Shown here piece after piece: positions 1 through 64,000 of a DNA stretch of 64,000 nucleotides (position 1 is the first letter of the stretch; every line of letters starts with the position of its first letter). This DNA is from Ulota crispa (lineage: Eukaryota > Streptophyta > Bryopsida > Orthotrichales > Orthotrichaceae): contig OY987248.1 in NCBI GenBank assembly GCA_963920765.1, positions 17,766,539-17,830,538 of the forward strand, given 5' to 3'. The notes under the pieces were generated by a model. It had not been told where the DNA came from. It saw nothing but the letters and a program-made list of their open reading frames with translations, and made no database searches. The translations under genes and the position numbers were made by a program.

Positions 1-764
1 CTGCATTTTGGTTGAGGTGACAAAAATTACCGAAATGGCAGAAGTTTCTATTTAAAAATGCTAAATTTGAACTTACATTCCATTAGCCATAAATTTCATC
101 CCTTTCATTATTCCTCCCACTGATTATTCATTTTTTTAGTAATCTTTCATCTTCTTAATCATTTTAAATCTAGTTTCAAGCACGACATAATATCATTTCT
201 TGCCTCTTTATTTGTAATGCATAAAATTGCAGAAAAATTAGTGATGTACATGTCCTGTTTATTGGTCAAAGTTTATTTCATTTAATTACTAGAGAGGAAT
301 TTCTTGGTGTGCGAGGAATTCATCCATTGTAAAATGTTGATGGGTTCTTCATAAATGTCCAGTACATTTTATGAAAAGAACATGTTTCAATTAGAGGTCC
401 AAACATTTCGTTTGTTACAAAATTTACAATGTGTAAAATCTTTAGTTTTATGAGCAACGGTAATTATAAATGTAATATTCAAATTATGTTATGGTCATAG
501 TTTCACATGTTTAAACTTGCCAAGTTTAGCATTAAAAAAATCATCCAAAATTAATTTCATTGAATTTTCATGAAAGATTGAGAAGGTTGATCGGTGTACT
601 TTAAAAAATTCATCATATATATGAGTTCCTGAAAAAACCTCTCATCTTTTCTTTCAATATTGGTTGAGGAACCATATGATAGGGCATATTGAAAGTTTAT
701 CAAAAAATTGGTTCAATGATGAAAATGAGGCTTTTTGTTTGTGTCTTTTTTTTTATCTCTATTG
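1..764. other. AT-rich flank without recognisable gene
   Basis: I see no coding region, RNA gene or inverted-repeat element here. Open frames are short and their translations show no family motif. The stretch ends at the left terminus of the Tc1-like element. Confidence 0.5.
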
Positions 765-2112
765 CACAGTGGCCTCCAATAAACCTTGCCGGTTTTTTTT
801 TTTCCGGACCTTCTGTTAGGTCAGTTTTGGCCACAAAAAAAGCCCGTATGCACAGATTTGAAGCCCTATTGTTCTGAAATTTTGTACACACCTTCATTAC
901 CACATCGAGCTACTTTGATACAAGTATCAAAGCTTTAGAAGTATAACTTTGCATGTAACAAAAAAGAAGAAGCTAGAAGTATGCTACCAACAAGTTGACC
1001 CCCCTTTTGCAACAATCACAGCTTGAATTTGGTTAGGAAGTATGTCTACTAAGCTCTGCAACCATTTTGACTAAAGCTTTTCCCATATTACTTGCAAATG
1101 TGACCACATCTTGTCATCATTTTTAACTTTAAGACGTTCTTGTAACTCTCCTTTCATCTTGGCCCAAACATTCTCAATAGGGTTCAAATCTAAACTATTT
1201 GCTGGCCATTCAAGCTTTTCAATCAAATACAAATCCCTCCATACCTTTGGCGCCTTTGATCGGTGGACTGGGGCACCATCTTTTGTCAGAATGTGGTTGC
1301 TAACGGTTGGAAAAAAGTGAATTAACTCGCCATCATAGACTTGGTCCACAAAATCAACTGCAATGCGACGTCCTTTGGCCATGCAAACAAGTTTTCTCTT
1401 CTTGTTGCTTGCAAATGCTCCCCAAATCATCACTAAAAAACACCTAGACTTGAAAGTTGGTACAAGACAGTCCATGTTGTATTTTTCATAGGCCCTTCTC
1501 CATACCAACACTTGGCAAAAATTCTTCCCAATCTCAAAAGTTGACTCATCAATTCAAATGATGCTATTCCACTTCTGCACAGTCCAATTCTTGTGTTGCA
1601 GGGCAAACTCCAACCTCTTTGCCTTGTGCATAACGCTAAGAAAAGGTTTTTTTGGTGCAACTCGCGCAAATAGTCCAGTAGAATGAAGAGCCTTCCTAAC
1701 AATGTTAGAGTGTACCTTCTTTGGCAGAGTGTTTGTGATTTTGCCCAAGGTAACACGTCTGTCACTTTTGATCTTGTGCACCAAGGTCCACACATCCCTC
1801 TCATTTGGTTTTGTAGGTCTACCTAGACTCTTCTTTAGCTCTAATGAGCCTCCTTCTCCAGCATACTTCATAACCCTTTGAATTTGTCTGTCTGATACCC
1901 CTAGCAAAGTTGCAATCTCAAGCGTTCTTGTTCTTGAAGTCTTTATTCCAATGATACATGCCTTTATCTAAACACTCAAGCAAACCCTACCCAAAGTCTT
2001 AGGATCCATAACAACTCACAAAGAAAGAAAACGCTCACAGATGGAGGTCGAGAGTTTGAACCAGGAGAGAGATAATCGGTTTCTCCAATAATTATTATTG
2101 GAGGCCACTATA
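765..2112 (-). mobile_element. Tc1-like DNA transposon, inactivated
   Basis: A 1,344-bp element (767-2110) with matching ends: the left end reads CAGTGGCCTCCAATAA and the right end is its reverse complement, except that the outermost base is A instead of G. The right flank is TA and the left flank CA, consistent with a TA target duplication with one mutated base. Length, the CAGTG start and TA insertion all fit the Tc1 group. The only coding content is a minus-strand transposase pseudogene (984-2009). A CCGG, T-run, CCGG mini-hairpin lies just inside the left end. Confidence 0.85.
984..2009 (-). pseudogene. Tc1-type DD34E transposase, broken by in-frame stops
   Basis: Reading from an ATG at 2009, the frame gives an N-terminal helix-turn-helix region (around VSDRQIQRVM), a second DNA-binding segment containing the GRP motif (LGRPTKP), then the catalytic domain. 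The first aspartate lies in IDES (1548-1550), the second in KDGAP (1278-1280) and the glutamate in NPIENVW (1173-1175). Exactly 34 residues separate the second aspartate from the glutamate, which defines the DD34E Tc1 class. Three in-frame stops break it: TAG at 1968-1970, TGA at 1554-1556 (probably a former Trp codon) and TAG near 1071, after which similarity continues to a TAG at 984-986. All three catalytic residues survive. Such enzymes cut and paste the element at TA sites; this copy cannot make a full protein. Confidence 0.85.
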
Positions 2113-2874
2113 CATATAATCACACTCAAGTATATTGTACGCACTTAGCTGCACCCGTCCTTTTCATACCTTTTCCTCTCCTTCTCCCTTCCATCCCTAT
2201 GCAATAGAGAGTTTCAAACTTAAAATGTTTTGAAATATTGAATTTGAAAAAACCCAATGACTTTTCACAATTCCAATGAGTGATTTTTCACAATTCCAAT
2301 GACTTTTTGCAATTTCAACAACTAACTTGTCACTCTCCAATTGGGTGCCTTTTCCTCTCCCTTTGTAACATTTCACCCTCCATTTTTGCCTTTTGTTCTC
2401 CTTTCCCCTCTCTATAAGAGCTTGTGATGTTAATAGAGAATTATGGCATGACACGTCATTATATCATAAGACAAACACATCAACCTGTATGATATAGATG
2501 GTATAAAAAATGATGACTATTAACTTCTTCTAATGTGTTTTGAAGCAATGGGACTAGGGTTTGATGAGAGCTTGGGATTAATGAACTTGGAATCCCTCTT
2601 CAAAACTTCAACCATAGAAGCTAGGACTCATACTTTGTTGCACACAACCTCTTCAAATTTGGGCCATCCCAAATCTTTTCATTTTTCCTATTAACTTGCT
2701 CAATTCTGTTTTCATCTCGATAAATAAATTAGTCATTGATCCAATTTTTCATACATAATCTAGTATATTTTTCACATTCATATTCAACTCAATGGATTCA
2801 AAAGACACAAAATTACACCAAAGAAGACAACATTTAACAATGTTCAACAAGTTTACTAAAAAACTATTCAATTG

Positions 2875-2939
<65 letters not shown>

Positions 2940-3076
2940 GATGGTGTAATTGAAATTTGATTCTAGCAATCACTTTAAGTTCAAATTATTGTGATTGATA
3001 GAGCCATATTGATCTTGTGTCCACTTACCTAACCATAGATCCTCAATACCCTTAGAAAAACAAAGAAACAAATACC
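2113..3076. other. Non-coding stretch with short direct repeats
   Basis: No gene is recognised. At about 2255-2320 a unit close to AATGACTTTTCACAATTCC is repeated three times with drift, and an AT dinucleotide run lies at 2876-2930. The short frames here translate low-complexity sequence. Confidence 0.5.
2876..2930. repeat. (AT)n microsatellite
   Basis: An uninterrupted TA/AT dinucleotide run of about 55 bp, followed by GTATGTATGGATGG. Confidence 0.95.
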
Positions 3077-3078
3077 TA

Positions 3079-3392
3079 AGATACGTACACCCATAAGCGT
3101 CAAACTAAGGGTTTTGAACATGATGAATATCAATAAGCAACTAGCAAATTATAAGATCATATTAAGAACAGAAAGATAATAAATTTGCACTTTTGAATGT
3201 ATTATTTGGATACTAAGAAAATAAGTTGTGAATTTTTAAAGAGCAAACTATCATTGCACCCATAACCACTTTCAAGATTTTATGTTTACATATTGTACAT
3301 CATTGTCATTACATCTATTCACTTCTTTAGATTTTCCAAGATTTCAAAAGTGACGCTTATGGAAACATTGACGCTTATAGATATACATACCT
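3079..3392 (+). mobile_element. MITE family F, copy 1 (TA-flanked)
   Basis: The left end (AGATACGTACACCCATAAGC) and right end mirror each other imperfectly, and TA lies on both sides (3077-3078, 3393-3394). The whole 314 bp matches the copies at 21271 and 58441, including CAAACTAAGGGTTTTGAACATG and the segment around ATAAGTTGTGAATTTTTAAAG. That segment carries an unoccupied TTAA at the position where the 58441 copy holds a nested element. No coding capacity. The Ty3 element inserted 28 bp further on. Confidence 0.8.
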
Positions 3393-3425
3393 TAATTCTA
3401 AATGTTCTGCACTCATGAAGTAGAC

Positions 3426-3982
3426 TCTCAAGGATAGATTCAAATACCAGAACAAAGTAGAAAAACAAGGAATCAAGAGAAGAATATAGATGTATACTAG
3501 AACCAATACTAGAGATATATTTTAGATGATAGCGATACAAGGCAAGAGCAAGATAAAAGGCTAAGGCTTGAAGGCCAAAGATTAAGGAGGCAAGATGAGT
3601 TGTCAAGACTGAGAAACCCCTCAGCCTTAACTCCTATATATATTCAGGGATTTAGGCTTCAAACCTTCCAGAGGCTTCCAAGCTTCTAAGCTTCTAGAAG
3701 CTTCTAAGCTTTTAAAAGCTCTCAATCTTCTAAAAGCTCCTAGTCTTCTAAAAACTCTTAGTCTTTTAGAAGCTCTCAGTATTTTAGAAGCTTCCAACCT
3801 TCTAGAAACTTTCAACTTTCTAGAAGCTTCCAAGATCTTCTATCTTTCTAAAGTTTTCTAGAATTTTCTAATCCTCTAGAACCTTTTAAAACCTTCTAGC
3901 CTTTTAATCCTCTAGATCCTTCTAAAATCTTCTAGTAGTTTCTATTATCTACGCATTAGTCAATCCGTTCATGTCCGTGATA
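3426..3982 (-). repeat. 3' LTR of the Ty3 element
   Basis: Aligns along its length with 8799-9353. The intact LTR terminus is TGTCA...TGACA (seen in the right copy); here it is mutated to TCTCA...TGATA. It contains a TATATATA box (about 3635-3643) and a CTTCTAGAAG-type minisatellite at about 3660-3930. Confidence 0.92.
3660..3930 (-). promoter_or_regulatory. Heat-shock-element-like array in 3' LTR U3
   Basis: A degenerate roughly 10-bp repeat of TTCTAGAAGC contains perfect three-unit heat-shock elements TTCnnGAAnnTTC at 3692-3704, 3818-3830 and 3856-3868, plus further two-unit matches. On the transcribed (minus) strand the array lies directly upstream of the TATA box. That the match is functional is inference; a palindromic minisatellite could produce it by chance. 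Confidence 0.55.
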
Positions 3983-3996
3983 TCACCTCTTTTTCT
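3983..3996 (-). other. Polypurine tract of the Ty3 element
   Basis: On the minus strand AGAAAAAGAGGTGA directly abuts the start of the 3' LTR, the expected place for the primer of plus-strand DNA synthesis. Confidence 0.75.
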
Positions 3997-4059
3997 GGCT
4001 CTGAGATCCTTCGAGAAGTTCAAGCTGTCGTTACTCTTGGTTTTGATAGCTGTTGGCGA

Positions 4060-4345
4060 TGAAATGTTTGGATCTTCATAGGTGCTTTAGTTAAGTTTGA
4101 AGCTGGTTCCCATGTATGCTCACTAATTGGATATTTGTGCTAATGAACAAAAATTTTAACTTGGCTTCTCCAAATCCTTGAATCTAACACCTTTTCAACT
4201 TCATACTCTATTATAACATCCACTTTAACGCAATGCGGTGGAGATTAAATTCTTTTAAAAAAATTGGATTCCTTATAGGTTTTCAAAAGTGAAACATATA
4301 ATACTAGATGTACCTTCATTGACGTTGGTAGTTGTAGTTGATATA
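4060..4345 (-). pseudogene. Chromodomain and integrase C-terminus of the Ty3 element (degenerate)
   Basis: Two minus-strand stretches belong together. At about 4250-4345 one reads LPTSMKVHLVLYVSLLKTYK, the usual integrase C-terminal segment before a chromodomain. At about 4060-4225 another reads EYEVEKVLDSRIW, then HTWEPASNLTKAP and FHRQQ, the classic chromodomain pattern with the conserved WEP motif. One internal stop (TAG) interrupts it and a frameshift separates the two parts. In chromoviruses this domain is thought to guide integration to modified chromatin. It supports a Tcn1/sushi-like chromovirus affiliation, but the exact clade needs a tree. Confidence 0.85.
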
Positions 4346-4589
4346 CAATAGCATTGATTATTTTTTTCAATAATAAATGATCAAATCCGGTAGTAATCAA
4401 ATTTGTTGTTTGGACAAGTTGTTTTGATGTTCCGTCGTAGCAGCTATATTTTATTACCTACTTGAAACTTTGGTTATTCTTTTTTTCTCACATCGGCAGA
4501 GTTTTTCTAACATATTTGAGTTTCCTTCAAATGAGCTTCCATTGTTTTATATAATTCTTTTAGATGTTTTGTTAGATTCTTTGCTGCAG

Positions 4590-5400
4590 GGCTACCTCTT
4601 TTCCAAGTTAGTAGCATATTAATTTTTGGATGAAAGTCATAGTTAGCATAAAATGGAGTCTCTTGGGTTGATGCATGTTTACTCTTGTTGTGTGCAAACT
4701 TTGCAAGTGGCAGTAAAGATATTCAAATGTTTTGTTTATAATTTATAGTACACTGCAAATATTGCTTTAAAACTTCATCCACGCGTTTAGTTTGTCCATT
4801 GATTTGAGGATGAAATGCTGACGAAAGTTTGATCTTTACTTACAAGATCTTGAATAATGACTACCAAAATTTGAAAATGACTTGAAATCCTCTGTTTGAC
4901 ACAATGTCTTCGAGTAATCTATGATAATAATATATATTGTCAATAAAAAGCTTAATTATTTTATTTCTTGTAATTGTTTTCTTGTATAAAACAAAATGTG
5001 TCATTTTTGAAAATCGATTGATGATCACGCAAATAGAATCAAATTTAGCCAAAATTGATAAATTTATAATAAAATCTATCAAAATAAATAACCATGATTG
5101 CTTTGGCATTGATAAAGGCTATAAATGTCCGTACGATTGATGTCAAGGATTTTTTGAACAAAAACAAGTATTGTAAAATAGTACAAAATTTTTAATGGTC
5201 TTCTACATCTAATGCCACAAAAAATCATAAGAAATAAGTACCAACGTTTTGTTGAATTCAAAATGTCCAACGGTTAGAAAATCGTAGCGTGCTTGCATAT
5301 CTTGAAGGCGATGTAGTCCGTCAGGAATATAGAGGCGTTTTTCAAAGTATAAACATTTACATTTAATCTTGAATTTGCTAGAACCTTTTGTGGAGTTGTT
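4590..5400 (-). pseudogene. Integrase of the Ty3 element (degenerate)
   Basis: The N-terminal zinc-binding region is visible around YIPDGLHRLQDMQARYDFLT and VGHFEFNKT; the first His of the HHCC motif is replaced by Tyr (ARYD). The catalytic core follows: the first Asp is in LIDFI (5074-5076), the second position is Asn in VSNRG (4894-4896) and the expected Glu is Lys in NGQTKRV (4786-4788). Spacings of 59 and 35 residues match the DDE core of retroviral-type integrases. Both lost residues are explained by single G-to-A transitions. At least one frameshift lies between the zinc region and the core. Downstream, around 4600-4740, remnants of the usual post-core region are seen. The protein would have inserted the cDNA; this copy cannot. 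Confidence 0.88.
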
Positions 5401-5689
5401 GAAACGGTGCTTGATATGAAGCATTAAGACATATGTAATTGAGGCTGCTTGAATTTGATCAAAAAAATTGAAATCAATTAGAGACAAGATTTGAGTTGCT
5501 TGCAAACAAAGGCATTTAAGTTTAAAAAGCGTCGTCCGTTGTGGGTCATATGCTGCTTTTCCTTCTTTAAGCATAAGGTTGGATCTTCTAAATAAGGTAT
5601 CAGATAACCCTTATAGCTTTTTGAATTGATGTATGATGTCAAAATCAAACCTTGATAGGAATATATTCTAACGGGCTTCACGACGGTTC

Positions 5690-6800
5690 AAAACACAACT
5701 AAACATGAAATATTTGAGATTTTTGTGATCCGTGTATACTGTCACTTGACGTGCGGTGCCTTCAAGTAAATGACGCCTTTGCTGAAAAGAATCCACAATA
5801 GCTAGTAATTCTTTGTCGTGAATTCTATAATTGATTTTTGCGACGCTAAACTTCCTTAACTAAAAAGCAACTGGATGAAGTTTTTTGTCTTCTCCTTGTT
5901 GCAATAATATTGCGTCCAATGCAAAATTCAAAGCATTTGTTTTTATAAAAAAAAACTTGGAAAATCTGGATAAATCAATATCAAGGCTGTAGTAAAAGTT
6001 TTTTTCAATATTTGAAAGACATTGTCTACTTTTGGATTCCACTTTATTTTATCCTTGCGTGTAAGCCATATAAATAGGATAGCAGTTTTAAAATAATTTT
6101 TAATGAAAATTTGATAGAAATTTGCAAAACCAAATATATATTGAATATTACGTATCATCTTTGGAGCTGTCCAGTCTAATACAGCTTGAATTATTTTGGA
6201 ATCTAGAAAAATGCCGTTACTCAAAATAATGTAATCAAGAAACTCCACTTCAGTAGTGTAAAAAACACATTTTTCAAGTTTAGCATATAGTCTGGCATTG
6301 CGAAGCTTTCCAAGTACTAGCTTCACATGTTTTTCATATTGAACAGTTTTTTTGGAATATATTAGGATGTCGTTCAGATAGCTAACAACAAAATCATCTA
6401 AGAATTTTCTGAATATATCATTCATAAGATGTTGAAAAATAGCTGGTGCATTTGTAAGTCTAAAAAGCATGATATTATATTTGAAATGATCATACCTTAT
6501 TCAAAAAGCTGTCTTCTATTCGTCACCTTCTTTGATTCATACAAAATTATAAGCTCTTCTTAGATTAATTTTGTATAAATTTTTGTTTGTCCGACTTGAT
6601 CCAAAAGTCCGTTGATTAGAGGCAATGAATACCGATTCTTGATTGTTACTTTGTTGAGACCGTGATAGTCTACGCACATATGTAAAGATCCATTTTTTAA
6701 AATTTTTACAAATAGAATAGGTACACTAGCTGAAGACTTGGAGTGTTGGATAAAAATTTTTGCCAAATTTTTGTCAAGATATTCTTTCAATATAGAGAGC
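5690..6800 (-). pseudogene. Reverse transcriptase and RNase H of the Ty3 element (degenerate)
   Basis: The reverse transcriptase begins near 6790 with the conserved block CVDYHGLNKVTIKNRYSLPL. It continues through 6471-6560, where several in-frame stops occur (former Trp and Arg codons). It then runs as a long open stretch from 6470 to 5943 with FRLTNAPAIFQHLMND and FVVSYLNDILIYS. The catalytic YLDD box reads YLND (6372-6374), a G-to-A change. RNase H follows at about 5690-6042, with TNALNFALDAILLQQ, KLHPVAF and a later YTDHKNLKYF segment. Together these would copy the RNA into DNA and remove the template. The combination identifies a Ty3-type element without doubt; the reading frame is broken. 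Confidence 0.92.
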
Positions 6801-7147
6801 TCATTTTGCGACAGGTTGTATATGGGATCAAAAGATGATTAAGCATCCTTTTAAATGTCAATCGCTTAATCATATGGTCGATGTTTAGACAAAATATCCG
6901 CATTTTTCTTCTCAAAGATATCTTGATATTCTTTGTACTCCTCTGGAAGCGAAGTCGTTATAGTAGTTTGCTTAGATATTATAATTGCATAAGCTACAAA
7001 TATATCCGCATCTTTAGCAGCTTACATAAATGTTTGAACTTCAAAAAATAAAAATTTTGACATTTTCTGGCTGAAAAGGTCTTTGGCTGTAATCACTAAT
7101 ATACTTGTAAAAAAAATTTCAAAAAGAAAAGTAACTCTACAATTTGC

Positions 7148-7440
7148 TCAATCAATTTGAGGATTAAATTTTTCAAGCCATGAAAGTCTTAAAATCACAA
7201 GAGTAAACAGAGAATAGATAACGTTGTAGACCATACAAAAACTTTGATTTTTTATTATTGTCCATAAAGGAATTGTCTCATGGGTAATATTGCCAAAAGA
7301 TAACGGTTGTCCATCAATAATTTCAACGTGAACAGCTTTTGATTTTTGAACAGTAAAAATCTTATGACGTTTCATAAAAGATTCATCAATGAAACAGACT
7401 GAGGTTCATGAATCAATCAAAGCTTAGATTTTAATATTAT
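7148..7440 (-). pseudogene. Aspartic protease of the Ty3 element (degenerate)
   Basis: On the minus strand the active-site motif reads ALIDS-stop-TS near 7400-7425: the glycine codon of the expected DSG/DST motif has become TGA. The rest of the domain follows, including IDGQPLSFGNITHETIPL and, near the end, a LRLSWLEKFNPQID segment equivalent to the LGLPWL-type motif that closes these proteases. It would have cleaved the Gag-Pol polyprotein. It is catalytically interrupted in this copy. Confidence 0.85.
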
Positions 7441-7609
7441 TAAATCCAAACATATGGGTACGGTAAAACTAGAAGTAGGGTTTGCAGATAATACAGGACC
7501 TGAAAATTTTAATAATATTGCCAAATCCAGTCGCACGGTCCCTATTGTGGCTAAACTTTATTGTTTTCCTATTTTATATTCCAAAGTTGCATTGTGTATT
7601 GTTGTTTTT

Positions 7610-8578
7610 TAAGACAATTGCTAATCTTGTGTCATTTTTTTCAGCAATAGAAACATAATCCTTCGCGTCAATGTTTTTTTTCTTGCTCCGTAAAAGGTTT
7701 GAATCAAATTTTATCAATTTGTATATCTTTCGCTTATGTTCGTTTGCTAACACCTGAAGCTGAATAAGAGACAGAGTAACTATTATACGGTCGCGGCGTA
7801 ATCCAAACTTGTTTATCTTGTTGTCATTCGAATAACCGATTATTGCATTTGATAACTTGGCTAATAGCCTCGTACAATATTGTAGGATCTGATAATGAAA
7901 ATAATAAATCTTTCGGTTCGTCTTGTAACCATAATAAAATTGGCTTATCAAATTTTGCTCTCTTCAATTTATGTTGCATGCTAGCTAACAAAACTTTGAA
8001 ACATAAATTGATGCTGAACATTGTTCTTTTCATAAATTTTGGATGTTTGTTATTGCAGAACGTATTTTGTCATGTTTGCCAAATGCTTCTCCAAACGCGT
8101 CTAGAAATGCTTCAAAATTGTTGAATATTAGAGAATTTTTCTAAAAAAGCGGTGCAAATCAAAAAAGCGCTTGTCTGAATAACAATGTTCCCACTAATTC
8201 AATGCAAACTGCGTCTATCAAATATCGTTGGAGTTGAAGGAGCGTAATGAGCCAAATTTAATTGACAAAACCACAAAATTTAGAACGCGTGCCGTTGAAT
8301 TTATTTGGAAGATTGACTCTGAATTTTTTGCTCTTGCTAGAATTTGAAGCTTGAAGTATAGAATCTGAAAGATTATTAGTTTGAATAGTTGATGTAGGTG
8401 CAACAATAGGTTCTCGATCCATAGATTGTTGTAGTCTTGCTTCAAAGCTAGAAAGTCTTGCATTGAGATCTTTGATCTGTTTAAACATCTATTGGCGCTC
8501 AATATTCATAGAAGTAATTGCAGATTTGATAGCGTCAAGCTTCAAATCGTTCATCACAGTGTCACGTCCTTCCGCCAT
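7610..8578 (-). pseudogene. Gag with zinc knuckle of the Ty3 element (degenerate)
   Basis: An ATG at 8576-8578 starts MAEGRDTVMNDLK; a TAG follows after about 28 codons and similarity then resumes at MFKQIKDLNARL. The capsid-type region includes NLPNKFNGTRSKFCGFVN, resembling the PxKFNG..FRGFxNQ block of Ty3/sushi-type Gag proteins. After several stops and frame changes the C-terminal capsid part is seen at about 7824-8040 (LRDEPKDLL-type region). A zinc knuckle of form CX2CX4HX4C lies at 7614-7655, with two of its spacer codons turned into TGA. Gag would have formed the particle that packages the element RNA. Confidence 0.82.
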
Positions 8579-8798
8579 AATGAACGCGTACTAGCCCAGC
8601 AATATGTTGAAAAATAACCTGATTGTGAACACTTGGAAAGAAAGAAATAAAATAAGTTATGTTAGTAGAGCACCGTCAACTTAATAGTGGGTAATCTACA
8701 ATTTTTAAGATACCTTGCAAATTTCAAACAGAGGGTAATCCATGCTTTATCTGAAATCAAAAAAATTTGATGATGTTTGAAAGCAGTCGTGACAAACT

Positions 8799-9353
8799 GT
8801 CAAGGACGGACTCAAAGACCAAAACAAAGTAGAAAAACAAGGAATCAAGACAAGAATATAGAGGTATACTAGAATCAATGCTAGGGATATATTTCAGATG
8901 ATAGCGATACAAGGCAAGAGTAAGGCAGAAAGCTAAGGCTTGAAGGCCAAAGACTAAAGAGGCAAGATGAGTTGTCGCGACTGAGAAACCCCTCAGCCTT
9001 AACTCCTATATATATTCAAAGATTGAGGCTTCAAACCTTCTAAAGGTTTCCAAGCTTCCAAACTTCTAGAAGCTTCTAAGCTTTTAAAAGCTCTCAATCT
9101 TCTAAAAGCTCCTAGTCTTCTAAAAACTCTTAGTCTTCTAAAAGCTCTCAGTCTTCTAGAAGCTCTCAATCTTCTGGAATCTTCCAACCTTCTAGAATCT
9201 TCCAAGATCTTCTATCCTTCTAAAGTCTTCTAAAACCTTCTAATCTTCTAGAACCTTCTAAAACCTTCTACTTTTTAATCCTCTAGATCCTTCTAGAACC
9301 TTCTAATAGTTTCTATGCTCTATGCATTGGTCATTCGGTTCATGTTTGTGACA
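8799..9353 (-). repeat. 5' LTR of the Ty3 element
   Basis: A 555-bp LTR with intact TGTCA...TGACA ends, matching 3426-3982. It carries the TATATATA box at about 9006-9014 on the minus strand and the CTTCTAGAAG minisatellite upstream of it. Target duplication TAGAC lies directly outside at 9354-9358. Confidence 0.93.
9006..9300 (-). promoter_or_regulatory. Putative stress-responsive LTR promoter: heat-shock-element array plus TATA box
   Basis: This is the copy that would drive the element. Perfect TTCnnGAAnnTTC triplets are at 9064-9076, 9172-9184, 9190-9202 and 9246-9258, all upstream (on the minus strand) of TATATATA at 9006-9014. The pattern is what heat-shock factors bind in eukaryotes, and a comparable LTR arrangement is known in the plant copia element ONSEN. 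Function here is inference from motif and position. Confidence 0.55.
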
Positions 9354-9358
9354 TAGAC

Positions 9359-9687
9359 TTGGTCTAAATAGGAGACGTTGCCAAAATTGGGATGTGGAAA
9401 ATTTTGATTTTTTTATAATATAACTATAAGTCTTGGACTTGTCTATAATCATTAGCCACCCTAAATTTTTTAGCTCTAGCTTCCTTGTGGTGAAATCATA
9501 AGATTGAGAGTTGTAAATTTGGAATGTGTACATTTTTGGAAATGCTAAAGTTGCAATAGTTGTACTTGAAATGGGATTGTACATTTGGAATTGGCCATAT
9601 AGCTTGCTTGTTAAAGTACTTAATGCTAAACAAGTTAGCTTATTTCCCCCAAAACTTTCAAACACTTTGGAAATGTAGAACATTATA
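9359..9687. other. Short spacer without recognisable feature
   Basis: Flank between the Ty3 target duplication and the next TTAA element. The minus-strand frame across it shows no family motif. Confidence 0.5.
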
Positions 9688-9691
9688 TTAA

Positions 9692-10636
9692 CCCCTAAAA
9701 GACCAATCATGTCCCTTCAAGGGACAAATGGATTTTGGGCATGTACATATAGCTAATCTATTTTTTGTGATTTTTTAAAACTTTTATAGAAGGTGGGCAA
9801 TTCAAATATCTACGTGGGCATCTAACTTTTTCTTCATTCCGACATTTATTGAAAATGTTATGCATAAACTTTTGAAAAATGGGAAGGCTGGCAGCCCAAA
9901 AAAAATCAAATTTGCATTTTTTTTAAATAAGAATTGGAAATTGTTTCTTTAGATTTTTATATACATGGAAATATTTGAATCATTCAATTTTGATTGATGA
10001 GATGAAAGTTATGAGAAGGTTTAGTTTGCAGGTAGATATGAGACTCCCAAACCTCCATTTCTTTTGCCCCTTGTAAAATTTGCTGCTTTCCTTTTTTGAG
10101 CTCTTTGTGATTTTTTTTTAAACTTTTTTTCCAAGTTTTATTAGACTAAGATTCCTTGGATTTTACCATTTGGATCCAAGGATTTCAAATTTCTCAATTT
10201 TACATAAATTCTCCAACTTTGCCTAGTGTATATGCAAATTTCATGGCCTTATGGCATTGCAGGGTTTTACAAAGTATGATTCACACCTTTGTTTCATTTG
10301 AAAATTCTCCCACATTTACCTAACTTGGTCTTCTACATGGGAAAAATAAACCTCAACTTTGCGTATAGCAATTTTTTTGATATAGGAGCCGTCAAAGGCT
10401 TCTAAAAAATTTGGGCAGCAAGGAAAAGAACTATTTTTTTCACTTTAGATGTCAATATCTCACTCCTCTACTTCTAGAATGAGCTGAAATTTTTCCTACA
10501 AGTACCTCCCATAGTCTAGGGTAAGATCTTATGGTTGAATTTTCAAAAAACTTTTTTTCCTACCTTTCTACTCATTCCCCTAAAAATGACAATTTTCACA
10601 AATTTTCAAAGAAAAAAGGGCTTGGTCCTTTAAGGG
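9692..10636 (+). mobile_element. TTAA element family A, copy 1 (945 bp)
   Basis: Ends read CCCCTAAAAGACCAA and TTGGTCCTTTAAGGG, each directly flanked by TTAA (9688-9691, 10637-10640). This is the reference full-length copy of family A. Its left part contains TCCCTTCAAGGGACA and TTTTGGGCATGTAC; its right part contains GTCAATATCTCACTCCTCTA and AATGACAATTTTCAC. No coding capacity. TTAA duplication with CCC termini is known from piggyBac-type transposons; assignment to that superfamily is inference. Confidence 0.85.
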
Positions 10637-10640
10637 TTAA

Positions 10641-11127
10641 GTAATAAATTGTTCACTGAGGTTTGTAACAAATTGCTTTTAAAGCCAAACTTTTGAAATT
10701 CTATATTTTCCTCACAATAGCTTGTATTCAAAAACCAAATAGTTTTGATATCCTTTGTTATATCTTGGTTTACAAGAAGAAAATTTCTCTGTAAAGTATT
10801 AAAACTTCTAATTGTATGGACAAAGATTGTGTCACCACTTGAAAATCTTACGATCATTGCTGGAAATTGAGTCCAACTCTTGTTGTAATGATTCCTTCAT
10901 TGTGCCAATCTTCCTTCCTTGCTCATGTTGGCACCTGTTACTTGTCCTTCCCAAGTCATGTAATAGTGTTAGCAAAGTGTAGATTGTGTTACCTGTCTTG
11001 CCTAAGGAACCTGTATGTATTATATCAACTTCTTACCAAATTGCCTAGTAGTTTTGAAATTAAGTGCACTAAAAAGGTATACCAAAAACCCAAAACAATA
11101 CAAAAATGTTGTTTGATTCCAGAGGTG
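10641..11127. other. Spacer without recognisable feature
   Basis: Lies between family A and family B elements. The plus-strand frame across it (10867-11190) runs into the element end and has no recognisable domain, so I do not treat it as a gene. Confidence 0.5.
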
Positions 11128-11131
11128 TTAA

Positions 11132-12042
11132 CCCCTAAAGGAACAGATCCCATTTTTAGAAACGTAGCGATTTCGAGTAGGTACCTATGATTGGAGCTTT
11201 TCATATTTTAGGCTGAAATTTTAACAGAATGTGGGCACAAGGTTTATCTTTCATATGCACTAAATTTCATGACATTTGGAATTATGAGTAAAAAGTTATG
11301 GCCCAATATGTTGTTTTTTACGTTTGGCGGGCAGCTTGGGCAAATTTTTGAAAATCAAAATTTTCAAAAACAAAAATTTGAAATTGGTTTAGGAGATTTA
11401 TGTGAATGTAGGAAGCTTTGAATCATTCCATTTGGATCGACAAGATGAAAGTTATGAGAATTTTTAGTTTGCGGGCAGTTATGGATTCACTGCTCTAAAA
11501 TAAACTCTGAAGCCCTTTATTTTACTCAATTTTCATTATTCTAGAAAAAAAACAAAATCTAAGGATGTAGATTGTTTATTACAACATTGTGACCATTGGG
11601 ATTGGCATTTTTCATTTCCATAATTCAATTCTTAACAATTTAGTGTTTTGAATCATTCTCTACTTCTTTTTACTTACTAATTTTTTTCCATATGTTATAT
11701 AATTCCAAATGATTTGAAACTTTTTGGACATGTACTTTACTTAGGTGAAATAAGATATTTAGAGAAGCACCACCCACATGGCCTTTTTTCCTTAGGAATT
11801 TCACCTTTTGAATGGTAACTGCGGTTTTTCACAAGACGTTCTTGAATATTCAAACCATTCTATCTTCCAATCCATGTGGTGGAAAACTCTGAAATTTTTT
11901 CCACATCTTCTAAAACCCTTCTTCTACAAGACCCTACGGTTACATATGCATAAAAATGTTTTTGTTTTCAAATTTGGTTGATGCTCTAAAAATGGCAGTT
12001 TTGAAAAAAAATTGGTGAAAACTTTGCTCGGTCCTTTAGGGG
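11132..12042 (+). mobile_element. TTAA element family B, copy 1 (911 bp)
   Basis: Starts CCCCTAAAGGAACAGA and ends GGTCCTTTAGGGG, with TTAA on both sides (11128-11131, 12043-12046). Matches the 52028-52944 copy over its full length, including GATTGGAGCTTTTCATATTT and GAAGCACCACCCACATGGC. No coding capacity seen. Confidence 0.87.
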
Positions 12043-12046
12043 TTAA

Positions 12047-12890
12047 GCAAGCATCCTACAATGTCTTGAAAGTAAATTTTCTCTTACTCATTTAAACGCC
12101 AATTCATCTCCATGGTATTTTGATAACATGTTCCTCTAAGTAGCCACCGCGAAACCATTTCTTTTGCAAAAAGATCAACCAGCTACCACTACACCAAACA
12201 TCAATTATCCCCAGACATAGAAAGGGACCTCAAATTCCAGTGTAAGGAATAAATCAATAATGGTACTAAGCAATTGAACATTAAAAAACGAATAAGTAAT
12301 CTTCAGTACTGACGCTTCTTTTCGGTATTTTTGTATTTGTTTTACCATACGTCCAGATTTTGCTTCCACTTTTTCTTTTTCATTTCTCTTTCATTCTTTA
12401 TATTGTTTATGAAAAATGTTTCATTGCGTTCCTTTTAGGCGGATGATGATTGAATGTGCAATCTGTACACAGCAGTGCACTTTGGGGCTCAGTCTAGGAG
12501 ATGGACTTGGAATAGGGGCAGGCAGCCATGATAGGGAAGGGAAGGGACAGGTGGTAAGTTAGGGGTGCATAATACTGAGCCAGTGAGCCACTGGGGCCCT
12601 TGGTTCATTGAAAAGAAAATCCCATCCAGATTAGAGGGCTTCCCCCATCACAGTACTGCAGTCATGTTTATTTAATTATATAGTTAGTGCAATCAGAGCT
12701 CTGGCAAAGTTGCAGCCATGTGTATAATGGACCAACTTCGCCATCACCATGGAACTGACTTGCATAGGGGCTCTTGAAGTTACTCATAACCCTCCTACTT
12801 CTGTAGCAGGGCATTTTTATTGGAGCAGTCACCCCTTTGTTGTGCACATTTTATTGGGTAATTATTGGGAAAATAATGGAGGGGCATGCC
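12047..12890. other. Non-coding stretch with a GC-richer island
   Basis: No gene recognised. From about 12430 to 12780 base composition is visibly less AT-rich than the surroundings (segments such as GGGGCAGGCAGCCATGATAG). No element ends bound the island. It could be single-copy sequence, a gene fragment or an unrecognised old element. Confidence 0.4.
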
Positions 12891-12899
12891 CACATTGAT

Positions 12900-13012
12900 C
12901 CTAATGGGTGAGAATTGGTAAGAATTGGCAAGAACTAATGAGAATTGGCAAAAACTAACAAGAACCGACCAGAATTGACAAGACCTAACTAGTATAGGCA
13001 AGAATTAGCTAG
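12900..13012. repeat. Degenerate AGAATTGGCA minisatellite
   Basis: Repeats of AGAATTGGCA / AGAACTAACA with drift at roughly 10-bp spacing. The minus-strand frame over it is just the repeat translated. Confidence 0.7.
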
Positions 13013-13017
13013 GGCTA

Positions 13018-13320
13018 AGGTAGGAGGCTCTAAGGTTTGAAACTAATTTTTGGGGAGGTGAAACTTCTTCCAATGTTTTTCAGTAAATTTTCCTTGAAAG
13101 ACAAGAGGAATTGGTATCTAACCCAAGTTGTTTCATATTTTTTGATTTGTGGAATTAACTAAAAATAGGAGGTTCTAAAAGTGTTTGACTCTAAGAACCT
13201 CTTCCATTTTGCAGAAAATTTGTACAAATGTCATTGATGAGTTAGGTAGGATAAGCATATTTGATTAAGCAACTTAACTCATCAATGACAATTGCACATA
13301 TTTTATGCAAAATGTAAGAG
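13018..13320 (+). mobile_element. MITE family G copy 1, composite with an inner hairpin
   Basis: Begins AGGTAGGAGGCTC after TA (13016-13017) and matches the 32963 copy through CTAACCCAAGTTGTTTCATA. At 13195-13318 there is an inverted repeat of about 50 bp (GAACCTCTTCCATTTTGC and its complement). The right boundary is unclear and the hairpin may be a second element inserted in the first. Confidence 0.55.
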
Positions 13321-13359
13321 GTTCCTAAAGCCAAACGCTAATGGATCAATTAATTTTTG

Positions 13360-13625
13360 TTACTGTATGTTAACAAATCTCTATATTATTCTTTGTGGTC
13401 AAAGATTAACCAATTTCTTTTGTCATGCATTGATCAATTCCGATTGCCATGGATTTACCAATCTTTATTATCATGGATCAATTGATTCTTATTGCCATGA
13501 ATCCATAGGGTTATATTGCCATGAATTGACCAATCCTTGTTGCTACAAATTGACGAGTCATTATTGCTATAAATTAACTACTCTTTATTGTCATGCATTG
13601 ACTAGTTCCAATTGCTATGAATCTA
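13360..13625 (+). repeat. 30-bp satellite, left part
   Basis: Degenerate tandem units of about 30 bp around TTGCCATGGATTGACCAAT. The array continues after the C element at 14588. The 10-residue periodicity of the overlapping open frame comes from the repeat; it is not a protein gene. Confidence 0.75.
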
Positions 13626-13629
13626 TTAA

Positions 13630-14583
13630 CCCCTAAAAGCCCAAGGGGTGTTTTCATGAGAAACTGCCAAAATTTGCATTTTTTCAATATGTTGATGTGA
13701 ATTTTAATTTGAAAATTATTTTTGAAACTTCAACCATACAAAAGGATAGTAAAATCTTTTAGTATTGAGTGCAAAAAATTTCAGCCCATTTGACCACACA
13801 GATTGAAAGATTATAGCATTTGGAATTTATTATAAAAAAAATTTGTCCTTGCCCAAATGGGTCAATAGACTTTAAGCCTCTTTGGAATCTAATTTTTGGT
13901 TGGCATGAATTAAAATTTTTTTTCCGTTGATATCTGAATCTTGTTAGGTACATTGATGAAAAGTTTCAAGAGCAAATTATGGATCTAGCTTACTCTAAAT
14001 TGCCTTGCAATATAAGAGGTTAAATGAATTGGCAATACATTAGTCATTCTTTCATGATTTCTTGTGCAATGAGGGCATCTTTTATTTGAAACCTCAATGG
14101 TGAAAAGTTAGAGACAAATATTTAAAATGTTTGAGAAAAAAATTCAAGAGCTTTGGACTTATATGTTGATAGATAATATTTCCTAAAATTAGAGGAATTT
14201 TTTTTTTTTCTTGAAACTGCCCAAACATTGTTAACAAAGTTTGACTCCCTTTAGAATGTGATGTGAGACTGCAATATATTTAATTTTTTGACAATTGTGC
14301 ACAATGTCTTTTTAGTTACATACTTGCCAAATTTCAAAAGTTGATGAGAGTTTTAGCATAAGATTCTCCAAAGATGCCCAAATTGCCTTAGCTGCCCAAA
14401 TTCTTTTGGGTAGCATAACTTTTGAACCGGACATCCAATTAGGGAAAAAATTATATTTCCACTTGGAGGATACATATTTACACCTTGTGTAACAATTTTG
14501 AGAACATCCAATAAAAATTAACTCCATGTGGTCCTACTAGAGTTCTCAAGTGGGTGTTGAACAAACACTTGGGCCTTTAGGGG
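13630..14583 (+). mobile_element. TTAA element family C, copy 1 (954 bp), inserted in a satellite
   Basis: Starts CCCCTAAAAGCCCAAG and ends CTTGGGCCTTTAGGGG, with TTAA at 13626-13629 and 14584-14587. Matches copies at 48283 and 50643, including GAAACTGCCAAA, CATTAGTCATTCTTTCATGA and a GCTGCCCAAATTC segment near the right end. It splits a 30-bp satellite into two parts, so it is younger than that array. Confidence 0.87.
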
Positions 14584-14587
14584 TTAA

Positions 14588-14990
14588 TTGTTATTGCCCT
14601 AGTTTGATTAGTCATTATTGTCATGGATTGATCTTTATTGCCATAAACCAATAGGCCGTATTGCCACAAATCAACCAATATTTGTTGTCATGCATTGACC
14701 AATTCCTATTGCTTTAAATTGATTGGTGTGTATTGCAATGTTTCAACTAATTCTTATGGCCATAAATTGATTGGTCTTGTATTGCAATGGATCCACCAAG
14801 CTTTTTAGCCATGGATTGATTGATCTTGCTGCCACAAATGACAAGTCCTTGTTGCCAGCAATTGACTCATTTTTGTTGCCATGGATTGACCAATCAATGT
14901 CATTATAAGTGAACAAGTTCCGATTGTCATGGATTAACCGGTTTTTGTGACCATGGATTGATCAATGCTTGTTGTCCTAGATGGGTGATG
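14588..14990 (+). repeat. 30-bp satellite, right part
   Basis: Continuation of the array at 13360-13625, with units such as TTGCCATGGATTGACCAAT. The two parts were contiguous before the C element inserted. Confidence 0.72.
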
Positions 14991-17900
14991 AGTTCTAGAG
15001 TGACATCCCATCATATCTTAAGCACATTGAATATTAAGAACATGATTATGTGTCATAATAGATTATAATTTTACAAAATTGACTTATAATGAACTTAATT
15101 CCTGAGGATACATCACTCCAAGAGAAAAATATATGAAACCTGTGAAGTGAAGGTTTCAAAATTCCATTGAGTTTTTGCATCAAAGGATCTAATTAAATTT
15201 TGATTTGATGTAGGAAATGACATGGAGCTGGGTTTTGTTTTTAAGACTTGATGGTCATAATTTGCTTCCACAGAATTGTAACTTTCAATATAGTGAGATG
15301 TTAAAAAAGAAGAGTGAGAGTATTAAAACTCACCTAGAGGTGGAGTCTATTTGTTCCATGCTTAGCATTTGGAGGTTTTTATTTCTTTATTTGTGTGAAC
15401 GAGACCACAATTAGAGGTGGATGTATTGATGCTCATATAGATTGTATTTAATAATCCTTCAAAACTAGCAAACTAATATTTATACTTCATATTTTTATCA
15501 CCCTAAGTATGAACGTATTAGAAGAGTGTCAGCAGCAAAAATGTTGACAATGAGCAATTTTGGACATTTCTTATAAGAGGTGTATGAAATAAATGTATGA
15601 TAGCAATGCTTAGCTTGTGCAATTGATTACATTTAAATGTATTTCAAAAGATTTTTTTTTGTCTATTCTTCAATTATGTTGCAAGATTGTTCATTAGATG
15701 CTTTGTGTTTTTAGAACAGCGTTCCAAATTAATTCAAATGAAGATGAAATGAAAAAAACATACAAAGATCTTGTTTTTGGAGACTCCTTTTGCCATAGTT
15801 TATTTTGCCTCACACTTTTACTACACGCTTCATGCATTTGCATTCTTAGTGGGTTAAATTTTTGAGAAAAGTCTAAAAAAAAGTTGAGTATTTTGTGAAA
15901 AAGTAGTCTAAAATGTTATTGTTGGAAAAAAAAAAAAGATTCACTTTTTCTAAATTTTGTGGATATTTAGTTTGTGAATTGTTGTTTATGGAGAGGATGT
16001 AATTTGATATTTGCAAAACAGAGGCATTGTTCTGTAAGAATCTATTAGTCATGTAATAGTTCAATTTTTGCAAAACTTGTGTTTCAATAAGATTTTAGAT
16101 TGGGTCATTTGTTACTAAAACCTGGTAACACTAAAAATGACTTAGTTTAAATTCATTTTTGGTTACTGATGAGTTTGGTTGAGGGTTTTCTTTCCTTTCT
16201 TGCTACTCATCTTTTTCCTCTATTACCTCGGGGAGTGCACTCTTCGTTTTTTTTTTGGTACACATGCAATCAAATGAAGGGTTATTTTAATTGCCTTAAT
16301 CCTAAATTTCTGACATGGCTTGGAAATAAAATGGCGTCACTTTAATGGGTGTGGAGTCTTTATAAATAATGAAGGGCAGGGTTTAATAATGGGTATTACA
16401 TTTTTTTAAGTTCTACAATAGGGTGGTTAATATATTTTTTTAAATGAATACTTTTATTAGTGGTAGTAGATGAGGCTAGGGTTTATTATAGCACCAAAAG
16501 TTTATGCTCTTGCAAGGTATCTAAAGCCGGATCCAATGTCTGCTATTTAAGCTAGGTATAGGGCGGTTTACCCATTTTTTACAAGATTCCAGTGATTAAA
16601 GGGTGCAACGTGGGTTGATTGATTTTGGACGGAAAAGATTGGATGGACAATTGAGGGGTTCATTTTATCACTGATTTTTCTCGTGCGTTATCTTCTTGCA
16701 AGAGCAATAAGCCTCGGGGGGTCACACCCTTTTACGATTGGATACCACTTGCAATAATGGGGTAATTAAATGGAGGGGTATTTAGATTTTTTAAGGTAAT
16801 TTTTTCCTCCCTTTCTTTAGATAAAAAGCTACTTTAGTGTATTTTAGGGTACCCTATGCTTATTTCTAAATGGTTATATGACCTAATTTTCAAACCCCGT
16901 TTTTTTACAAACACAAAAGTATCATAAGAAAAAATTATGTGTATACAATGGGTTTGTAAAAGATTTTGGCCCTTACAAGCATTTGAATTACAAAAAAAAC
17001 GCTTTTGAATGAAAAAACGCAGCAAAGAACATGAAGCTGAAGCAAGCAACCAACTAGTCCCACACCACACACAATTTTATGTAAACAACCAATTTTAGTT
17101 CCTGACCACACATAAGCCTAAGCAAAGAAACTATCACAATCCCACATCACACACAAGCTTGCAAGCTCGAGCCTAAATGTCAAAGGAATTTTGAACAAAT
17201 TTCCCTCCATTCTTTTCAAAACTTGGACATAACATACTTAAATTTTCATTCAAACTTGTCAAATAATAATAATCAAACTCATCCTACTAAATACTTTCTA
17301 GAAGATCCTATGTTTTCTACCCTATTTTTTTCTACAAAATTCTAAAATGAAGGCATTATTCACCACCCTATTTTACATATAATGAAGTAATAGACATATT
17401 TTTGGTGCTATAGTATTTCTAACAAAAATGTAAAATTTACCTCCAATGAATAATATTGACACTATTTTTTATCTCACATAGTATACTAAAAATAGGAGAG
17501 TCACCTCCCCAAGCAATAAGCTCACTTCTATTTTATTTATTTTTACTTGTCATTCTATATTTATAATGAACATAGGGTATACAAAAATATGGCAAGAACT
17601 TTTTTTAAATGAAGGTTTGGGTACATGAAATCCCTTCAATTTAGAAATTTAGGTAAAGATAGCCCTATAGAAATCAATTTTTTTTACCTACATAGCCCCC
17701 CATTTATAGAGCCTTGCATGCACGTTACCCTCCAAAACCTTGTATAGTGCACGCCTCAAGTTTATTACCTAAGATGGTAAAAACAAGTAATTGAACAATG
17801 GAAAAATGTGAGAAAACAATGTAGATACTTCAGTCCACAAAAAATCAGAATTCATTCTAAATAGTATAAACCTGCATAATTTTGTAAGATCAAGAAGTTG

Positions 17901-18050
17901 TTTCACTCATCTCTTTACAATTTATTTAGGATTACAATACATAATTGGATGCAATTTATTGACTCTAAGTAATTACACATCTACAAATTAATTGAGGAAA
18001 AGATATACATCCAAGGGCAACATGGAATTTTATAATCAAAGTCAGCTAAG
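14991..18050. other. 3-kb stretch without recognisable gene or element
   Basis: AT-rich sequence with long A and T runs. The frames at 15217-15414, 15873-16073 and 16834-17070 are short, low in complexity and show no family motif. I see no paired terminal repeats. Confidence 0.5.
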
Positions 18051-18059
18051 TTATTTTTA

Positions 18060-18397
18060 GGGAAAATTTCATGGATACCCCTCAAGTTTGCAATAATTTC
18101 ATAGATACCCTTGTTTTTTCAGAAATCTCACAGATACCCTTAGACCAAAATTTTCAAGTGTTCTCTCAAGTGTTCTCTCAAGTGTTCTTTTTGTTGTGCA
18201 TGCCACTTTCCTTCTTTCTTAGTGCGCATGCATAACGAGAAAGAAGTGTTATGGGCACAAAGGGAGAAGGGAAGTGGTATGCACTACAAAAAAAAATGCT
18301 TGAAAAATTTGATCCAAGGGTATCTATGAAATTTCTGAAAAAGTAGGGGTATTTATGAAATTATTGCAAATTTAAGGGGTATCCATGAAATTTTCCC
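18060..18397. mobile_element. MULE-like MITE family K, copy 1 (338 bp)
   Basis: Near-palindromic, with ends GGGAAAATTTCATGGATACC and its complement. A perfect 9-bp duplication TTATTTTTA flanks it (18051-18059, 18398-18406). Each arm holds three tandem units of about 30 bp, each with a variant of CATGGATACCCCT (then CATAGATACCCTT, CACAGATACCCTT). A 9-bp duplication is the hallmark of Mutator-like elements. No coding capacity. Confidence 0.8.
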
Positions 18398-18406
18398 TTA
18401 TTTTTA

Positions 18407-19981
18407 TTACTACTTTAGCTTTATTCTAAGAGTAAGCTTTAATCCAAGTGTGGTGCATTTCTTTTGAAACATTCATGATTGTTGTATGGAGGAATTTTTC
18501 AATTGGAGTTAAGATTTTATAAGAGTATAATAAGCTTGTACTAAAGGAGGTCAATTACTAGATTATTTGAATGAAAAAGTTTCTATTGAGCATGTTTTGA
18601 GTTTGGGTTCAACAACTCAAAGACTTTTATGGATTTTTTAAAACTAGTTCATGCTCCGTTTCTAATTTCCGCATTTGGCCATCAAACCTAAAATAGAATT
18701 TTAATTAGGGAATTTTTTCAATTAGTAATGATGATTTACATAAAACTAATAGGACCTAGTTATAATTATTCTAAAACTTTTAGCATCTATTCACTAATAT
18801 TTTGCAATGCAATTGTGTTACCACTTGCTTTCTTTCCCTTTAGTATTATGAAAAGTTCTCTCGTCTTTGCAATCTCTACCATAGGTTTGGTTTGATAATT
18901 TACCAAATATAATCGTTAACCACATCATTTAACTAATTTTTTCATTGACACACACAATTTGATTTGTTACATTAATATGAAATATGCTTACATAGAAGGA
19001 CAAAGAGATAACCACCACTTCAAAAAGGTGACAACTAATAAATATAATGAAATTCAATATGTAATCCATTTATCCAATTATCGATTCAATGAATGGCATT
19101 TGAAAAACTTCACACTCATCATAATCATTTTCAAGTAAACCTAAATTGTTAGGTTTTTTTAAAATTCATTTATTTATAGTTTTTACTTATCTAATCTCTA
19201 TAATAGTTTTATTTCTATTAGTTGGGTAGCTGCAAGCAAATTATGATTTAAAAATTTGTGGTTGGCCAAGAGCCAAGAGGCAAAGTGAAAAATTTGTGAT
19301 TAACCGAGGGCCAAGGGGCAAAGTAATGAACATGGGTGTTGTGTGTGAAAGGACATCTTTGGTGGAACCCATTGAATTGTTTTCCAACTTCAATTTGAAA
19401 TTCACATATAAAGAGGTGGGGAGGGAGATGAAGAGACAAATTGATTTGAATCTAAAATTGAATTTGAATTTATATTATCCCACGGAATATTTTTTGTGAA
19501 TAGGGGATGACATGAGGATAGCATGTGCACGATAACCTTCAACCGGAACGGCTAGTACACAAGAATATCTCATATTAGATTTTCTACATTTCTTTTTGTT
19601 ATCAAACTTTTTTGTCCTACATTTCCTATTGTTTGTTATTTCTTCTCTACTCAAAATTTTCAACTATTTTATTTTTCATCATTTTTTTCTTGAGTCTTCA
19701 CTTAATTTCAAATAGAACTGCCAACATCAAATGAAACATAGACATGGACTTTATTCACGAACTATAAAATTGCAACCAAATCAAGAGCTTCCACTACCAA
19801 AAGTTGTGCATACGCTTCCTCTCCTTGAAGGCAAATTTTGTAGAGCCAAAACATCCTCAAGCTTCACAATAGATACATACTTTTGAAACATTCGATTCCA
19901 AAAATTAACAAACCAGATGAACATTCGTTTAATTCATATACAAACAATCCATGAGACAAACCAAAAAAAAATGACAACATT
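18407..19981. other. Stretch without recognisable gene
   Basis: AT-rich. A small direct duplication of AGAGCCAAGAGGCAAAGTGA lies at about 19266-19325. Short frames have no recognisable domain. Confidence 0.5.
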
Positions 19982-19985
19982 CTAA

Positions 19986-20520
19986 CCCCTAAGCGTTCAA
20001 TCAACCATTTTCCGGTTACTGCCCGTTTTTTTGGTTGCCCGAGACGAAAAAAAACTTTTTTCAAAGATACTTTTTTGTGTGATAGAAAATCAAGTCTACT
20101 TTCCAACTTAACTTGAATCATGTCAATCCAAGTTAGTTTCCACCAAGGAGAATTTTTCAAAGACAAACACTTCAATATTTGCTAATGTTGTAAAATTTAA
20201 TATTCTATGAAACTAATGATGTTCTCTTTTCAAAAGCTTGCTTTTTTGAGGTTTAGGATAGAATGTTTATTTTTAACCAATCATACCAACTTTTGAAATC
20301 TATGAGTAAAATTTGTAATTTTGATGAATATTAAATGGTAAATGCTTCTAAATTCATTACATAAAAATCCAAAACTTTTTTTCGAGTGTTTGACCGTATG
20401 GATAATCACTAAACATTATGATTCTTATTTTTTCTTTCAAAGCAAACTTCATCAAAGTTACAAAAATACCATTTTATAACACATCTATGTTTTGGCCTTA
20501 CCCCCTTGGGCCTTTAGGGG
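19986..20520 (+). mobile_element. TTAA element family D (535 bp)
   Basis: Ends CCCCTAAGCGTTCAA and CTTGGGCCTTTAGGGG; flanks are CTAA and TTGA, each one base from TTAA. Contains TTACTGCCCG and GGTTGCCCGAGACG near the left end, echoing the GGGCAGC motif found inside other families. Only one copy in the window. Confidence 0.65.
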
Positions 20521-20889
20521 TTGAGGTAAAAGGACTTACATTGGTTCTATTTTAAAACACATTTTTTTATAATTTAATGATTATACAAGTTTTTCTTTGT
20601 TTCCATCCTAAGTAGAAGGTAATGAAATTATTTTCAATGGCTCAAGAATGAAAATCCTGTTGCAAATTAAAACAAGATCTTTGTTTACACAATGGAAATA
20701 TAGTGAATTCCATTGTGCTAAAAAAATTTCATTTCTAATAAAATAATAAAACCAAACTATTATCATAGTAGCAAACTAGCAATAGGATGTTGTTGTGAGC
20801 ATTTTTGAAAGTTTCTTTTGCGCAAGGACAAAACAAAGCACTTCCCATACTTTTGGATTTGCATCAATATGAAATATTTTGTTTCTTAA

Positions 20890-21217
20890 CCTCAAAGAAC
20901 CATAGGGCATAGTATGTACACTGCCGTATAATTGGTGTTTGCTACTAGTAAGAAGTCTAAAGAACTAATGTCAAATTTTTATTTTAAAAAATACAAAATT
21001 TAAAGAAGTTTTGGGCTGCCTGCAGAACTAAAATTCTTATAAATTCATTTTTAACTTCTTTAATAAATGTTGGAATGAGGAAAAATTAGATGCCCACACA
21101 AATCTTTGAATTCCCCATCTTCCATAAAAGTTTCAAAAAATTACACAAAGTAGTTTAGCCATAAGTACATGCCTGAAATCTTGAAAGTCCCCTTAGGGGA
21201 GTTTGGTCCTTTAGGAG
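20890..21217 (-). mobile_element. TTAA element family A, truncated copy
   Basis: The right end TTTGGTCCTTTAGGAG followed by TTAA (21218-21221) and the preceding 250 bp are the reverse complement of the left half of family A (GGGCTGCCTGC, TTTCAAAAAATTACACAAAG, AAGTACATGCC). The left boundary is uncertain; TTAACCTCAAAGAACCA at 20886 may be a decayed end. Confidence 0.6.
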
Positions 21218-21270
21218 TTAAACAATAGCGATCTATGACAGTTTAAGAATAATTGGAATGTCTATTCATA

Positions 21271-21585
21271 AGGTAGGAGCACCCATAAACGTCAAACGAA
21301 GGGTTTTGAACATGATGACTATTAAGGAACAACTAGCAAATCATAGGATCCTAGTAGGAACAGGAAAAAAAATGAGTTTGCACTTTTGAATGTATTATTT
21401 GGATACCGTGAGAATAAGTTGTGAATGTTTAATAAGCAAACTGCCATTGCACCCATAACCACTTTTAAGATTTCATGTTCACATGTTGTACATCCTTGTC
21501 ATTACATCTATTCACTTCCACAGATTTTCCAAGATTTCAGAGGTGACGGTTATGGGGACATTGACGCTTATGGGTGTTCCTACCT
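21271..21585 (+). mobile_element. MITE family F, copy 2 (315 bp)
   Basis: Ends AGGTAGGAGCACCCATAA and TTATGGGTGTTCCTACCT, with TA on both sides (21269-21270, 21586-21587). Same internal sequence as copies at 3079 and 58441. The best preserved uninterrupted copy. Confidence 0.85.
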
Positions 21586-21814
21586 TACTCCTTTTACAAC
21601 CATTTTTTTCTTGAGGTGGTGTGGGATTATGAACTTCCATGGAAAGATAACTCAAACTTCTTCTTTTTTATGTAAAAATGATAAAAAAAAAAAAAGACTT
21701 CTGCAAATTGCAAAGAACATAATCAGTATTGAAGTTTGACAAATGACTTTTTGTGATGAAAAATATATAAAGAGTAGCACATGAAAAATTATATGTTTTT
21801 AACAAGAATGAATA

Positions 21815-21951
21815 AGGTAAGAGGTCCATAAACCAATTATTTAAGCCTACCTAACTCATCAAGGATAATAATAAATATTTCAAGGAACATGTTACTCATT
21901 CTTAGATAAAGAAAACATTTAGAACATGGTCGGTTTATGGACCTCCTACCT
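21815..21951. mobile_element. MITE family M (137 bp)
   Basis: Ends AGGTAAGAGGTCCATAAACC and GGTTTATGGACCTCCTACCT, flanked by TA (21813-21814, 21952-21953). Shares the AGGTA start with families F, G and N. Confidence 0.78.
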
Positions 21952-21953
21952 TA

Positions 21954-22430
21954 CTCTTACAATCTTGCACTTGCTTTAAACTCTTGTCTTGCTCTCAAAA
22001 CAAGGGTCCAAAATTAATTCTCTTTGGGCTACAAGAATTACAAAAGATTTATTGCTTTATCCAGCAATGAAGCAATTCACACTATGTCCAGCATCTCAAA
22101 TTTGCAAGTCCCATTTCTACACAAGCATGCAACTTTAATGGGTTGTGAACTTGTGAGGGGATACAGTACAAATTTTAAAAGAATGCTCAAATATTTCATG
22201 TTGGAACTTGGCATCAGTTCTAGGTTTGCAGTTTGTTAAACCTGATTCCATAAGAAAAATCTCACTTTTTAAAGCCTATACTTTCAAAAGACATTCTTAG
22301 GTAAGCATTTCTCAATAAATTAGGGCTAGACTTAATACGTTAGTGTTGTTCTAAAATTCAAACCCTTGTTTGGCATCCAATGTCATTTTGTGTTTTATTC
22401 TTTTTGTAATTACTAAAAGCAAGTGCTGCA
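21954..22430. other. Spacer without recognisable feature
   Basis: The plus-strand frame at 22024-22239 shows no recognisable domain. No paired terminal repeats. Confidence 0.45.
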
Positions 22431-22438
22431 CAAATTAA

Positions 22439-22750
22439 GGGAAATTTTCATGGATACCCCTGAAATTTGTCATATTTTCATACATACCCTTGTTTTTTCA
22501 GAAATTTCACAAATACCCTTGGATCAAAATTTTGAGGTGTTTGTTTTGTTGTGCATGCCACTTCCCTTCTTCCTTTGTGTACACGCATAACAAAAAAGAA
22601 GTAGCATGCGCACAAAGAGAGAAGGAAATGACATGCACAACAAAACAAACGCTTGAAAATTATGGTCCAAGGATATTTGTGAAATTTCTAAAAAAGCAGG
22701 AGTATTTGTGAAAATATGACAAACTTCAGGGGTATCCATGAAATTTTCCC
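22439..22750. mobile_element. MULE-like MITE family K, copy 2 (312 bp)
   Basis: Ends GGGAAATTTTCATGGATACC and CATGAAATTTTCCC, with the same three-unit arms as copy 1. Nine-base flanks ACAAATTAA and AAAAATCAA agree at 7 of 9 positions, fitting a decayed 9-bp duplication. Confidence 0.78.
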
Positions 22751-23087
22751 AAAAATCAACATGGTGAAAAAGGAAGTGTCTTGGTTCTACGTCCTCCCTC
22801 CAGAAAACAAGGTGCCAAACCACTCATATGGCCCTTGCAAACTTGGGACCAAACTCAAGTCATGACCTCCTTTGGTGATAGTTTGGGTTTAGTTTTGAAT
22901 TTGAAATTGGGCTGCTAAACTTTTCACTTTTCAAAAGGCATCCCCTTTTTTTGTGAATTAGAGGTAATTGACCCCAACTACGTGCTTTTTGGATAGCTCT
23001 ATTGTGTGAAACATTTTCAACCAAATTTTCAGCCCCAGTCTGTAGAACTTGGGACATGAGATGAGACATGGTGTGCATTCCTCCCCC
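22751..23087. other. Spacer without recognisable feature
   Basis: Short frames on both strands, none with a recognisable domain. Nothing else seen. Confidence 0.45.
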
Positions 23088-23091
23088 TTGA

Positions 23092-23834
23092 TTCCTAAAG
23101 AACTTTTGTCCCCGGAGGGGACAAATGGGATTTTGGGCATGTACCTATGGCTAGACTACTTTGTATGATTTTTTGAAACTTTTATTGAAGGTGGGGAATT
23201 CAAAAATTTATATGTGTATCTATATTTTTCTTCATTCTTATATTTGACAAAGAAGTTATGCAAGAAGTTATCAAAACTAGGGAATGAGGGACAATTTCGG
23301 CAGCCCGAAAAACTTTTTTAAAACTACACTTTATTTAAATAAAATTTTGAAATTGATTCTTTAGATCTACATATAAGTGAGAAGCTTTGAATCATTCAAT
23401 TTCATTAAATGAGATGAAAGTTATAGGAGTTTTAGTTTGCTGGTAGGTATGGTTTTGAGAGACTCCATACCTACTTGCAAACTAAAACTCATTATAACTT
23501 TCACCTCATTTATTAAAATTGAATGATTCAAAACTTCTCACTTATATGTAGATCTAAAGAACCAATTTCAAAATTTTATTTAAATATACTGCAATTTTTA
23601 AAGAAGTTTTTTGGGCTGTTGAGACTGTCCCTTTGTCCCTAGTTTTATTAGTTTTGATAACTTCTTGCATAACTTCTTTGTCAAATGTTGGAATGAAGAA
23701 AAAAAAAATGCCCATATAGACTTTTGAATTCTCCACCTTCAATAAAAGTTTCAAAAAATCACACAAAGTAGTTTAGCCATAGATACATGCCCAAAATCCC
23801 ATTTGTTCCTCAAGGGGACAACAATCCTTAGGGG
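23092..23834. mobile_element. TTAA family A, end-to-end palindrome (743 bp)
   Basis: The left half of family A is present twice, head to head: GTCCCCGGAGGGGACAAATG...GGTAGGTATGG, a short centre, then the complement through CATTTGTTCCTCAAGGGGAC. The right flank is TTAA (23835-23838); the left flank is TTGA and the left terminus is degraded. The arms would pair into a stem of about 350 bp. Confidence 0.8.
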
Positions 23835-23838
23835 TTAA

Positions 23839-25355
23839 GCAAAGAAGCTTTTTTTTTTTCTTCTTTTTATATTAGCCTATAATCCGTAAAGGACCAAGGA
23901 GCCCACTTTGGGCTTTTTGGGTATTTGGGCAAACATTTTTTTGTGTAAATACTTGAGATAAGACTATAAAAACAAGAGTGTATGTGCTCATATTGAAAAG
24001 CTTGCATTTCTCCAAAAAAACTAGAACTGAATAATTTTTGAGTGAGTTATGGTACCACATGTGATTTAGGTATCAACACGCGCATCACTAAAAAATTTAG
24101 AAACAAAGAGATTGGGAAGGGTGTTGCCCACAAAGTGTTCAAAAGCACTTTACAAGGGTTTTGTCAATGGGCAAAATTTGCAATCAACTCTCTTTGACTA
24201 CACAATAACTTCTATTTTACTCTTTACTTTTTAAAAAAAATCCTTTGGCAAGTACTCTACATGATGTTCTAGGTTTACACTGTATAGATTTTTTAATTGA
24301 GATTTATTACGATAAGAATATATTCAATGAAGTTTTCTTAGTGTATGGCAATTTCAACAAAGTAGTTATTGCTTCCAATTTTTTTCTACTATGTTTTAAG
24401 CATTGGATGATTATGAAATTTGTGACGCATATAGCCAACTTCATGCTCTACAAGAAATTCAAATTGCACAAGAATTTTACAAAGTGGAAGATATCATTTT
24501 GGATGACCAAAATAAAATTGAAATTTTGGAGAAGTTTCAAAAAAATTGATCCTACTTTGAGTGTTATTATCTAATGAAATATGCCCTTACAAAGTGTGAA
24601 ATTTTAGAGGGTGTACACAAATAAGCAACAAAATAGATCTTACAGTTGAATTACAAAAAAAATCTAAAAATTGATACACTAATCATTGAGAGAGGCCAGT
24701 TTCAAGCTATTTGAGCATGTAAACACAAAGGAATTTTACTGGTTAAAGTAAAAGTTTAAAGGCTCGTCATCAGGGGCGTGGCATTTTAGGAAACTAAATA
24801 TTTATTTTATTTGCCTGATTATATGTATGAGCCATTTTCCAATATGGACAAGTCAACGAGCAACAAAAACTTGGGGCTTACCAAAATTTCATGATTAAAG
24901 TACAAACTTGGGCGTGGCAAAGTGCTTTGATTCTCAGGCAATTTCTGACAAGAGCCGGCATGCCCCAATTATCCTGTCTTTCCCAAGAACCAAACTGTAT
25001 CCCCTTTAGGAGGTCACGGCTCCAAAACCCCTTGAGTACCTGATTACGGTAGATTCCCAGGGTCTCCCACAGCCCTGATAAAAAAGCTAGACAAACTTAT
25101 GGTTATACCCTCACAAAGAAGCTCCATTGGACACTTCGCTAAGCATCAAAGTACCAAACTTAGTCACTAGAAAAAATTGGCTTAAATAATAAAATGAAAG
25201 AAAGTGCTAACGTTTTGTCAAAGAATCATGAGGTTTGTCAATATTTGGTCGAGCCTCCTCTCATAACTTCAATCAACACTAGTAGAAACATGATCTGAAT
25301 ACACCAAGTCTTCTCCCCTAAAATGCTTGATTGTTTAGGAAACTTTGAGACCTTA
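23839..25355. other. Non-coding stretch with an orphan element end and a GC-richer patch
   Basis: At 23883 a TCCGTAAAGGACCAAGG sequence resembles a left TTAA-element terminus, but I find no matching right end. A visibly GC-richer patch lies at about 24880-25090. The frame at 24245-24574 has no recognisable domain. Confidence 0.4.
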
Positions 25356-25359
25356 TTAA

Positions 25360-25993
25360 CCCCTAAAGGTGCAAGCCTCTTTTTTTGTGTGAAAGTCATT
25401 GAAAATTGTCACTTTTGGGAGAATGAGTAGAAAGGTAGGAAAAATTGTTTTTATTTTGGAAATCCAACCATAGGATCTTGCCCTATACTATGGGAGGTAC
25501 TTGTGGGGGAAAAATCAGCTCATTCTAGATGTAGAGGAGTGAGACATTGACATTTGGAGTGAAAAATCAAGTTTTTTTCCTTGCTACCCAAAAAATTTAG
25601 AAGCCTTCGACCACTCCTATATCAAAGAAAGTGCTCTATTCAAAGTCCCATACCTACCATCAAACTAAAACTTTTCACTCAACAATCAAAATTGAATAAT
25701 TTGAAGCTTCCCACATATATATAAATCTAAAGAACCAATTTCAAATTTTCATTTTTTTTAAATGCAATTTTTTTAAGAGTTTTTGGGCTACTTGCCTTCC
25801 CCGTTTTCTAGAAATTCATACATACTATAACTTCTTCAATAATTGTCAAAATGAAGAAAGAATTAGATGCCCACAATCCCACATAGATCTTTGAATTCTC
25901 CATCTTCAATAGAAGTTTCAAAAAATCACACAAAGCAATTTAGATATAAGGACATGCTCAAAACCCCATTGGGGCCATTTGGGCCTTTATGGG
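25360..25993 (-). mobile_element. TTAA element family A, internally deleted copy (634 bp)
   Basis: Reverse orientation relative to 9692. Ends CCCCTAAAGGTGCAAG and GGGCCTTTATGGG, with TTAA on both sides (25356-25359, 25994-25997). The middle of the element is missing; both ends match family A well. Confidence 0.85.
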
Positions 25994-25997
25994 TTAA

Positions 25998-26740
25998 TTG
26001 CAAAGATTTGATTGGATTTTATTTTTTTGGAGAAGCTACACTTTGAAGTTAGCTGCAATGTTCAATTTGACTATCTTCCATCTTACATTCCATTTTTTTT
26101 GGGTGAAAGCTAAACCACAAGCATGCATGTTGTGTATCAGTAAGTATGATGATTAGTGTCGCTAAAGAGCCTGTGACAAGCTGTCACGTTAGAAAAATGG
26201 GTTGCTGAGAATAAGGTGAAGATCTCCTTTGGGCATTGAGACCCTTTTATTGAAATTTCCTTATTGAAAAAAAAACTACACGTGTTTTTGTGCTAATTTC
26301 ACTTAGAAATTTTTATTATACATATTAGAATCTAGTCATTGTTAAATTCTCTTTCATTTATAATTGTTTTTGGTTAATAATTGGATCTAAACATTTTCTT
26401 TGTGTTAGGTGGTAGTTCTTTGGTAGCTGCACTCCATGCTCATTTGTGAAATTGTGATCATAGATTTGGAAGGGGAATTATTAGTTTTGAAACAACAACA
26501 ATAAATACCAAATCATCATAAGTGTTTGTTTCCCAAATTTTAACAAAAAAGTTGCCATTTTACATAACAAGTTATGGGCAGCTCCAAAAATAGGAAATTT
26601 GGTACTTGTACGCATTCAATTACAAATATCTTAACATTGGCAAGGCTTTTTTAGATTTCTTTTTGGCAACATCATGCAAAATCCTTGAAGTTTAAGATCC
26701 TACCATTGCAATTTTTTGTCAATAAGGCTTGGTTTATTAA
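25998..26740. other. Spacer without recognisable feature
   Basis: AT-rich. I see no gene, hairpin or paired termini. Confidence 0.45.
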
Positions 26741-26988
26741 CAACTCTATTTTGTAAGCATAAATGATGAACCAAGAGCAATGAGCTAAGATCCTTCGAGC
26801 AAAAACCAATTTTGAGATTAAAATCAATGGAAAACTAAAAAAAACAAGTTTTTCTAGAGATAAATTTTAAAAATGTAAAATTAGAGGGCCCTATGTAAAT
26901 AGTTATAGGTGAAATTTTAGTATTTTGATAAAAATTGCAAACTCATAGCTTAAGGCTCTTGGATCCCCACTCATGGTATAGCATTCCT
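26741..26988 (+). repeat. Dispersed repeat family L, copy 1
   Basis: Shares AACCAATTTTGAGAT, GGGCCCTATG, ATAGGTGAAATTT and GGATCCCCACTCATGGTATA with copies at 46556 and 62279. Weak inverted termini (CTCTATTTTGTAAGC versus the complement of CATGGTATAGCATTCC) suggest an old DNA element, but I cannot classify it. Confidence 0.6.
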
Positions 26989-28010
26989 CGTTGATTTAAT
27001 CAAATCATGTTTTTATTATGCAACCATGCTTTGAACCTAGGGAGTGTTCAAGTTTTGAATCAACCAAAACCCTCTCTTTCCTACTCTTAATTTCATTGAA
27101 TTTCTCTTTATTCAAATACAAATAATCATAAATTTGACTATTCACTAGAAGAAAATGTGAAATAAACAACTGGTCCACAATAATTGCAAATGTCATAAAC
27201 AATTGTAATTGAGTCATTGTATAGTTGTTTAAGAAATTTGCAGTCATTATATAGTTGTTTAGGGCATTTATAGCCATTGTGGACTAGTTATTTAGAGCAC
27301 ACGTTTCTTCTAGTGATTCATGATTGATTTCATTTTTTTTAATGAATTACTTTCAACTAGTTGAAAGCACATTTCACAAAAAATTACCCCAAAAGATAAT
27401 TTGAAACAAATGTTAATCATATTCAGACTTTGCAAGATTGATTTGTGACAACAAAGTGTAACATACGCAATGTTCGAATAGATGGTTTGTCTTTTAGGGT
27501 TGGACGTTGAATTCATCTTGCTATTATCACAAACATTGTTGTATTAGCTTATAGCTCCATGTTTGCTTCATGTGAAATTCTCCATACCTTTGAAAAAACC
27601 AAAAGATGTCTACATGGGCAAGTGTTAATAATTGATACTAATATTTCTAAGTTTCTGCTTTTGTAATTATCAATAACCTAAGCGGACTTGGTGATCTACT
27701 CACTTGACTAAATTGTAAATTCTTTTAGGGGCCCATGCATCATATGCATGCATGCAATTTAAAATCCATGGAATCGTGTGGAAATCCATGAAGACGTAGG
27801 CCTGGCCAATTAACCTACATTCAAGCCCTTTCATCATTGCAGTCTCTAGTCAGTGATGGGAAGGCAGGCCCCAAAGTTTCCATCACTTTATGATGTGTGG
27901 GGAATTGGGGATAGGTCCCAATTTCTGAGTTGGTTATCTAACGGATAATGGCCAAATTGTGAAACAATGACAACATCACGACTTAGAGCATCTTCACTCC
28001 ACCCTTCACG
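26989..28010. other. Non-coding stretch
   Basis: Contains a CATGCATCATATGCATGCATGC motif at about 27736-27760 and a GC-richer part at about 27760-27930. The minus-strand frames at 27005-27277 and 27310-27516 have no recognisable domain. Confidence 0.45.
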
Positions 28011-28014
28011 TTAT

Positions 28015-28657
28015 CCCCTCACCGCCCATGGTATTTGTGAGTATCTCAAAATTTGCTTGAAAGTGTACAAAATGTTGGCATTTTGATCAATCTTATCAAT
28101 TTTTTCTAAGTGTAACCCTATAAATTCAAAATAGACATGTTATAAATCACATAGGAAAAGAAATCACAACAATATCATTTATGGATTGAAAGATTATAAT
28201 GTTTGATCATGAGGGTGTTAAAATTGAGAAAGTGATTTGAAGTCTTTCAATTTTCATTTTGCATCTCAAACCTAAAATTGAGGGTACCAAAAAAACATGA
28301 GTACATAAAGTATAACATGCATAACCTCAACCAATTTACGACTTCTCAAAATCTATTCTACAATTTTTTTAATTGAATTTTTAATGTGATTTTTCTCTAA
28401 GTTCTAGTGTACTTGAGGCTCATTTCCGAGATCCTTCAACACTAGAAAGTGAAGATTTGCAATGGACACCTTTGCACAAAATTTTGAATAGACAAATTAC
28501 TTTAATTCATTTTCAAAATCAAACTCCTGATGTTGAAACTAGACTTCAATAAGAATTTAAAAATAATAATAATCACTAAAAAAATCTTGAAAAAATGTTG
28601 CAAATCTCTAAATTAAATTCAGAAGGGCCTGGTTTGGACCCCCTGGGCGGTGAGGGA
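28015..28657 (+). mobile_element. TTAA element family E, copy 1 (643 bp)
   Basis: Ends CCCCTCACCGCCCA and TGGGCGGTGAGGG. The left flank is TTAT (one base from TTAA), and the right TTAA (28658-28661) is shared with the next element. Homologous in reverse to 36616-37258, for example across CACAACAATATCATTTATGG and TGAGGGTGTTAAAA. The two copies have identical length. Confidence 0.72.
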
Positions 28658-28661
28658 TTAA

Positions 28662-31322
28662 CCCCTAAAGGACCAAGCCCATTTTTCTGAAAAAATCATT
28701 GAAAATTGCCACTTTTAGAGGAATGAGTAGAAAGGTAGAAAAAAAGTTTTTTGGAAATGCAACCATAGGATCTTGTCTTAGACTATGGGAGATACTTGTG
28801 GAAAAAAATCAGCTCATTTTTAATATAGACAAGTGAGATATTGACATTCAAAGTGTAATAAAAAGTTTTTTTGCTGCCCAAAAATTTCAGAAGCCTTTGA
28901 TTGCTCCAATATCAAAAAAGTTGTTCTACGCAAAGTTGAGGTTTATTTTTTCCATGTAGAAGACCAAGTTAGGTATGTGTAGGAGAATTTTCAAATGAAT
29001 TGGAGGTGTGGATCATACTTTGTAAAATATTGCAATGTTGTAAGACCATGAAATTTGAATATACACTAAGCAAGATTGAAGGATATATGTAAAACTGAGA
29101 AACATGAGTTATTTTGATCCAAATGGTAAAAACCAAGGAATCTTAGTCTGGTACAGCCTCAAAAAATAAAGGTAAAAATAAATAAATTAAAACACCAAAT
29201 TTAACAAGGGGCAAAAGGAATGGAGGTTTGGGAATTTCATACATGCTCGCAAACTAAAACTTCTTACTCATCAATCAAAATTGAATGATTCAAAGCTTTT
29301 CACATATATTAAAATTTAAAGAATCAATTTCCAATTTTTAATTTTTTTAAACGCAATTTTTAAAGAGATTTTTTGAGCTACCCAGATTGCCCGCTGTCGC
29401 GTGGAGATGAGTGCGCCTTAGGAACATGCAGGGTGTTTCGCTACGATTGTGCATTGCTGACTAAAATTATCTTTGGTCTTGATTTTCACTATTCAGATCT
29501 TCAATTTTCATGTCTTCAAGTCTTCATGTTTTAATAAAAATAATAGAAAAAATCACAATAACAAGTTCTAGAAAGGCTGCGACTTTTTTTCTAGTGCCAC
29601 AGATGTCTTAAAGATCCAAATGCTAAGTGTAATAGCAAATTGAAAAGTTGTTCTAATTTTTTAACATTTCTCCAAATTTCAACTCAATCTGAGCTACTGT
29701 CCAAAAGTTATGCGGGTTCAAAGTAGAGGCTTTTCTTCCTTCTTGCAAACTAAACATTGCCTCTATAAACCTCTATAACTTTTGCTCTATACATCATTCA
29801 TGAAAACATGATATCAATTTAAAAAGATGATATCATTGACTACAACTCCTAAAATTTTCATTTGAAAATAAAACTCTGTTCAAAATTCTAGTCAATCAAA
29901 ACATGGATCTCAATTTTGTAGAGAGCACCCAAACCTCCAACTCCTATACACTATAACTTCTTCAATAAAACTCCAAATGGAATAATTGAAGACAATTTGG
30001 AAAGCTATGACATTAAACTATCATTTATAAAATTTTAAAAAGAAAATTTCATACTATCCAAAAGTTGTGTCTCTTCAAATTTTCGGCCTTCTCATAACAA
30101 AAGAGCAACCACCTCCAATCCTTTACACTTCCATAACTTTCTCTTCCAAGTTTCAAATCTCAAGTTTAAAGATTTTCTAGAGAGCTAAGACTAAAATAAA
30201 CACTTTTTTCAAATACTTTTGCAAAATAATATATAAATCATAAGCTATGGCTTGTCAAAGTCTCAACTTTTCTTCATAGTTTGGCTGTTTGACTCCAAAA
30301 TTCAAACACTGATAACTTTTGCATCACAATTTCAAATCAAACTTGCAAACTCATTTTAGAAAGGTTATCACATAAAAAATAACCTCTTCAAATTTCAATT
30401 TAAAATCATGCATGCACAGAAAAATCTCTCACATAAAATTTTTAGAATTTCTCCCCTCTTCTCACCAACACTCATCCACTAACATCCAACAACTAAGGAA
30501 TCTCTCCTCAATTTCAACCATATCTAGGGTAGGGAAGTGGAGCACATCAGCCCATGTCTTTCTCTATCCTAATCTTACCATAGATTCTAAACCTCTTTTT
30601 TTTTTACACATTTCCTATTGATTTCTAAACTATTAGTATTTTTATTCAAACAAAGGCAAAATATATGTGCTTTCCAAAACATCTAAATAAACATATAAAA
30701 ATGATTAAATTACAAAATAAACACCACCGTAAAGTGGTCACGTGCCCTTGCGGGCATATAATAACGTTAAATGATTGTCTTTAGTTGTCAATTTATGGAC
30801 TTGATTGACTAGAGAAGCGGTCGTCTCTGGCCACCTGTTGGGTTGGGTTTGAATCTCATTAGACTCATCAAGCGGTGATGGCGGCCCACGGCTTGGCAAC
30901 TAGTGAGACAGGAAATTGGCCCAGCCAACTCGTTACCTATCCTCCTGAGCTGTGCATGTGATAAGACGATACAGTGCACTGAAATCTATGGCCACTGCGC
31001 TGTCACCAAACCGTGGTTCTCACCACGACCACTTCTTTTGCCACAACTGTTGATTATTGAAATCAACAGAAATATAAATAAATAACAAATATCTACATGA
31101 TGGAGAGATCTCCATCAAGACACGCACCCTCTCTAGTTTTCTGAAATTCATACATACCTTCTTTAATAAATGTCAGAATGAAAAAAAAAATTAAATGTAC
31201 TCGTACATCTTTGAATTCTCCACTAACCTCAAAAATTTCAAAAAAAATCAAAAATTGGTTTAGTCATAAATACATGCCCAAGGTCTATTTGTCCCCCAAA
31301 GGGACACTTGGTCTTTTAGGGA
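28662..31322 (-). mobile_element. TTAA element family A, split by a 1.7-kb insertion
   Basis: Starts CCCCTAAAGGACCAAGCC and ends CTTGGTCTTTTAGGGA, with TTAA at 28658-28661 and 31323-31326. Removing 29395-31122 leaves about 930 bp colinear with the full-length family A copies, in reverse orientation. The host element is therefore older than the insert. Confidence 0.82.
29395..31122 (+). mobile_element. Probable solo LTR or unclassified insertion inside a family A element
   Basis: A 1,728-bp segment interrupts family A homology. It begins TGTCGCGTGG and ends ATCAAGACA, giving TGTC...GACA termini as in LTRs; CGC occurs on both sides, so the target duplication is 3 bp or decayed. A GC-richer portion (30720-31070) precedes AAATATAAATAAATAAC, which could serve as a polyadenylation region. 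No coding region is recognised; the 30903-31085 frame has no domain. Part of the interior (about 29640-30400) looks like a degenerate tandem repeat with recurring AACTTTTG. A DNA transposon is not excluded. Confidence 0.5.
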
Positions 31323-31430
31323 TTAAAAGACAAGAAATAGGTAGTAAAATGTAGCCAACAAATATGTAAACCGAAATTGCAAATGATGCACTTGTTTTAT
31401 TCTCTAAGCTTCACATTCCAAGAATAGCTA

Positions 31431-31650
31431 TAGTAGGTATACCCAATCTCCATCATGAACATAATATTTTCACTATGTACATAAGGTGTTTATTTTAGAA
31501 CTCAAATCTAAGTACCTCACAAATAGCTTATCTTTTGTGTTACAAAAAATAAGCTATTTGTGTGAGGTACCTAGATTTGAGTTCTAAAATGAACACCTTA
31601 TGTATATAGTGACAACGTTATGTTCATGATCAGGATGGATATACCTACCT
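31431..31650. mobile_element. Foldback MITE family N (220 bp)
   Basis: Nearly the entire element is an inverted repeat: GAACTCAAATCTAAGTACCT in the left arm faces its complement in the right, and a loop of about 15 bp separates the arms. TA flanks both ends (31429-31430, 31651-31652), and the right end reads AGGTAGGTATATCC in complement, like other AGGTAG elements. Confidence 0.85.
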
Positions 31651-31917
31651 TAGAGCACGCTTCATCTTCCATCTCTTAACAAGGCACCCCCTTCTTAGCA
31701 ACACACTCTAAAAATAACAAATAATACAAAATAAAATAACAATGACGAGTTGAAAACAACCACAACAGATGTAAGCAAAATATCCAGCAACAAAAGCTGC
31801 ATGCCATCTGTACAGAAATGGAAGGTTTATGGAACTCATAGAACAAGGTTTGTGGGACTCAATAAGCAACCTGAAATACAAGTGATTGGCAAAACTCGAT
31901 TGCAAGCCTTTGTTTAA

Positions 31918-32850
31918 CCCCTAAAGGACCAACTGTCCCTTTGCGGGACAAATGGATTTTGGGCATGTACCTACAGTTAATTTATTTTTTGTGATTTTTT
32001 GAAATTTTTATTGAAGGTGGGGAATTCCAAGATCTACGTGGGCATCTAACTTTTTTTTTATTCCGCTAATTATTGAAGAAGTTATGCATGAATTTTTGAA
32101 AAAGAGGGAGGGCAAGCAGCCCAAAAAAAATCAGAATTGCATTTATTAAAAATAAAACTCTGAAGTTGGTTCTTTATATTTATACAAATTGGGTATCTTT
32201 AAATCATCAATTTTGATTGATAAGATAAAAGTTATGAGAAGTTTTAGTTTTCAAGTAGGTATGGGACTCCCAAACCTTCATTCCTTTTGCCCCTTGTAAA
32301 ATTTGTTGCTATCCTTTTTTGAGCTCTTTGTGTATTATTTTTTTGATTTTTTTTTCATGTTGTAGAAGACTAAGATTCTTTGGTTTGCACCATTTGAATC
32401 AAAGTAATTTGAATTTTTTAATTTTAAAAAAATCTCCAATTTTGCCTACTGTATATGCAAATTTCATGGCCTTACAATATTGCAATATTTTACAAAGTAT
32501 GATCCACACCTCCAGTTCATTTGAAAATTCTCCTACATATACCTAATTCGGTCTTCTACATGGAAAAAATAAACCCCAACTTTGCGTAGAGCAACTTTTT
32601 TGATATTGGAACCGTCAAAAGCTTCTAAAAATTTTGGGCAGCACGGAAAAAACTTGTCTTTTTATACTTCAGATGTCAATATCTCACTCCTCTACATCTA
32701 GAATGAGCTAAAAATTTTCCCACAAGTACCTCCCATAGTCTAGGGCAAGACCCAACGATTGAATTTCCAAAAAACTTTTTTTTCTTACCTTTCTACTCAT
32801 TCCCCTAAAAGTAACAATTTTGAGTGATTTTCAAAAAAAAGGAGATGCTC
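31918..32850 (+). mobile_element. TTAA element family A, copy with decayed right end
   Basis: Starts CCCCTAAAGGACCAACTG after TTAA (31914-31917) and matches the 9692 copy through GTAACAATTTTGAGTGATTT. The expected CTTGGTCCTTTAGGGG terminus is not present; the sequence GGAGATGCTCTTACC stands in its place, so the right end is mutated or truncated. Confidence 0.8.
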
Positions 32851-32962
32851 TTACCTTTTGTTCACATTCTCTAGTTTGGAAAACTAAAGTGTGTCAGCTT
32901 TTACACAATAGACCAAGGCCATTTGGGATCCCCAACCATATCCTAATTGTAGCACACCATTA

Positions 32963-33288
32963 AGGTAGGAGGCTCATAAATGGAGCATCTAAAGGTTGAA
33001 ATTGAATTTTGGATAGGTGAAACTTCCTGAAATGTTTTTCACTAAATTTTCCTTGAAAATTAAAAAAAATGGCATCTAACCCAAGTTGTTTCATATTTTT
33101 TGGACCTTTTTGGAATCAATTATGACATTTTGAACTGGAAAGGGCATAGGGCTCCAAAATGGAGCTGCCACTCAAATATACATGATATGTACATTGTTGA
33201 AGGACTATGAAAAACAATATGTACAAACATAGTACATTTGAGGAGGTGCTCCATTTTAGAGCCTGCTCCAAACTTGAGCCTCCTCCTT
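32963..33288 (+). mobile_element. MITE family G, copy 2
   Basis: Starts AGGTAGGAGGCTC after TA (32961-32962) and ends near GAGCCTCCTCCT. Shares GTGAAACTTCCTGAAATG and CTAACCCAAGTTGTTTCATA with the 13018 and 61011 copies. The minus-strand frame at its right end is not a gene. Confidence 0.75.
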
Positions 33289-33289
33289 T

Positions 33290-34171
33290 AGTGAAAATTT
33301 CAAAACCAGTCCTAACGCTGTTTGACAAGGAGATTAAGCCAAAATTTTGAATGGTCTTCTATTGAGGTAATCAGGCAGCTCCAAGTGTAAGAACTGGATC
33401 CACTAAAAGTGGAATTAAGACCAATTTCTTCCTTTGATTTTTTATTACATTTTACTAAAATACAATCATGCTAATAATAATATTCCTCGGTAATCCACAC
33501 TAAACATGGAACTCGAATCTCAACAACTGTAATTGGTCCCCTTTACAATCCTTCTCTTTTAGGATTTTCATAACTTCTTACTTCAAGTTTGTGACCTGAA
33601 GGCCAAGTTTATAGCCTCTATTTCACTAAAAGAGAGGATGACCTTTACAAGTAGAAAGCACATTAGTCTTCAAATACGGGGCCAAACCCAAACTACCACA
33701 AAAAGAGGTGAAGAATTGAGTTTGGCTCCTAGTTTGCAACGGCCAAATTCAAAAAAAAGGCACCCTTTCTTGGTGGATATAACCTAAACATCCCCTTTTG
33801 ACCCTGCAAGTGTTTCTGCACTTACTTATGACTACTTTAAAAATTAAAATTAAAACATCGTAATGCGTACTAACAAGGTTTGAATTTCATGACAACTTTC
33901 ATGTTTGGTTTATTATTTTTACTTTTTTTCCTAAACAAAAAGGCATTATACAAGGTGGGGGTTGAATCCAAACATAATTGGTTTGCAAGCTTTGGCACTG
34001 CCCAAACTAATTTCTTGGCATTTTACACTATGTAAATGCTTACTGATGTTATAATAAATTTTATTGATATCTAATGCAATAAAAATTTGTAAAGGGTCCA
34101 CCAACAACAAAAAAATTGCAAAAAAAGAAAACAACAACACCTATATTGTAAATCATATAACATGTTATTAA
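33290..34171. other. Spacer without recognisable feature
   Basis: AT-rich with no paired termini. The frame at 33946-34140 shows no family motif. Confidence 0.45.
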
Positions 34172-34175
34172 TTAA

Positions 34176-34291
34176 ATTGGGAAAAAGTGACATTTGGGAC
34201 TTTTGGATTTTATGTTTTTTGCAAAGTGTTCATTGAATACTCTTCAAAGCAAATGAAACCCAAAAGTCCCAAAATGTCACTTTTTCCCAAT
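34176..34291. mobile_element. Small TTAA-flanked hairpin MITE (116 bp)
   Basis: Ends ATTGGGAAAAAGTGACATTT and its complement, with TTAA on both sides (34172-34175, 34292-34295). Terminal repeats are about 30 bp. Its right TTAA is also the left TTAA of the next element. Similar left-end sequence (AAATTAGGGAAAAAAGTAA) recurs at 43214. Confidence 0.75.
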
Positions 34292-34295
34292 TTAA

Positions 34296-35017
34296 CCCCT
34301 AAACTACCAAGACTATTTTCTGCCAAAAACCATTTAAAATTGCTCCTATTGTTGCGTTCATCAAAATTTGTGCCCAAAATATTAGATGGTTTTGACCACC
34401 ATTTGCTGATTTTTTTTTGCACTACATACCTTAAAGTTGTAATTTTATCTTACAGGTAATCAAGCTAGACCTTTGTATACCAATTTTTGAGGCAATCAAA
34501 GACGCCAAACACATCCTAAAAATATATTGCAATGCCACTATATGACAAGCTTTGCAAGTACACTATGACATTTTTGAGTGAAGTTTCCCACCACATGTAT
34601 TTAGATATGGAAAATCCAAACGGTGTGTTTGAAGATAAACATTTACTTCAAATGTCAAGAAAAAATGTTCAAAAACTCAAAATCTCTAAATTTTAGAAGC
34701 TCCCAAAGCCAAATTTGACCTCTTGATTGGAAATGAAAGGGGGCAATGACAAAATGTGGCAACCCCTCCTTGCTCCCCCCTCTCCAAAGTCAATATTTTC
34801 TCCCTTGCCTGGGCTGCCCCTCAAATTGCTTTTGGCCAAAAAAAGCCCATAACTTGTGAATTGTGTGGACATAATCACATGATTTTTTGCATCCCAGAAA
34901 CCTTATACATTCCTACACACTCATTAAAAGTTTCAAAAAATCATGTAAAAAACTGAGGTCAAACAAGCCTACACAAAATCCCAAAAGTCCCCCAAACAAA
35001 GTTTGGCCCTTTAGGGG
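34296..35017 (+). mobile_element. TTAA element family H (722 bp)
   Basis: Ends CCCCTAAACTACCAAG and TTTGGCCCTTTAGGGG. Flanks are TTAA (left, shared) and TTTA (right, one base off). Contains GGGCTGCCCC and CCCATAACTTGTGAA internally, similar to the GGGCAGC/AAGTTATG pairing in other families. Only one copy in the window. Confidence 0.75.
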
Positions 35018-35021
35018 TTTA

Positions 35022-35477
35022 TGAATATTGCATTATATGAAATTTTGTCATCTAAAGATTGGCATGCGCCTCCAAGTAGCCAAGCAATGAGTCATGACTG
35101 GTGAAAATATTTTGGATGAAGTGCCCTTAGCTTTTTTTCTAACCAAAAAATGGTTGAGTAGCAAGGATGGCTACATTTTTTTAAAGATGTAAAGTTGGAT
35201 GCTTTCAACCTTTCATCAAAGCTAAATCTCATGATAGTTTTGTGAGAAATTAGAATACTGCACGAGTAGGGTAAGGCAACATCAAGTGGAACCTTGAAAA
35301 TTGGGCTCCTACTCCCAAACCCATGTATAAAAGTTGGCTAAAATATTATACATTTTTTTTAAAAGTACTATAGAACAATTAGCCACACCAATTTTGGTGT
35401 AGCAAAAGTAATAATTAGCACAAAATAATTTCACTACTCATGACGTAACTTTCAAGGGTAAGGCAACCTAAATTATG
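35022..35477. other. Spacer without recognisable feature
   Basis: AT-rich, no gene or element termini seen. Confidence 0.45.
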
Positions 35478-35481
35478 CTAA

Positions 35482-36372
35482 CCCTAAAGGACCACTTGTC
35501 CCTACTGGGGACAAATGGGATTTTGGGCAGGGTCATGCTACTACAATTTTTGACCAAATTCTATGAATTTCTCTCCAAAGGTAGAGTTTTGCAAGAGTTA
35601 CGTGGGAGAATAATTTTTACTAAATTTTGATTTACAATTCAAAAGTTATACGGGTAGATATGTGAATTTTAGTTGGAGGGGCAGCTTGGGCATGCCATTT
35701 TTTGTTAACTTCTCCCAAGGGGAACCAATGAAGGGATGCTCCTCAATGGAATTTATCCAAAGCAATAGTGCACTAAATAAATACATTATTGTACTCGATA
35801 AATACATTAGCCTATGAATTGCAATATCTACTAGAGGTTTAGTTATTTTTTCCAAATTTCTTTTTTGAGATTGTCAATGAAGCTAAACTCTTCCAATTTA
35901 TTGCTTGGATTTTTATATTCTTTAATATATTTTTAGAAACTTGGTTGCCAAAAAACCTCAATGTAGTGTGAATTTCAAGCACTTGTTTGCAATGCAGGGC
36001 CATAGAGGGTGTGTTCCATGTCTTGGTTGATCACAAAAACTTGTAGAAATATGCCTAACATGATTTAGAGCATGTTAGAAAAATCTCTTTAGCACCTATA
36101 GTGCAAAAAAATTCACCACATGTGGTCAAAGGCACCTGAAAATTTTGTACAAGGAGTAAAAAAACTTTAGGTACTACCTTAGATGATCATATCTCTCAAT
36201 CTGTACAATTGAGCTTCACAATATTTTGATGGTGTGTTCATGAACAACTCTACTACAAGATCCTAAAGTTAGATTTGATCTTTTTTGAAAAAGATTGTTT
36301 TTGGGATCAAATCACTAGAAATGATAGTTTTGGGTGTTTTTTGAGAAAAAAATGTGCTTGATCATGTAGGGG
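35482..36372 (+). mobile_element. TTAA element family I, copy 1 (891 bp)
   Basis: Starts CCCTAAAGGACCACTTG after CTAA (one base from TTAA) and ends CATGTAGGGG before TTAA (36373-36376). Matches 49459-50351 in reverse orientation over its full length, including TAACTTCTCCCAAGGGGAAC and CAATAGTGCACTAAATAA. The right TTAA is shared with the next element. Confidence 0.83.
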
Positions 36373-36376
36373 TTAA

Positions 36377-36611
36377 CCCGTGAGCGCCCAAAGGGCCCAA
36401 ATATGGACTCTTGGTTTAGAAAAATTTCCTTGTTTGACCGTTATAATCTTTTCAATGGTACAGTGAAAGGACATGTTCTTTTCCTTAGAACTCTAGGCCT
36501 ATGTTCACTACCAATTGGTCAATTTTTGTGGATCTCTTTTAGGTGATAGTTTGATTGGAATGAGTTCCAAAGGATTTGGATTTGACTAAACCTATGTTGG
36601 GCACTTAGGGG
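36377..36611 (+). mobile_element. TTAA element family J, short copy (235 bp)
   Basis: Starts CCCGTGAGCGCCCAAAGG directly after a shared TTAA and ends GGGCACTTAGGGG before ATAA. The left part resembles 47309 (CCCCTGAGCACCCTAG). The ATAA is in turn shared with the next element. Confidence 0.6.
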
Positions 36612-36615
36612 ATAA

Positions 36616-37258
36616 TCCCTAAATGCCCAAGCAACCAGATTTGGGTTGTTACAAAATTCTAAAGGTGAGTATAACCTTATCAAACCACTTTTTTTAGTAA
36701 AAAATTTCAGTACAAGTTTGTTTTGAAGTTTATTTTCAGTGTCCAAAATCTGATTTTGAAAATGAAAGTCAATGATTTTTCTACTCAAGATTTTGTACAA
36801 GGGTGTCCACTGCAATCTTGGGTTTTCTAGTGTTGGAAGATCTTGAAAATGAGCCTCAATTACTCTAGAGCTTGGAGAAAAATCTATGTTTGAAATCCAT
36901 CTAAAAACATATAGAAGTATATTTTTAAAACCATAAATTGATTAAAGTTAAACATGTAATGACCTTAAACCTCATATTTTTTTGGTGGCCAACTTTTTAG
37001 ATTTGGCATGTGAAATGAGGAATAGAAGACTTTAAGTCACTTTTGCATTTTTAACACCCTCATGTTCAAACATTATAATCTTTCAAACTATAAGTGATAT
37101 TGTTGTGTTTTCTTTTTCCATGTAATCTCTAACATGTATAGTTTAAATTTCTTAGCTTACAATTCAAAAAAACTTGATGAAGTTTATGAAAAGGTTGGTT
37201 GATTGTTTAGTTTCATAGAAATTTCAAGAAGCTCACACAAGCCTTGGGCATTTAGGGA
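36616..37258 (-). mobile_element. TTAA element family E, copy 2 (643 bp)
   Basis: Ends TCCCTAAATGCCCAAG and CTTGGGCATTTAGGGA, followed by TTAA (37259-37262). Reverse complement of family E at 28015, recognisable by AACACCCTCATGTTCAAACA and TATAAGTGATATTGTTGTG. Confidence 0.75.
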
Positions 37259-37299
37259 TTAAGGCAGCCTAAATATAATATTTAATGTAGTGTACTATA

Positions 37300-38563
37300 T
37301 AGTACCCAAAAGAAAGAGTACATAAGTCCCTCTCATGGCATCCATAAAAGTTGGTAAAACAAAGAATACAATTGGCATTTTATCCTTGGATTTTTTGTGT
37401 GTGAACCTTGTGCAATCATGATCAAGCATACCAAATTTCAATTACTAAAACCCAAAATCCTATTTTTGGTAAATGGTTTTGTGTCAAAACCATGGTTTTA
37501 CAAGAAAGTTGATTAATAAATAGTGGTGATGAATTTTTGAGATTTGATTGCATGGATATGTAGGAGACATCCATACGTACATCTTCCTTTCAAACAAACA
37601 TTTCCAAAATAATTCAAAATTCCTTCTATACAGATTTTAATGTTAGGGTGATCATGACTAAATTTAGTAAAATACATATTCTTCATAGAAATTAGTTTTT
37701 TTATTTGACTCATACATTGTGATTAAGTTTGTACCTTTAAACATGAGAATATATATATTTTTGCCAAACACTAATTTCCATGAAGAAATATGTATTTCAC
37801 TAAATTTGGTCATGATCACCCTAACATTAAAATCTATATAGAAGGAATTTTGAATTATTTTGGAAATGTTTGTTTGAAAGGAAGATGTACGTATGGATGT
37901 CTCCTACATATCCATGCAATCAAATCTCAAAAATTCATCACCACTATTTATTAATCAACTTTCTTGTAAAACCATGGTTTTGACACAAAACCATTTACCA
38001 AAAATAGGATTTTGGGTTTTAGTAAGGTAGGCGCACCCATAAGAGTGGGAATAAGGGTTTTGGATTACGTAAATCAATTGACTAACTTGGAAAAAAATAT
38101 TGTAAGTTAAAAAATGGAAACCAAAAATATTGGCATCAATTTCAAGGTTCCAACTGCAAGCATTTGTTCACAAAGATTTTTCAAAGTCCAAAATCACTGA
38201 AATTGTAGGAACCATGTGTAAGAGATGCTAATCACAAGGGTTGTTGATTCTTCAATAGTGAGATGGGTACTCAAAACCTCATGCTAGTCACCCACAACCA
38301 TCACTTTATCACCCATAACCATTACTCAGTCACCCACATCCATTTGTTTTTTTTATTAACTAGGCCTACCACTATGAGGTGGCGGGCATGGGGACGCAAC
38401 ACTTATGGATGCTTCTACCTTAACTAAAATTTGATATGCTTGATCAAGATTACATGAGAATTGCATATTAAAAATGTAAAAATGAAATGTCACTTATTCT
38501 TTATTTTACATACTTCTTTGGATGCCATAAAAAGGTGTTATGTGCTCTTTCTTTTGGGTACTG
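37300..38563. mobile_element. Long foldback element with CAGTACCC ends, carrying a nested MITE
   Basis: Two arms of over 400 bp face each other. The inner parts (about 37446-37700 and 37765-38022) are almost perfect complements, and the outer parts (37300-37445 and 38423-38563) resume the pairing after the nested MITE. Termini read (C/T)AGTACCCAAAAGAAAGAG, with TA at 37298-37299 and 38564-38565, so this is Tc1/mariner-like. The frame at 37513-37713 is part of the arm and not a gene. The transcript would form a very long hairpin. Confidence 0.85.
38025..38420 (+). mobile_element. MITE family F variant (396 bp), nested in the foldback
   Basis: Ends AGGTAGGCGCACCCATAAGA and CTTATGGATGCTTCTACCT, with TA on both sides (38023-38024, 38421-38422). 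The opposite arm of the host foldback reads straight through this site with a single TA, which proves the insertion and its 2-bp duplication. Contains tandem CACCCACAACCATCACT-like units near 38287-38340. Confidence 0.85.
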
Positions 38564-38565
38564 TA

Positions 38566-39055
38566 CATGGGAATGGCCTCAATCCCAATGCAATCAAACA
38601 ATTAACCCCCACCACCCTATTAAACCGGTACCATTGCCTAATGCCTACATAGTACATACAACAATATCCTGAACCTTCCAGTAACGCTGCAGCACCAGGG
38701 CTCAGCACCAGTGAGGGCTCACGGCTGCTCCAACTGGTGACCGCCACGTCCACATTCTGCATCCACGGAGCCAATGAAAACTGGACATGGTCTTTTGAGT
38801 TTCGACCTCTGGATTGCCTTTAAGAGGGGCCACGTCAGGTTTTTTTATTTTTATTTTACAAGGGTAGACTGGTAGAGTGACCCTTACCCAAAAATGCATT
38901 CGTGGTTGTTTTTCCCGACATGACTATATTTTGACAAGCTTGACGTCACAAATGGACAAGATATCCTTTGATCATCTAGTAGAGTCAATTTTAAGGTTGA
39001 TTTTTAAACAAAGCATTTTTTTTTTCCAATCTTTACACATTAATGTTTCATTTTA
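38566..39055. other. Spacer with a GC-richer island
   Basis: From about 38600 to 38850 the sequence is clearly less AT-rich (for example GCTGCAGCACCAGGGCTCAG). Several overlapping short frames exist on both strands, but none has a recognisable domain. Possibly a gene remnant or unique sequence. Confidence 0.4.
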
Positions 39056-39059
39056 TTAA

Positions 39060-39842
39060 CCCCTAAAGGACCATTGTCCCTGCGCGGGACAAATGGGATT
39101 TCAGGCATGTACCTATGGTTAACCTACTTTACGTGATTTTTTGAAACTTTTATTGAAGATGGGGAATTCAAAGATTTGTGTGGACATCTAATTTTTCCTT
39201 CATTTCAACAATTATTGAAGAAGTTGTGCATGAATTTTTGAAAACAAGCGAGATTGGGCAGCCAAAAGCTTTTTTAAAAATAATATTTTTCAAAATAAAA
39301 ATATGAAATTGGTTCTTTAGACTTATATATATGTGGGGAGCTTTGAATCATTCAATTTCAATATATGAGTGAAAAGTTTTAGTTTGCGGGCAGGTACAGG
39401 ACTCCCATACCTCCATTCCTTTTGCTTTTGGTACTTTACTTTTTTTTGCTCTTTGTGAATTTTTTTTTTGACTTCTTTTTTTTCTAAGTTGTAGTAGACT
39501 AAGATTCCTTGGTTTTCACCATTTGGATCAACGTAATTCATATTTCTCAATTTCACATAAATCCTCCAATTTTGCCTACTGTATGTGCAAATTTCATGGC
39601 CTTACAGCATTGCAAGATTTTACAAAGTATGATTCACACCTCCAATTCATTTGAAATTTCTCCTACACTTACCTAACTTGGTCTTCTACATGGAAAAAAT
39701 AAACCTCAACTTTGCATAGAGCAATTTTTTTGATTTAGGGGCAATCAAAGGTTTCTGAAATTTTTGGGCCTTTCTAATCATTCCCCCAAAAGTGGCAATT
39801 TTCAGTAACTCTCACTAAAAAAAGGGCTTGGTTCTTTAGGGG
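39060..39842 (+). mobile_element. TTAA element family A, internally deleted copy (783 bp)
   Basis: Ends CCCCTAAAGGACCATTG and CTTGGTTCTTTAGGGG, with TTAA on both sides (39056-39059, 39843-39846). Colinear with 9692 but lacks about 150 bp before the right end (the segment with TCAATATCTCACTCCTCTA). Confidence 0.87.
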
Positions 39843-39846
39843 TTAA

Positions 39847-42243
39847 AGTATCTCAATTCAATATACACTTATTAGACTCTACATTTGGGTCATATTTAAA
39901 ATAGATTTTCAAATAATCTCAATTGTTAGGTAGGGCTTTATTAGACAAGATTGTCACTCATACTTGACACTTGTCATGTGCGACATCAGACATTAGACAA
40001 CAACATGACAACCAAATCCCAAAACCTGATCCCAAAACCTATCTCACAAGACAACTCTATTGCAAGCATGTATGGAAAAAATGGACAGAATTGGATACAA
40101 TTGTCAATGTGTGCACGCTCATCCATAAACTGTATTAATATTAATAAACCTCATCAAAAATCTTACAAATTTGGTGTTACCTCAAGGAGGGATTTAACAA
40201 TTTCATCCATTTTTTCACCATATTTTTTCAGTGTTACAATTGCTAGTGACAACTTGAGGTAAAATTTAAGAATTTTTGCCAAAAAGAAACCCTAGCCCCC
40301 ACCCCCCTCCCTCCCAAGCCCAATAGTGCAGTAGGTTTTTGTTGACTAAGCTGCGTTCTCTATGCTGTCGAGTGTCTGTGCCAAGCTAGGCCACACCAAA
40401 ATAAAACAGGCATTTTGTTAAAAACAAGTAGTGGCATTTGTTTCTTTGTGTAGAAGTAGATTCTTTGATTTTTTACACCTATCTTTTTGGTATGTTCTAA
40501 ATTGGCAATTTTGAGTATTCACAAACAGGCGTCTCCAACCTCTTGCTCTTGAGTGGTGGAGAGGTTATCCTTAATGGAACAACAAATGAAATTTTGAGAA
40601 AGTAGTTGTCTCTAGTTTTTCAGAAACACAACTTATTTCCTCATCAGTTTCACACCAGCTATTTTGGCATGTATAGCCCAGGCATCCATGATAGGGATTC
40701 ATGCCTTGGCAAACCTTAGCTGGTTAGTGCCATTCACTTTGTTGCATTGCTTGTCACTTTGCCCTAAGAGCATCTCCTCTTGCCTTGCATAGCAAAGATG
40801 GAGAACTCTTTGTAAAATATTGTCAATAGGTATGTGGATGAGAGTAATCAACAACATCCGTACTTGTCTTTTTGCACTTGCCCTATATGGTGCTTTGGAT
40901 AAGCTTGTGTCACTTCCCAATTACTCTTTTTTTGCAAAAGTGAATGTGACATCTTATTTCTCAATCTTGCTATCTCACCTCAGCAAATCCTAACATTGGG
41001 TCACATGCATTTGAGCTAAAAACACAATATTCTTGAATTTGGGAAAAATCTTTGATTTTGGGACTTTTGACTTTTTCATTTTAAAGAGTTTCAGGCGATT
41101 TAGAGTGATTTTTATGATGATTTCTTTGAGACCTTATGTCAATGATAAATATCTTGAAGGAATTATAAAAAACCCACTTTAAATCACCAAGATATTATCA
41201 CAAATGCAAAATTCAATATCCTCAAAATCCGTTTTGGGAAAGTATTTTTCCAAATTATCAAATATTGTGTTTAAAACAAAAAAAATGATACAAACAAAAT
41301 ACATCAATGATGCTCTCTAGATGATTGCAACAAACAAAGCTAAAATTGCCCAAGGAATGCAAGATACCATCTCCAAAGAAAGACATGGTTTGACATAAGA
41401 CATGTGGGGCTTTGAAAAAAGGTCCATATACATGCAACCAATTAAATCCTATCCTAAGCCTTCATTTAGAGGTCAAGTGCAGATTTTATAACACCACAAC
41501 TATTGTCCCTTGCATTTTGTCTTTAATCCTTGTGCTTTTTGGGCCATTTTCAATACCATGATGGCAAATTTCCATGCCAACCTCAAAATTAAAAAATCTA
41601 AGAATAATAAATAATTCAATTCTTAAACAACATTATAGGTCATGGTGGTGCAGCTTCAAGGAACACAAAGAGAATAAAAAAATAAACATAGAAGCTCAGC
41701 ATGCATGGTCAATTACAATATGAACTTGAATATATAATGGCAACTTTGGAAAGAGTGGAGTGGGGACTTGAGCTAAGAATTAAATGATCCTTTAAGCCTT
41801 TTATGTTGCATGTTGCAAGCAAACATGGAAGAAGCTGATGTTGCACATAAACGCAATGACTTGCATTGAGTTAAATTGAAAAAGTTTTGCCTATACTACC
41901 ACAATTCTACAAATATGTGGTAGTATTGCGTGAAGAGTTTTTTTGTGAACACCAAGCCCTTAGAGTTGGATTGGTTGTTTAAGGATTAAGTTCACATTGC
42001 AACTTTGTTTTTTAACCTTGCTATTCTTGACCAACATGGAACCTTGCTCTAGTTTTATTGTTTTTGTTTTATTCATGATGGCATATTTAGGATGTGTGGT
42101 AAGATTTTGGCACCTCAACCTTGAAGTGGTTCACAATACATTTTGCTTCTTGCTTTATAATGTGTAGTTTACATAAAAAGTTTAAAACCTATAATAGATA
42201 AATAAGTAGATTGTAACAAGATAGTCTCCTTTACAGAATGCCA
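39847..42243. other. 2.4-kb stretch without recognisable gene or element
   Basis: Mixed AT-rich sequence. A C-rich tract (CCCCCACCCCCCTCCCTCCC) lies at about 40297-40316, and a small hairpin CTACCACA...TGTGGTAG at about 41897-41926. The frames at 39951-40262 and 40699-40920 have no recognisable domain. Confidence 0.45.
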
Positions 42244-42251
42244 TAAATTTA

Positions 42252-42562
42252 GGGAAAATTTCATGGATACCCCTTAAGTTTGCAATATTTTCATAAATAT
42301 CCTTGCTTTTTCAAAAATATCACACATACTCTTGGACCAAAAAATTAGGTGTTTCTTTTGTTGTGCATGTCACTTCCTTCTCCCTTTGTGGGTACACTAC
42401 TCCTGTATTGTTATGCATGCACACAAAGGAAGAAGAGAAGTGGCGTGCACAACAAAATAAATACCTAATTTTTTTGATCCAAGGGTATTTGTGATATTTC
42501 TAAAAAAGCAGGGACATCTATGAAAATATTGCAAACTTTAGGGGTATCCATAAAATTCTCCC
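42252..42562. mobile_element. MULE-like MITE family K, copy 3 (311 bp)
   Basis: Ends GGGAAAATTTCATGGATACC and the complement of a slightly changed version (CATAAAATTCTCCC). Same internal architecture as the 18060 and 22439 copies. The 9-bp flanks no longer match well, which suggests an older insertion. Confidence 0.75.
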
Positions 42563-43265
42563 TAGAATATATAGTCTCTTAGAACATTGTTGTATCAAAT
42601 TTAAAAAGTATCTACAAACATGAAAAGGACCCAAATGCTAAAAAAATGGTGTTCAATTTTATCAACCTAAACAACAATGTTGTTGAGTGGGTAGCTAGAT
42701 ATCCAATCATCGTTTTTCCAAAATTATTGATCAGTATCTTCGCCTAGCTACAAAAACTTGGACCTCCATATGATTACTTTAGGATGATGTTTCTTTATGC
42801 AATACATAAGAAGGCTTTATTGCATAGACAAAAATTCTCTTACATAAGATTGACATTTTATTTTGCACATATCCAAAACTTTAAACTGAACATGCAGACA
42901 ATCATGTAATTCAAGTCAAGTTTCATTCCTATGTTGGTGCAAACATAAAGATTTTTTTTGGCTACTAAAGAATCTCATGGACATACGATATCATATGTTC
43001 CATAGACCATTTAGGAGTCGAAAATTAGATAGAACTCTAGATTTCCAAAAACTTGAAGATGTGTTTTGCATCTTGTCCATCATGTCCATCATGTCCATCC
43101 TTGACTAGTGACATTCACTTCACCATGTTATAATTTAATTTGTCCTAAACCAACGATTTTATCATTAAATTTTGAACACAATTTTGAACAACATTAGAAC
43201 TTCCTAACACAACATTCATTAAATTAGGGAAAAAAGTAATTTTGGGGCTTTTGAGTTTTACATTT
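42563..43265. other. Spacer without recognisable gene
   Basis: Holds a short TCCATCATGTCCATCATGTCCATCC repeat at about 43076-43100. No domain recognised in any frame. Confidence 0.4.
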
Positions 43266-43987
43266 GGGTGATTGCAAGAAACAATAGTACTATTTTCTGT
43301 CCCCTTCACCTCCTACGGGTGGTTTTTGGCTCCTATCTTTTGCGTACCATGTCATTTTGACTTAGAATTTTAAGGTAATGTTCACTTCAAAGTTGTAGAC
43401 ATTTGGTGATTTTTTTGTTTTTTTAAATTACTTTACTATTTTTAAATAGCCCTCAAATAGGTGTCTACCTTGGCCATTTTAGGGGTTTTTAGTACTATTT
43501 TGGGTCCAAAAAAGCAAATCTCATGCCACAAGTCAAGGAAGTTGTTCATCATAAGGCATTAGATGGATATGTAGAAGGGTTCTAGGAACTGTGAATTCTT
43601 TAACTTCCACATGCTCTCAAAGTGGGCATCCATTCTCCCTACATTGGTGAAATTTTAAAAAATCCTCCAAAAACCACTTGCATTAGGTGAAGCTACTCAA
43701 AGAGATAAAAAAATGGCCATTTTTAGTTTTATTTTTTTGAATTTTTTTACTATTTTCTAAAAAGCAAAAAGGAAATTGTCTTTTTGTTGGTAATTTTTGT
43801 GCATAACTTTTAGAACAAATTTTTTCTAAGTCTGAATTTTCACAAGTATGCTATTTTAAGTGCTTTACGAATTTTCCATATTTTATTTTGTTTAAAAAAA
43901 GTATTTCAAAAGCTCATAGTACTATCTAGTATTACCAATTCTAAGGATGTTTGAGACAAAACCGTGAAGTGTTTCTTGCAACTACCC
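43266..43987. mobile_element. Possible DNA element with GGGT..TTGCAAGAAACA ends
   Basis: An inverted repeat GGGTGATTGCAAGAAACA (43266-43283) and TGTTTCTTGCAACTACCC (43970-43987) brackets 720 bp without coding capacity. I see no clear target duplication and no second copy, so the boundaries are tentative. Confidence 0.4.
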
Positions 43988-44871
43988 ATCTTTGAAATAG
44001 TATATAATAAATAATTCAAGGACATCAAATGAAAAGTATCAAAATTGTGTTTTTCTTCAAATTAGATTTTTTTTTCTTTAGTTATTTTATTTAGATATTT
44101 TTAGTCTATCTTAAATTTACTAACATGTGAACATGTGATAAATTGCAATTTATAAGAATAATTGGAGTTTTGACCTTATAGAGAAGATTTTAATTTCTCT
44201 AATTTTTTCATACTTTTGTTTTTTTTGTTGCTTTGATCACGCATTTGGACTACTGATTGCATGTAGAGACTTTCCTTCCCTTCAAAACCAAGGGGTACTC
44301 TAAAATTCAAAATGTGTGAAAATGTACTATGTTTAGGCCATGGTTTAGGCTTGAAGATTGAAAGTGTATGGTTGACTCTACTGTTGCACTCACCAATATT
44401 TATCAATAAAATTTAAAAATAATTGATCCAAACTCCTTCATTAGAACACAGGTTGAAAATTTATTATTCCTAGGATATAGTTTTTTCCTTTTAAAATTAT
44501 AACAATATACAATAGTATGGTTGTAATGAATTTTTGAGATTTCATATTATATTTTTTGTTCCAAGTTATTTTTGAGGGCTTGTTTTATGAACTAGAAAAT
44601 TTGATTATTTAGGTTAAACAAATTGAGTTCTTTAAAGTACAAAATAGAAGTACAAAAAGTTTTTGGAAACCTACATCTTACAATTGTAGTATAATTAAAA
44701 TGTGTGTCTAATAATAAATATAGATGAATGAAAAAATCAAATACTTGTGTGTACTGGGTTTGTAAAATACTAAATAGTCTTTCATTGTTCATAATTCAAC
44801 TTTTGCTTTAAGGAGTTATTGATATTTAGATTGATAAGAAAAAGAGGCGGAGGTGAACTACACACCTCTTA
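43988..44871. other. Spacer without recognisable feature
   Basis: AT-rich. Frames at 44176-44406 and 44592-44792 have no recognisable domain. Confidence 0.45.
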
Positions 44872-45001
44872 GATTCCATGGTTGGTACCGACACAACTCT
44901 TAGATTATTGGATTCCACGGTTGGTACTGACACAACTCCTAGATTAGTGGATTCCATGGCTGGTACCGACACAACTCTTGGATTCCATGATTGAAACTGA
45001 C
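44872..45001 (-). repeat. 39-bp minisatellite
   Basis: Two full 39-bp units and two partial ones, starting GATTCCATGGTTGGTACCGA. Because 39 bp is 13 codons, the open frame on the minus strand shows a 13-residue repeat (VVSVPTMES-type). I regard this as repeat-driven and not a gene. Confidence 0.85.
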
Positions 45002-45280
45002 TAAGCTTGATTGATTGGATGGTGATTGAATGTTGAGGAATTCCATTCAAGAAATGTTGATAGCAATACTTAGATTGGATTCCATGCAAAAGTAGCATAG
45101 TCAATTTGATGATGTGCAACTGCTAGGTATGTTGTATTCAATTTTGATGTAGAACCTTATACAATGCAACATGTGCCAAGTACCTTGTTTCAATCCAAAA
45201 GTTGTATCTTTAGCATGAAATTGTGTTTAGTTCAATTTTTACCAAAAATTGCTTTTAGGTGATTAATTATAATGTCTACC

Positions 45281-45812
45281 TTATCTGATTTTTTGCCCAA
45301 GACTATGAAAGCTATTGTCATTAAGACATGGGCAAGTTTTTTGTGTATTTGAGCCAAACCAAGCATCCACATTGGAGGCCCAATTTGTGAAGGCTATTGC
45401 TACCATGATAGTGACAAAGGTTTTTTGTTCCTAGGTTACACTAAATAGTCAAATTTTGGCCCAAGACTTTGAAAGCTATTGTTATCATGAAGTTGACAAG
45501 GATTTTTTGTATTTATGACAAACTAATCAACCAAAATCAAAGCCCTAAATTTGAGAGATATTGCCACCATGGCATTGACAAAAGTTAATAATGTTTGTGC
45601 AAGACTCTAAGCCCAAATTTTGAAAGTTGTTGTCATTGTGGAATTGACAATTTTTGGTTTGTTTTTGCAAACTAGACAATTGCACTCTACACCCAAACTT
45701 TGAAAATTGTTGCTATCGTGATGTTGACAAAGGTTTTTTTGTCTTTGCACTAAACTTCAAGGTGAGATTTTGAAAGCTATTGATAGCATGGCATTGATAG
45801 AGGTTCCTTGCA
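45281..45812 (+). repeat. Degenerate tandem repeat with a unit of about 95 bp
   Basis: A block like TTTGAAAGCTATTGTTATCA followed by ATGAAGTTGACAAAGG and TTTTTTGT recurs about six times with drift. No coding sense. Confidence 0.7.
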
Positions 45813-45985
45813 AAACTTGAAGAGGCAAATAAAAGATAAATACATAATGTGAGATAGCATTTATATTGAGTTCACCATCAATATTTACACAAGCATGCAA
45901 GCATCAAACCTTACTCCATTTTTTTTTTATCCCTATAGTAGATTTGCTACTCTTGCCATATATGCCAAAGTGGATTGATGATGCT
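45813..45985. other. Spacer
   Basis: Nothing recognisable. The frame at 45866-46057 runs into the small element that follows. Confidence 0.4.
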
Positions 45986-45989
45986 TTAA

Positions 45990-46060
45990 CCCCTGAATCC
46001 CCAAGGCACCAGTATTTGGTGATTTTAACACTAGAATTTGGTACCGTGGGCATTTAAGAG
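45990..46060 (+). mobile_element. Very short TTAA element, family J-like (71 bp)
   Basis: Starts CCCCTGAATCCCCAAGGC and ends GTGGGCATTTAAGAG, with TTAA on both sides (45986-45989, 46061-46064). Probably an extreme internal deletion of a family J element. Confidence 0.6.
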
Positions 46061-46064
46061 TTAA

Positions 46065-46555
46065 GTGCTATTCATATGCAAAAATCAAAAGCACTCTATT
46101 TGCCCTTTCTTTTTTAGTATAAAATTGTTTCTCATTTTGTGGTTTTGTGTAGCTCCTTACTTCCAACAAAAAAACTTGTTTACCAATATTTCATGGAAAA
46201 AAGTACTCAAATAGAAAAAACTCAACATATGCATAAGCAAGGATAAGAAGTCAAGGTAAATTTCAAATAGCCTGCTCATCCTTTTCTTACACTTCTACAA
46301 GATGTCATGAGAAATACCTCTCCACATACTAGCATATTTGTTAAACAAAAATAATAATTTTATGTGTAAGAGTTGATCATACATTTCTCAAAATTTAAGA
46401 TGATTTAACTATGTTATAGAGATGGAATGCATTATCATTGAGCAAGGTTTAGTCAAGGGTAGCTAAAATCTTGAGATTTTCATAGTTTCAAATATCTTGC
46501 ATTAAATTTGAACACTTCTTTAAACCTTGGAGAAGTCTTAGAAGTATTTTCCTTT
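46065..46555. other. Spacer without recognisable feature
   Basis: AT-rich, no gene or termini seen. Confidence 0.45.
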
Positions 46556-46812
46556 GGACAATGCTATTTTGTGAACGTATAACAATGAGTTATGAGTGGT
46601 GAGCCATGATTCTTTTAGTAGGAACCAATTTTGAGCTCAAAATAAATGGAAAGCTAAATAACCAACAAGTTTTTCAAGGGATGAAAGCTTTGAACACACA
46701 ATTATGGGGCCCTATGCACACAATCATAGGTGAAATTTAGTATATCAACAAAAAAAATCAAAGCTCATTGCTCACAGCTCACGGCTCATGGATCCTAGCT
46801 TAGGATGTCTTC
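46556..46812 (+). repeat. Dispersed repeat family L, copy 2
   Basis: Begins near GGACAATGCTATTTTGTG and ends near GGATCCTAGCTTAGGATG. Shares AGTAGGAACCAATTTTGAG and GGGGCCCTATGCAC with the other copies. Here AGTAGGAACC is uninterrupted, giving the empty site for the MITE inside copy 3. Confidence 0.65.
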
Positions 46813-47304
46813 ATTGTCACTACTCACAAATAAGATAAATGTACATCTTTCCACCCAAAGCTGAATTCCACCTTCACTACACCCAAATCATCATATATTT
46901 TGGACTATTGATTGATGTCAACTAGTAGTTATTGTAGTTTACAATAACTTTGCCTATTATCACAAATCATTATGACAAGCAAGTTCACAAATTCTAGGGA
47001 ATGTGTATGTGAGAAACTTGTTTATCCTTTTAGACTGTTAGTAATAGCATTATTTTGATGAATTTCAATCCATTACATATTGAAAAAAATAAGGATAAAT
47101 GTTATCAATCAAAATAAATGTGGTCCACAATATATGATGATTTTGGTGTAGTCGCATATCCAGCTCGATTGAATGACGGCAAAATTATTAAAGGGATGGT
47201 AATGAGTACACATATCTAATATCTTGCTTGTTGTTGGAATTCCTAGACATAATCCCTATTCAAAACATTACTTTTCCAGGTTTCCTAAGTTAAAAATAAT
47301 TGAT
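46813..47304. other. Spacer without recognisable feature
   Basis: AT-rich, no gene or paired termini seen. Confidence 0.45.
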
Positions 47305-47308
47305 TTAA

Positions 47309-48085
47309 CCCCTGAGCACCCTAGTGCCCCAAAATACAGCCTCTTACAATTTCCAAGCCTTGTTTTGAGGGACTAGATTTAATTTTTTGATCTTGCTATA
47401 AACTACAATTATGAAAGCATTCAAGTTGTCCATGTCAATGGAGTAATGGTAAGGAAAGCCAAATGTTGTACAAGTGCTACAAGAGATTTGATTGGGTGAA
47501 AACACCATATGGAGCGTGGTGGCATTGTATAGGGCGTGGTGGCAAGCAGGGTTTTACAAGCTGCAACCAGTCAATATCCCTTGCAAGCTTCCTTATGTAA
47601 ACTTTATGGTAGTGGGAAAGTTGTTGATAAGGGTTCAAGCATGTTCTAGATCTTTATTATGGCAACCGTCACCGGCTGTGCTGGTCATTGTTTTTCATGC
47701 AATAGCAATTTGAAACCCTAAAACTTGACATAAAAAGAATTACAATCTTCAATAATTTACAAGTGTGTGCATTCACATCTAATCTTGCTGCTCACAAAAA
47801 TTGAGATGAATCTGAGGCTTATAGAAATTTGTTAAAATTATTAAATAGCAAGTCTTTGTCAAGAAATCAAAATTTATCATCACATGTTGTTTGATCAAAT
47901 GTTATAATCTCCCATCTCTCGTGGTGAATTGTTCCCAAAAGTTGCAAACCATTTTCTAAATAGGTGTTTCACTACTTTCAATGGTGAATTTTTATGGATC
48001 ATCCAATTGACCAAGATACAATGCAGTAAAGTTGTCAAGTTATCAATACCCTGATTTTGGTGAAAACGGCCTAGGCGTTCAGGGG
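47309..48085 (+). mobile_element. TTAA element family J, long copy (777 bp)
   Basis: Ends CCCCTGAGCACCCTAG and GGCCTAGGCGTTCAGGGG, with TTAA on both sides (47305-47308, 48086-48089). The terminal motif is CCCCTGAGC instead of CCCCTAAAG, which sets family J apart. The frame at 47492-47713 inside it has no recognisable domain. Confidence 0.75.
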
Positions 48086-48282
48086 TTAAAACAGAGAGAT
48101 CCTTGTTGTAGAATGTTAGGGATGAGAGCGGATGAAGGGATAACGTAATATCTGGTACCCACCCCATGGCAGTATCAGATTTCTCTTTATCCTTGAGTTG
48201 ATGTGTTTTTCTGTGTTTGTCTTGGAAATGACAGAGGGAGGGATAGAAGGTTTGTGAGACATGCATGGATGGTGTCCATTAA

Positions 48283-49239
48283 CCCCTAAAGGACCAAGGG
48301 CGTTTTTGAGAAAAAATCTCAGAAACTGCCAACTTTTATTGCATTGCTCAAAATTGAAATTAAAAATCTGTTTTCTCAATTTCAATCGTACAAAAGTGTG
48401 CAAAACAAATTAAATAGTATGTGCAAAAAAAATTCAGCCCATTTGAACAGGTAGATTGTAAGATTATAATATTTGAAGTGAGAAAAACTACTTTTGTTTA
48501 TTCCTGCAAAACAAGGTCAGCAGACTTTGACTCTTCCTAGAGTAAAATTTTTGTTCTACACAAATTTGAGATTTTTGACCATTCACAAGTATATGATGTT
48601 AGGTTCACTCACAAAAAAATTCAGATGCAAAAGTACAATCTAGCTTGTTCTAAATCATCCTCCAATGCAAAGAGGTTAAGCAAATTGGCAATACATTAGT
48701 CATTCTTTCATGATTTCTAGTGCAATGAGGAAGTGTTTTATTTGAAATCTAAATGGTGAAAGTTAGAGACAAACATTCAAAACATATGAAAAAAAGTTTG
48801 AAGAGCTTCGGGTATATAAATTGAAAGATAATAAGGTTTGAAGTTAGAGGATTTTTTTTCTTTCTAGAAACTGCCCAAACATAGTTAACAAAGTTTGACT
48901 CCCTTCAAAATGAGATGTGAGATCTCAAGCTTCTTTTCTTTTTTTGACAATTGTACATTATATTTTTTTAGTAACATACTTGCCAAATTTCAAAAGTGGA
49001 TGAAAGTTTTAGCATAGGATTCTCAAAAGATTCCCAAACTGCCCAAGCTGCCCTATTTCTTTTGTGCAACATAATTTTTGAACCAAGCATCCGATTGGGG
49101 AAAAAATTACATTTCCACTTAGAAAATACTTATCTGCACCTTATGTAACAATTTTGAGAAAATCAAATAAAAATTAACTCCATACGATCCTACCCAAGTT
49201 CTCAAGTGGCTTTTCAATAGCCACTTGGTCCTTTAGGGG
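48283..49239 (+). mobile_element. TTAA element family C, copy 2 (957 bp)
   Basis: Ends CCCCTAAAGGACCAAGGG and CTTGGTCCTTTAGGGG, with TTAA on both sides (48279-48282, 49240-49243). Closely matches 13630 and 50643. The frames across its left end are not genes. Confidence 0.88.
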
Positions 49240-49458
49240 TTAATGTTTGCACAAAATTCCACTTGCATGGGAATCTATGATATTAGGATGGTTAGGTTCG
49301 TGCCTTTGTGGTTATCAATCCAGTTACTCTATAAGTGGCAACAAAGGGGGACCTCCCAATAAACGGACCCTTGCACAACTCTCTATGAAGGGAAACCCAA
49401 AGACATCAACGGCCTCCCATATGACCACATTTCTCAACTCTCACCCCTGCTTTCTTAA

Positions 49459-50351
49459 CCCCTGAAGGACCAACCACATATTTTCTCAAAAAACACTCAA
49501 AATTGTCATTTTTTAGTGATTTAATCCCAAAAACAATTTTTTCAAAAAAGATCAAATCTAATCATAGGATTTTGTAGTAGAATCATTCAAGAACATACCA
49601 TGAAAATTTTGTGAAGTTTGATTGTACAGATTGAGAGATATGATCATATGAAGGTAGTACATCAAGTTTTTTTTACCCTTGCCCAAAATTTTCAGGTGTC
49701 TTTGACCATGTGTGGTGAAATTTTTTTGCACTATTGGTGTTGAATAGATTTGTCCAACATGCCCTAAATCATGTTGGGCATATCTCTACAAGTTTTTGTG
49801 ACCAACCAAGACATGGAACACACCCTCCAATCCTCCATGGCCTTGCATTGCAAACATGTGCTTGAAATTCACACAACACTGAATCTTTTGCCAACCATAT
49901 TTTCTAAATAAATATTAAAGAAAATGAAAATCTAAGCGGCAATTGGAAGAATTTAGCTTCATTGACAAAAAAAAGATTGGAAAAAAACTAAATCTCTACT
50001 AGCTATTGCAATTCATAGGTTAATGTATTTATCAAGTACAATAATATAATTATTTAGTACACTATTGCTTTGGAGAGATTCCAATGAAGGGTCATCTCTT
50101 CATTGGTTCCCCTTGGGAGATGTTAACAAAAAATGACATACCTAAATTGCCCCTCCAACTAAAATATACATGTTTGCCCTTATAACTTTTGAACCATAAA
50201 TAAGGATTCAATAAAAAGTGTTCTCCCACGTAACTCTTGCAAAACTCTACCTTTAGAAAAAAAAATTATAAAATTTAATCATAAATTGCAGTAACATGAC
50301 CTTGCCCAAAATCCCATTTATCCCTTGAAGGGACAAAAGGTCCTTTAGGGG
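49459..50351 (-). mobile_element. TTAA element family I, copy 2 (893 bp)
   Basis: Starts CCCCTGAAGGACCAACC after TTAA (49455-49458) and ends AGGTCCTTTAGGGG; TTTTAA follows in place of a clean TTAA. Reverse orientation of 35482 at almost the same length (893 versus 891 bp). Confidence 0.83.
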
Positions 50352-50642
50352 TTTTAAAAGAACTGATAAATTTGGGTTATTGCAAACAAAGACAAGTGTA
50401 AAGAGAATATCAAAGAAATGCAGAAATTTACTGAAATCATGATCATAATGTAAATGAATATCACAATAGAATTGTTGTAATTGTACCCATAACCCAGGGT
50501 CTATAATCTCTCTTTCAAAAAGAGATGATGGGTTTTCAAAAGTAAAAAATATATATTTTAGTCAAATTTCAAATATGTGACATCCAAAATACCACCAAAA
50601 GAGATGATGCGGTGAGTTTGACCCCAAGTTTGCAAAGTTTAA

Positions 50643-51644
50643 CCCCTAATTGACCAATGGTGCTTTTGAGAAAAGATCTCAGAAACTGCCAACTTTTTGT
50701 GCATTGTCCAAAATTGAAATTAAAACCTTTTTCCTCAATTTCAACCGTACAAAAGTGTGCAAAACAAATAAAATAATATGTGCAAAAAAATTCAGCCCAT
50801 TTGACCAGGTGGATTGTAAGATTATAATGTTTGAAGTGCAAAAAACTACTTTTCTTTATTTCTGCAAAACAAGGTCAGCTAACTTTGACCCTTCCTAGAT
50901 TAAATTTTTTGCTTTACACAAATTTGAGCTTTTTGACCCTTCACAAGCATATGATGTTAAGTTCACTCACAAAAAATTTCAGATGCAAAAATACAATTTA
51001 GCTTGTTCAGAATCATCTCCAATGCAAGGAGGTTTAGTGAATTGGCAATACATTAGTCACTCTTTCATGATTTCTAGTGCAATGAGGAAGTCTTTTATTT
51101 GAAATCTGAACGGTATAAAGTTAGAGACAAACATTTGAAACATATGAATTTTTTTTGAAGAGCTTGGGTTTATAAATTGAAAGATAACAAGGCTTGAAGT
51201 TAGAGGATTTTTTTTTTCTTGAAACTGCCCAAACATAGTTAACAAAGTTTGACTCCCTTCAAAATGTGATGTGAGAGCTCTATTTTTTTTTTTTTTTTTT
51301 GACAATTGTACACCATGTTTTTTTAGTAACATACTTGCCAAATTTCAAAAGTGGATGAAAGTTTTAGCATAAGATTCTCCAAAGATGCCCAAATTGCCTA
51401 AGCTGCCCAAACTGCCTAAGCTGCCCAAAGTGCCTAAGCTGCCCAAACTGCCTAAGCTGCCCAATTTCTTTTGGGCAACATAACTTTTGAACCAGGCATC
51501 CAATTGGAGAAACATTACATCTCCACTTAGGGAATACTTATCCGCACTTTGTGTGACAATTTTGAGAACATCCAATAAAAATTAACTCCATATGACCCTA
51601 CTTGAGTTCTCAAGTGGTTGTTGAACAGCCACTTGGTCTTTTAG
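50643..51644 (+). mobile_element. TTAA element family C, copy 3 with internal expansion
   Basis: Starts CCCCTAATTGACCAATGG after TTAA (50639-50642) and matches the other C copies to CACTTGGTCTTTTAG, where it abuts the next element. The junction TTTTAGACCC looks like two back-to-back elements that shared a TTAA and then lost about 6 bp. An 18-bp tandem expansion sits at 51386-51462. Confidence 0.8.
51386..51462 (+). repeat. 18-bp tandem repeat inside family C copy 3
   Basis: CTGCCCAAACTGCCTAAG is repeated about four times. The copies at 13630 and 48283 hold only one to two such units, so the expansion is private to this copy. Confidence 0.85.
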
Positions 51645-51884
51645 ACCCTTAAAGGATGTTGTTGTTTTGTATGTAGACTCTTGTGTTGTATACGGATGGG
51701 GTATTTGGATAGCATATGAATTCCATTGGAGTTGTAAATTTCAAGTCAAGTCATAAACATACTATTGGTCAACTAAGAATTTTTGGGGAATTTTAGGCAT
51801 TTTTCATATAATAGTTTCTTCAAGTACTAAATGATTCTTGTACAAATACAGACAACACTTTGGGTAGGCAACATCCTTTAGGGA
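51645..51884 (+). mobile_element. TTAA element family O, copy 1 (240 bp)
   Basis: Ends ACCCTTAAAGGATGTTG and CAACATCCTTTAGGGA, followed by TTAA (51885-51888). Matches 56470-56707 throughout, including AAGTCATAAACA and TATTGGTCAA. Confidence 0.75.
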
Positions 51885-52027
51885 TTAAGTTAGTGAGTTG
51901 GCACTCTTGGGGGGGGGGTATGTAATCTTGACACCCCCCCTTCACTGAGCGGATTTCTGTGCTCTTACTTTTGTTATTCAAAAAACAACAAAATAGAAAA
52001 GGACAAAGGGTGCAAATCACGGTTTAA

Positions 52028-52944
52028 TCCCTAAAGGACCAGACCCCTTTTTAGAAACATAGTGATTTTGGGCAGGTACCCGTGATTGGAGCTTTTCATA
52101 TTTTAGGCTGGAATTTTAACAGAATGTGGGCACAAGGTTTATCTTTGATATGCACTAAATTTCATGACATTTGGAATTATGAGTAAAAAGTTATGGCCCA
52201 ATATGTTGTTTTTTACATTTGTCAGGCAATTTGGGCAGATTTTTAAAAATCACTTTTTTCATAAATAAAATTTTAAATTGGTTTTGGAGATTCATGTGAA
52301 TGTAGGAAGCTTTCAATCATTCTATTTTGATCAATGAGATGAAAGTTATGAGGATGTTTTGTTTGCGGGCAATTATGGATTCTCTACTCTAAAATAAACT
52401 TTGAAGTCCTTTATTTTACTCAATTTTCAACATTTTGGGAAAAAAAAAGAAGAAGAAATGAAAGGATAAAGATTGTTTATGACAACATTATGACCATTGG
52501 GATTGGCATTTTTCATTTCCATAATTAAATTCTTAACAATTTGGTGTTTTGAATCATTCTCTACTTCTTTTTACTTACTCATTTTTTTCCATATGTTATA
52601 TAATTCCAAATGATTTGAAACTTTTTTGACATGCACTTTACTTAGGTGAAATAAGATATTTAGAGAAGCACCACCCACATGGCTTTTTTTCCTCAGGAAT
52701 TTCACCTTCTGAAGGGCAGCTGCCCGAATTTTCACAAGATGTTTTTGAATATTCAAACCATTCTAACTTCCAATCCATGTGGTGGAAAACTCTGAAATTT
52801 TTCCACATCTTCTATAACCATTCTTTTACAAGATCCTATAGTCACATATGCATAAAAATGTTTTTGTTTTCAAATTTGGTTGATGCTCTAAAAATGGCAA
52901 TTTTGAAGAGTTTTTGGTGAAAACTTTGCTTGGTCCTTTAGGGG
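52028..52944 (+). mobile_element. TTAA element family B, copy 2 (917 bp)
   Basis: Ends TCCCTAAAGGACCAGA and TTGGTCCTTTAGGGG, with TTAA on both sides (52024-52027, 52945-52948). Full-length match to 11132-12042. Confidence 0.88.
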
Positions 52945-52948
52945 TTAA

Positions 52949-53361
52949 ATTTTAGAGTAAATCAAATATCTAGTAGTTTTTTTAGTGGTAAAGGTAGAAT
53001 TTGATTCATTTGCATGATGCAAGCAATTCAAGATGAAAGTTTGCAAATTATAAAAAAGAAGTTGTAGATTAGGGAGAAGAAAACAGAAGTAGTTTTGCTT
53101 GTTGAATATAAAAGACATCTCCATCTACAAAACATCTTAAAGCTTTGATTGAATTGCATAATTTTATAGAAATGAAATGAAATGAAATTGTTTGAGATAT
53201 CTAGCTAAAATTGGAATAGCTGAATCAATATGTAAAACCAACTATCTCTATTGGTACCAACACTTCCTACTTGTAAAAGTATTATTGAAAAAATGATTGA
53301 TTGTAATTTTGCATTAAAACATGTTAACCTATACATAAGAGACCATTGTTTTTGCAATGCA
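52949..53361. other. Spacer without recognisable feature
   Basis: AT-rich, no gene or termini seen. Confidence 0.45.
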
Positions 53362-53365
53362 TTAA

Positions 53366-53828
53366 CTCCTAAAGCCTTAAATAGTAATTTTTGGCAACAT
53401 AATGATTTTGGGCAGCTCACTACAAATGGCTTTTTCATTATTTTTCTTTGAAATTTTCACACATTATGTGACCAAGGAGTAGCTTCAAGGTCCAATAGTT
53501 TTCATGACTTTTGACTTCATGGTTCAAAAGTTAATGCATGATATGTAGCTTTCTTTGCTTGTCGGGCAGCTCAAGCAAATAAAAAACTTCTTTAAAAATT
53601 ATATATTTATTTTGTATTTATTTTTTGAAATTGGTTCTTTTTTATATATATGTAGCTAGGAAGTAGGAAGCTTTGAGTCATTCAATTTTGATTAATGAGA
53701 TGAAAGTTATGAGGAGTTTGGTTTGCGGGTAGGTATAGTTTTGACTTTTGAGAAACTCCATACCTACCCGCAAATTAAAACTCATAACTTTCATCTCATT
53801 AATCAAAACTAATTGATTCAAAGCTTGC

Positions 53829-53862
<34 letters not shown>

Positions 53863-54134
53863 AGAACCAATTTCAAAAGTAAAAATAAAATAGGTATATA
53901 ATTTTTAAAGAAGTTTTTTATTTGCTTGAGCTGCCCGACAAGCAAAGAAAGCTACATATCATGCATTAACTTTTGAACCATGAAGTCAAAAGTCATGAAA
54001 ATTGTTGGACCTTGAAGCTACTCCTTGGACACACCATGTAGGAAAATTTCAAAGAAAAATAATGAAAAAGCCATTTGTAGTGAGCTCCCTAAAACAATTA
54101 TGTTGCCAAAAATCAATATTTAGGGCTTTAAGGG
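53366..54134. mobile_element. TTAA element family P, end-to-end palindrome (769 bp)
   Basis: Starts CTCCTAAAGCCTTAAATA and ends AGGGCTTTAAGGG, with TTAA on both sides (53362-53365, 54135-54138). The two halves are complementary almost base for base outside an AT run at about 53829-53856 in the right half. The centre shares GATGAAAGTTATGAG and GCGGGTAGGTAT with families A and B. The frames at both ends are mirror images of each other and not genes. Confidence 0.88.
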
Positions 54135-54138
54135 TTAA

Positions 54139-55099
54139 GAATTACTCCGTATTTTTTAATTGTGATATTATCTTGAGTTCTATGTGCAAAACTTGAAGAT
54201 ATTGTTAAGTCGTTTGAATTGTTTGTATGCAATTTCTTCATTTATTTCATGTTATATTTTGGGTTTTTTGTGCATAATTTTTTTAGTATGGCATTAAACA
54301 TGAACAATAAAATGTTTTCAAGTTTTTTTTAATGTGCTGAGTTTTATTATCAAAATGTAAATTTTCTAAAAGTTTTTAAATATATTGAAATTTCAACCCT
54401 TTTACATAAATTACGTCAAATTTAGTTTCTCCAAAAGATTTTTTTTGTTTCGTTCATGATTTGGATTTTCATTTGCCAAACTACAAAAGATACAAAATAT
54501 AACAATAAAAAGAGGTCTCACAAATTCAAAAGAATAATTCTAAGTTTTTTGGTTGGATACAATTTTGGATGATGTTCCTTTTTTACATTTTAGTTATTAA
54601 AAGATAGCAAAGAATACACTTGTTGAATTATTAAATTAAAAACAAGAATTTGGGCTTTGAATTTTCCGATATCAATAATGTGATGATATCATATGATATG
54701 TAATAACACATTTGACACTTCCCTGTCAACAAATATCATCAACTTAAGCCTATATTTAAGGTTGATTTCTTCTTAATTAAAAGTACTCTAGCAATTTACT
54801 ATATGACTACATACATGACAGTAGACATATTCAACAACTCATTTGAAATTTCACCACAGAGTTCAAGGCTTAACACTTTGTGAAATCTTTGGCCTTTATT
54901 TTACATGCTTTATATATTGATTGACGTGATTGACATGATTGACAATTGATGTTTGATTTTGTATTGTTATTATTAGATTTTGATCACTATTTGATAATGA
55001 TTTTAAATGCCAATATGATGTCTCAGTAACAATTGTGTTGCTAAATCAATCATTTATAAGTGCTTAGATGAAAAGATAGGTATTGGATTACTCACAATA
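54139..55099. other. Stretch without recognisable gene
   Basis: Strongly AT-rich, no gene or termini seen. Confidence 0.45.
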
Positions 55100-55690
55100 T
55101 TATGACTAATTTTGTTGATAAATTTGTATCTTGCTTTAAAGAACACATTGGAATCAAAAGTTAGGTGCAACATTGGGTACTTCTTTACCAACAATATTGG
55201 ATCTTGTTTTAATGAAATTATGTAATGTTCTTTAACTATACAAAATGGATCTCTCTTTAACACCAAAATTAAAATCTCCTTTATGAAAAACATTGACATT
55301 AACATTATTAAAATCTTGACTATTTTCATTTTACCAAGGATAACATTCTATTTTGTTTTAGTGTCAACATTGGATCTTGTATTATTGGCCACTTACATTA
55401 CTCTACTTTCAAGATTGAATTTTCTTAGTGATAATATTGAATCTTGCTTTAGCTACAACAAAATGTTTTTAGTGATAGACACATTGCATATAGTCCCATT
55501 GGATTGGATCATGCTTTACTAACGACTCTTGAATTCTTGCAATACAATTAGAGTTGCTATATTAACAACATGGGGTCTGATTTTATGTGCTATTTTAGAT
55601 ATTTTTTAATGATAATTTGAAACTGATTTTATTAACAACATTGAATTTTGGTTTATGACCACAATTTTATATAACTTTACTAATATTTGG
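55100..55690 (+). repeat. Degenerate minisatellite, CAACATTGGATCTTGTTTTA type
   Basis: A unit of roughly 33 bp (ATTGGATCTTGTTTTA plus AACAACATTG) recurs many times with drift. The open frames on both strands here are produced by the repeat. Confidence 0.6.
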
Positions 55691-56465
55691 ACATCTATAC
55701 CATTGTCCTTTTTGGGGGGCACTCTATGTATATTTTGAGTACTCCGTGCAGCAAGGGTTTTTTTTTGGATGCTATTTAATTTGTAGGCAAGAATAAAAGA
55801 ATCCCTATAATTACTTATAATTGGCAAAATGGCTTATTTGATGGAAGTTTATTATTACTTATACTTTCCATTCTAGTGTAATTTATTCTACGCTATATTC
55901 TTTATAAAGAAAAACCTAAAATTGAAAAACAAGTTGAAAAGAGAAGGATTAGACAAAGATGTATACAACCCTTTTGTTTTCTTCCTAAAGCCTTGAAGCT
56001 ACCCATTTTATTTTGAATAAATTGGGTATTTACTTGCCCAAAAAAAAACGTCTAACCTAGTTGTGCACATAGGTTATAATAAATTTAGTCAAGAGGATCC
56101 AATATATGACAAACTAAATCCTATGTACACAATACTAATGACCCACATTTCTAGGCTACATAAATTACTTATAAATGATTTTTGGTCTTCAATAGTTCCT
56201 ACCTTATTTGTAAGTTTGTTGTAAATTTTACCCAAAATGGATAAAAAGCTATCTACATTTTGCAGCACTTTGTTTCTATAATGCAATAAGTTATCCCCAG
56301 ATTGTTCTACAAAGATGGCATGGCATGCAAGAGATGAAAGCTCTAACTTTCAAATTTGAGGCAACATTTTTAAGTTCAATCACCACAGTCTTCCTAGCAT
56401 ATTAGTCACTACCACATGATGAGTCAATTATATTTATTTTTCTCACAATTTATGACAAGGAAGAC
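55691..56465. other. Spacer without recognisable feature
   Basis: AT-rich, no gene or termini seen. Confidence 0.45.
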
Positions 56466-56469
56466 TAAC

Positions 56470-56707
56470 CCATTTGAGATATTGTTGTTTTATATACGCT
56501 CTCCCATGTTGTATATGGATGGAGCACTTGAATAACATATGAATCCAATTAAAGTTGCAGATTTCAAGCCAAGTCATAAACACATTATTGGTCAATTAGG
56601 ACATTTTGGAAAGTTTTTGGCATTTTTCATAAAGCCATTTCTTCCAATACTAAATGCTCCTTGTATGAATACAGCCAACAAATAGGGTAAGCAATATCCT
56701 TAAGGGG
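56470..56707 (+). mobile_element. TTAA element family O, copy 2 (238 bp)
   Basis: Starts CCCATTTGAGATATTGTTG after CTAA and ends CAATATCCTTAAGGGG before TTAA (56708-56711). Full-length match to 51645-51884, more decayed at the left end. Confidence 0.72.
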
Positions 56708-56711
56708 TTAA

Positions 56712-57024
56712 CTTTCTCCCCATGAAGAAATCCAAATCAACTGAGGCACACTCTTACGATTTTGCAGGTACAAAAGAAGGCACAGGCTTCTTCATGGAAG
56801 GAATTCCATTCTGAAAGATTCAATAGTAAACGCACTAGAAACTAAGACACTCAAATACGTTTATAAATAACCACCTTGGACGTATTGCACAACTTTTTCA
56901 TGTGGTTCACCTGGTTGGAGTTTGGAACACTATGGCTATGGCACCATGCACTTAGCAAAAGCATCAACACATGATTGAGTATTGTGGAAAGCATGCACAA
57001 CCACAACCCTAAAAATATGGCCAT
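56712..57024. other. Spacer without recognisable feature
   Basis: No gene or element termini seen. Confidence 0.4.
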
Positions 57025-57028
57025 TTAG

Positions 57029-57984
57029 CCCCTAAAGGCCCAAGCTCATTTTTTTTTGTGAAAATCACTCAAAACTGTCACTTTTGGAGGAGTGAGGAGA
57101 AATGTAAATTTTTCTATTTTTATTTTTTGGAAATCCAACTGTAAGATCTTGCCCTAGACAATGGAAGGTACTTATGCAAAAAAAAGTTAGCTCATTCTAG
57201 ATGGTGAGGAGTGAGATATTCACATAAGAACTGAAAAAAAAAAGTTTTTTTCACTGCTACCCAAAAATTTCAAAGGCCTTTGACAGCTCTTATATCAAAA
57301 AAATTGCTCTATGCAAAGTTGTGGTTTATTTTTCCCATGTAAAAGACCAAGGTAGGTAAATGTGGGAGAATTTTCAAATGAAACAAAGGTGTGAATCATA
57401 CTTTGTAAAATCCTGCAATGCCGTAAGGTCATGAAATTTGCATATACACTAGGCGAATTTGGAGGATTTATGTAAAATTCAAAAACCCAAATTACTTTGA
57501 TCCAAATGGTGAAAACCAAGGAATCTTAGTCTATTACAACTTGGAAAAGAAAAAGCCAAAAAAATATACATAAATTGCTCAAAATAGTAAAGCAAAAAGT
57601 TTTACAAGGGGGAAAAAGAATGGAGGTGTGGGAATCTCATACCTACCCGCAAACTAAAACTTCTCATAACTTTCATCTCATCTATCCTAATTGAATGATT
57701 CAAAGCTTCCCAAATACATAAAAATTTAAAGAACCAATTTCAAAAATTTATTTAAAAAATTTGCAGTTTTTTTTAAATTTTATAGCCTAATTCTCCCTTG
57801 ATTTTTAGTTATTCATGCATAACTTCTTCAATAATTGTCAGAATGGAGAAAAAATTATACTCCTATTTAGGTCTTCACATTCCCCACCTTGAATAAAAAT
57901 TTTAGAAAATCATGCAAAGTAGGATAACCATAGGTATCTGCCCAAAATCCCATTTATCCCCAGAGGACAATGGGCCTTCAGGGG
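57029..57984 (-). mobile_element. TTAA element family A, full-length reverse copy (956 bp)
   Basis: Ends CCCCTAAAGGCCCAAGC and GGGCCTTCAGGGG, flanked by TTAG on both sides. TTAG on both flanks suggests either insertion at a variant TTAG target or parallel mutation. Colinear in reverse with 9692. Confidence 0.83.
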
Positions 57985-57988
57985 TTAG

Positions 57989-58438
57989 ACGTTTCATCAA
58001 TTCACCATGAACCCAATAAATAGATGCAAACAAGAGTTTTCCTTTGCAAAGGAATGGGAAGCTTAATTGTCATTCTTCTCTAATTCTTCAAACACAAACA
58101 TGACTTTGCAGCCGCCAGTGTTCTTCATTCAAGCTATTCAATTAATGGCCTAGGCAATTCTAGGGTTGTCCCCCTTCTGTGTCCTTTGGGATTGTCCAAA
58201 TCTAAAATTTATTTAACTATGAATAAAAGCTTACATAAAAAAAAAAGTGAAAAAATCTTTAAAAGTTATTAGATGTTCATTTGAATTTTGCACTTTTAGA
58301 ATACTATCAAGGTTTGCTTTGCCACAAAGCCTTTCTGCCCCAAACTTCAATTTTACCATGGTTAAAGCTAACAAACATTGTTCATGAAAGCATTATGCAA
58401 TAGAATTGGTGGTCTAAGCAAGAAAAACCAATTTTGGC
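57989..58438. other. Spacer without recognisable feature
   Basis: No gene or paired termini seen. Confidence 0.4.
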
Positions 58439-58440
58439 TA

Positions 58441-59475
58441 AGGTAGGAACACCCATAAGCATTAGTGTCCCCATAACTGTCACCTCTAAAATTTTGGAAA
58501 ATTTGTAGAAGTAAATAGAATTAATTATAAGGATGTACAACATGTGAACATGAAATCTTAATGTTGGTTGTGGGTATAATGGCAGTTTGCTCTTTAACCC
58601 CTAAAGGACCACTTGTCCCTACGGGGGATAAATTGGATTTTGGTTATGTACTTATGGCTAAACTACTTTGTGTAATTTTTTGAAACTTTTATGGAAGATG
58701 GGTAATTCAAAGATCTATGTGGGCATCTAATTTTTTCCTCATTCCAATATTTACTAAAGAAGTTAAAATTGAATTTATGAGAATTTTTGTTTGGCGGGAA
58801 GCCTAAGAACTTTTTAAAAATTGTGTATTTCTAAAATAAAAATTTGAGATTTGTTCTTTACACTTACATATATATGGGAAGCTTTGAATCATTCAATTCT
58901 AATTGATAAGATAAAAGTTATGAGAAGTTTTAGTTTGCAAGGAAGCATAATTTTGAGATTTTCCACACCTATCACCAAACTAAAACTTATCATAACTTTC
59001 ATCTCATTAATTATAATTGAATGATTAAAAGCTTCTAACATATATGTAAGTGTAAAGAACTAACCTCAAATTTTTATTTTAAAAAAATGTAATTTTAAAA
59101 AAAGTTCTTGGGCTGCCTGCTGAACAGATTCTCATAATTTCATTTTTAACTTCTTCAATAAATGTTGGAATGAGGAAAAAATTGAATGCCTCCACAGATC
59201 TTTGAATTACCCATCTTCCATAAAAGTTTCAAAAAATTACACAAAGTAATCTAGCCATAAGTACATACCCAAAATCCCATTTGTCCCATGTAGAGACAAG
59301 TGATCCTTTAGGGGTTAAAATTTCACAACTTATTCTCACAACACCCAAATAATACATTCAAAAGTACAAACTTATTACTTTTCTGTTGCTAACAAGATCC
59401 TATAATTTTCTAAGTGTTTACTAATAGTCATCAAGTTCAAAACCCTTAGACTAACGCTTATGGGTGTTCCTACCT
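58441..59475 (-). mobile_element. MITE family F, copy 3, host of a nested TTAA element
   Basis: Ends AGGTAGGAACACCCATAAGC and GCTTATGGGTGTTCCTACCT, with TA on both sides (58439-58440, 59476-59477). Without the nested 58598-59314 element it is about 315 bp and colinear in reverse with 21271. Confidence 0.87.
58598..59314. mobile_element. TTAA family A, end-to-end palindrome (717 bp), nested in a family F MITE
   Basis: Ends CCCCTAAAGGACCACTTG and CAAGTGATCCTTTAGGGG, with perfect TTAA at 58594-58597 and 59315-59318. Both halves are the left half of family A, facing each other around a centre at about 58955. The host MITE in its other copies has a single TTAA at this exact spot. Confidence 0.9.
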
Positions 59476-59477
59476 TA

Positions 59478-60567
59478 GGTCCAATTGCTTATAATGCTTA
59501 TGCTCCAACACCTGGCTTTACTAACTCTATGGAATATCACTTTATTGGTGATAATAAATTACAATGTACTAAGAGAATTCCAGCATTGCTACTCTATTAA
59601 CTTTCAATATTTTTTTGTTGACAAAATCCAAAAATACTTTTTAATCATTGCTAGTAAGTTTTACTTAACTAAGTTTGACTACCTGACTAAAATAGCAATA
59701 TTATTTGTTTTTCTATTAGCAATGTTTGTCTTCACTTTGATATTGAAACTAAATCGCCACCTACAAACAACAATTTTGAATTCTCTACTAATAGCATTTG
59801 ACACCTTTTATTCTTACTTGATACGTTTTTATGCACATTACACTTTCATACAATTTTAAACATTGTAATTTGGCCCACTTATTACATACAACTGATACTG
59901 TTTCTGTAATAATCAACCCACAAAACAATATTTGGAGTAATGTGTTTTGGATTTGCCATGCTTGATTGTTAAATTAATTTTGTTCTAGTTTTCTTGAAAG
60001 CCTTTCCTATCCCTTTAATTTTGATGTAAGCAAGAGTGAAACCAGTGACTTCCATTGTTTATACTAAGCTCAGAACATTTTAACAACAAATCTTTGCTCC
60101 CTCACCAAATTGTAGGGAACAAACTCATTGACTTTAAGCTCATAAATGTCTACATTACCATAATTTACCGTATCACAAGTAATTGCATATGAACGTAATA
60201 AACAATTTGACAAAATTTGACATAACTCAAAGTCTCAAACCACCTCGGCTTTAGGTAAAATTTTAATGTCACTTTTAACCATACTTTCAACCAAGCATTA
60301 TTGTAATACTACTGACAAAGTAAATTAAAAGTATTTGAGATCAACAATGAACAAATCAATAGAAAAACTTCGTACAATGAAAATTTTATAGAATGTTTAA
60401 GTGTACCAAAAAAATTAAGATGTGAGATTTACGTGTTTTTTAGGAGAAAAACACATTGATCTCTGAAGTGTATTACCAAAATTCTGAGTCATTTGATTCA
60501 GATTTTGACTTGTACTAGGATAATGTGAAACAATAAACTAAACAAATACAATTTCTACATATATAAA
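59478..60567. other. Stretch without recognisable gene
   Basis: The 124-residue frame at 59485-59859 is hydrophobic (runs such as LFVFLLAMFVFTLIL), but its base composition is that of the surroundings and I recognise no family; I do not call it a gene. Confidence 0.4.
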
Positions 60568-60686
60568 TAGGTGCATGCATGCATGTGTGTATGTATGTAT
60601 GTATGTATACATGTATGTATACATGTATACATGTATGTATACATACATACTTACATACTTACATGTACATACATACATGTATGTAA
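60568..60686. repeat. Self-complementary (TATG/CATA)n microsatellite
   Basis: Alternating GTATGTATGTATGTATAC and CATACATACTTACAT runs make the region nearly palindromic, with GTATACATGTATAC blocks in the centre. Confidence 0.9.
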
Positions 60687-60689
60687 AAT

Positions 60690-61008
60690 CAGTGGAAAAG
60701 TGATATTACATTGAAGACTCATATTCACCTAAGAAGTGATCCATCAGCAATTATTGTGTTGAATACAAAACACGTTTATACTAATATGTATTGTAAATTT
60801 TACAAAGTTGGCATTTTAAAAAACAGAAATCCATTAAGAGGGATTTCGAAGAAAACTGTAATAATATGTTATTTGAACAATGAACTTAGCATCCTGAAAC
60901 CACCTAATTTTTTTCCTAAATCCGACTTCCAAAATATGATTCACAAACAAATAAGAAATGCGTTGAACCATAGATTACATGTCATAATTTAGTGAATGAT
61001 AAGTACCA
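60690..61008. other. Spacer without recognisable gene
   Basis: The plus-strand frame at 60711-60992 (93 residues) has no recognisable domain and is not supported as a gene. Confidence 0.4.
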
Positions 61009-61010
61009 TA

Positions 61011-61334
61011 AGGTAGAAGGCTCGAAAACCGTGTAGGCTCTAGAATTGCTCACCTTTCAAAATGTTCTCACTTTGTACATGTATTTTTTATAGATTTCTA
61101 AAATGTACAGGTGAAGTATATTTGAGGAGGTGAATGGTTATAGAGGCTTATGCCACTTCAGCTTCAAAATTTAATAATTAATTCTACAAACCTCCCAAAA
61201 ATATGAAACAACTTAGATTAGATGTCAATTCTTCTTATCTTTCAAGGAAATTTTATTGAAAAATATTTCAAGAAGTTCTACCTCCCAAAATTCAGTTTCA
61301 GCCCTTAGATGGTCGGTTTTTGAGCCTTCTACCT
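61011..61334 (-). mobile_element. MITE family G, copy 3 (324 bp)
   Basis: Ends AGGTAGAAGGCTCGAAAACC and GGTTTTTGAGCCTTCTACCT, flanked by TA (61009-61010, 61335-61336). Reverse orientation of the 32963 copy. The best preserved termini of the family. Confidence 0.83.
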
Positions 61335-61336
61335 TA

Positions 61337-62278
61337 TGATGAGATATTTGCCGTCCATTGACGTTTCAAAAAAAAAAACCTTAATAATTTTGCAGTTTTG
61401 CCGTCACTTAACTATACATTCTATTTCTAAATCAATGATAAATATTAAACATGAAGATATTAGTGGAGCCAATACTTTATTGATAAAAATTCATCTAAAA
61501 TGGATTGTAAGTTGAATGCAAACGATAATCACGAGTTTCTTTATGCTTCAGTTTTGCTAGATAGCATTTGGCCATGGTAAAATTTTAGAAAAAATTCGTT
61601 ACTCTTTTCTCCATCGTAATGAAGGTGCCATAATTTGAGATGAAGTAGTTGATTTTTGAGATAAAACACACTAGTACTGATTGAATTACAAAACATTCCA
61701 TAAAAGAACGGTATGAAAAAAATATCATTTGAATATAAGGATAGTGTAACAAGAATACTAGATAAGTTGGATGAATAAAGTTGGACATGGTGAAATAGAA
61801 ATCTCACATTTGCGAGGACAAAAATGACCCAAAACGGATTGTTCTGGCAATTCCAACTAAAATGAGAGCATAACCAAATACAAACAATATTTTCTTAGGT
61901 ATTTCACCAAGTCAAATAAACTATATAATGTTTTTTTGAAGCTCCTATATGGAATCATTCCTCTCAAGAATTTTTTTTCTTGCTTGACCAACCTTAAATT
62001 CTCATTTATGAATTTATGAAGAAAAAATCTTAGAAAAAGGGTATATAAAAAAACAATGTAATCTCATTTTTAGATACCCTGGTATCATATTCTTTGTTCA
62101 TCCAAGGTACATTAAAAGACAAGTCATGAGAAACTTTAGCTCCACTTCACAAACATAGATAGCAATCCAGAAGTTGTTAATTTTCAAAATTCAAAGCTAA
62201 TTCTCCAAAGATTCCAAGAACATGAAACAACTGGGATCAAATGCATGTTTCAATTTTGCTTTAAAAGAATTCAAGGGG
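61337..62278. other. Stretch without recognisable gene
   Basis: Frames at 61541-61807 have no recognisable domain. No paired termini. Confidence 0.45.
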
Positions 62279-62712
62279 ACGACGCTATTTAGTGAGCACA
62301 AAATGGTGAGCTTGTGAGCAGTGAGCCAAGTGAGCCAAGATTAGGGGGTTTCATTTATCTCAGAAAAACGATGAACAAATGGTCATAAACAAGTTATTGT
62401 TCACCGGTGAATATGCTATGACGACCTCCGGGAGGTCGTCATGGCTTGTTCACTTTGTGAACACCCCATGTTTTTCACGAATCTCATTCATGTGAACAAT
62501 TTTGGTGCAAAATGTCATAATTGAAACCTCCTATTTTGTGAGTAGGAACCAATTTTGAGATCAAAATCAATGGAAAAACAAACAAACAAAGTAATTTTTT
62601 TAAAAGACAAAAGTCTAAAATGCATAGTTATAGGGTCCTAAGTGCAATTGAATATTTTGACAAAAAATCTAGGCTCACAGTTCATGGATCCCCACTCACA
62701 ATATAGCATTCC
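62279..62712 (+). repeat. Dispersed repeat family L, copy 3, host of a nested MITE
   Basis: Shares AGTAGGAACCAATTTTGAGA, ATCAAAATCAATGGAAAA and GGATCCCCACTCACAATATA with copies at 26741 and 46556. Interrupted by 62344-62531. Confidence 0.65.
62344..62531. mobile_element. Small TA-flanked foldback MITE (188 bp)
   Basis: Ends GGGGGTTTCATTTAT and ATAATTGAAACCTCC, with TA on both sides (62342-62343, 62532-62533). The element is inverted overall, and its centre holds a perfect 12-bp-arm palindrome ATGACGACCTCC-G-GGAGGTCGTCAT (62418-62442). Copy 2 of the host repeat lacks it. Confidence 0.72.
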
Positions 62713-64000
62713 TTAGTGGAAGCACCCATAGCCAACAATGTTCCACACCCAACCAATAGGGTGTGCTACTTCCAATATTAGCAAGGATAGGTGTTTTGGA
62801 ATGCGTTCTTTTGTCCTTTTCAAGGTTGACATCACTTAAGTCATGCCATGTGTCCCAAAGTGAAGTAGGAAAGTAATGAGCGGAAAGTAGTTTGGTTATT
62901 ATTGGAATTGCATAAGTTTAGAAGTTGGCAAGCAGCCCTCTTAAATTCATTTTTCATTTTAATCTTCACTTGCTAAAATTGTGGATTGTAGGTTAAAAAA
63001 ATTGCTACCTACCTTGTATTTTGTAGAGGGCAAGTTGCAATAGTTTGTCTTTTTGTTTAGTATTTTGCCTACAAAATTTTCCTTGGCTAGAGACTTTTAG
63101 CTACATGTCTTGCAACTTATTGAGATATAAATGGAAACTTTCAAGTTTTTTTTACATATCCTCCAACTATGTGAATTGGTAATGTCTAAAATCAATCTTC
63201 CATAGTTGTTTTATTTTGTTAGTTATCATGCTCAACTTTGACATTTGCAAAGTGTAAACTAACAATGCAAATTGAAAATACATAGCTCTGCAATGGCAAT
63301 ACAAAAAAATGGAAGCAAGAGTAAATTTGTCATGCAAATGATAGCTTCTAACACTAGTAGTTCTCCAAGGGTTGATTTCAGCTCACATCCCCAATGTTTG
63401 TGTATACAAACGATATGATGCCAAATCTGCAATTCCCTTGCTTTTGCGGAGCAAATAGGGCGGAAACTCATCAAGCAACAAAGTCCAAAAAAGTTGCAAT
63501 TTTGATGAAGTTGACAATTGCAATTGCTATCAAGAATTACCAAAATGGGTACCCACATTTTACCCTTTTGATCCTACCAAGGGCAAAGTGGCACCAAACT
63601 TCTAACTTGAATGCAAAGTGGAGGAGAATCAGATTTGATTCTTGGCTACTCACGTTGTCTCAATTTGAGATCTCATTAGCTACTAGGTCACACCTCAAAT
63701 TGCACCCATTTCACAAGTAGTTTGACATGTTGAGATTTTGGTTATTTATTATTTTATTTATTTTATTTTACAATACATTTTTAGCACAATCAAAGTTGAG
63801 CTCAAATTTTTGCAAAATTTAGCCAAAATTATTACCACTTGTTCAAAGCACTTTGACTCCCAAAATACATAGTAATTTCAATTTTGCAAATAAATTTATG
63901 AAAAAATTGCAATCCCAATATTTCTTATGTTCTTGCAAGAATTTTTTTTTTCTTTTTTCTTTTTTTCATAAAACTCTTTATACTTTGTTGCAGAATTGCT
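62713..64000. other. Right flank without recognisable gene
   Basis: AT-rich. The frames at 63259-63558 (minus) and 63394-63720 (plus) overlap each other and show no family motif. The window ends in T-rich sequence. Confidence 0.45.

Follow-up and report, generated by a model that had tools for sequence, protein, structure and literature searches.

Miniature piggyBac-like elements in Ulota crispa: a near-common tip and family-specific palindromes

Gene delivery makes wide use of piggyBac, whose Trichoplusia ni element is about 2.5 kb long. In the insect element as described, a palindrome at bp 17–33, with its centre at about bp 25, is bound by a dimer of the transposase's cysteine-rich domain (CRD), and the asymmetric ends have been termed ‘enigmatic’ by the very structural biologists who work on them (PMC7351741). 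Symmetrised ends are reported to be inactive in cells for piggyBat (PMC11707139) and weak for piggyBac. In plants, piggyBac has already been annotated in the fern Ceratopteris, at the trace level of 1,230 elements and 0.00% of the assembly (PMC6890710). In the open-access literature searched, we found no report of a plant genome dominated by piggyBac miniatures, or of piggyBac families that naturally have two left ends (LE-LE).

The stretch of Ulota crispa DNA analysed here (64,000 nt, the window) is crowded with short elements that, taken as a whole, are very probably non-autonomous piggyBac miniature elements (MITEs), mobilised in trans by the transposases of elements of 5.0–5.7 kb elsewhere in the genome. 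This explanation builds on established features: TTAA is duplicated, the tip is common, transposase-bearing elements have ends of the same class, and a palindrome sits where that of piggyBac does. Although a gypsy fragment might suggest a fungal origin of the DNA, contig C157 of the same genome is a plastid genome, so a fungal host is rejected.

Elements of the window and their target sites

Elements of the window open with TTAA-CCCCTAAAGGACCA and close with the complement of CCCCTAAAGGACCA, and they have the short inverted tips starting CC[C/T] that mark membership of this group. At up to three mismatches, CCCCTAAAGGACCA is matched 39 times in the window against 3.3 expected, a number reached in none of 100 shuffles, and genome-wide, where a preliminary description had proposed to look for pairs of such ends, the ends number 33,777 against 12 in the control. 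The window is itself rich in ends (26, against a genome mean of 7.9 per 64 kb, an enrichment of about 3.3-fold). When TTAA+CC ends that carry a 14-bp inverted repeat are paired de novo, 18 pairs result, several of which are cross-pairings of neighbouring elements, against 0, 0, 0, 0 and 1 in five block shuffles. With sizes of about 71–1,020 bp, the interrupted E5 excepted, and many copies, the elements qualify as MITEs (Table 1).

The preliminary description had put this class at more than a quarter of the window, which agrees with the 26.8% measured here, or about 24% without 1.7 kb in 28662–31322 that matches no other element; its eight named examples (E1–E4, E9, E10, E12 and E14) do indeed lie where it placed them, between intact TTAAs. 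Its ‘about 26 copies’, by comparison, are 26 ends (at most two mismatches over 18 bases), the elements numbering about 20 plus fragments, and its ten or so families come down to six or seven sequence families. The cargoes, which it took to be unrelated, differ in internal sequence and yet are not entirely so, since end modules of about 45–60 bp are common to several families.

Table 1. Elements, fragments and empty sites in the window
Feature	Position	Strand	Description
Second paralogous empty site of E14	3116..3354	-	single TTAA; 80% over 240 bp
E1	9692..10636	+	family A; palindromic left end, right T-end; TTAA both sides
E2	11132..12042	+	family B; TTAA both sides; 89.9% identity with E12
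E3	13630..14583	+	family C; TTAA both sides
Paralogous empty site of E14	21308..21547	-	single TTAA; 83% over 240 bp
Degraded symmetric element	23093..23834	+	left end on both sides; matches E14 in both orientations
E4	25360..25993	+	family A, deleted form; TTAA both sides
L045-like fragments	26010..26597	-	adjoin E4; tips unrecognisable
E8-related element	28015..28657	+	ends CCCCTCACCGCCCA / TCCCTCACCGCCCA; flanks TTAT/TTAA
E5	28662..31322	-	family A copy; about 1.7 kb of other sequence inside
Family A copy	31918..32858	+	right tip decayed
E6	34296..35017	+	family F; TTAA left, TTTA right
E7	35481..36372	+	family D; 84% to E11
235-bp element	36377..36611	+	flanking TTAA/ATAA common with neighbours E7 and E8; chain of three
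E8	36616..37258	+	family E; tips TCCCTAAATGCCCA; palindrome CAACC..GGTTG
E9	39060..39842	+	family A; TTAA both sides
71-bp micro-element	45990..46060	+	TTAA both sides; palindrome CACCA..TGGTG; homologue in L051 1025-1095
E10	48283..49239	+	family C; TTAA both sides; two exact tips
E11	49459..50351	-	family D
Family C copy	50643..51660	+
E12	52028..52944	+	family B; TTAA both sides
E13	57029..57984	-	family A; TTAG both sides
E14	58598..59314	+	symmetric: palindromic left end at each side, 343-bp arms; TTAA both sides

Duplication of the TTAA, as the preliminary description had supposed, is seen for one miniature, E14, and one transposase-bearing element, L046, on comparison with paralogous empty sites in which TTAA occurs once. 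Some neighbourhoods call for comment. The degraded symmetric element has TTAA on its right and no clear TTAA on its left, and the TTAA at 28658–28661 is common to the E8-related element and E5. The fragments beside E4 resemble L045, a transposase-bearing element, in its two end regions (78% over 333 bp and 88% over 42 bp). Positions 45990 and 48085 were once paired as the ends of a single 2.1-kb element, a pairing dropped on recognition of the 71-bp element; a search for further elements below 150 bp gave 4 matches against 0–4 in controls, and only the two homologous 71-bp elements were retained.

Palindromes, end modules and a family with two left ends

A palindrome with its dyad at bp 25 is found on one end of all seven transposase-bearing elements, a number that does not exceed 4 in any of 5,000 shuffles, and in 8 of the 16 window elements tested at the same threshold, which was set after an analysis of nine representatives that had been chosen for showing a palindrome. 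Between bp 22 and 65, no second dyad is common to three or more of those seven. Among the 16 window elements, families B and F have no such palindrome, while the dyad of family A drifts between 23 and 27. Stems of at least 6 bp at bp 13–42 occur in 18 of 76 ends against 1.8 when shuffled, four of the 18 being A/T-rich and belonging to the other type of end, and one, that of L045, lying off the dyad; perfect stems reach 9 bp. Over all 76 ends, which are non-independent, a dyad at bp 15 comes out marginally higher than one at bp 25 (0.428 vs 0.408), because the tip GGAC pairs with GTCC of family A.

The two ends of an element are generally not alike. In all seven transposase-bearing elements the palindrome is confined to one end, an asymmetry unseen in families B and F and to which the symmetric E14 family is the exception. 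Families A, B and D have in common a T-end motif, found in 11 of 76 ends (at most four mismatches), always at bp 39–42, against a shuffled mean of 0.02, and the tip is identical across families A to D. A transposase would presumably cut at the tip, whether CCCCTAAAGGACCA or one of its variants, and insert the element into TTAA, its C-terminal cysteine-rich domain reading, as a dimer, the palindrome centred on bp 25 of the left end (LE). The right end (RE) would offer a T-tract, joined in families A, B and D by the motif at about bp 40.

The E14 family has at least 40 full-length copies (E14 included) with the palindromic end on both sides; these come from the best 40 of 6,619 candidates, and all 40 places scored are full length in both orientations. 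Likewise, 14 convergent left-end pairs, 608–744 bp apart, are present among the first 100 exact matches listed. The existence of this family shows that two left ends are enough for transposition, at least in the E14 lineage. We suggest, tentatively and with slightly less than even confidence, that the ends hold a two-part code, in which a near-common tip for cutting is joined to a lineage palindrome at bp 25 that names the transposase; LE alone would then be a complete end, allowing natural LE-LE spread without RE, contrary to the behaviour of engineered piggyBac and piggyBat in cells.

Transposases of the genome and the rival explanations

The preliminary description had remarked on the absence of an autonomous partner, and this holds for the window, where none of the genome PF13843 matches listed falls and where 35 transposase fragments from the same genome (E 0.01) find no transposase. 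It does not hold for the genome, which has at least 120 PF13843 matches (116 of 527 candidates scored), the best at E 1.3e-73. The solved piggyBac transposase 6x67/6x68 is matched at E 4e-20, and the first two aspartates of L041 align to 6x67; a pattern search finds all three motif contexts of the catalytic DDD in L040 and L049, two of 13 stretches, and partial sets in others. A zinc-type cysteine motif, as in the C-terminal cysteine-rich domain, is present in 11 of 36 transposase loci and in none of 20 shuffles or on the opposite strand. Since 110 of the 120 listed matches contain a stop (introns left out of account), present activity of these transposases is doubtful.

In 8 of 14 long stretches the transposase is framed by similar CCC ends with TTAA or a one-off TTAA, in elements of 5.0–5.7 kb, and the other six show no complete end pair around it; a strict rule places both ends around the transposase in 4 of 12 stretches, against 0.017 per shuffled locus. 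The lack of ends in the 1.5-kb flanks of 30 transposase loci is an artefact of short flanks, because the elements are 5.0–5.7 kb long with the domain in the middle. L051 and L074 are two copies of one such element, 90.5% identical from TTAA to TTAA with no alignment outside. Together with the 6x67/6x68 match, these framed elements support the piggyBac affiliation first proposed from the TTAA and CCC termini. The proposed search for a transposase copy with the same ends thus yields the same class of ends, and no exact CCCCTAAAGGACCA pair: neither exact CCCCTAAAGGACCA ends nor the family A palindrome (GTCCC) occurs on a transposase-bearing element among the 14 stretches read. For families A to D, no listed transposase lies within 6 kb of the 100 exact left-end matches listed, a weak comparison made by eye between two partial lists; nor do these families match four transposase-bearing elements in the way that the L045-like fragments do, the resemblance of end modules being by eye only.

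This missing exact partner could mean that one lineage of piggyBac transposase, since lost or decayed, moved all families and left the palindromes as by-products of family history, much as the preliminary description, with its one transposase source, had it. The identical tip of families A to D and the T-end motif of A, B and D fit such a history, which we nonetheless consider unlikely. The transposases are diverse, only 16 of 435 pairs among 30 loci aligning at the DNA level (same strand, E 1e-10), some of them via flanking repeats. In addition, palindrome letters are specific to each family and yet the stems still pair, mostly at the same dyad, and L040 and L046, whose transposases are close relatives at the protein level, have similar palindromes (TTGACCA..TGGTCGA and TTGGCCA..TGGTCAA), unlike those of L043, L045 and L051. 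Since the tip hardly varies and the palindrome changes from one family to another, the families were probably moved by several transposase lineages, each having a palindrome of its own, and a single source is unsupported.

The same gap among the 14 stretches might also be read as a sign that the miniatures owe their movement to Kolobok or Sola3, another superfamily that targets TTAA, with the piggyBac copies as bystanders. Kolobok likewise duplicates TTAA, but its termini are given as 5'-RR (PMC9587614), whereas those of the window elements begin 5'-CCC. Both ends of the transposase element L045 carry TTAA-CCCCTAAATGCCTA, and this tip has 14,154 genome matches at up to two mismatches against 7 in the control (a set overlapping the 33,777 CCCCTAAAGGACCA ends), and the palindrome sits where that of piggyBac does, so this reading is very improbable indeed. 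Also improbable is the idea that the palindromes act independently as hairpins of DNA or RNA, in replication or silencing, rather than as transposase binding sites, on the ground that their perfect stems, the longest of 9 bp, would be able to extrude or be transcribed. However, their distance from the tip is constrained (dyad 25 in seven of seven transposase elements) and the CRD site of insect piggyBac is described at the same place (PMC7351741). A dyad fixed relative to the tip, on one end only, is consistent with a site bound within a synaptic complex.

Comparison with known systems

If the elements are piggyBac miniatures, as is very probable, then piggyBac ranks in this land plant as a major class of miniature elements, and the genome is a ready dataset on required end features, with natural end variants by the thousand, several parallel lineages of transposase and a family that spread with two left ends. 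Trichoplusia ni piggyBac, as described in PMC7351741, is alike in its TTAA target, CCC tip and DDD transposase with a C-terminal cysteine-rich domain, and in having, on one end, a palindrome with its centre at bp 25 and a right end built differently; here, by contrast, elements are 5.0–5.7 kb long, the letters of tip and palindrome are other, many lineages run in parallel in one genome and LE-LE elements occur naturally. piggyBat of Myotis lucifugus (PMC11707139) resembles them in its asymmetric ends, with an imperfect palindrome on the left end only, but its symmetrised LE/LE donors are reported as inactive in cells, whereas a natural LE-LE family has multiplied here. The coral CMITEs, in the account of PMC2872659, are likewise short and non-coding, with TTAA duplication and CC[C/T]T tips, and one family carries the tip of a transposase-bearing piggyBac-like element. 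What differs here is the land plant host, the tens of thousands of ends and the symmetric LE-LE family, and also that internal sequences differ while end modules are common, the reverse of what is described in corals.

Abundance, families and age of the miniature elements

The assembly totals 274.8 Mb, its eleven large contigs ranging from 41.4 down to 6.3 Mb, and contig C7 contains the window. Here the tip CCCCTAAAGGACCA has 39 matches at up to 3 mismatches, where 3.3 are expected. The genome has 33,777 matches to TTAA joined to this tip (18 bases, up to 2 mismatches) and 12 to the reversed pattern, and at that tolerance the window has 26 ends against a genome mean of 7.9 per 64 kb, an enrichment of about 3.3 times. 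The observation in the preliminary description is real, all eight of its named elements having TTAA at both flanks, and the end counts, TTAA duplication and transposase-bearing elements mark these as piggyBac miniatures, as it had guessed. They cover 26.8% of the window (about 24% leaving out an insert in E5), from which, scaling by coverage per end, we infer a rough genome share near 8%.

Self-comparison sorts the miniatures into families A (E1, E4, E5, E9, E13, the halves of E14, 31918-32858), B (E2, E12), C (E3, E10, 50643-51660), D (E7, E11), E (E8, 28015-28657) and F (E6). Pairwise K2P divergence among 11 copies is 0.098 in B, 0.165 in D, 0.173-0.290 in A and 0.117-0.313 in C, and this range of 0.098-0.313 argues for several old waves of transposition, with no fresh burst among the copies compared.

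The window also contains two minisatellite-like arrays 5 kb apart, and its only frame of at least 150 aa in 64 kb looks, by eye, like a gypsy-type reverse transcriptase. Elsewhere in the assembly, 15 of 19 small contigs sampled at 201 bases each (C13-C17, C20, C22, C25, C32, C36, C40, C50, C70, C100, C130) have a GC content of 44-58%, against 33% in the window, and possibly represent associated organisms. Contig C157 (112,500 bp; GC 27% in the 6-kb piece measured) is a land-plant plastid, since it carries tRNAs, a plastid 3'UTR family and frames whose protein sequences we take to be atpA, ndhH, ndhA and a ycf1-like product.

Transposase-bearing elements, end palindromes and other located features (window coordinates unless a stretch or contig is named)
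Feature	Position	Length	Flanks	Palindrome, tip or remark
L040, transposase-bearing		5,648 bp	TCAA on one flank	
L043, transposase-bearing		5,222 bp	TTAA/TTAA	GAGGACAC..GTGTCCTC
L045, transposase-bearing		5,738 bp	TTAA/TTAA	tip CCCCTAAATGCCTA at both ends
L046, transposase-bearing		5,548 bp	TTAA/TTAA	
L048, transposase-bearing		5,646 bp	TTAA/TTAA	chosen by eye, looser scan
L050, transposase-bearing		5,550 bp	TTGA on one flank	chosen by eye, looser scan
L051, transposase-bearing	C3, stretch 1267-6285	5,019 bp	TTAA/TTAA	
L074, transposase-bearing	C10, stretch 1001-6018		TTCA on one flank	second copy of L051 family
Families A and D				GTCCC..GGGAC
Family C				AGTGGCT..AGCCACT
L008				AGCCCA..TGGGCT
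E8				CAACC..GGTTG
E14	58598-59314	717 bp		
Dispersed repeat copies	3116-3354; 21308-21547; 58478-59438			
Element chains	28015-31322; 35481-37258			one common TTAA
71-bp elements, homologous pair	45990-46060; L051 1025-1095	71 bp	TTAA each side; ATAA on one side in L051	CACCA..TGGTG
Minisatellite-like arrays	3656-3935; 9028-9306			similar AAGCTTCTAA-type units
Reverse transcriptase-like frame	5943-6470 (-)	175 aa		
Transposase match pairs (genome)	C7:18203169 and 18223004; C2:36765124 and 36779670; C10:676128 and 785346			opposite orientation

Transposase-bearing partners and the TTAA target

The partner class, described as absent, is indeed absent from the window but not from the genome, where at least 120 matches to PF13843 (piggyBac transposase) were found, a lower bound with 116 of 527 candidates scored and some elements counted twice. 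With 1.5-kb flanks, ends around the transposase were seen at none of 30 loci; in 14 longer stretches (L039-L051, L074), both ends frame it in eight, five of these with TTAA on both flanks, while L039 and L041 have a single end and L042, L044, L047 and L049 none that was accepted. Under a strict end-pairing rule, 4 of the 12 loci tried qualify; in shuffled sequence the rate is 0.017 per locus. L051 and L074, the closest pair among 30 transposase loci compared, are 90.5% identical from TTAA to TTAA and do not align beyond, which fixes the element ends independently. The search for a transposase copy with the same ends succeeded in part: similar ends do frame the transposase, but no transposase-bearing element with exact CCCCTAAAGGACCA tips was found in the 14 longer stretches. 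Other tips on these elements are CCCCTTGAGGACTA, CCCATTAAGGATCA, CCCTCTAACATCCA, CCCCTCATCGCCAA, CCCCTCAACACCCC and CCCTTTAACGACTA, and TTAA with the L045 tip has 14,154 genome matches (control 7; up to 2 mismatches), a set overlapping that of CCCCTAAAGGACCA.

We have not kept the idea of one transposase source mobilising unrelated cargoes. The transposases are much diverged: at DNA level and E 1e-10, same-strand alignments link 16 of 435 pairs from 30 loci, some through nothing but flanking repeats; moreover, the palindromes differ by family and the families share end modules. Several lineages with a common tip, lineage palindromes and common end modules should replace that reading. Three pairs of equal or near-equal-scoring transposase matches, on C7, C2 and C10, are perhaps inverted segmental duplications.

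As for the protein, a 476-aa frame in L041 matches the solved piggyBac transposase 6x67/6x68 (E 4e-20) and piggyBat 9c0f (E 6e-17), and its first two catalytic aspartates align to those of solved transposases. TVDE, CDNxF-like and GVDxxDQ contexts are all seen in L040 and L049 (2 of 13 stretches), and a C-terminal, cross-brace-type cysteine pattern occurs at 11 of 36 loci, in none of 20 shuffles and never on the opposite strand. At least one stop, counted irrespective of introns, lies inside 110 of the 120 listed PF13843 matches.

E14 is inserted within a dispersed repeat. When its two flanks are fused around one TTAA, they match window 21547-21308 at 83% and 3354-3116 at 80% across 240 bp, both of them element-free with a single TTAA; transposase-bearing L046 has empty sites of the same kind in L007 and L001. 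Since these sites hold one TTAA, it is duplicated on insertion. We tried 27 joined flank pairs against 318 kb; the empty sites were clear for E14 and L046 and weak (54 bp) for E6. Adjoining elements with a common TTAA form chains, also in L040, as expected if the flanking TTAA is a target again. The 71-bp elements, two tips plus palindromic sequence, are a very short transposon unit.

Bipartite ends and the palindrome at bp 25

We compared 76 ends, drawn from both the window and the other loci; family members are among them, so they are not independent. One end type has a short palindrome directly inside the tip, and the other a T-tract. Of the 76, 18 have stems of at least 6 bp at bp 13-42, where shuffles give 1.8 (a maximum of 7 over 200), four of the 18 being A/T-rich and on the T-tract type; deeper than bp 42 there is no excess (3 against 2.0). 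At bp 39-42 of the T-tract type, the motif CAAAATTGCCACTTTTAG is found within 4 mismatches in 11 of the 76 ends (shuffled mean 0.02), and it has 2,991 genome matches against 11 for the control (up to 2 mismatches).

In nine representatives, selected for showing the palindrome, a dyad at bp 25 has a mean pairing of 0.87, the runner-up position reaching 0.44. A test on seven transposase-bearing elements (L074 left out as a copy of L051) is fairer, because ends were picked by tip alone, with a threshold set after the nine-representative result: all seven have the bp-25 dyad on exactly one end, against at most 4 in 5,000 shuffles, and no other dyad at bp 22-65 recurs in three or more. At this threshold it is present in 8 of 16 paired window elements (E3, E5, E7, E8, E10, E11, E14, 28015-28657), and families B and F lack it among those 16. 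Against this, a dyad at bp 15 scores slightly above bp 25 over all 76 ends, and that of family A varies between 23 and 27. For insect piggyBac, PMC7351741 describes a right end of different construction and, on one end, a palindrome (bp 17-33, its centre near bp 25) to which a dimer of the C-terminal cysteine-rich domain (CRD) binds. The palindrome's position on one end is shared by the Ulota elements, in our view the strongest sign of mechanism, and we infer that the transposase binds there.

Symmetric left-left elements

E14, 23093-23834 and an element in L005 have the palindromic end on both sides, aligning to themselves in reverse at 84.5%, 85.1% and 86.9%, and all three lack CAAAATTGCCACTTTTAG within 4 mismatches. 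The best 40 of 6,619 candidate relatives of E14, a selected set that includes E14, each match over essentially the whole length, in both orientations; the other 39 are at 86-89% identity. Among the first 100 exact left-end matches listed, 14 convergent pairs lie 608-744 bp apart; the family C left end has, by eye, no such pair in its own first 100. Given these full-length relatives and convergent pairs, and the TTAA duplication and empty sites of E14, left-left elements seem to spread as such, and this family is the part most worth following first. For piggyBac, PMC7351741 reports that LE35/LE35 works in vitro and that LE/LE has some activity in cells when the enzyme is hyperactive; in PMC11707139, a piggyBac transposase with a second CRD showed high activity on short left ends made symmetric. 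By contrast with piggyBat, whose donors with symmetrised ends were inactive in cells (PMC11707139), here a natural left-left family has multiplied.
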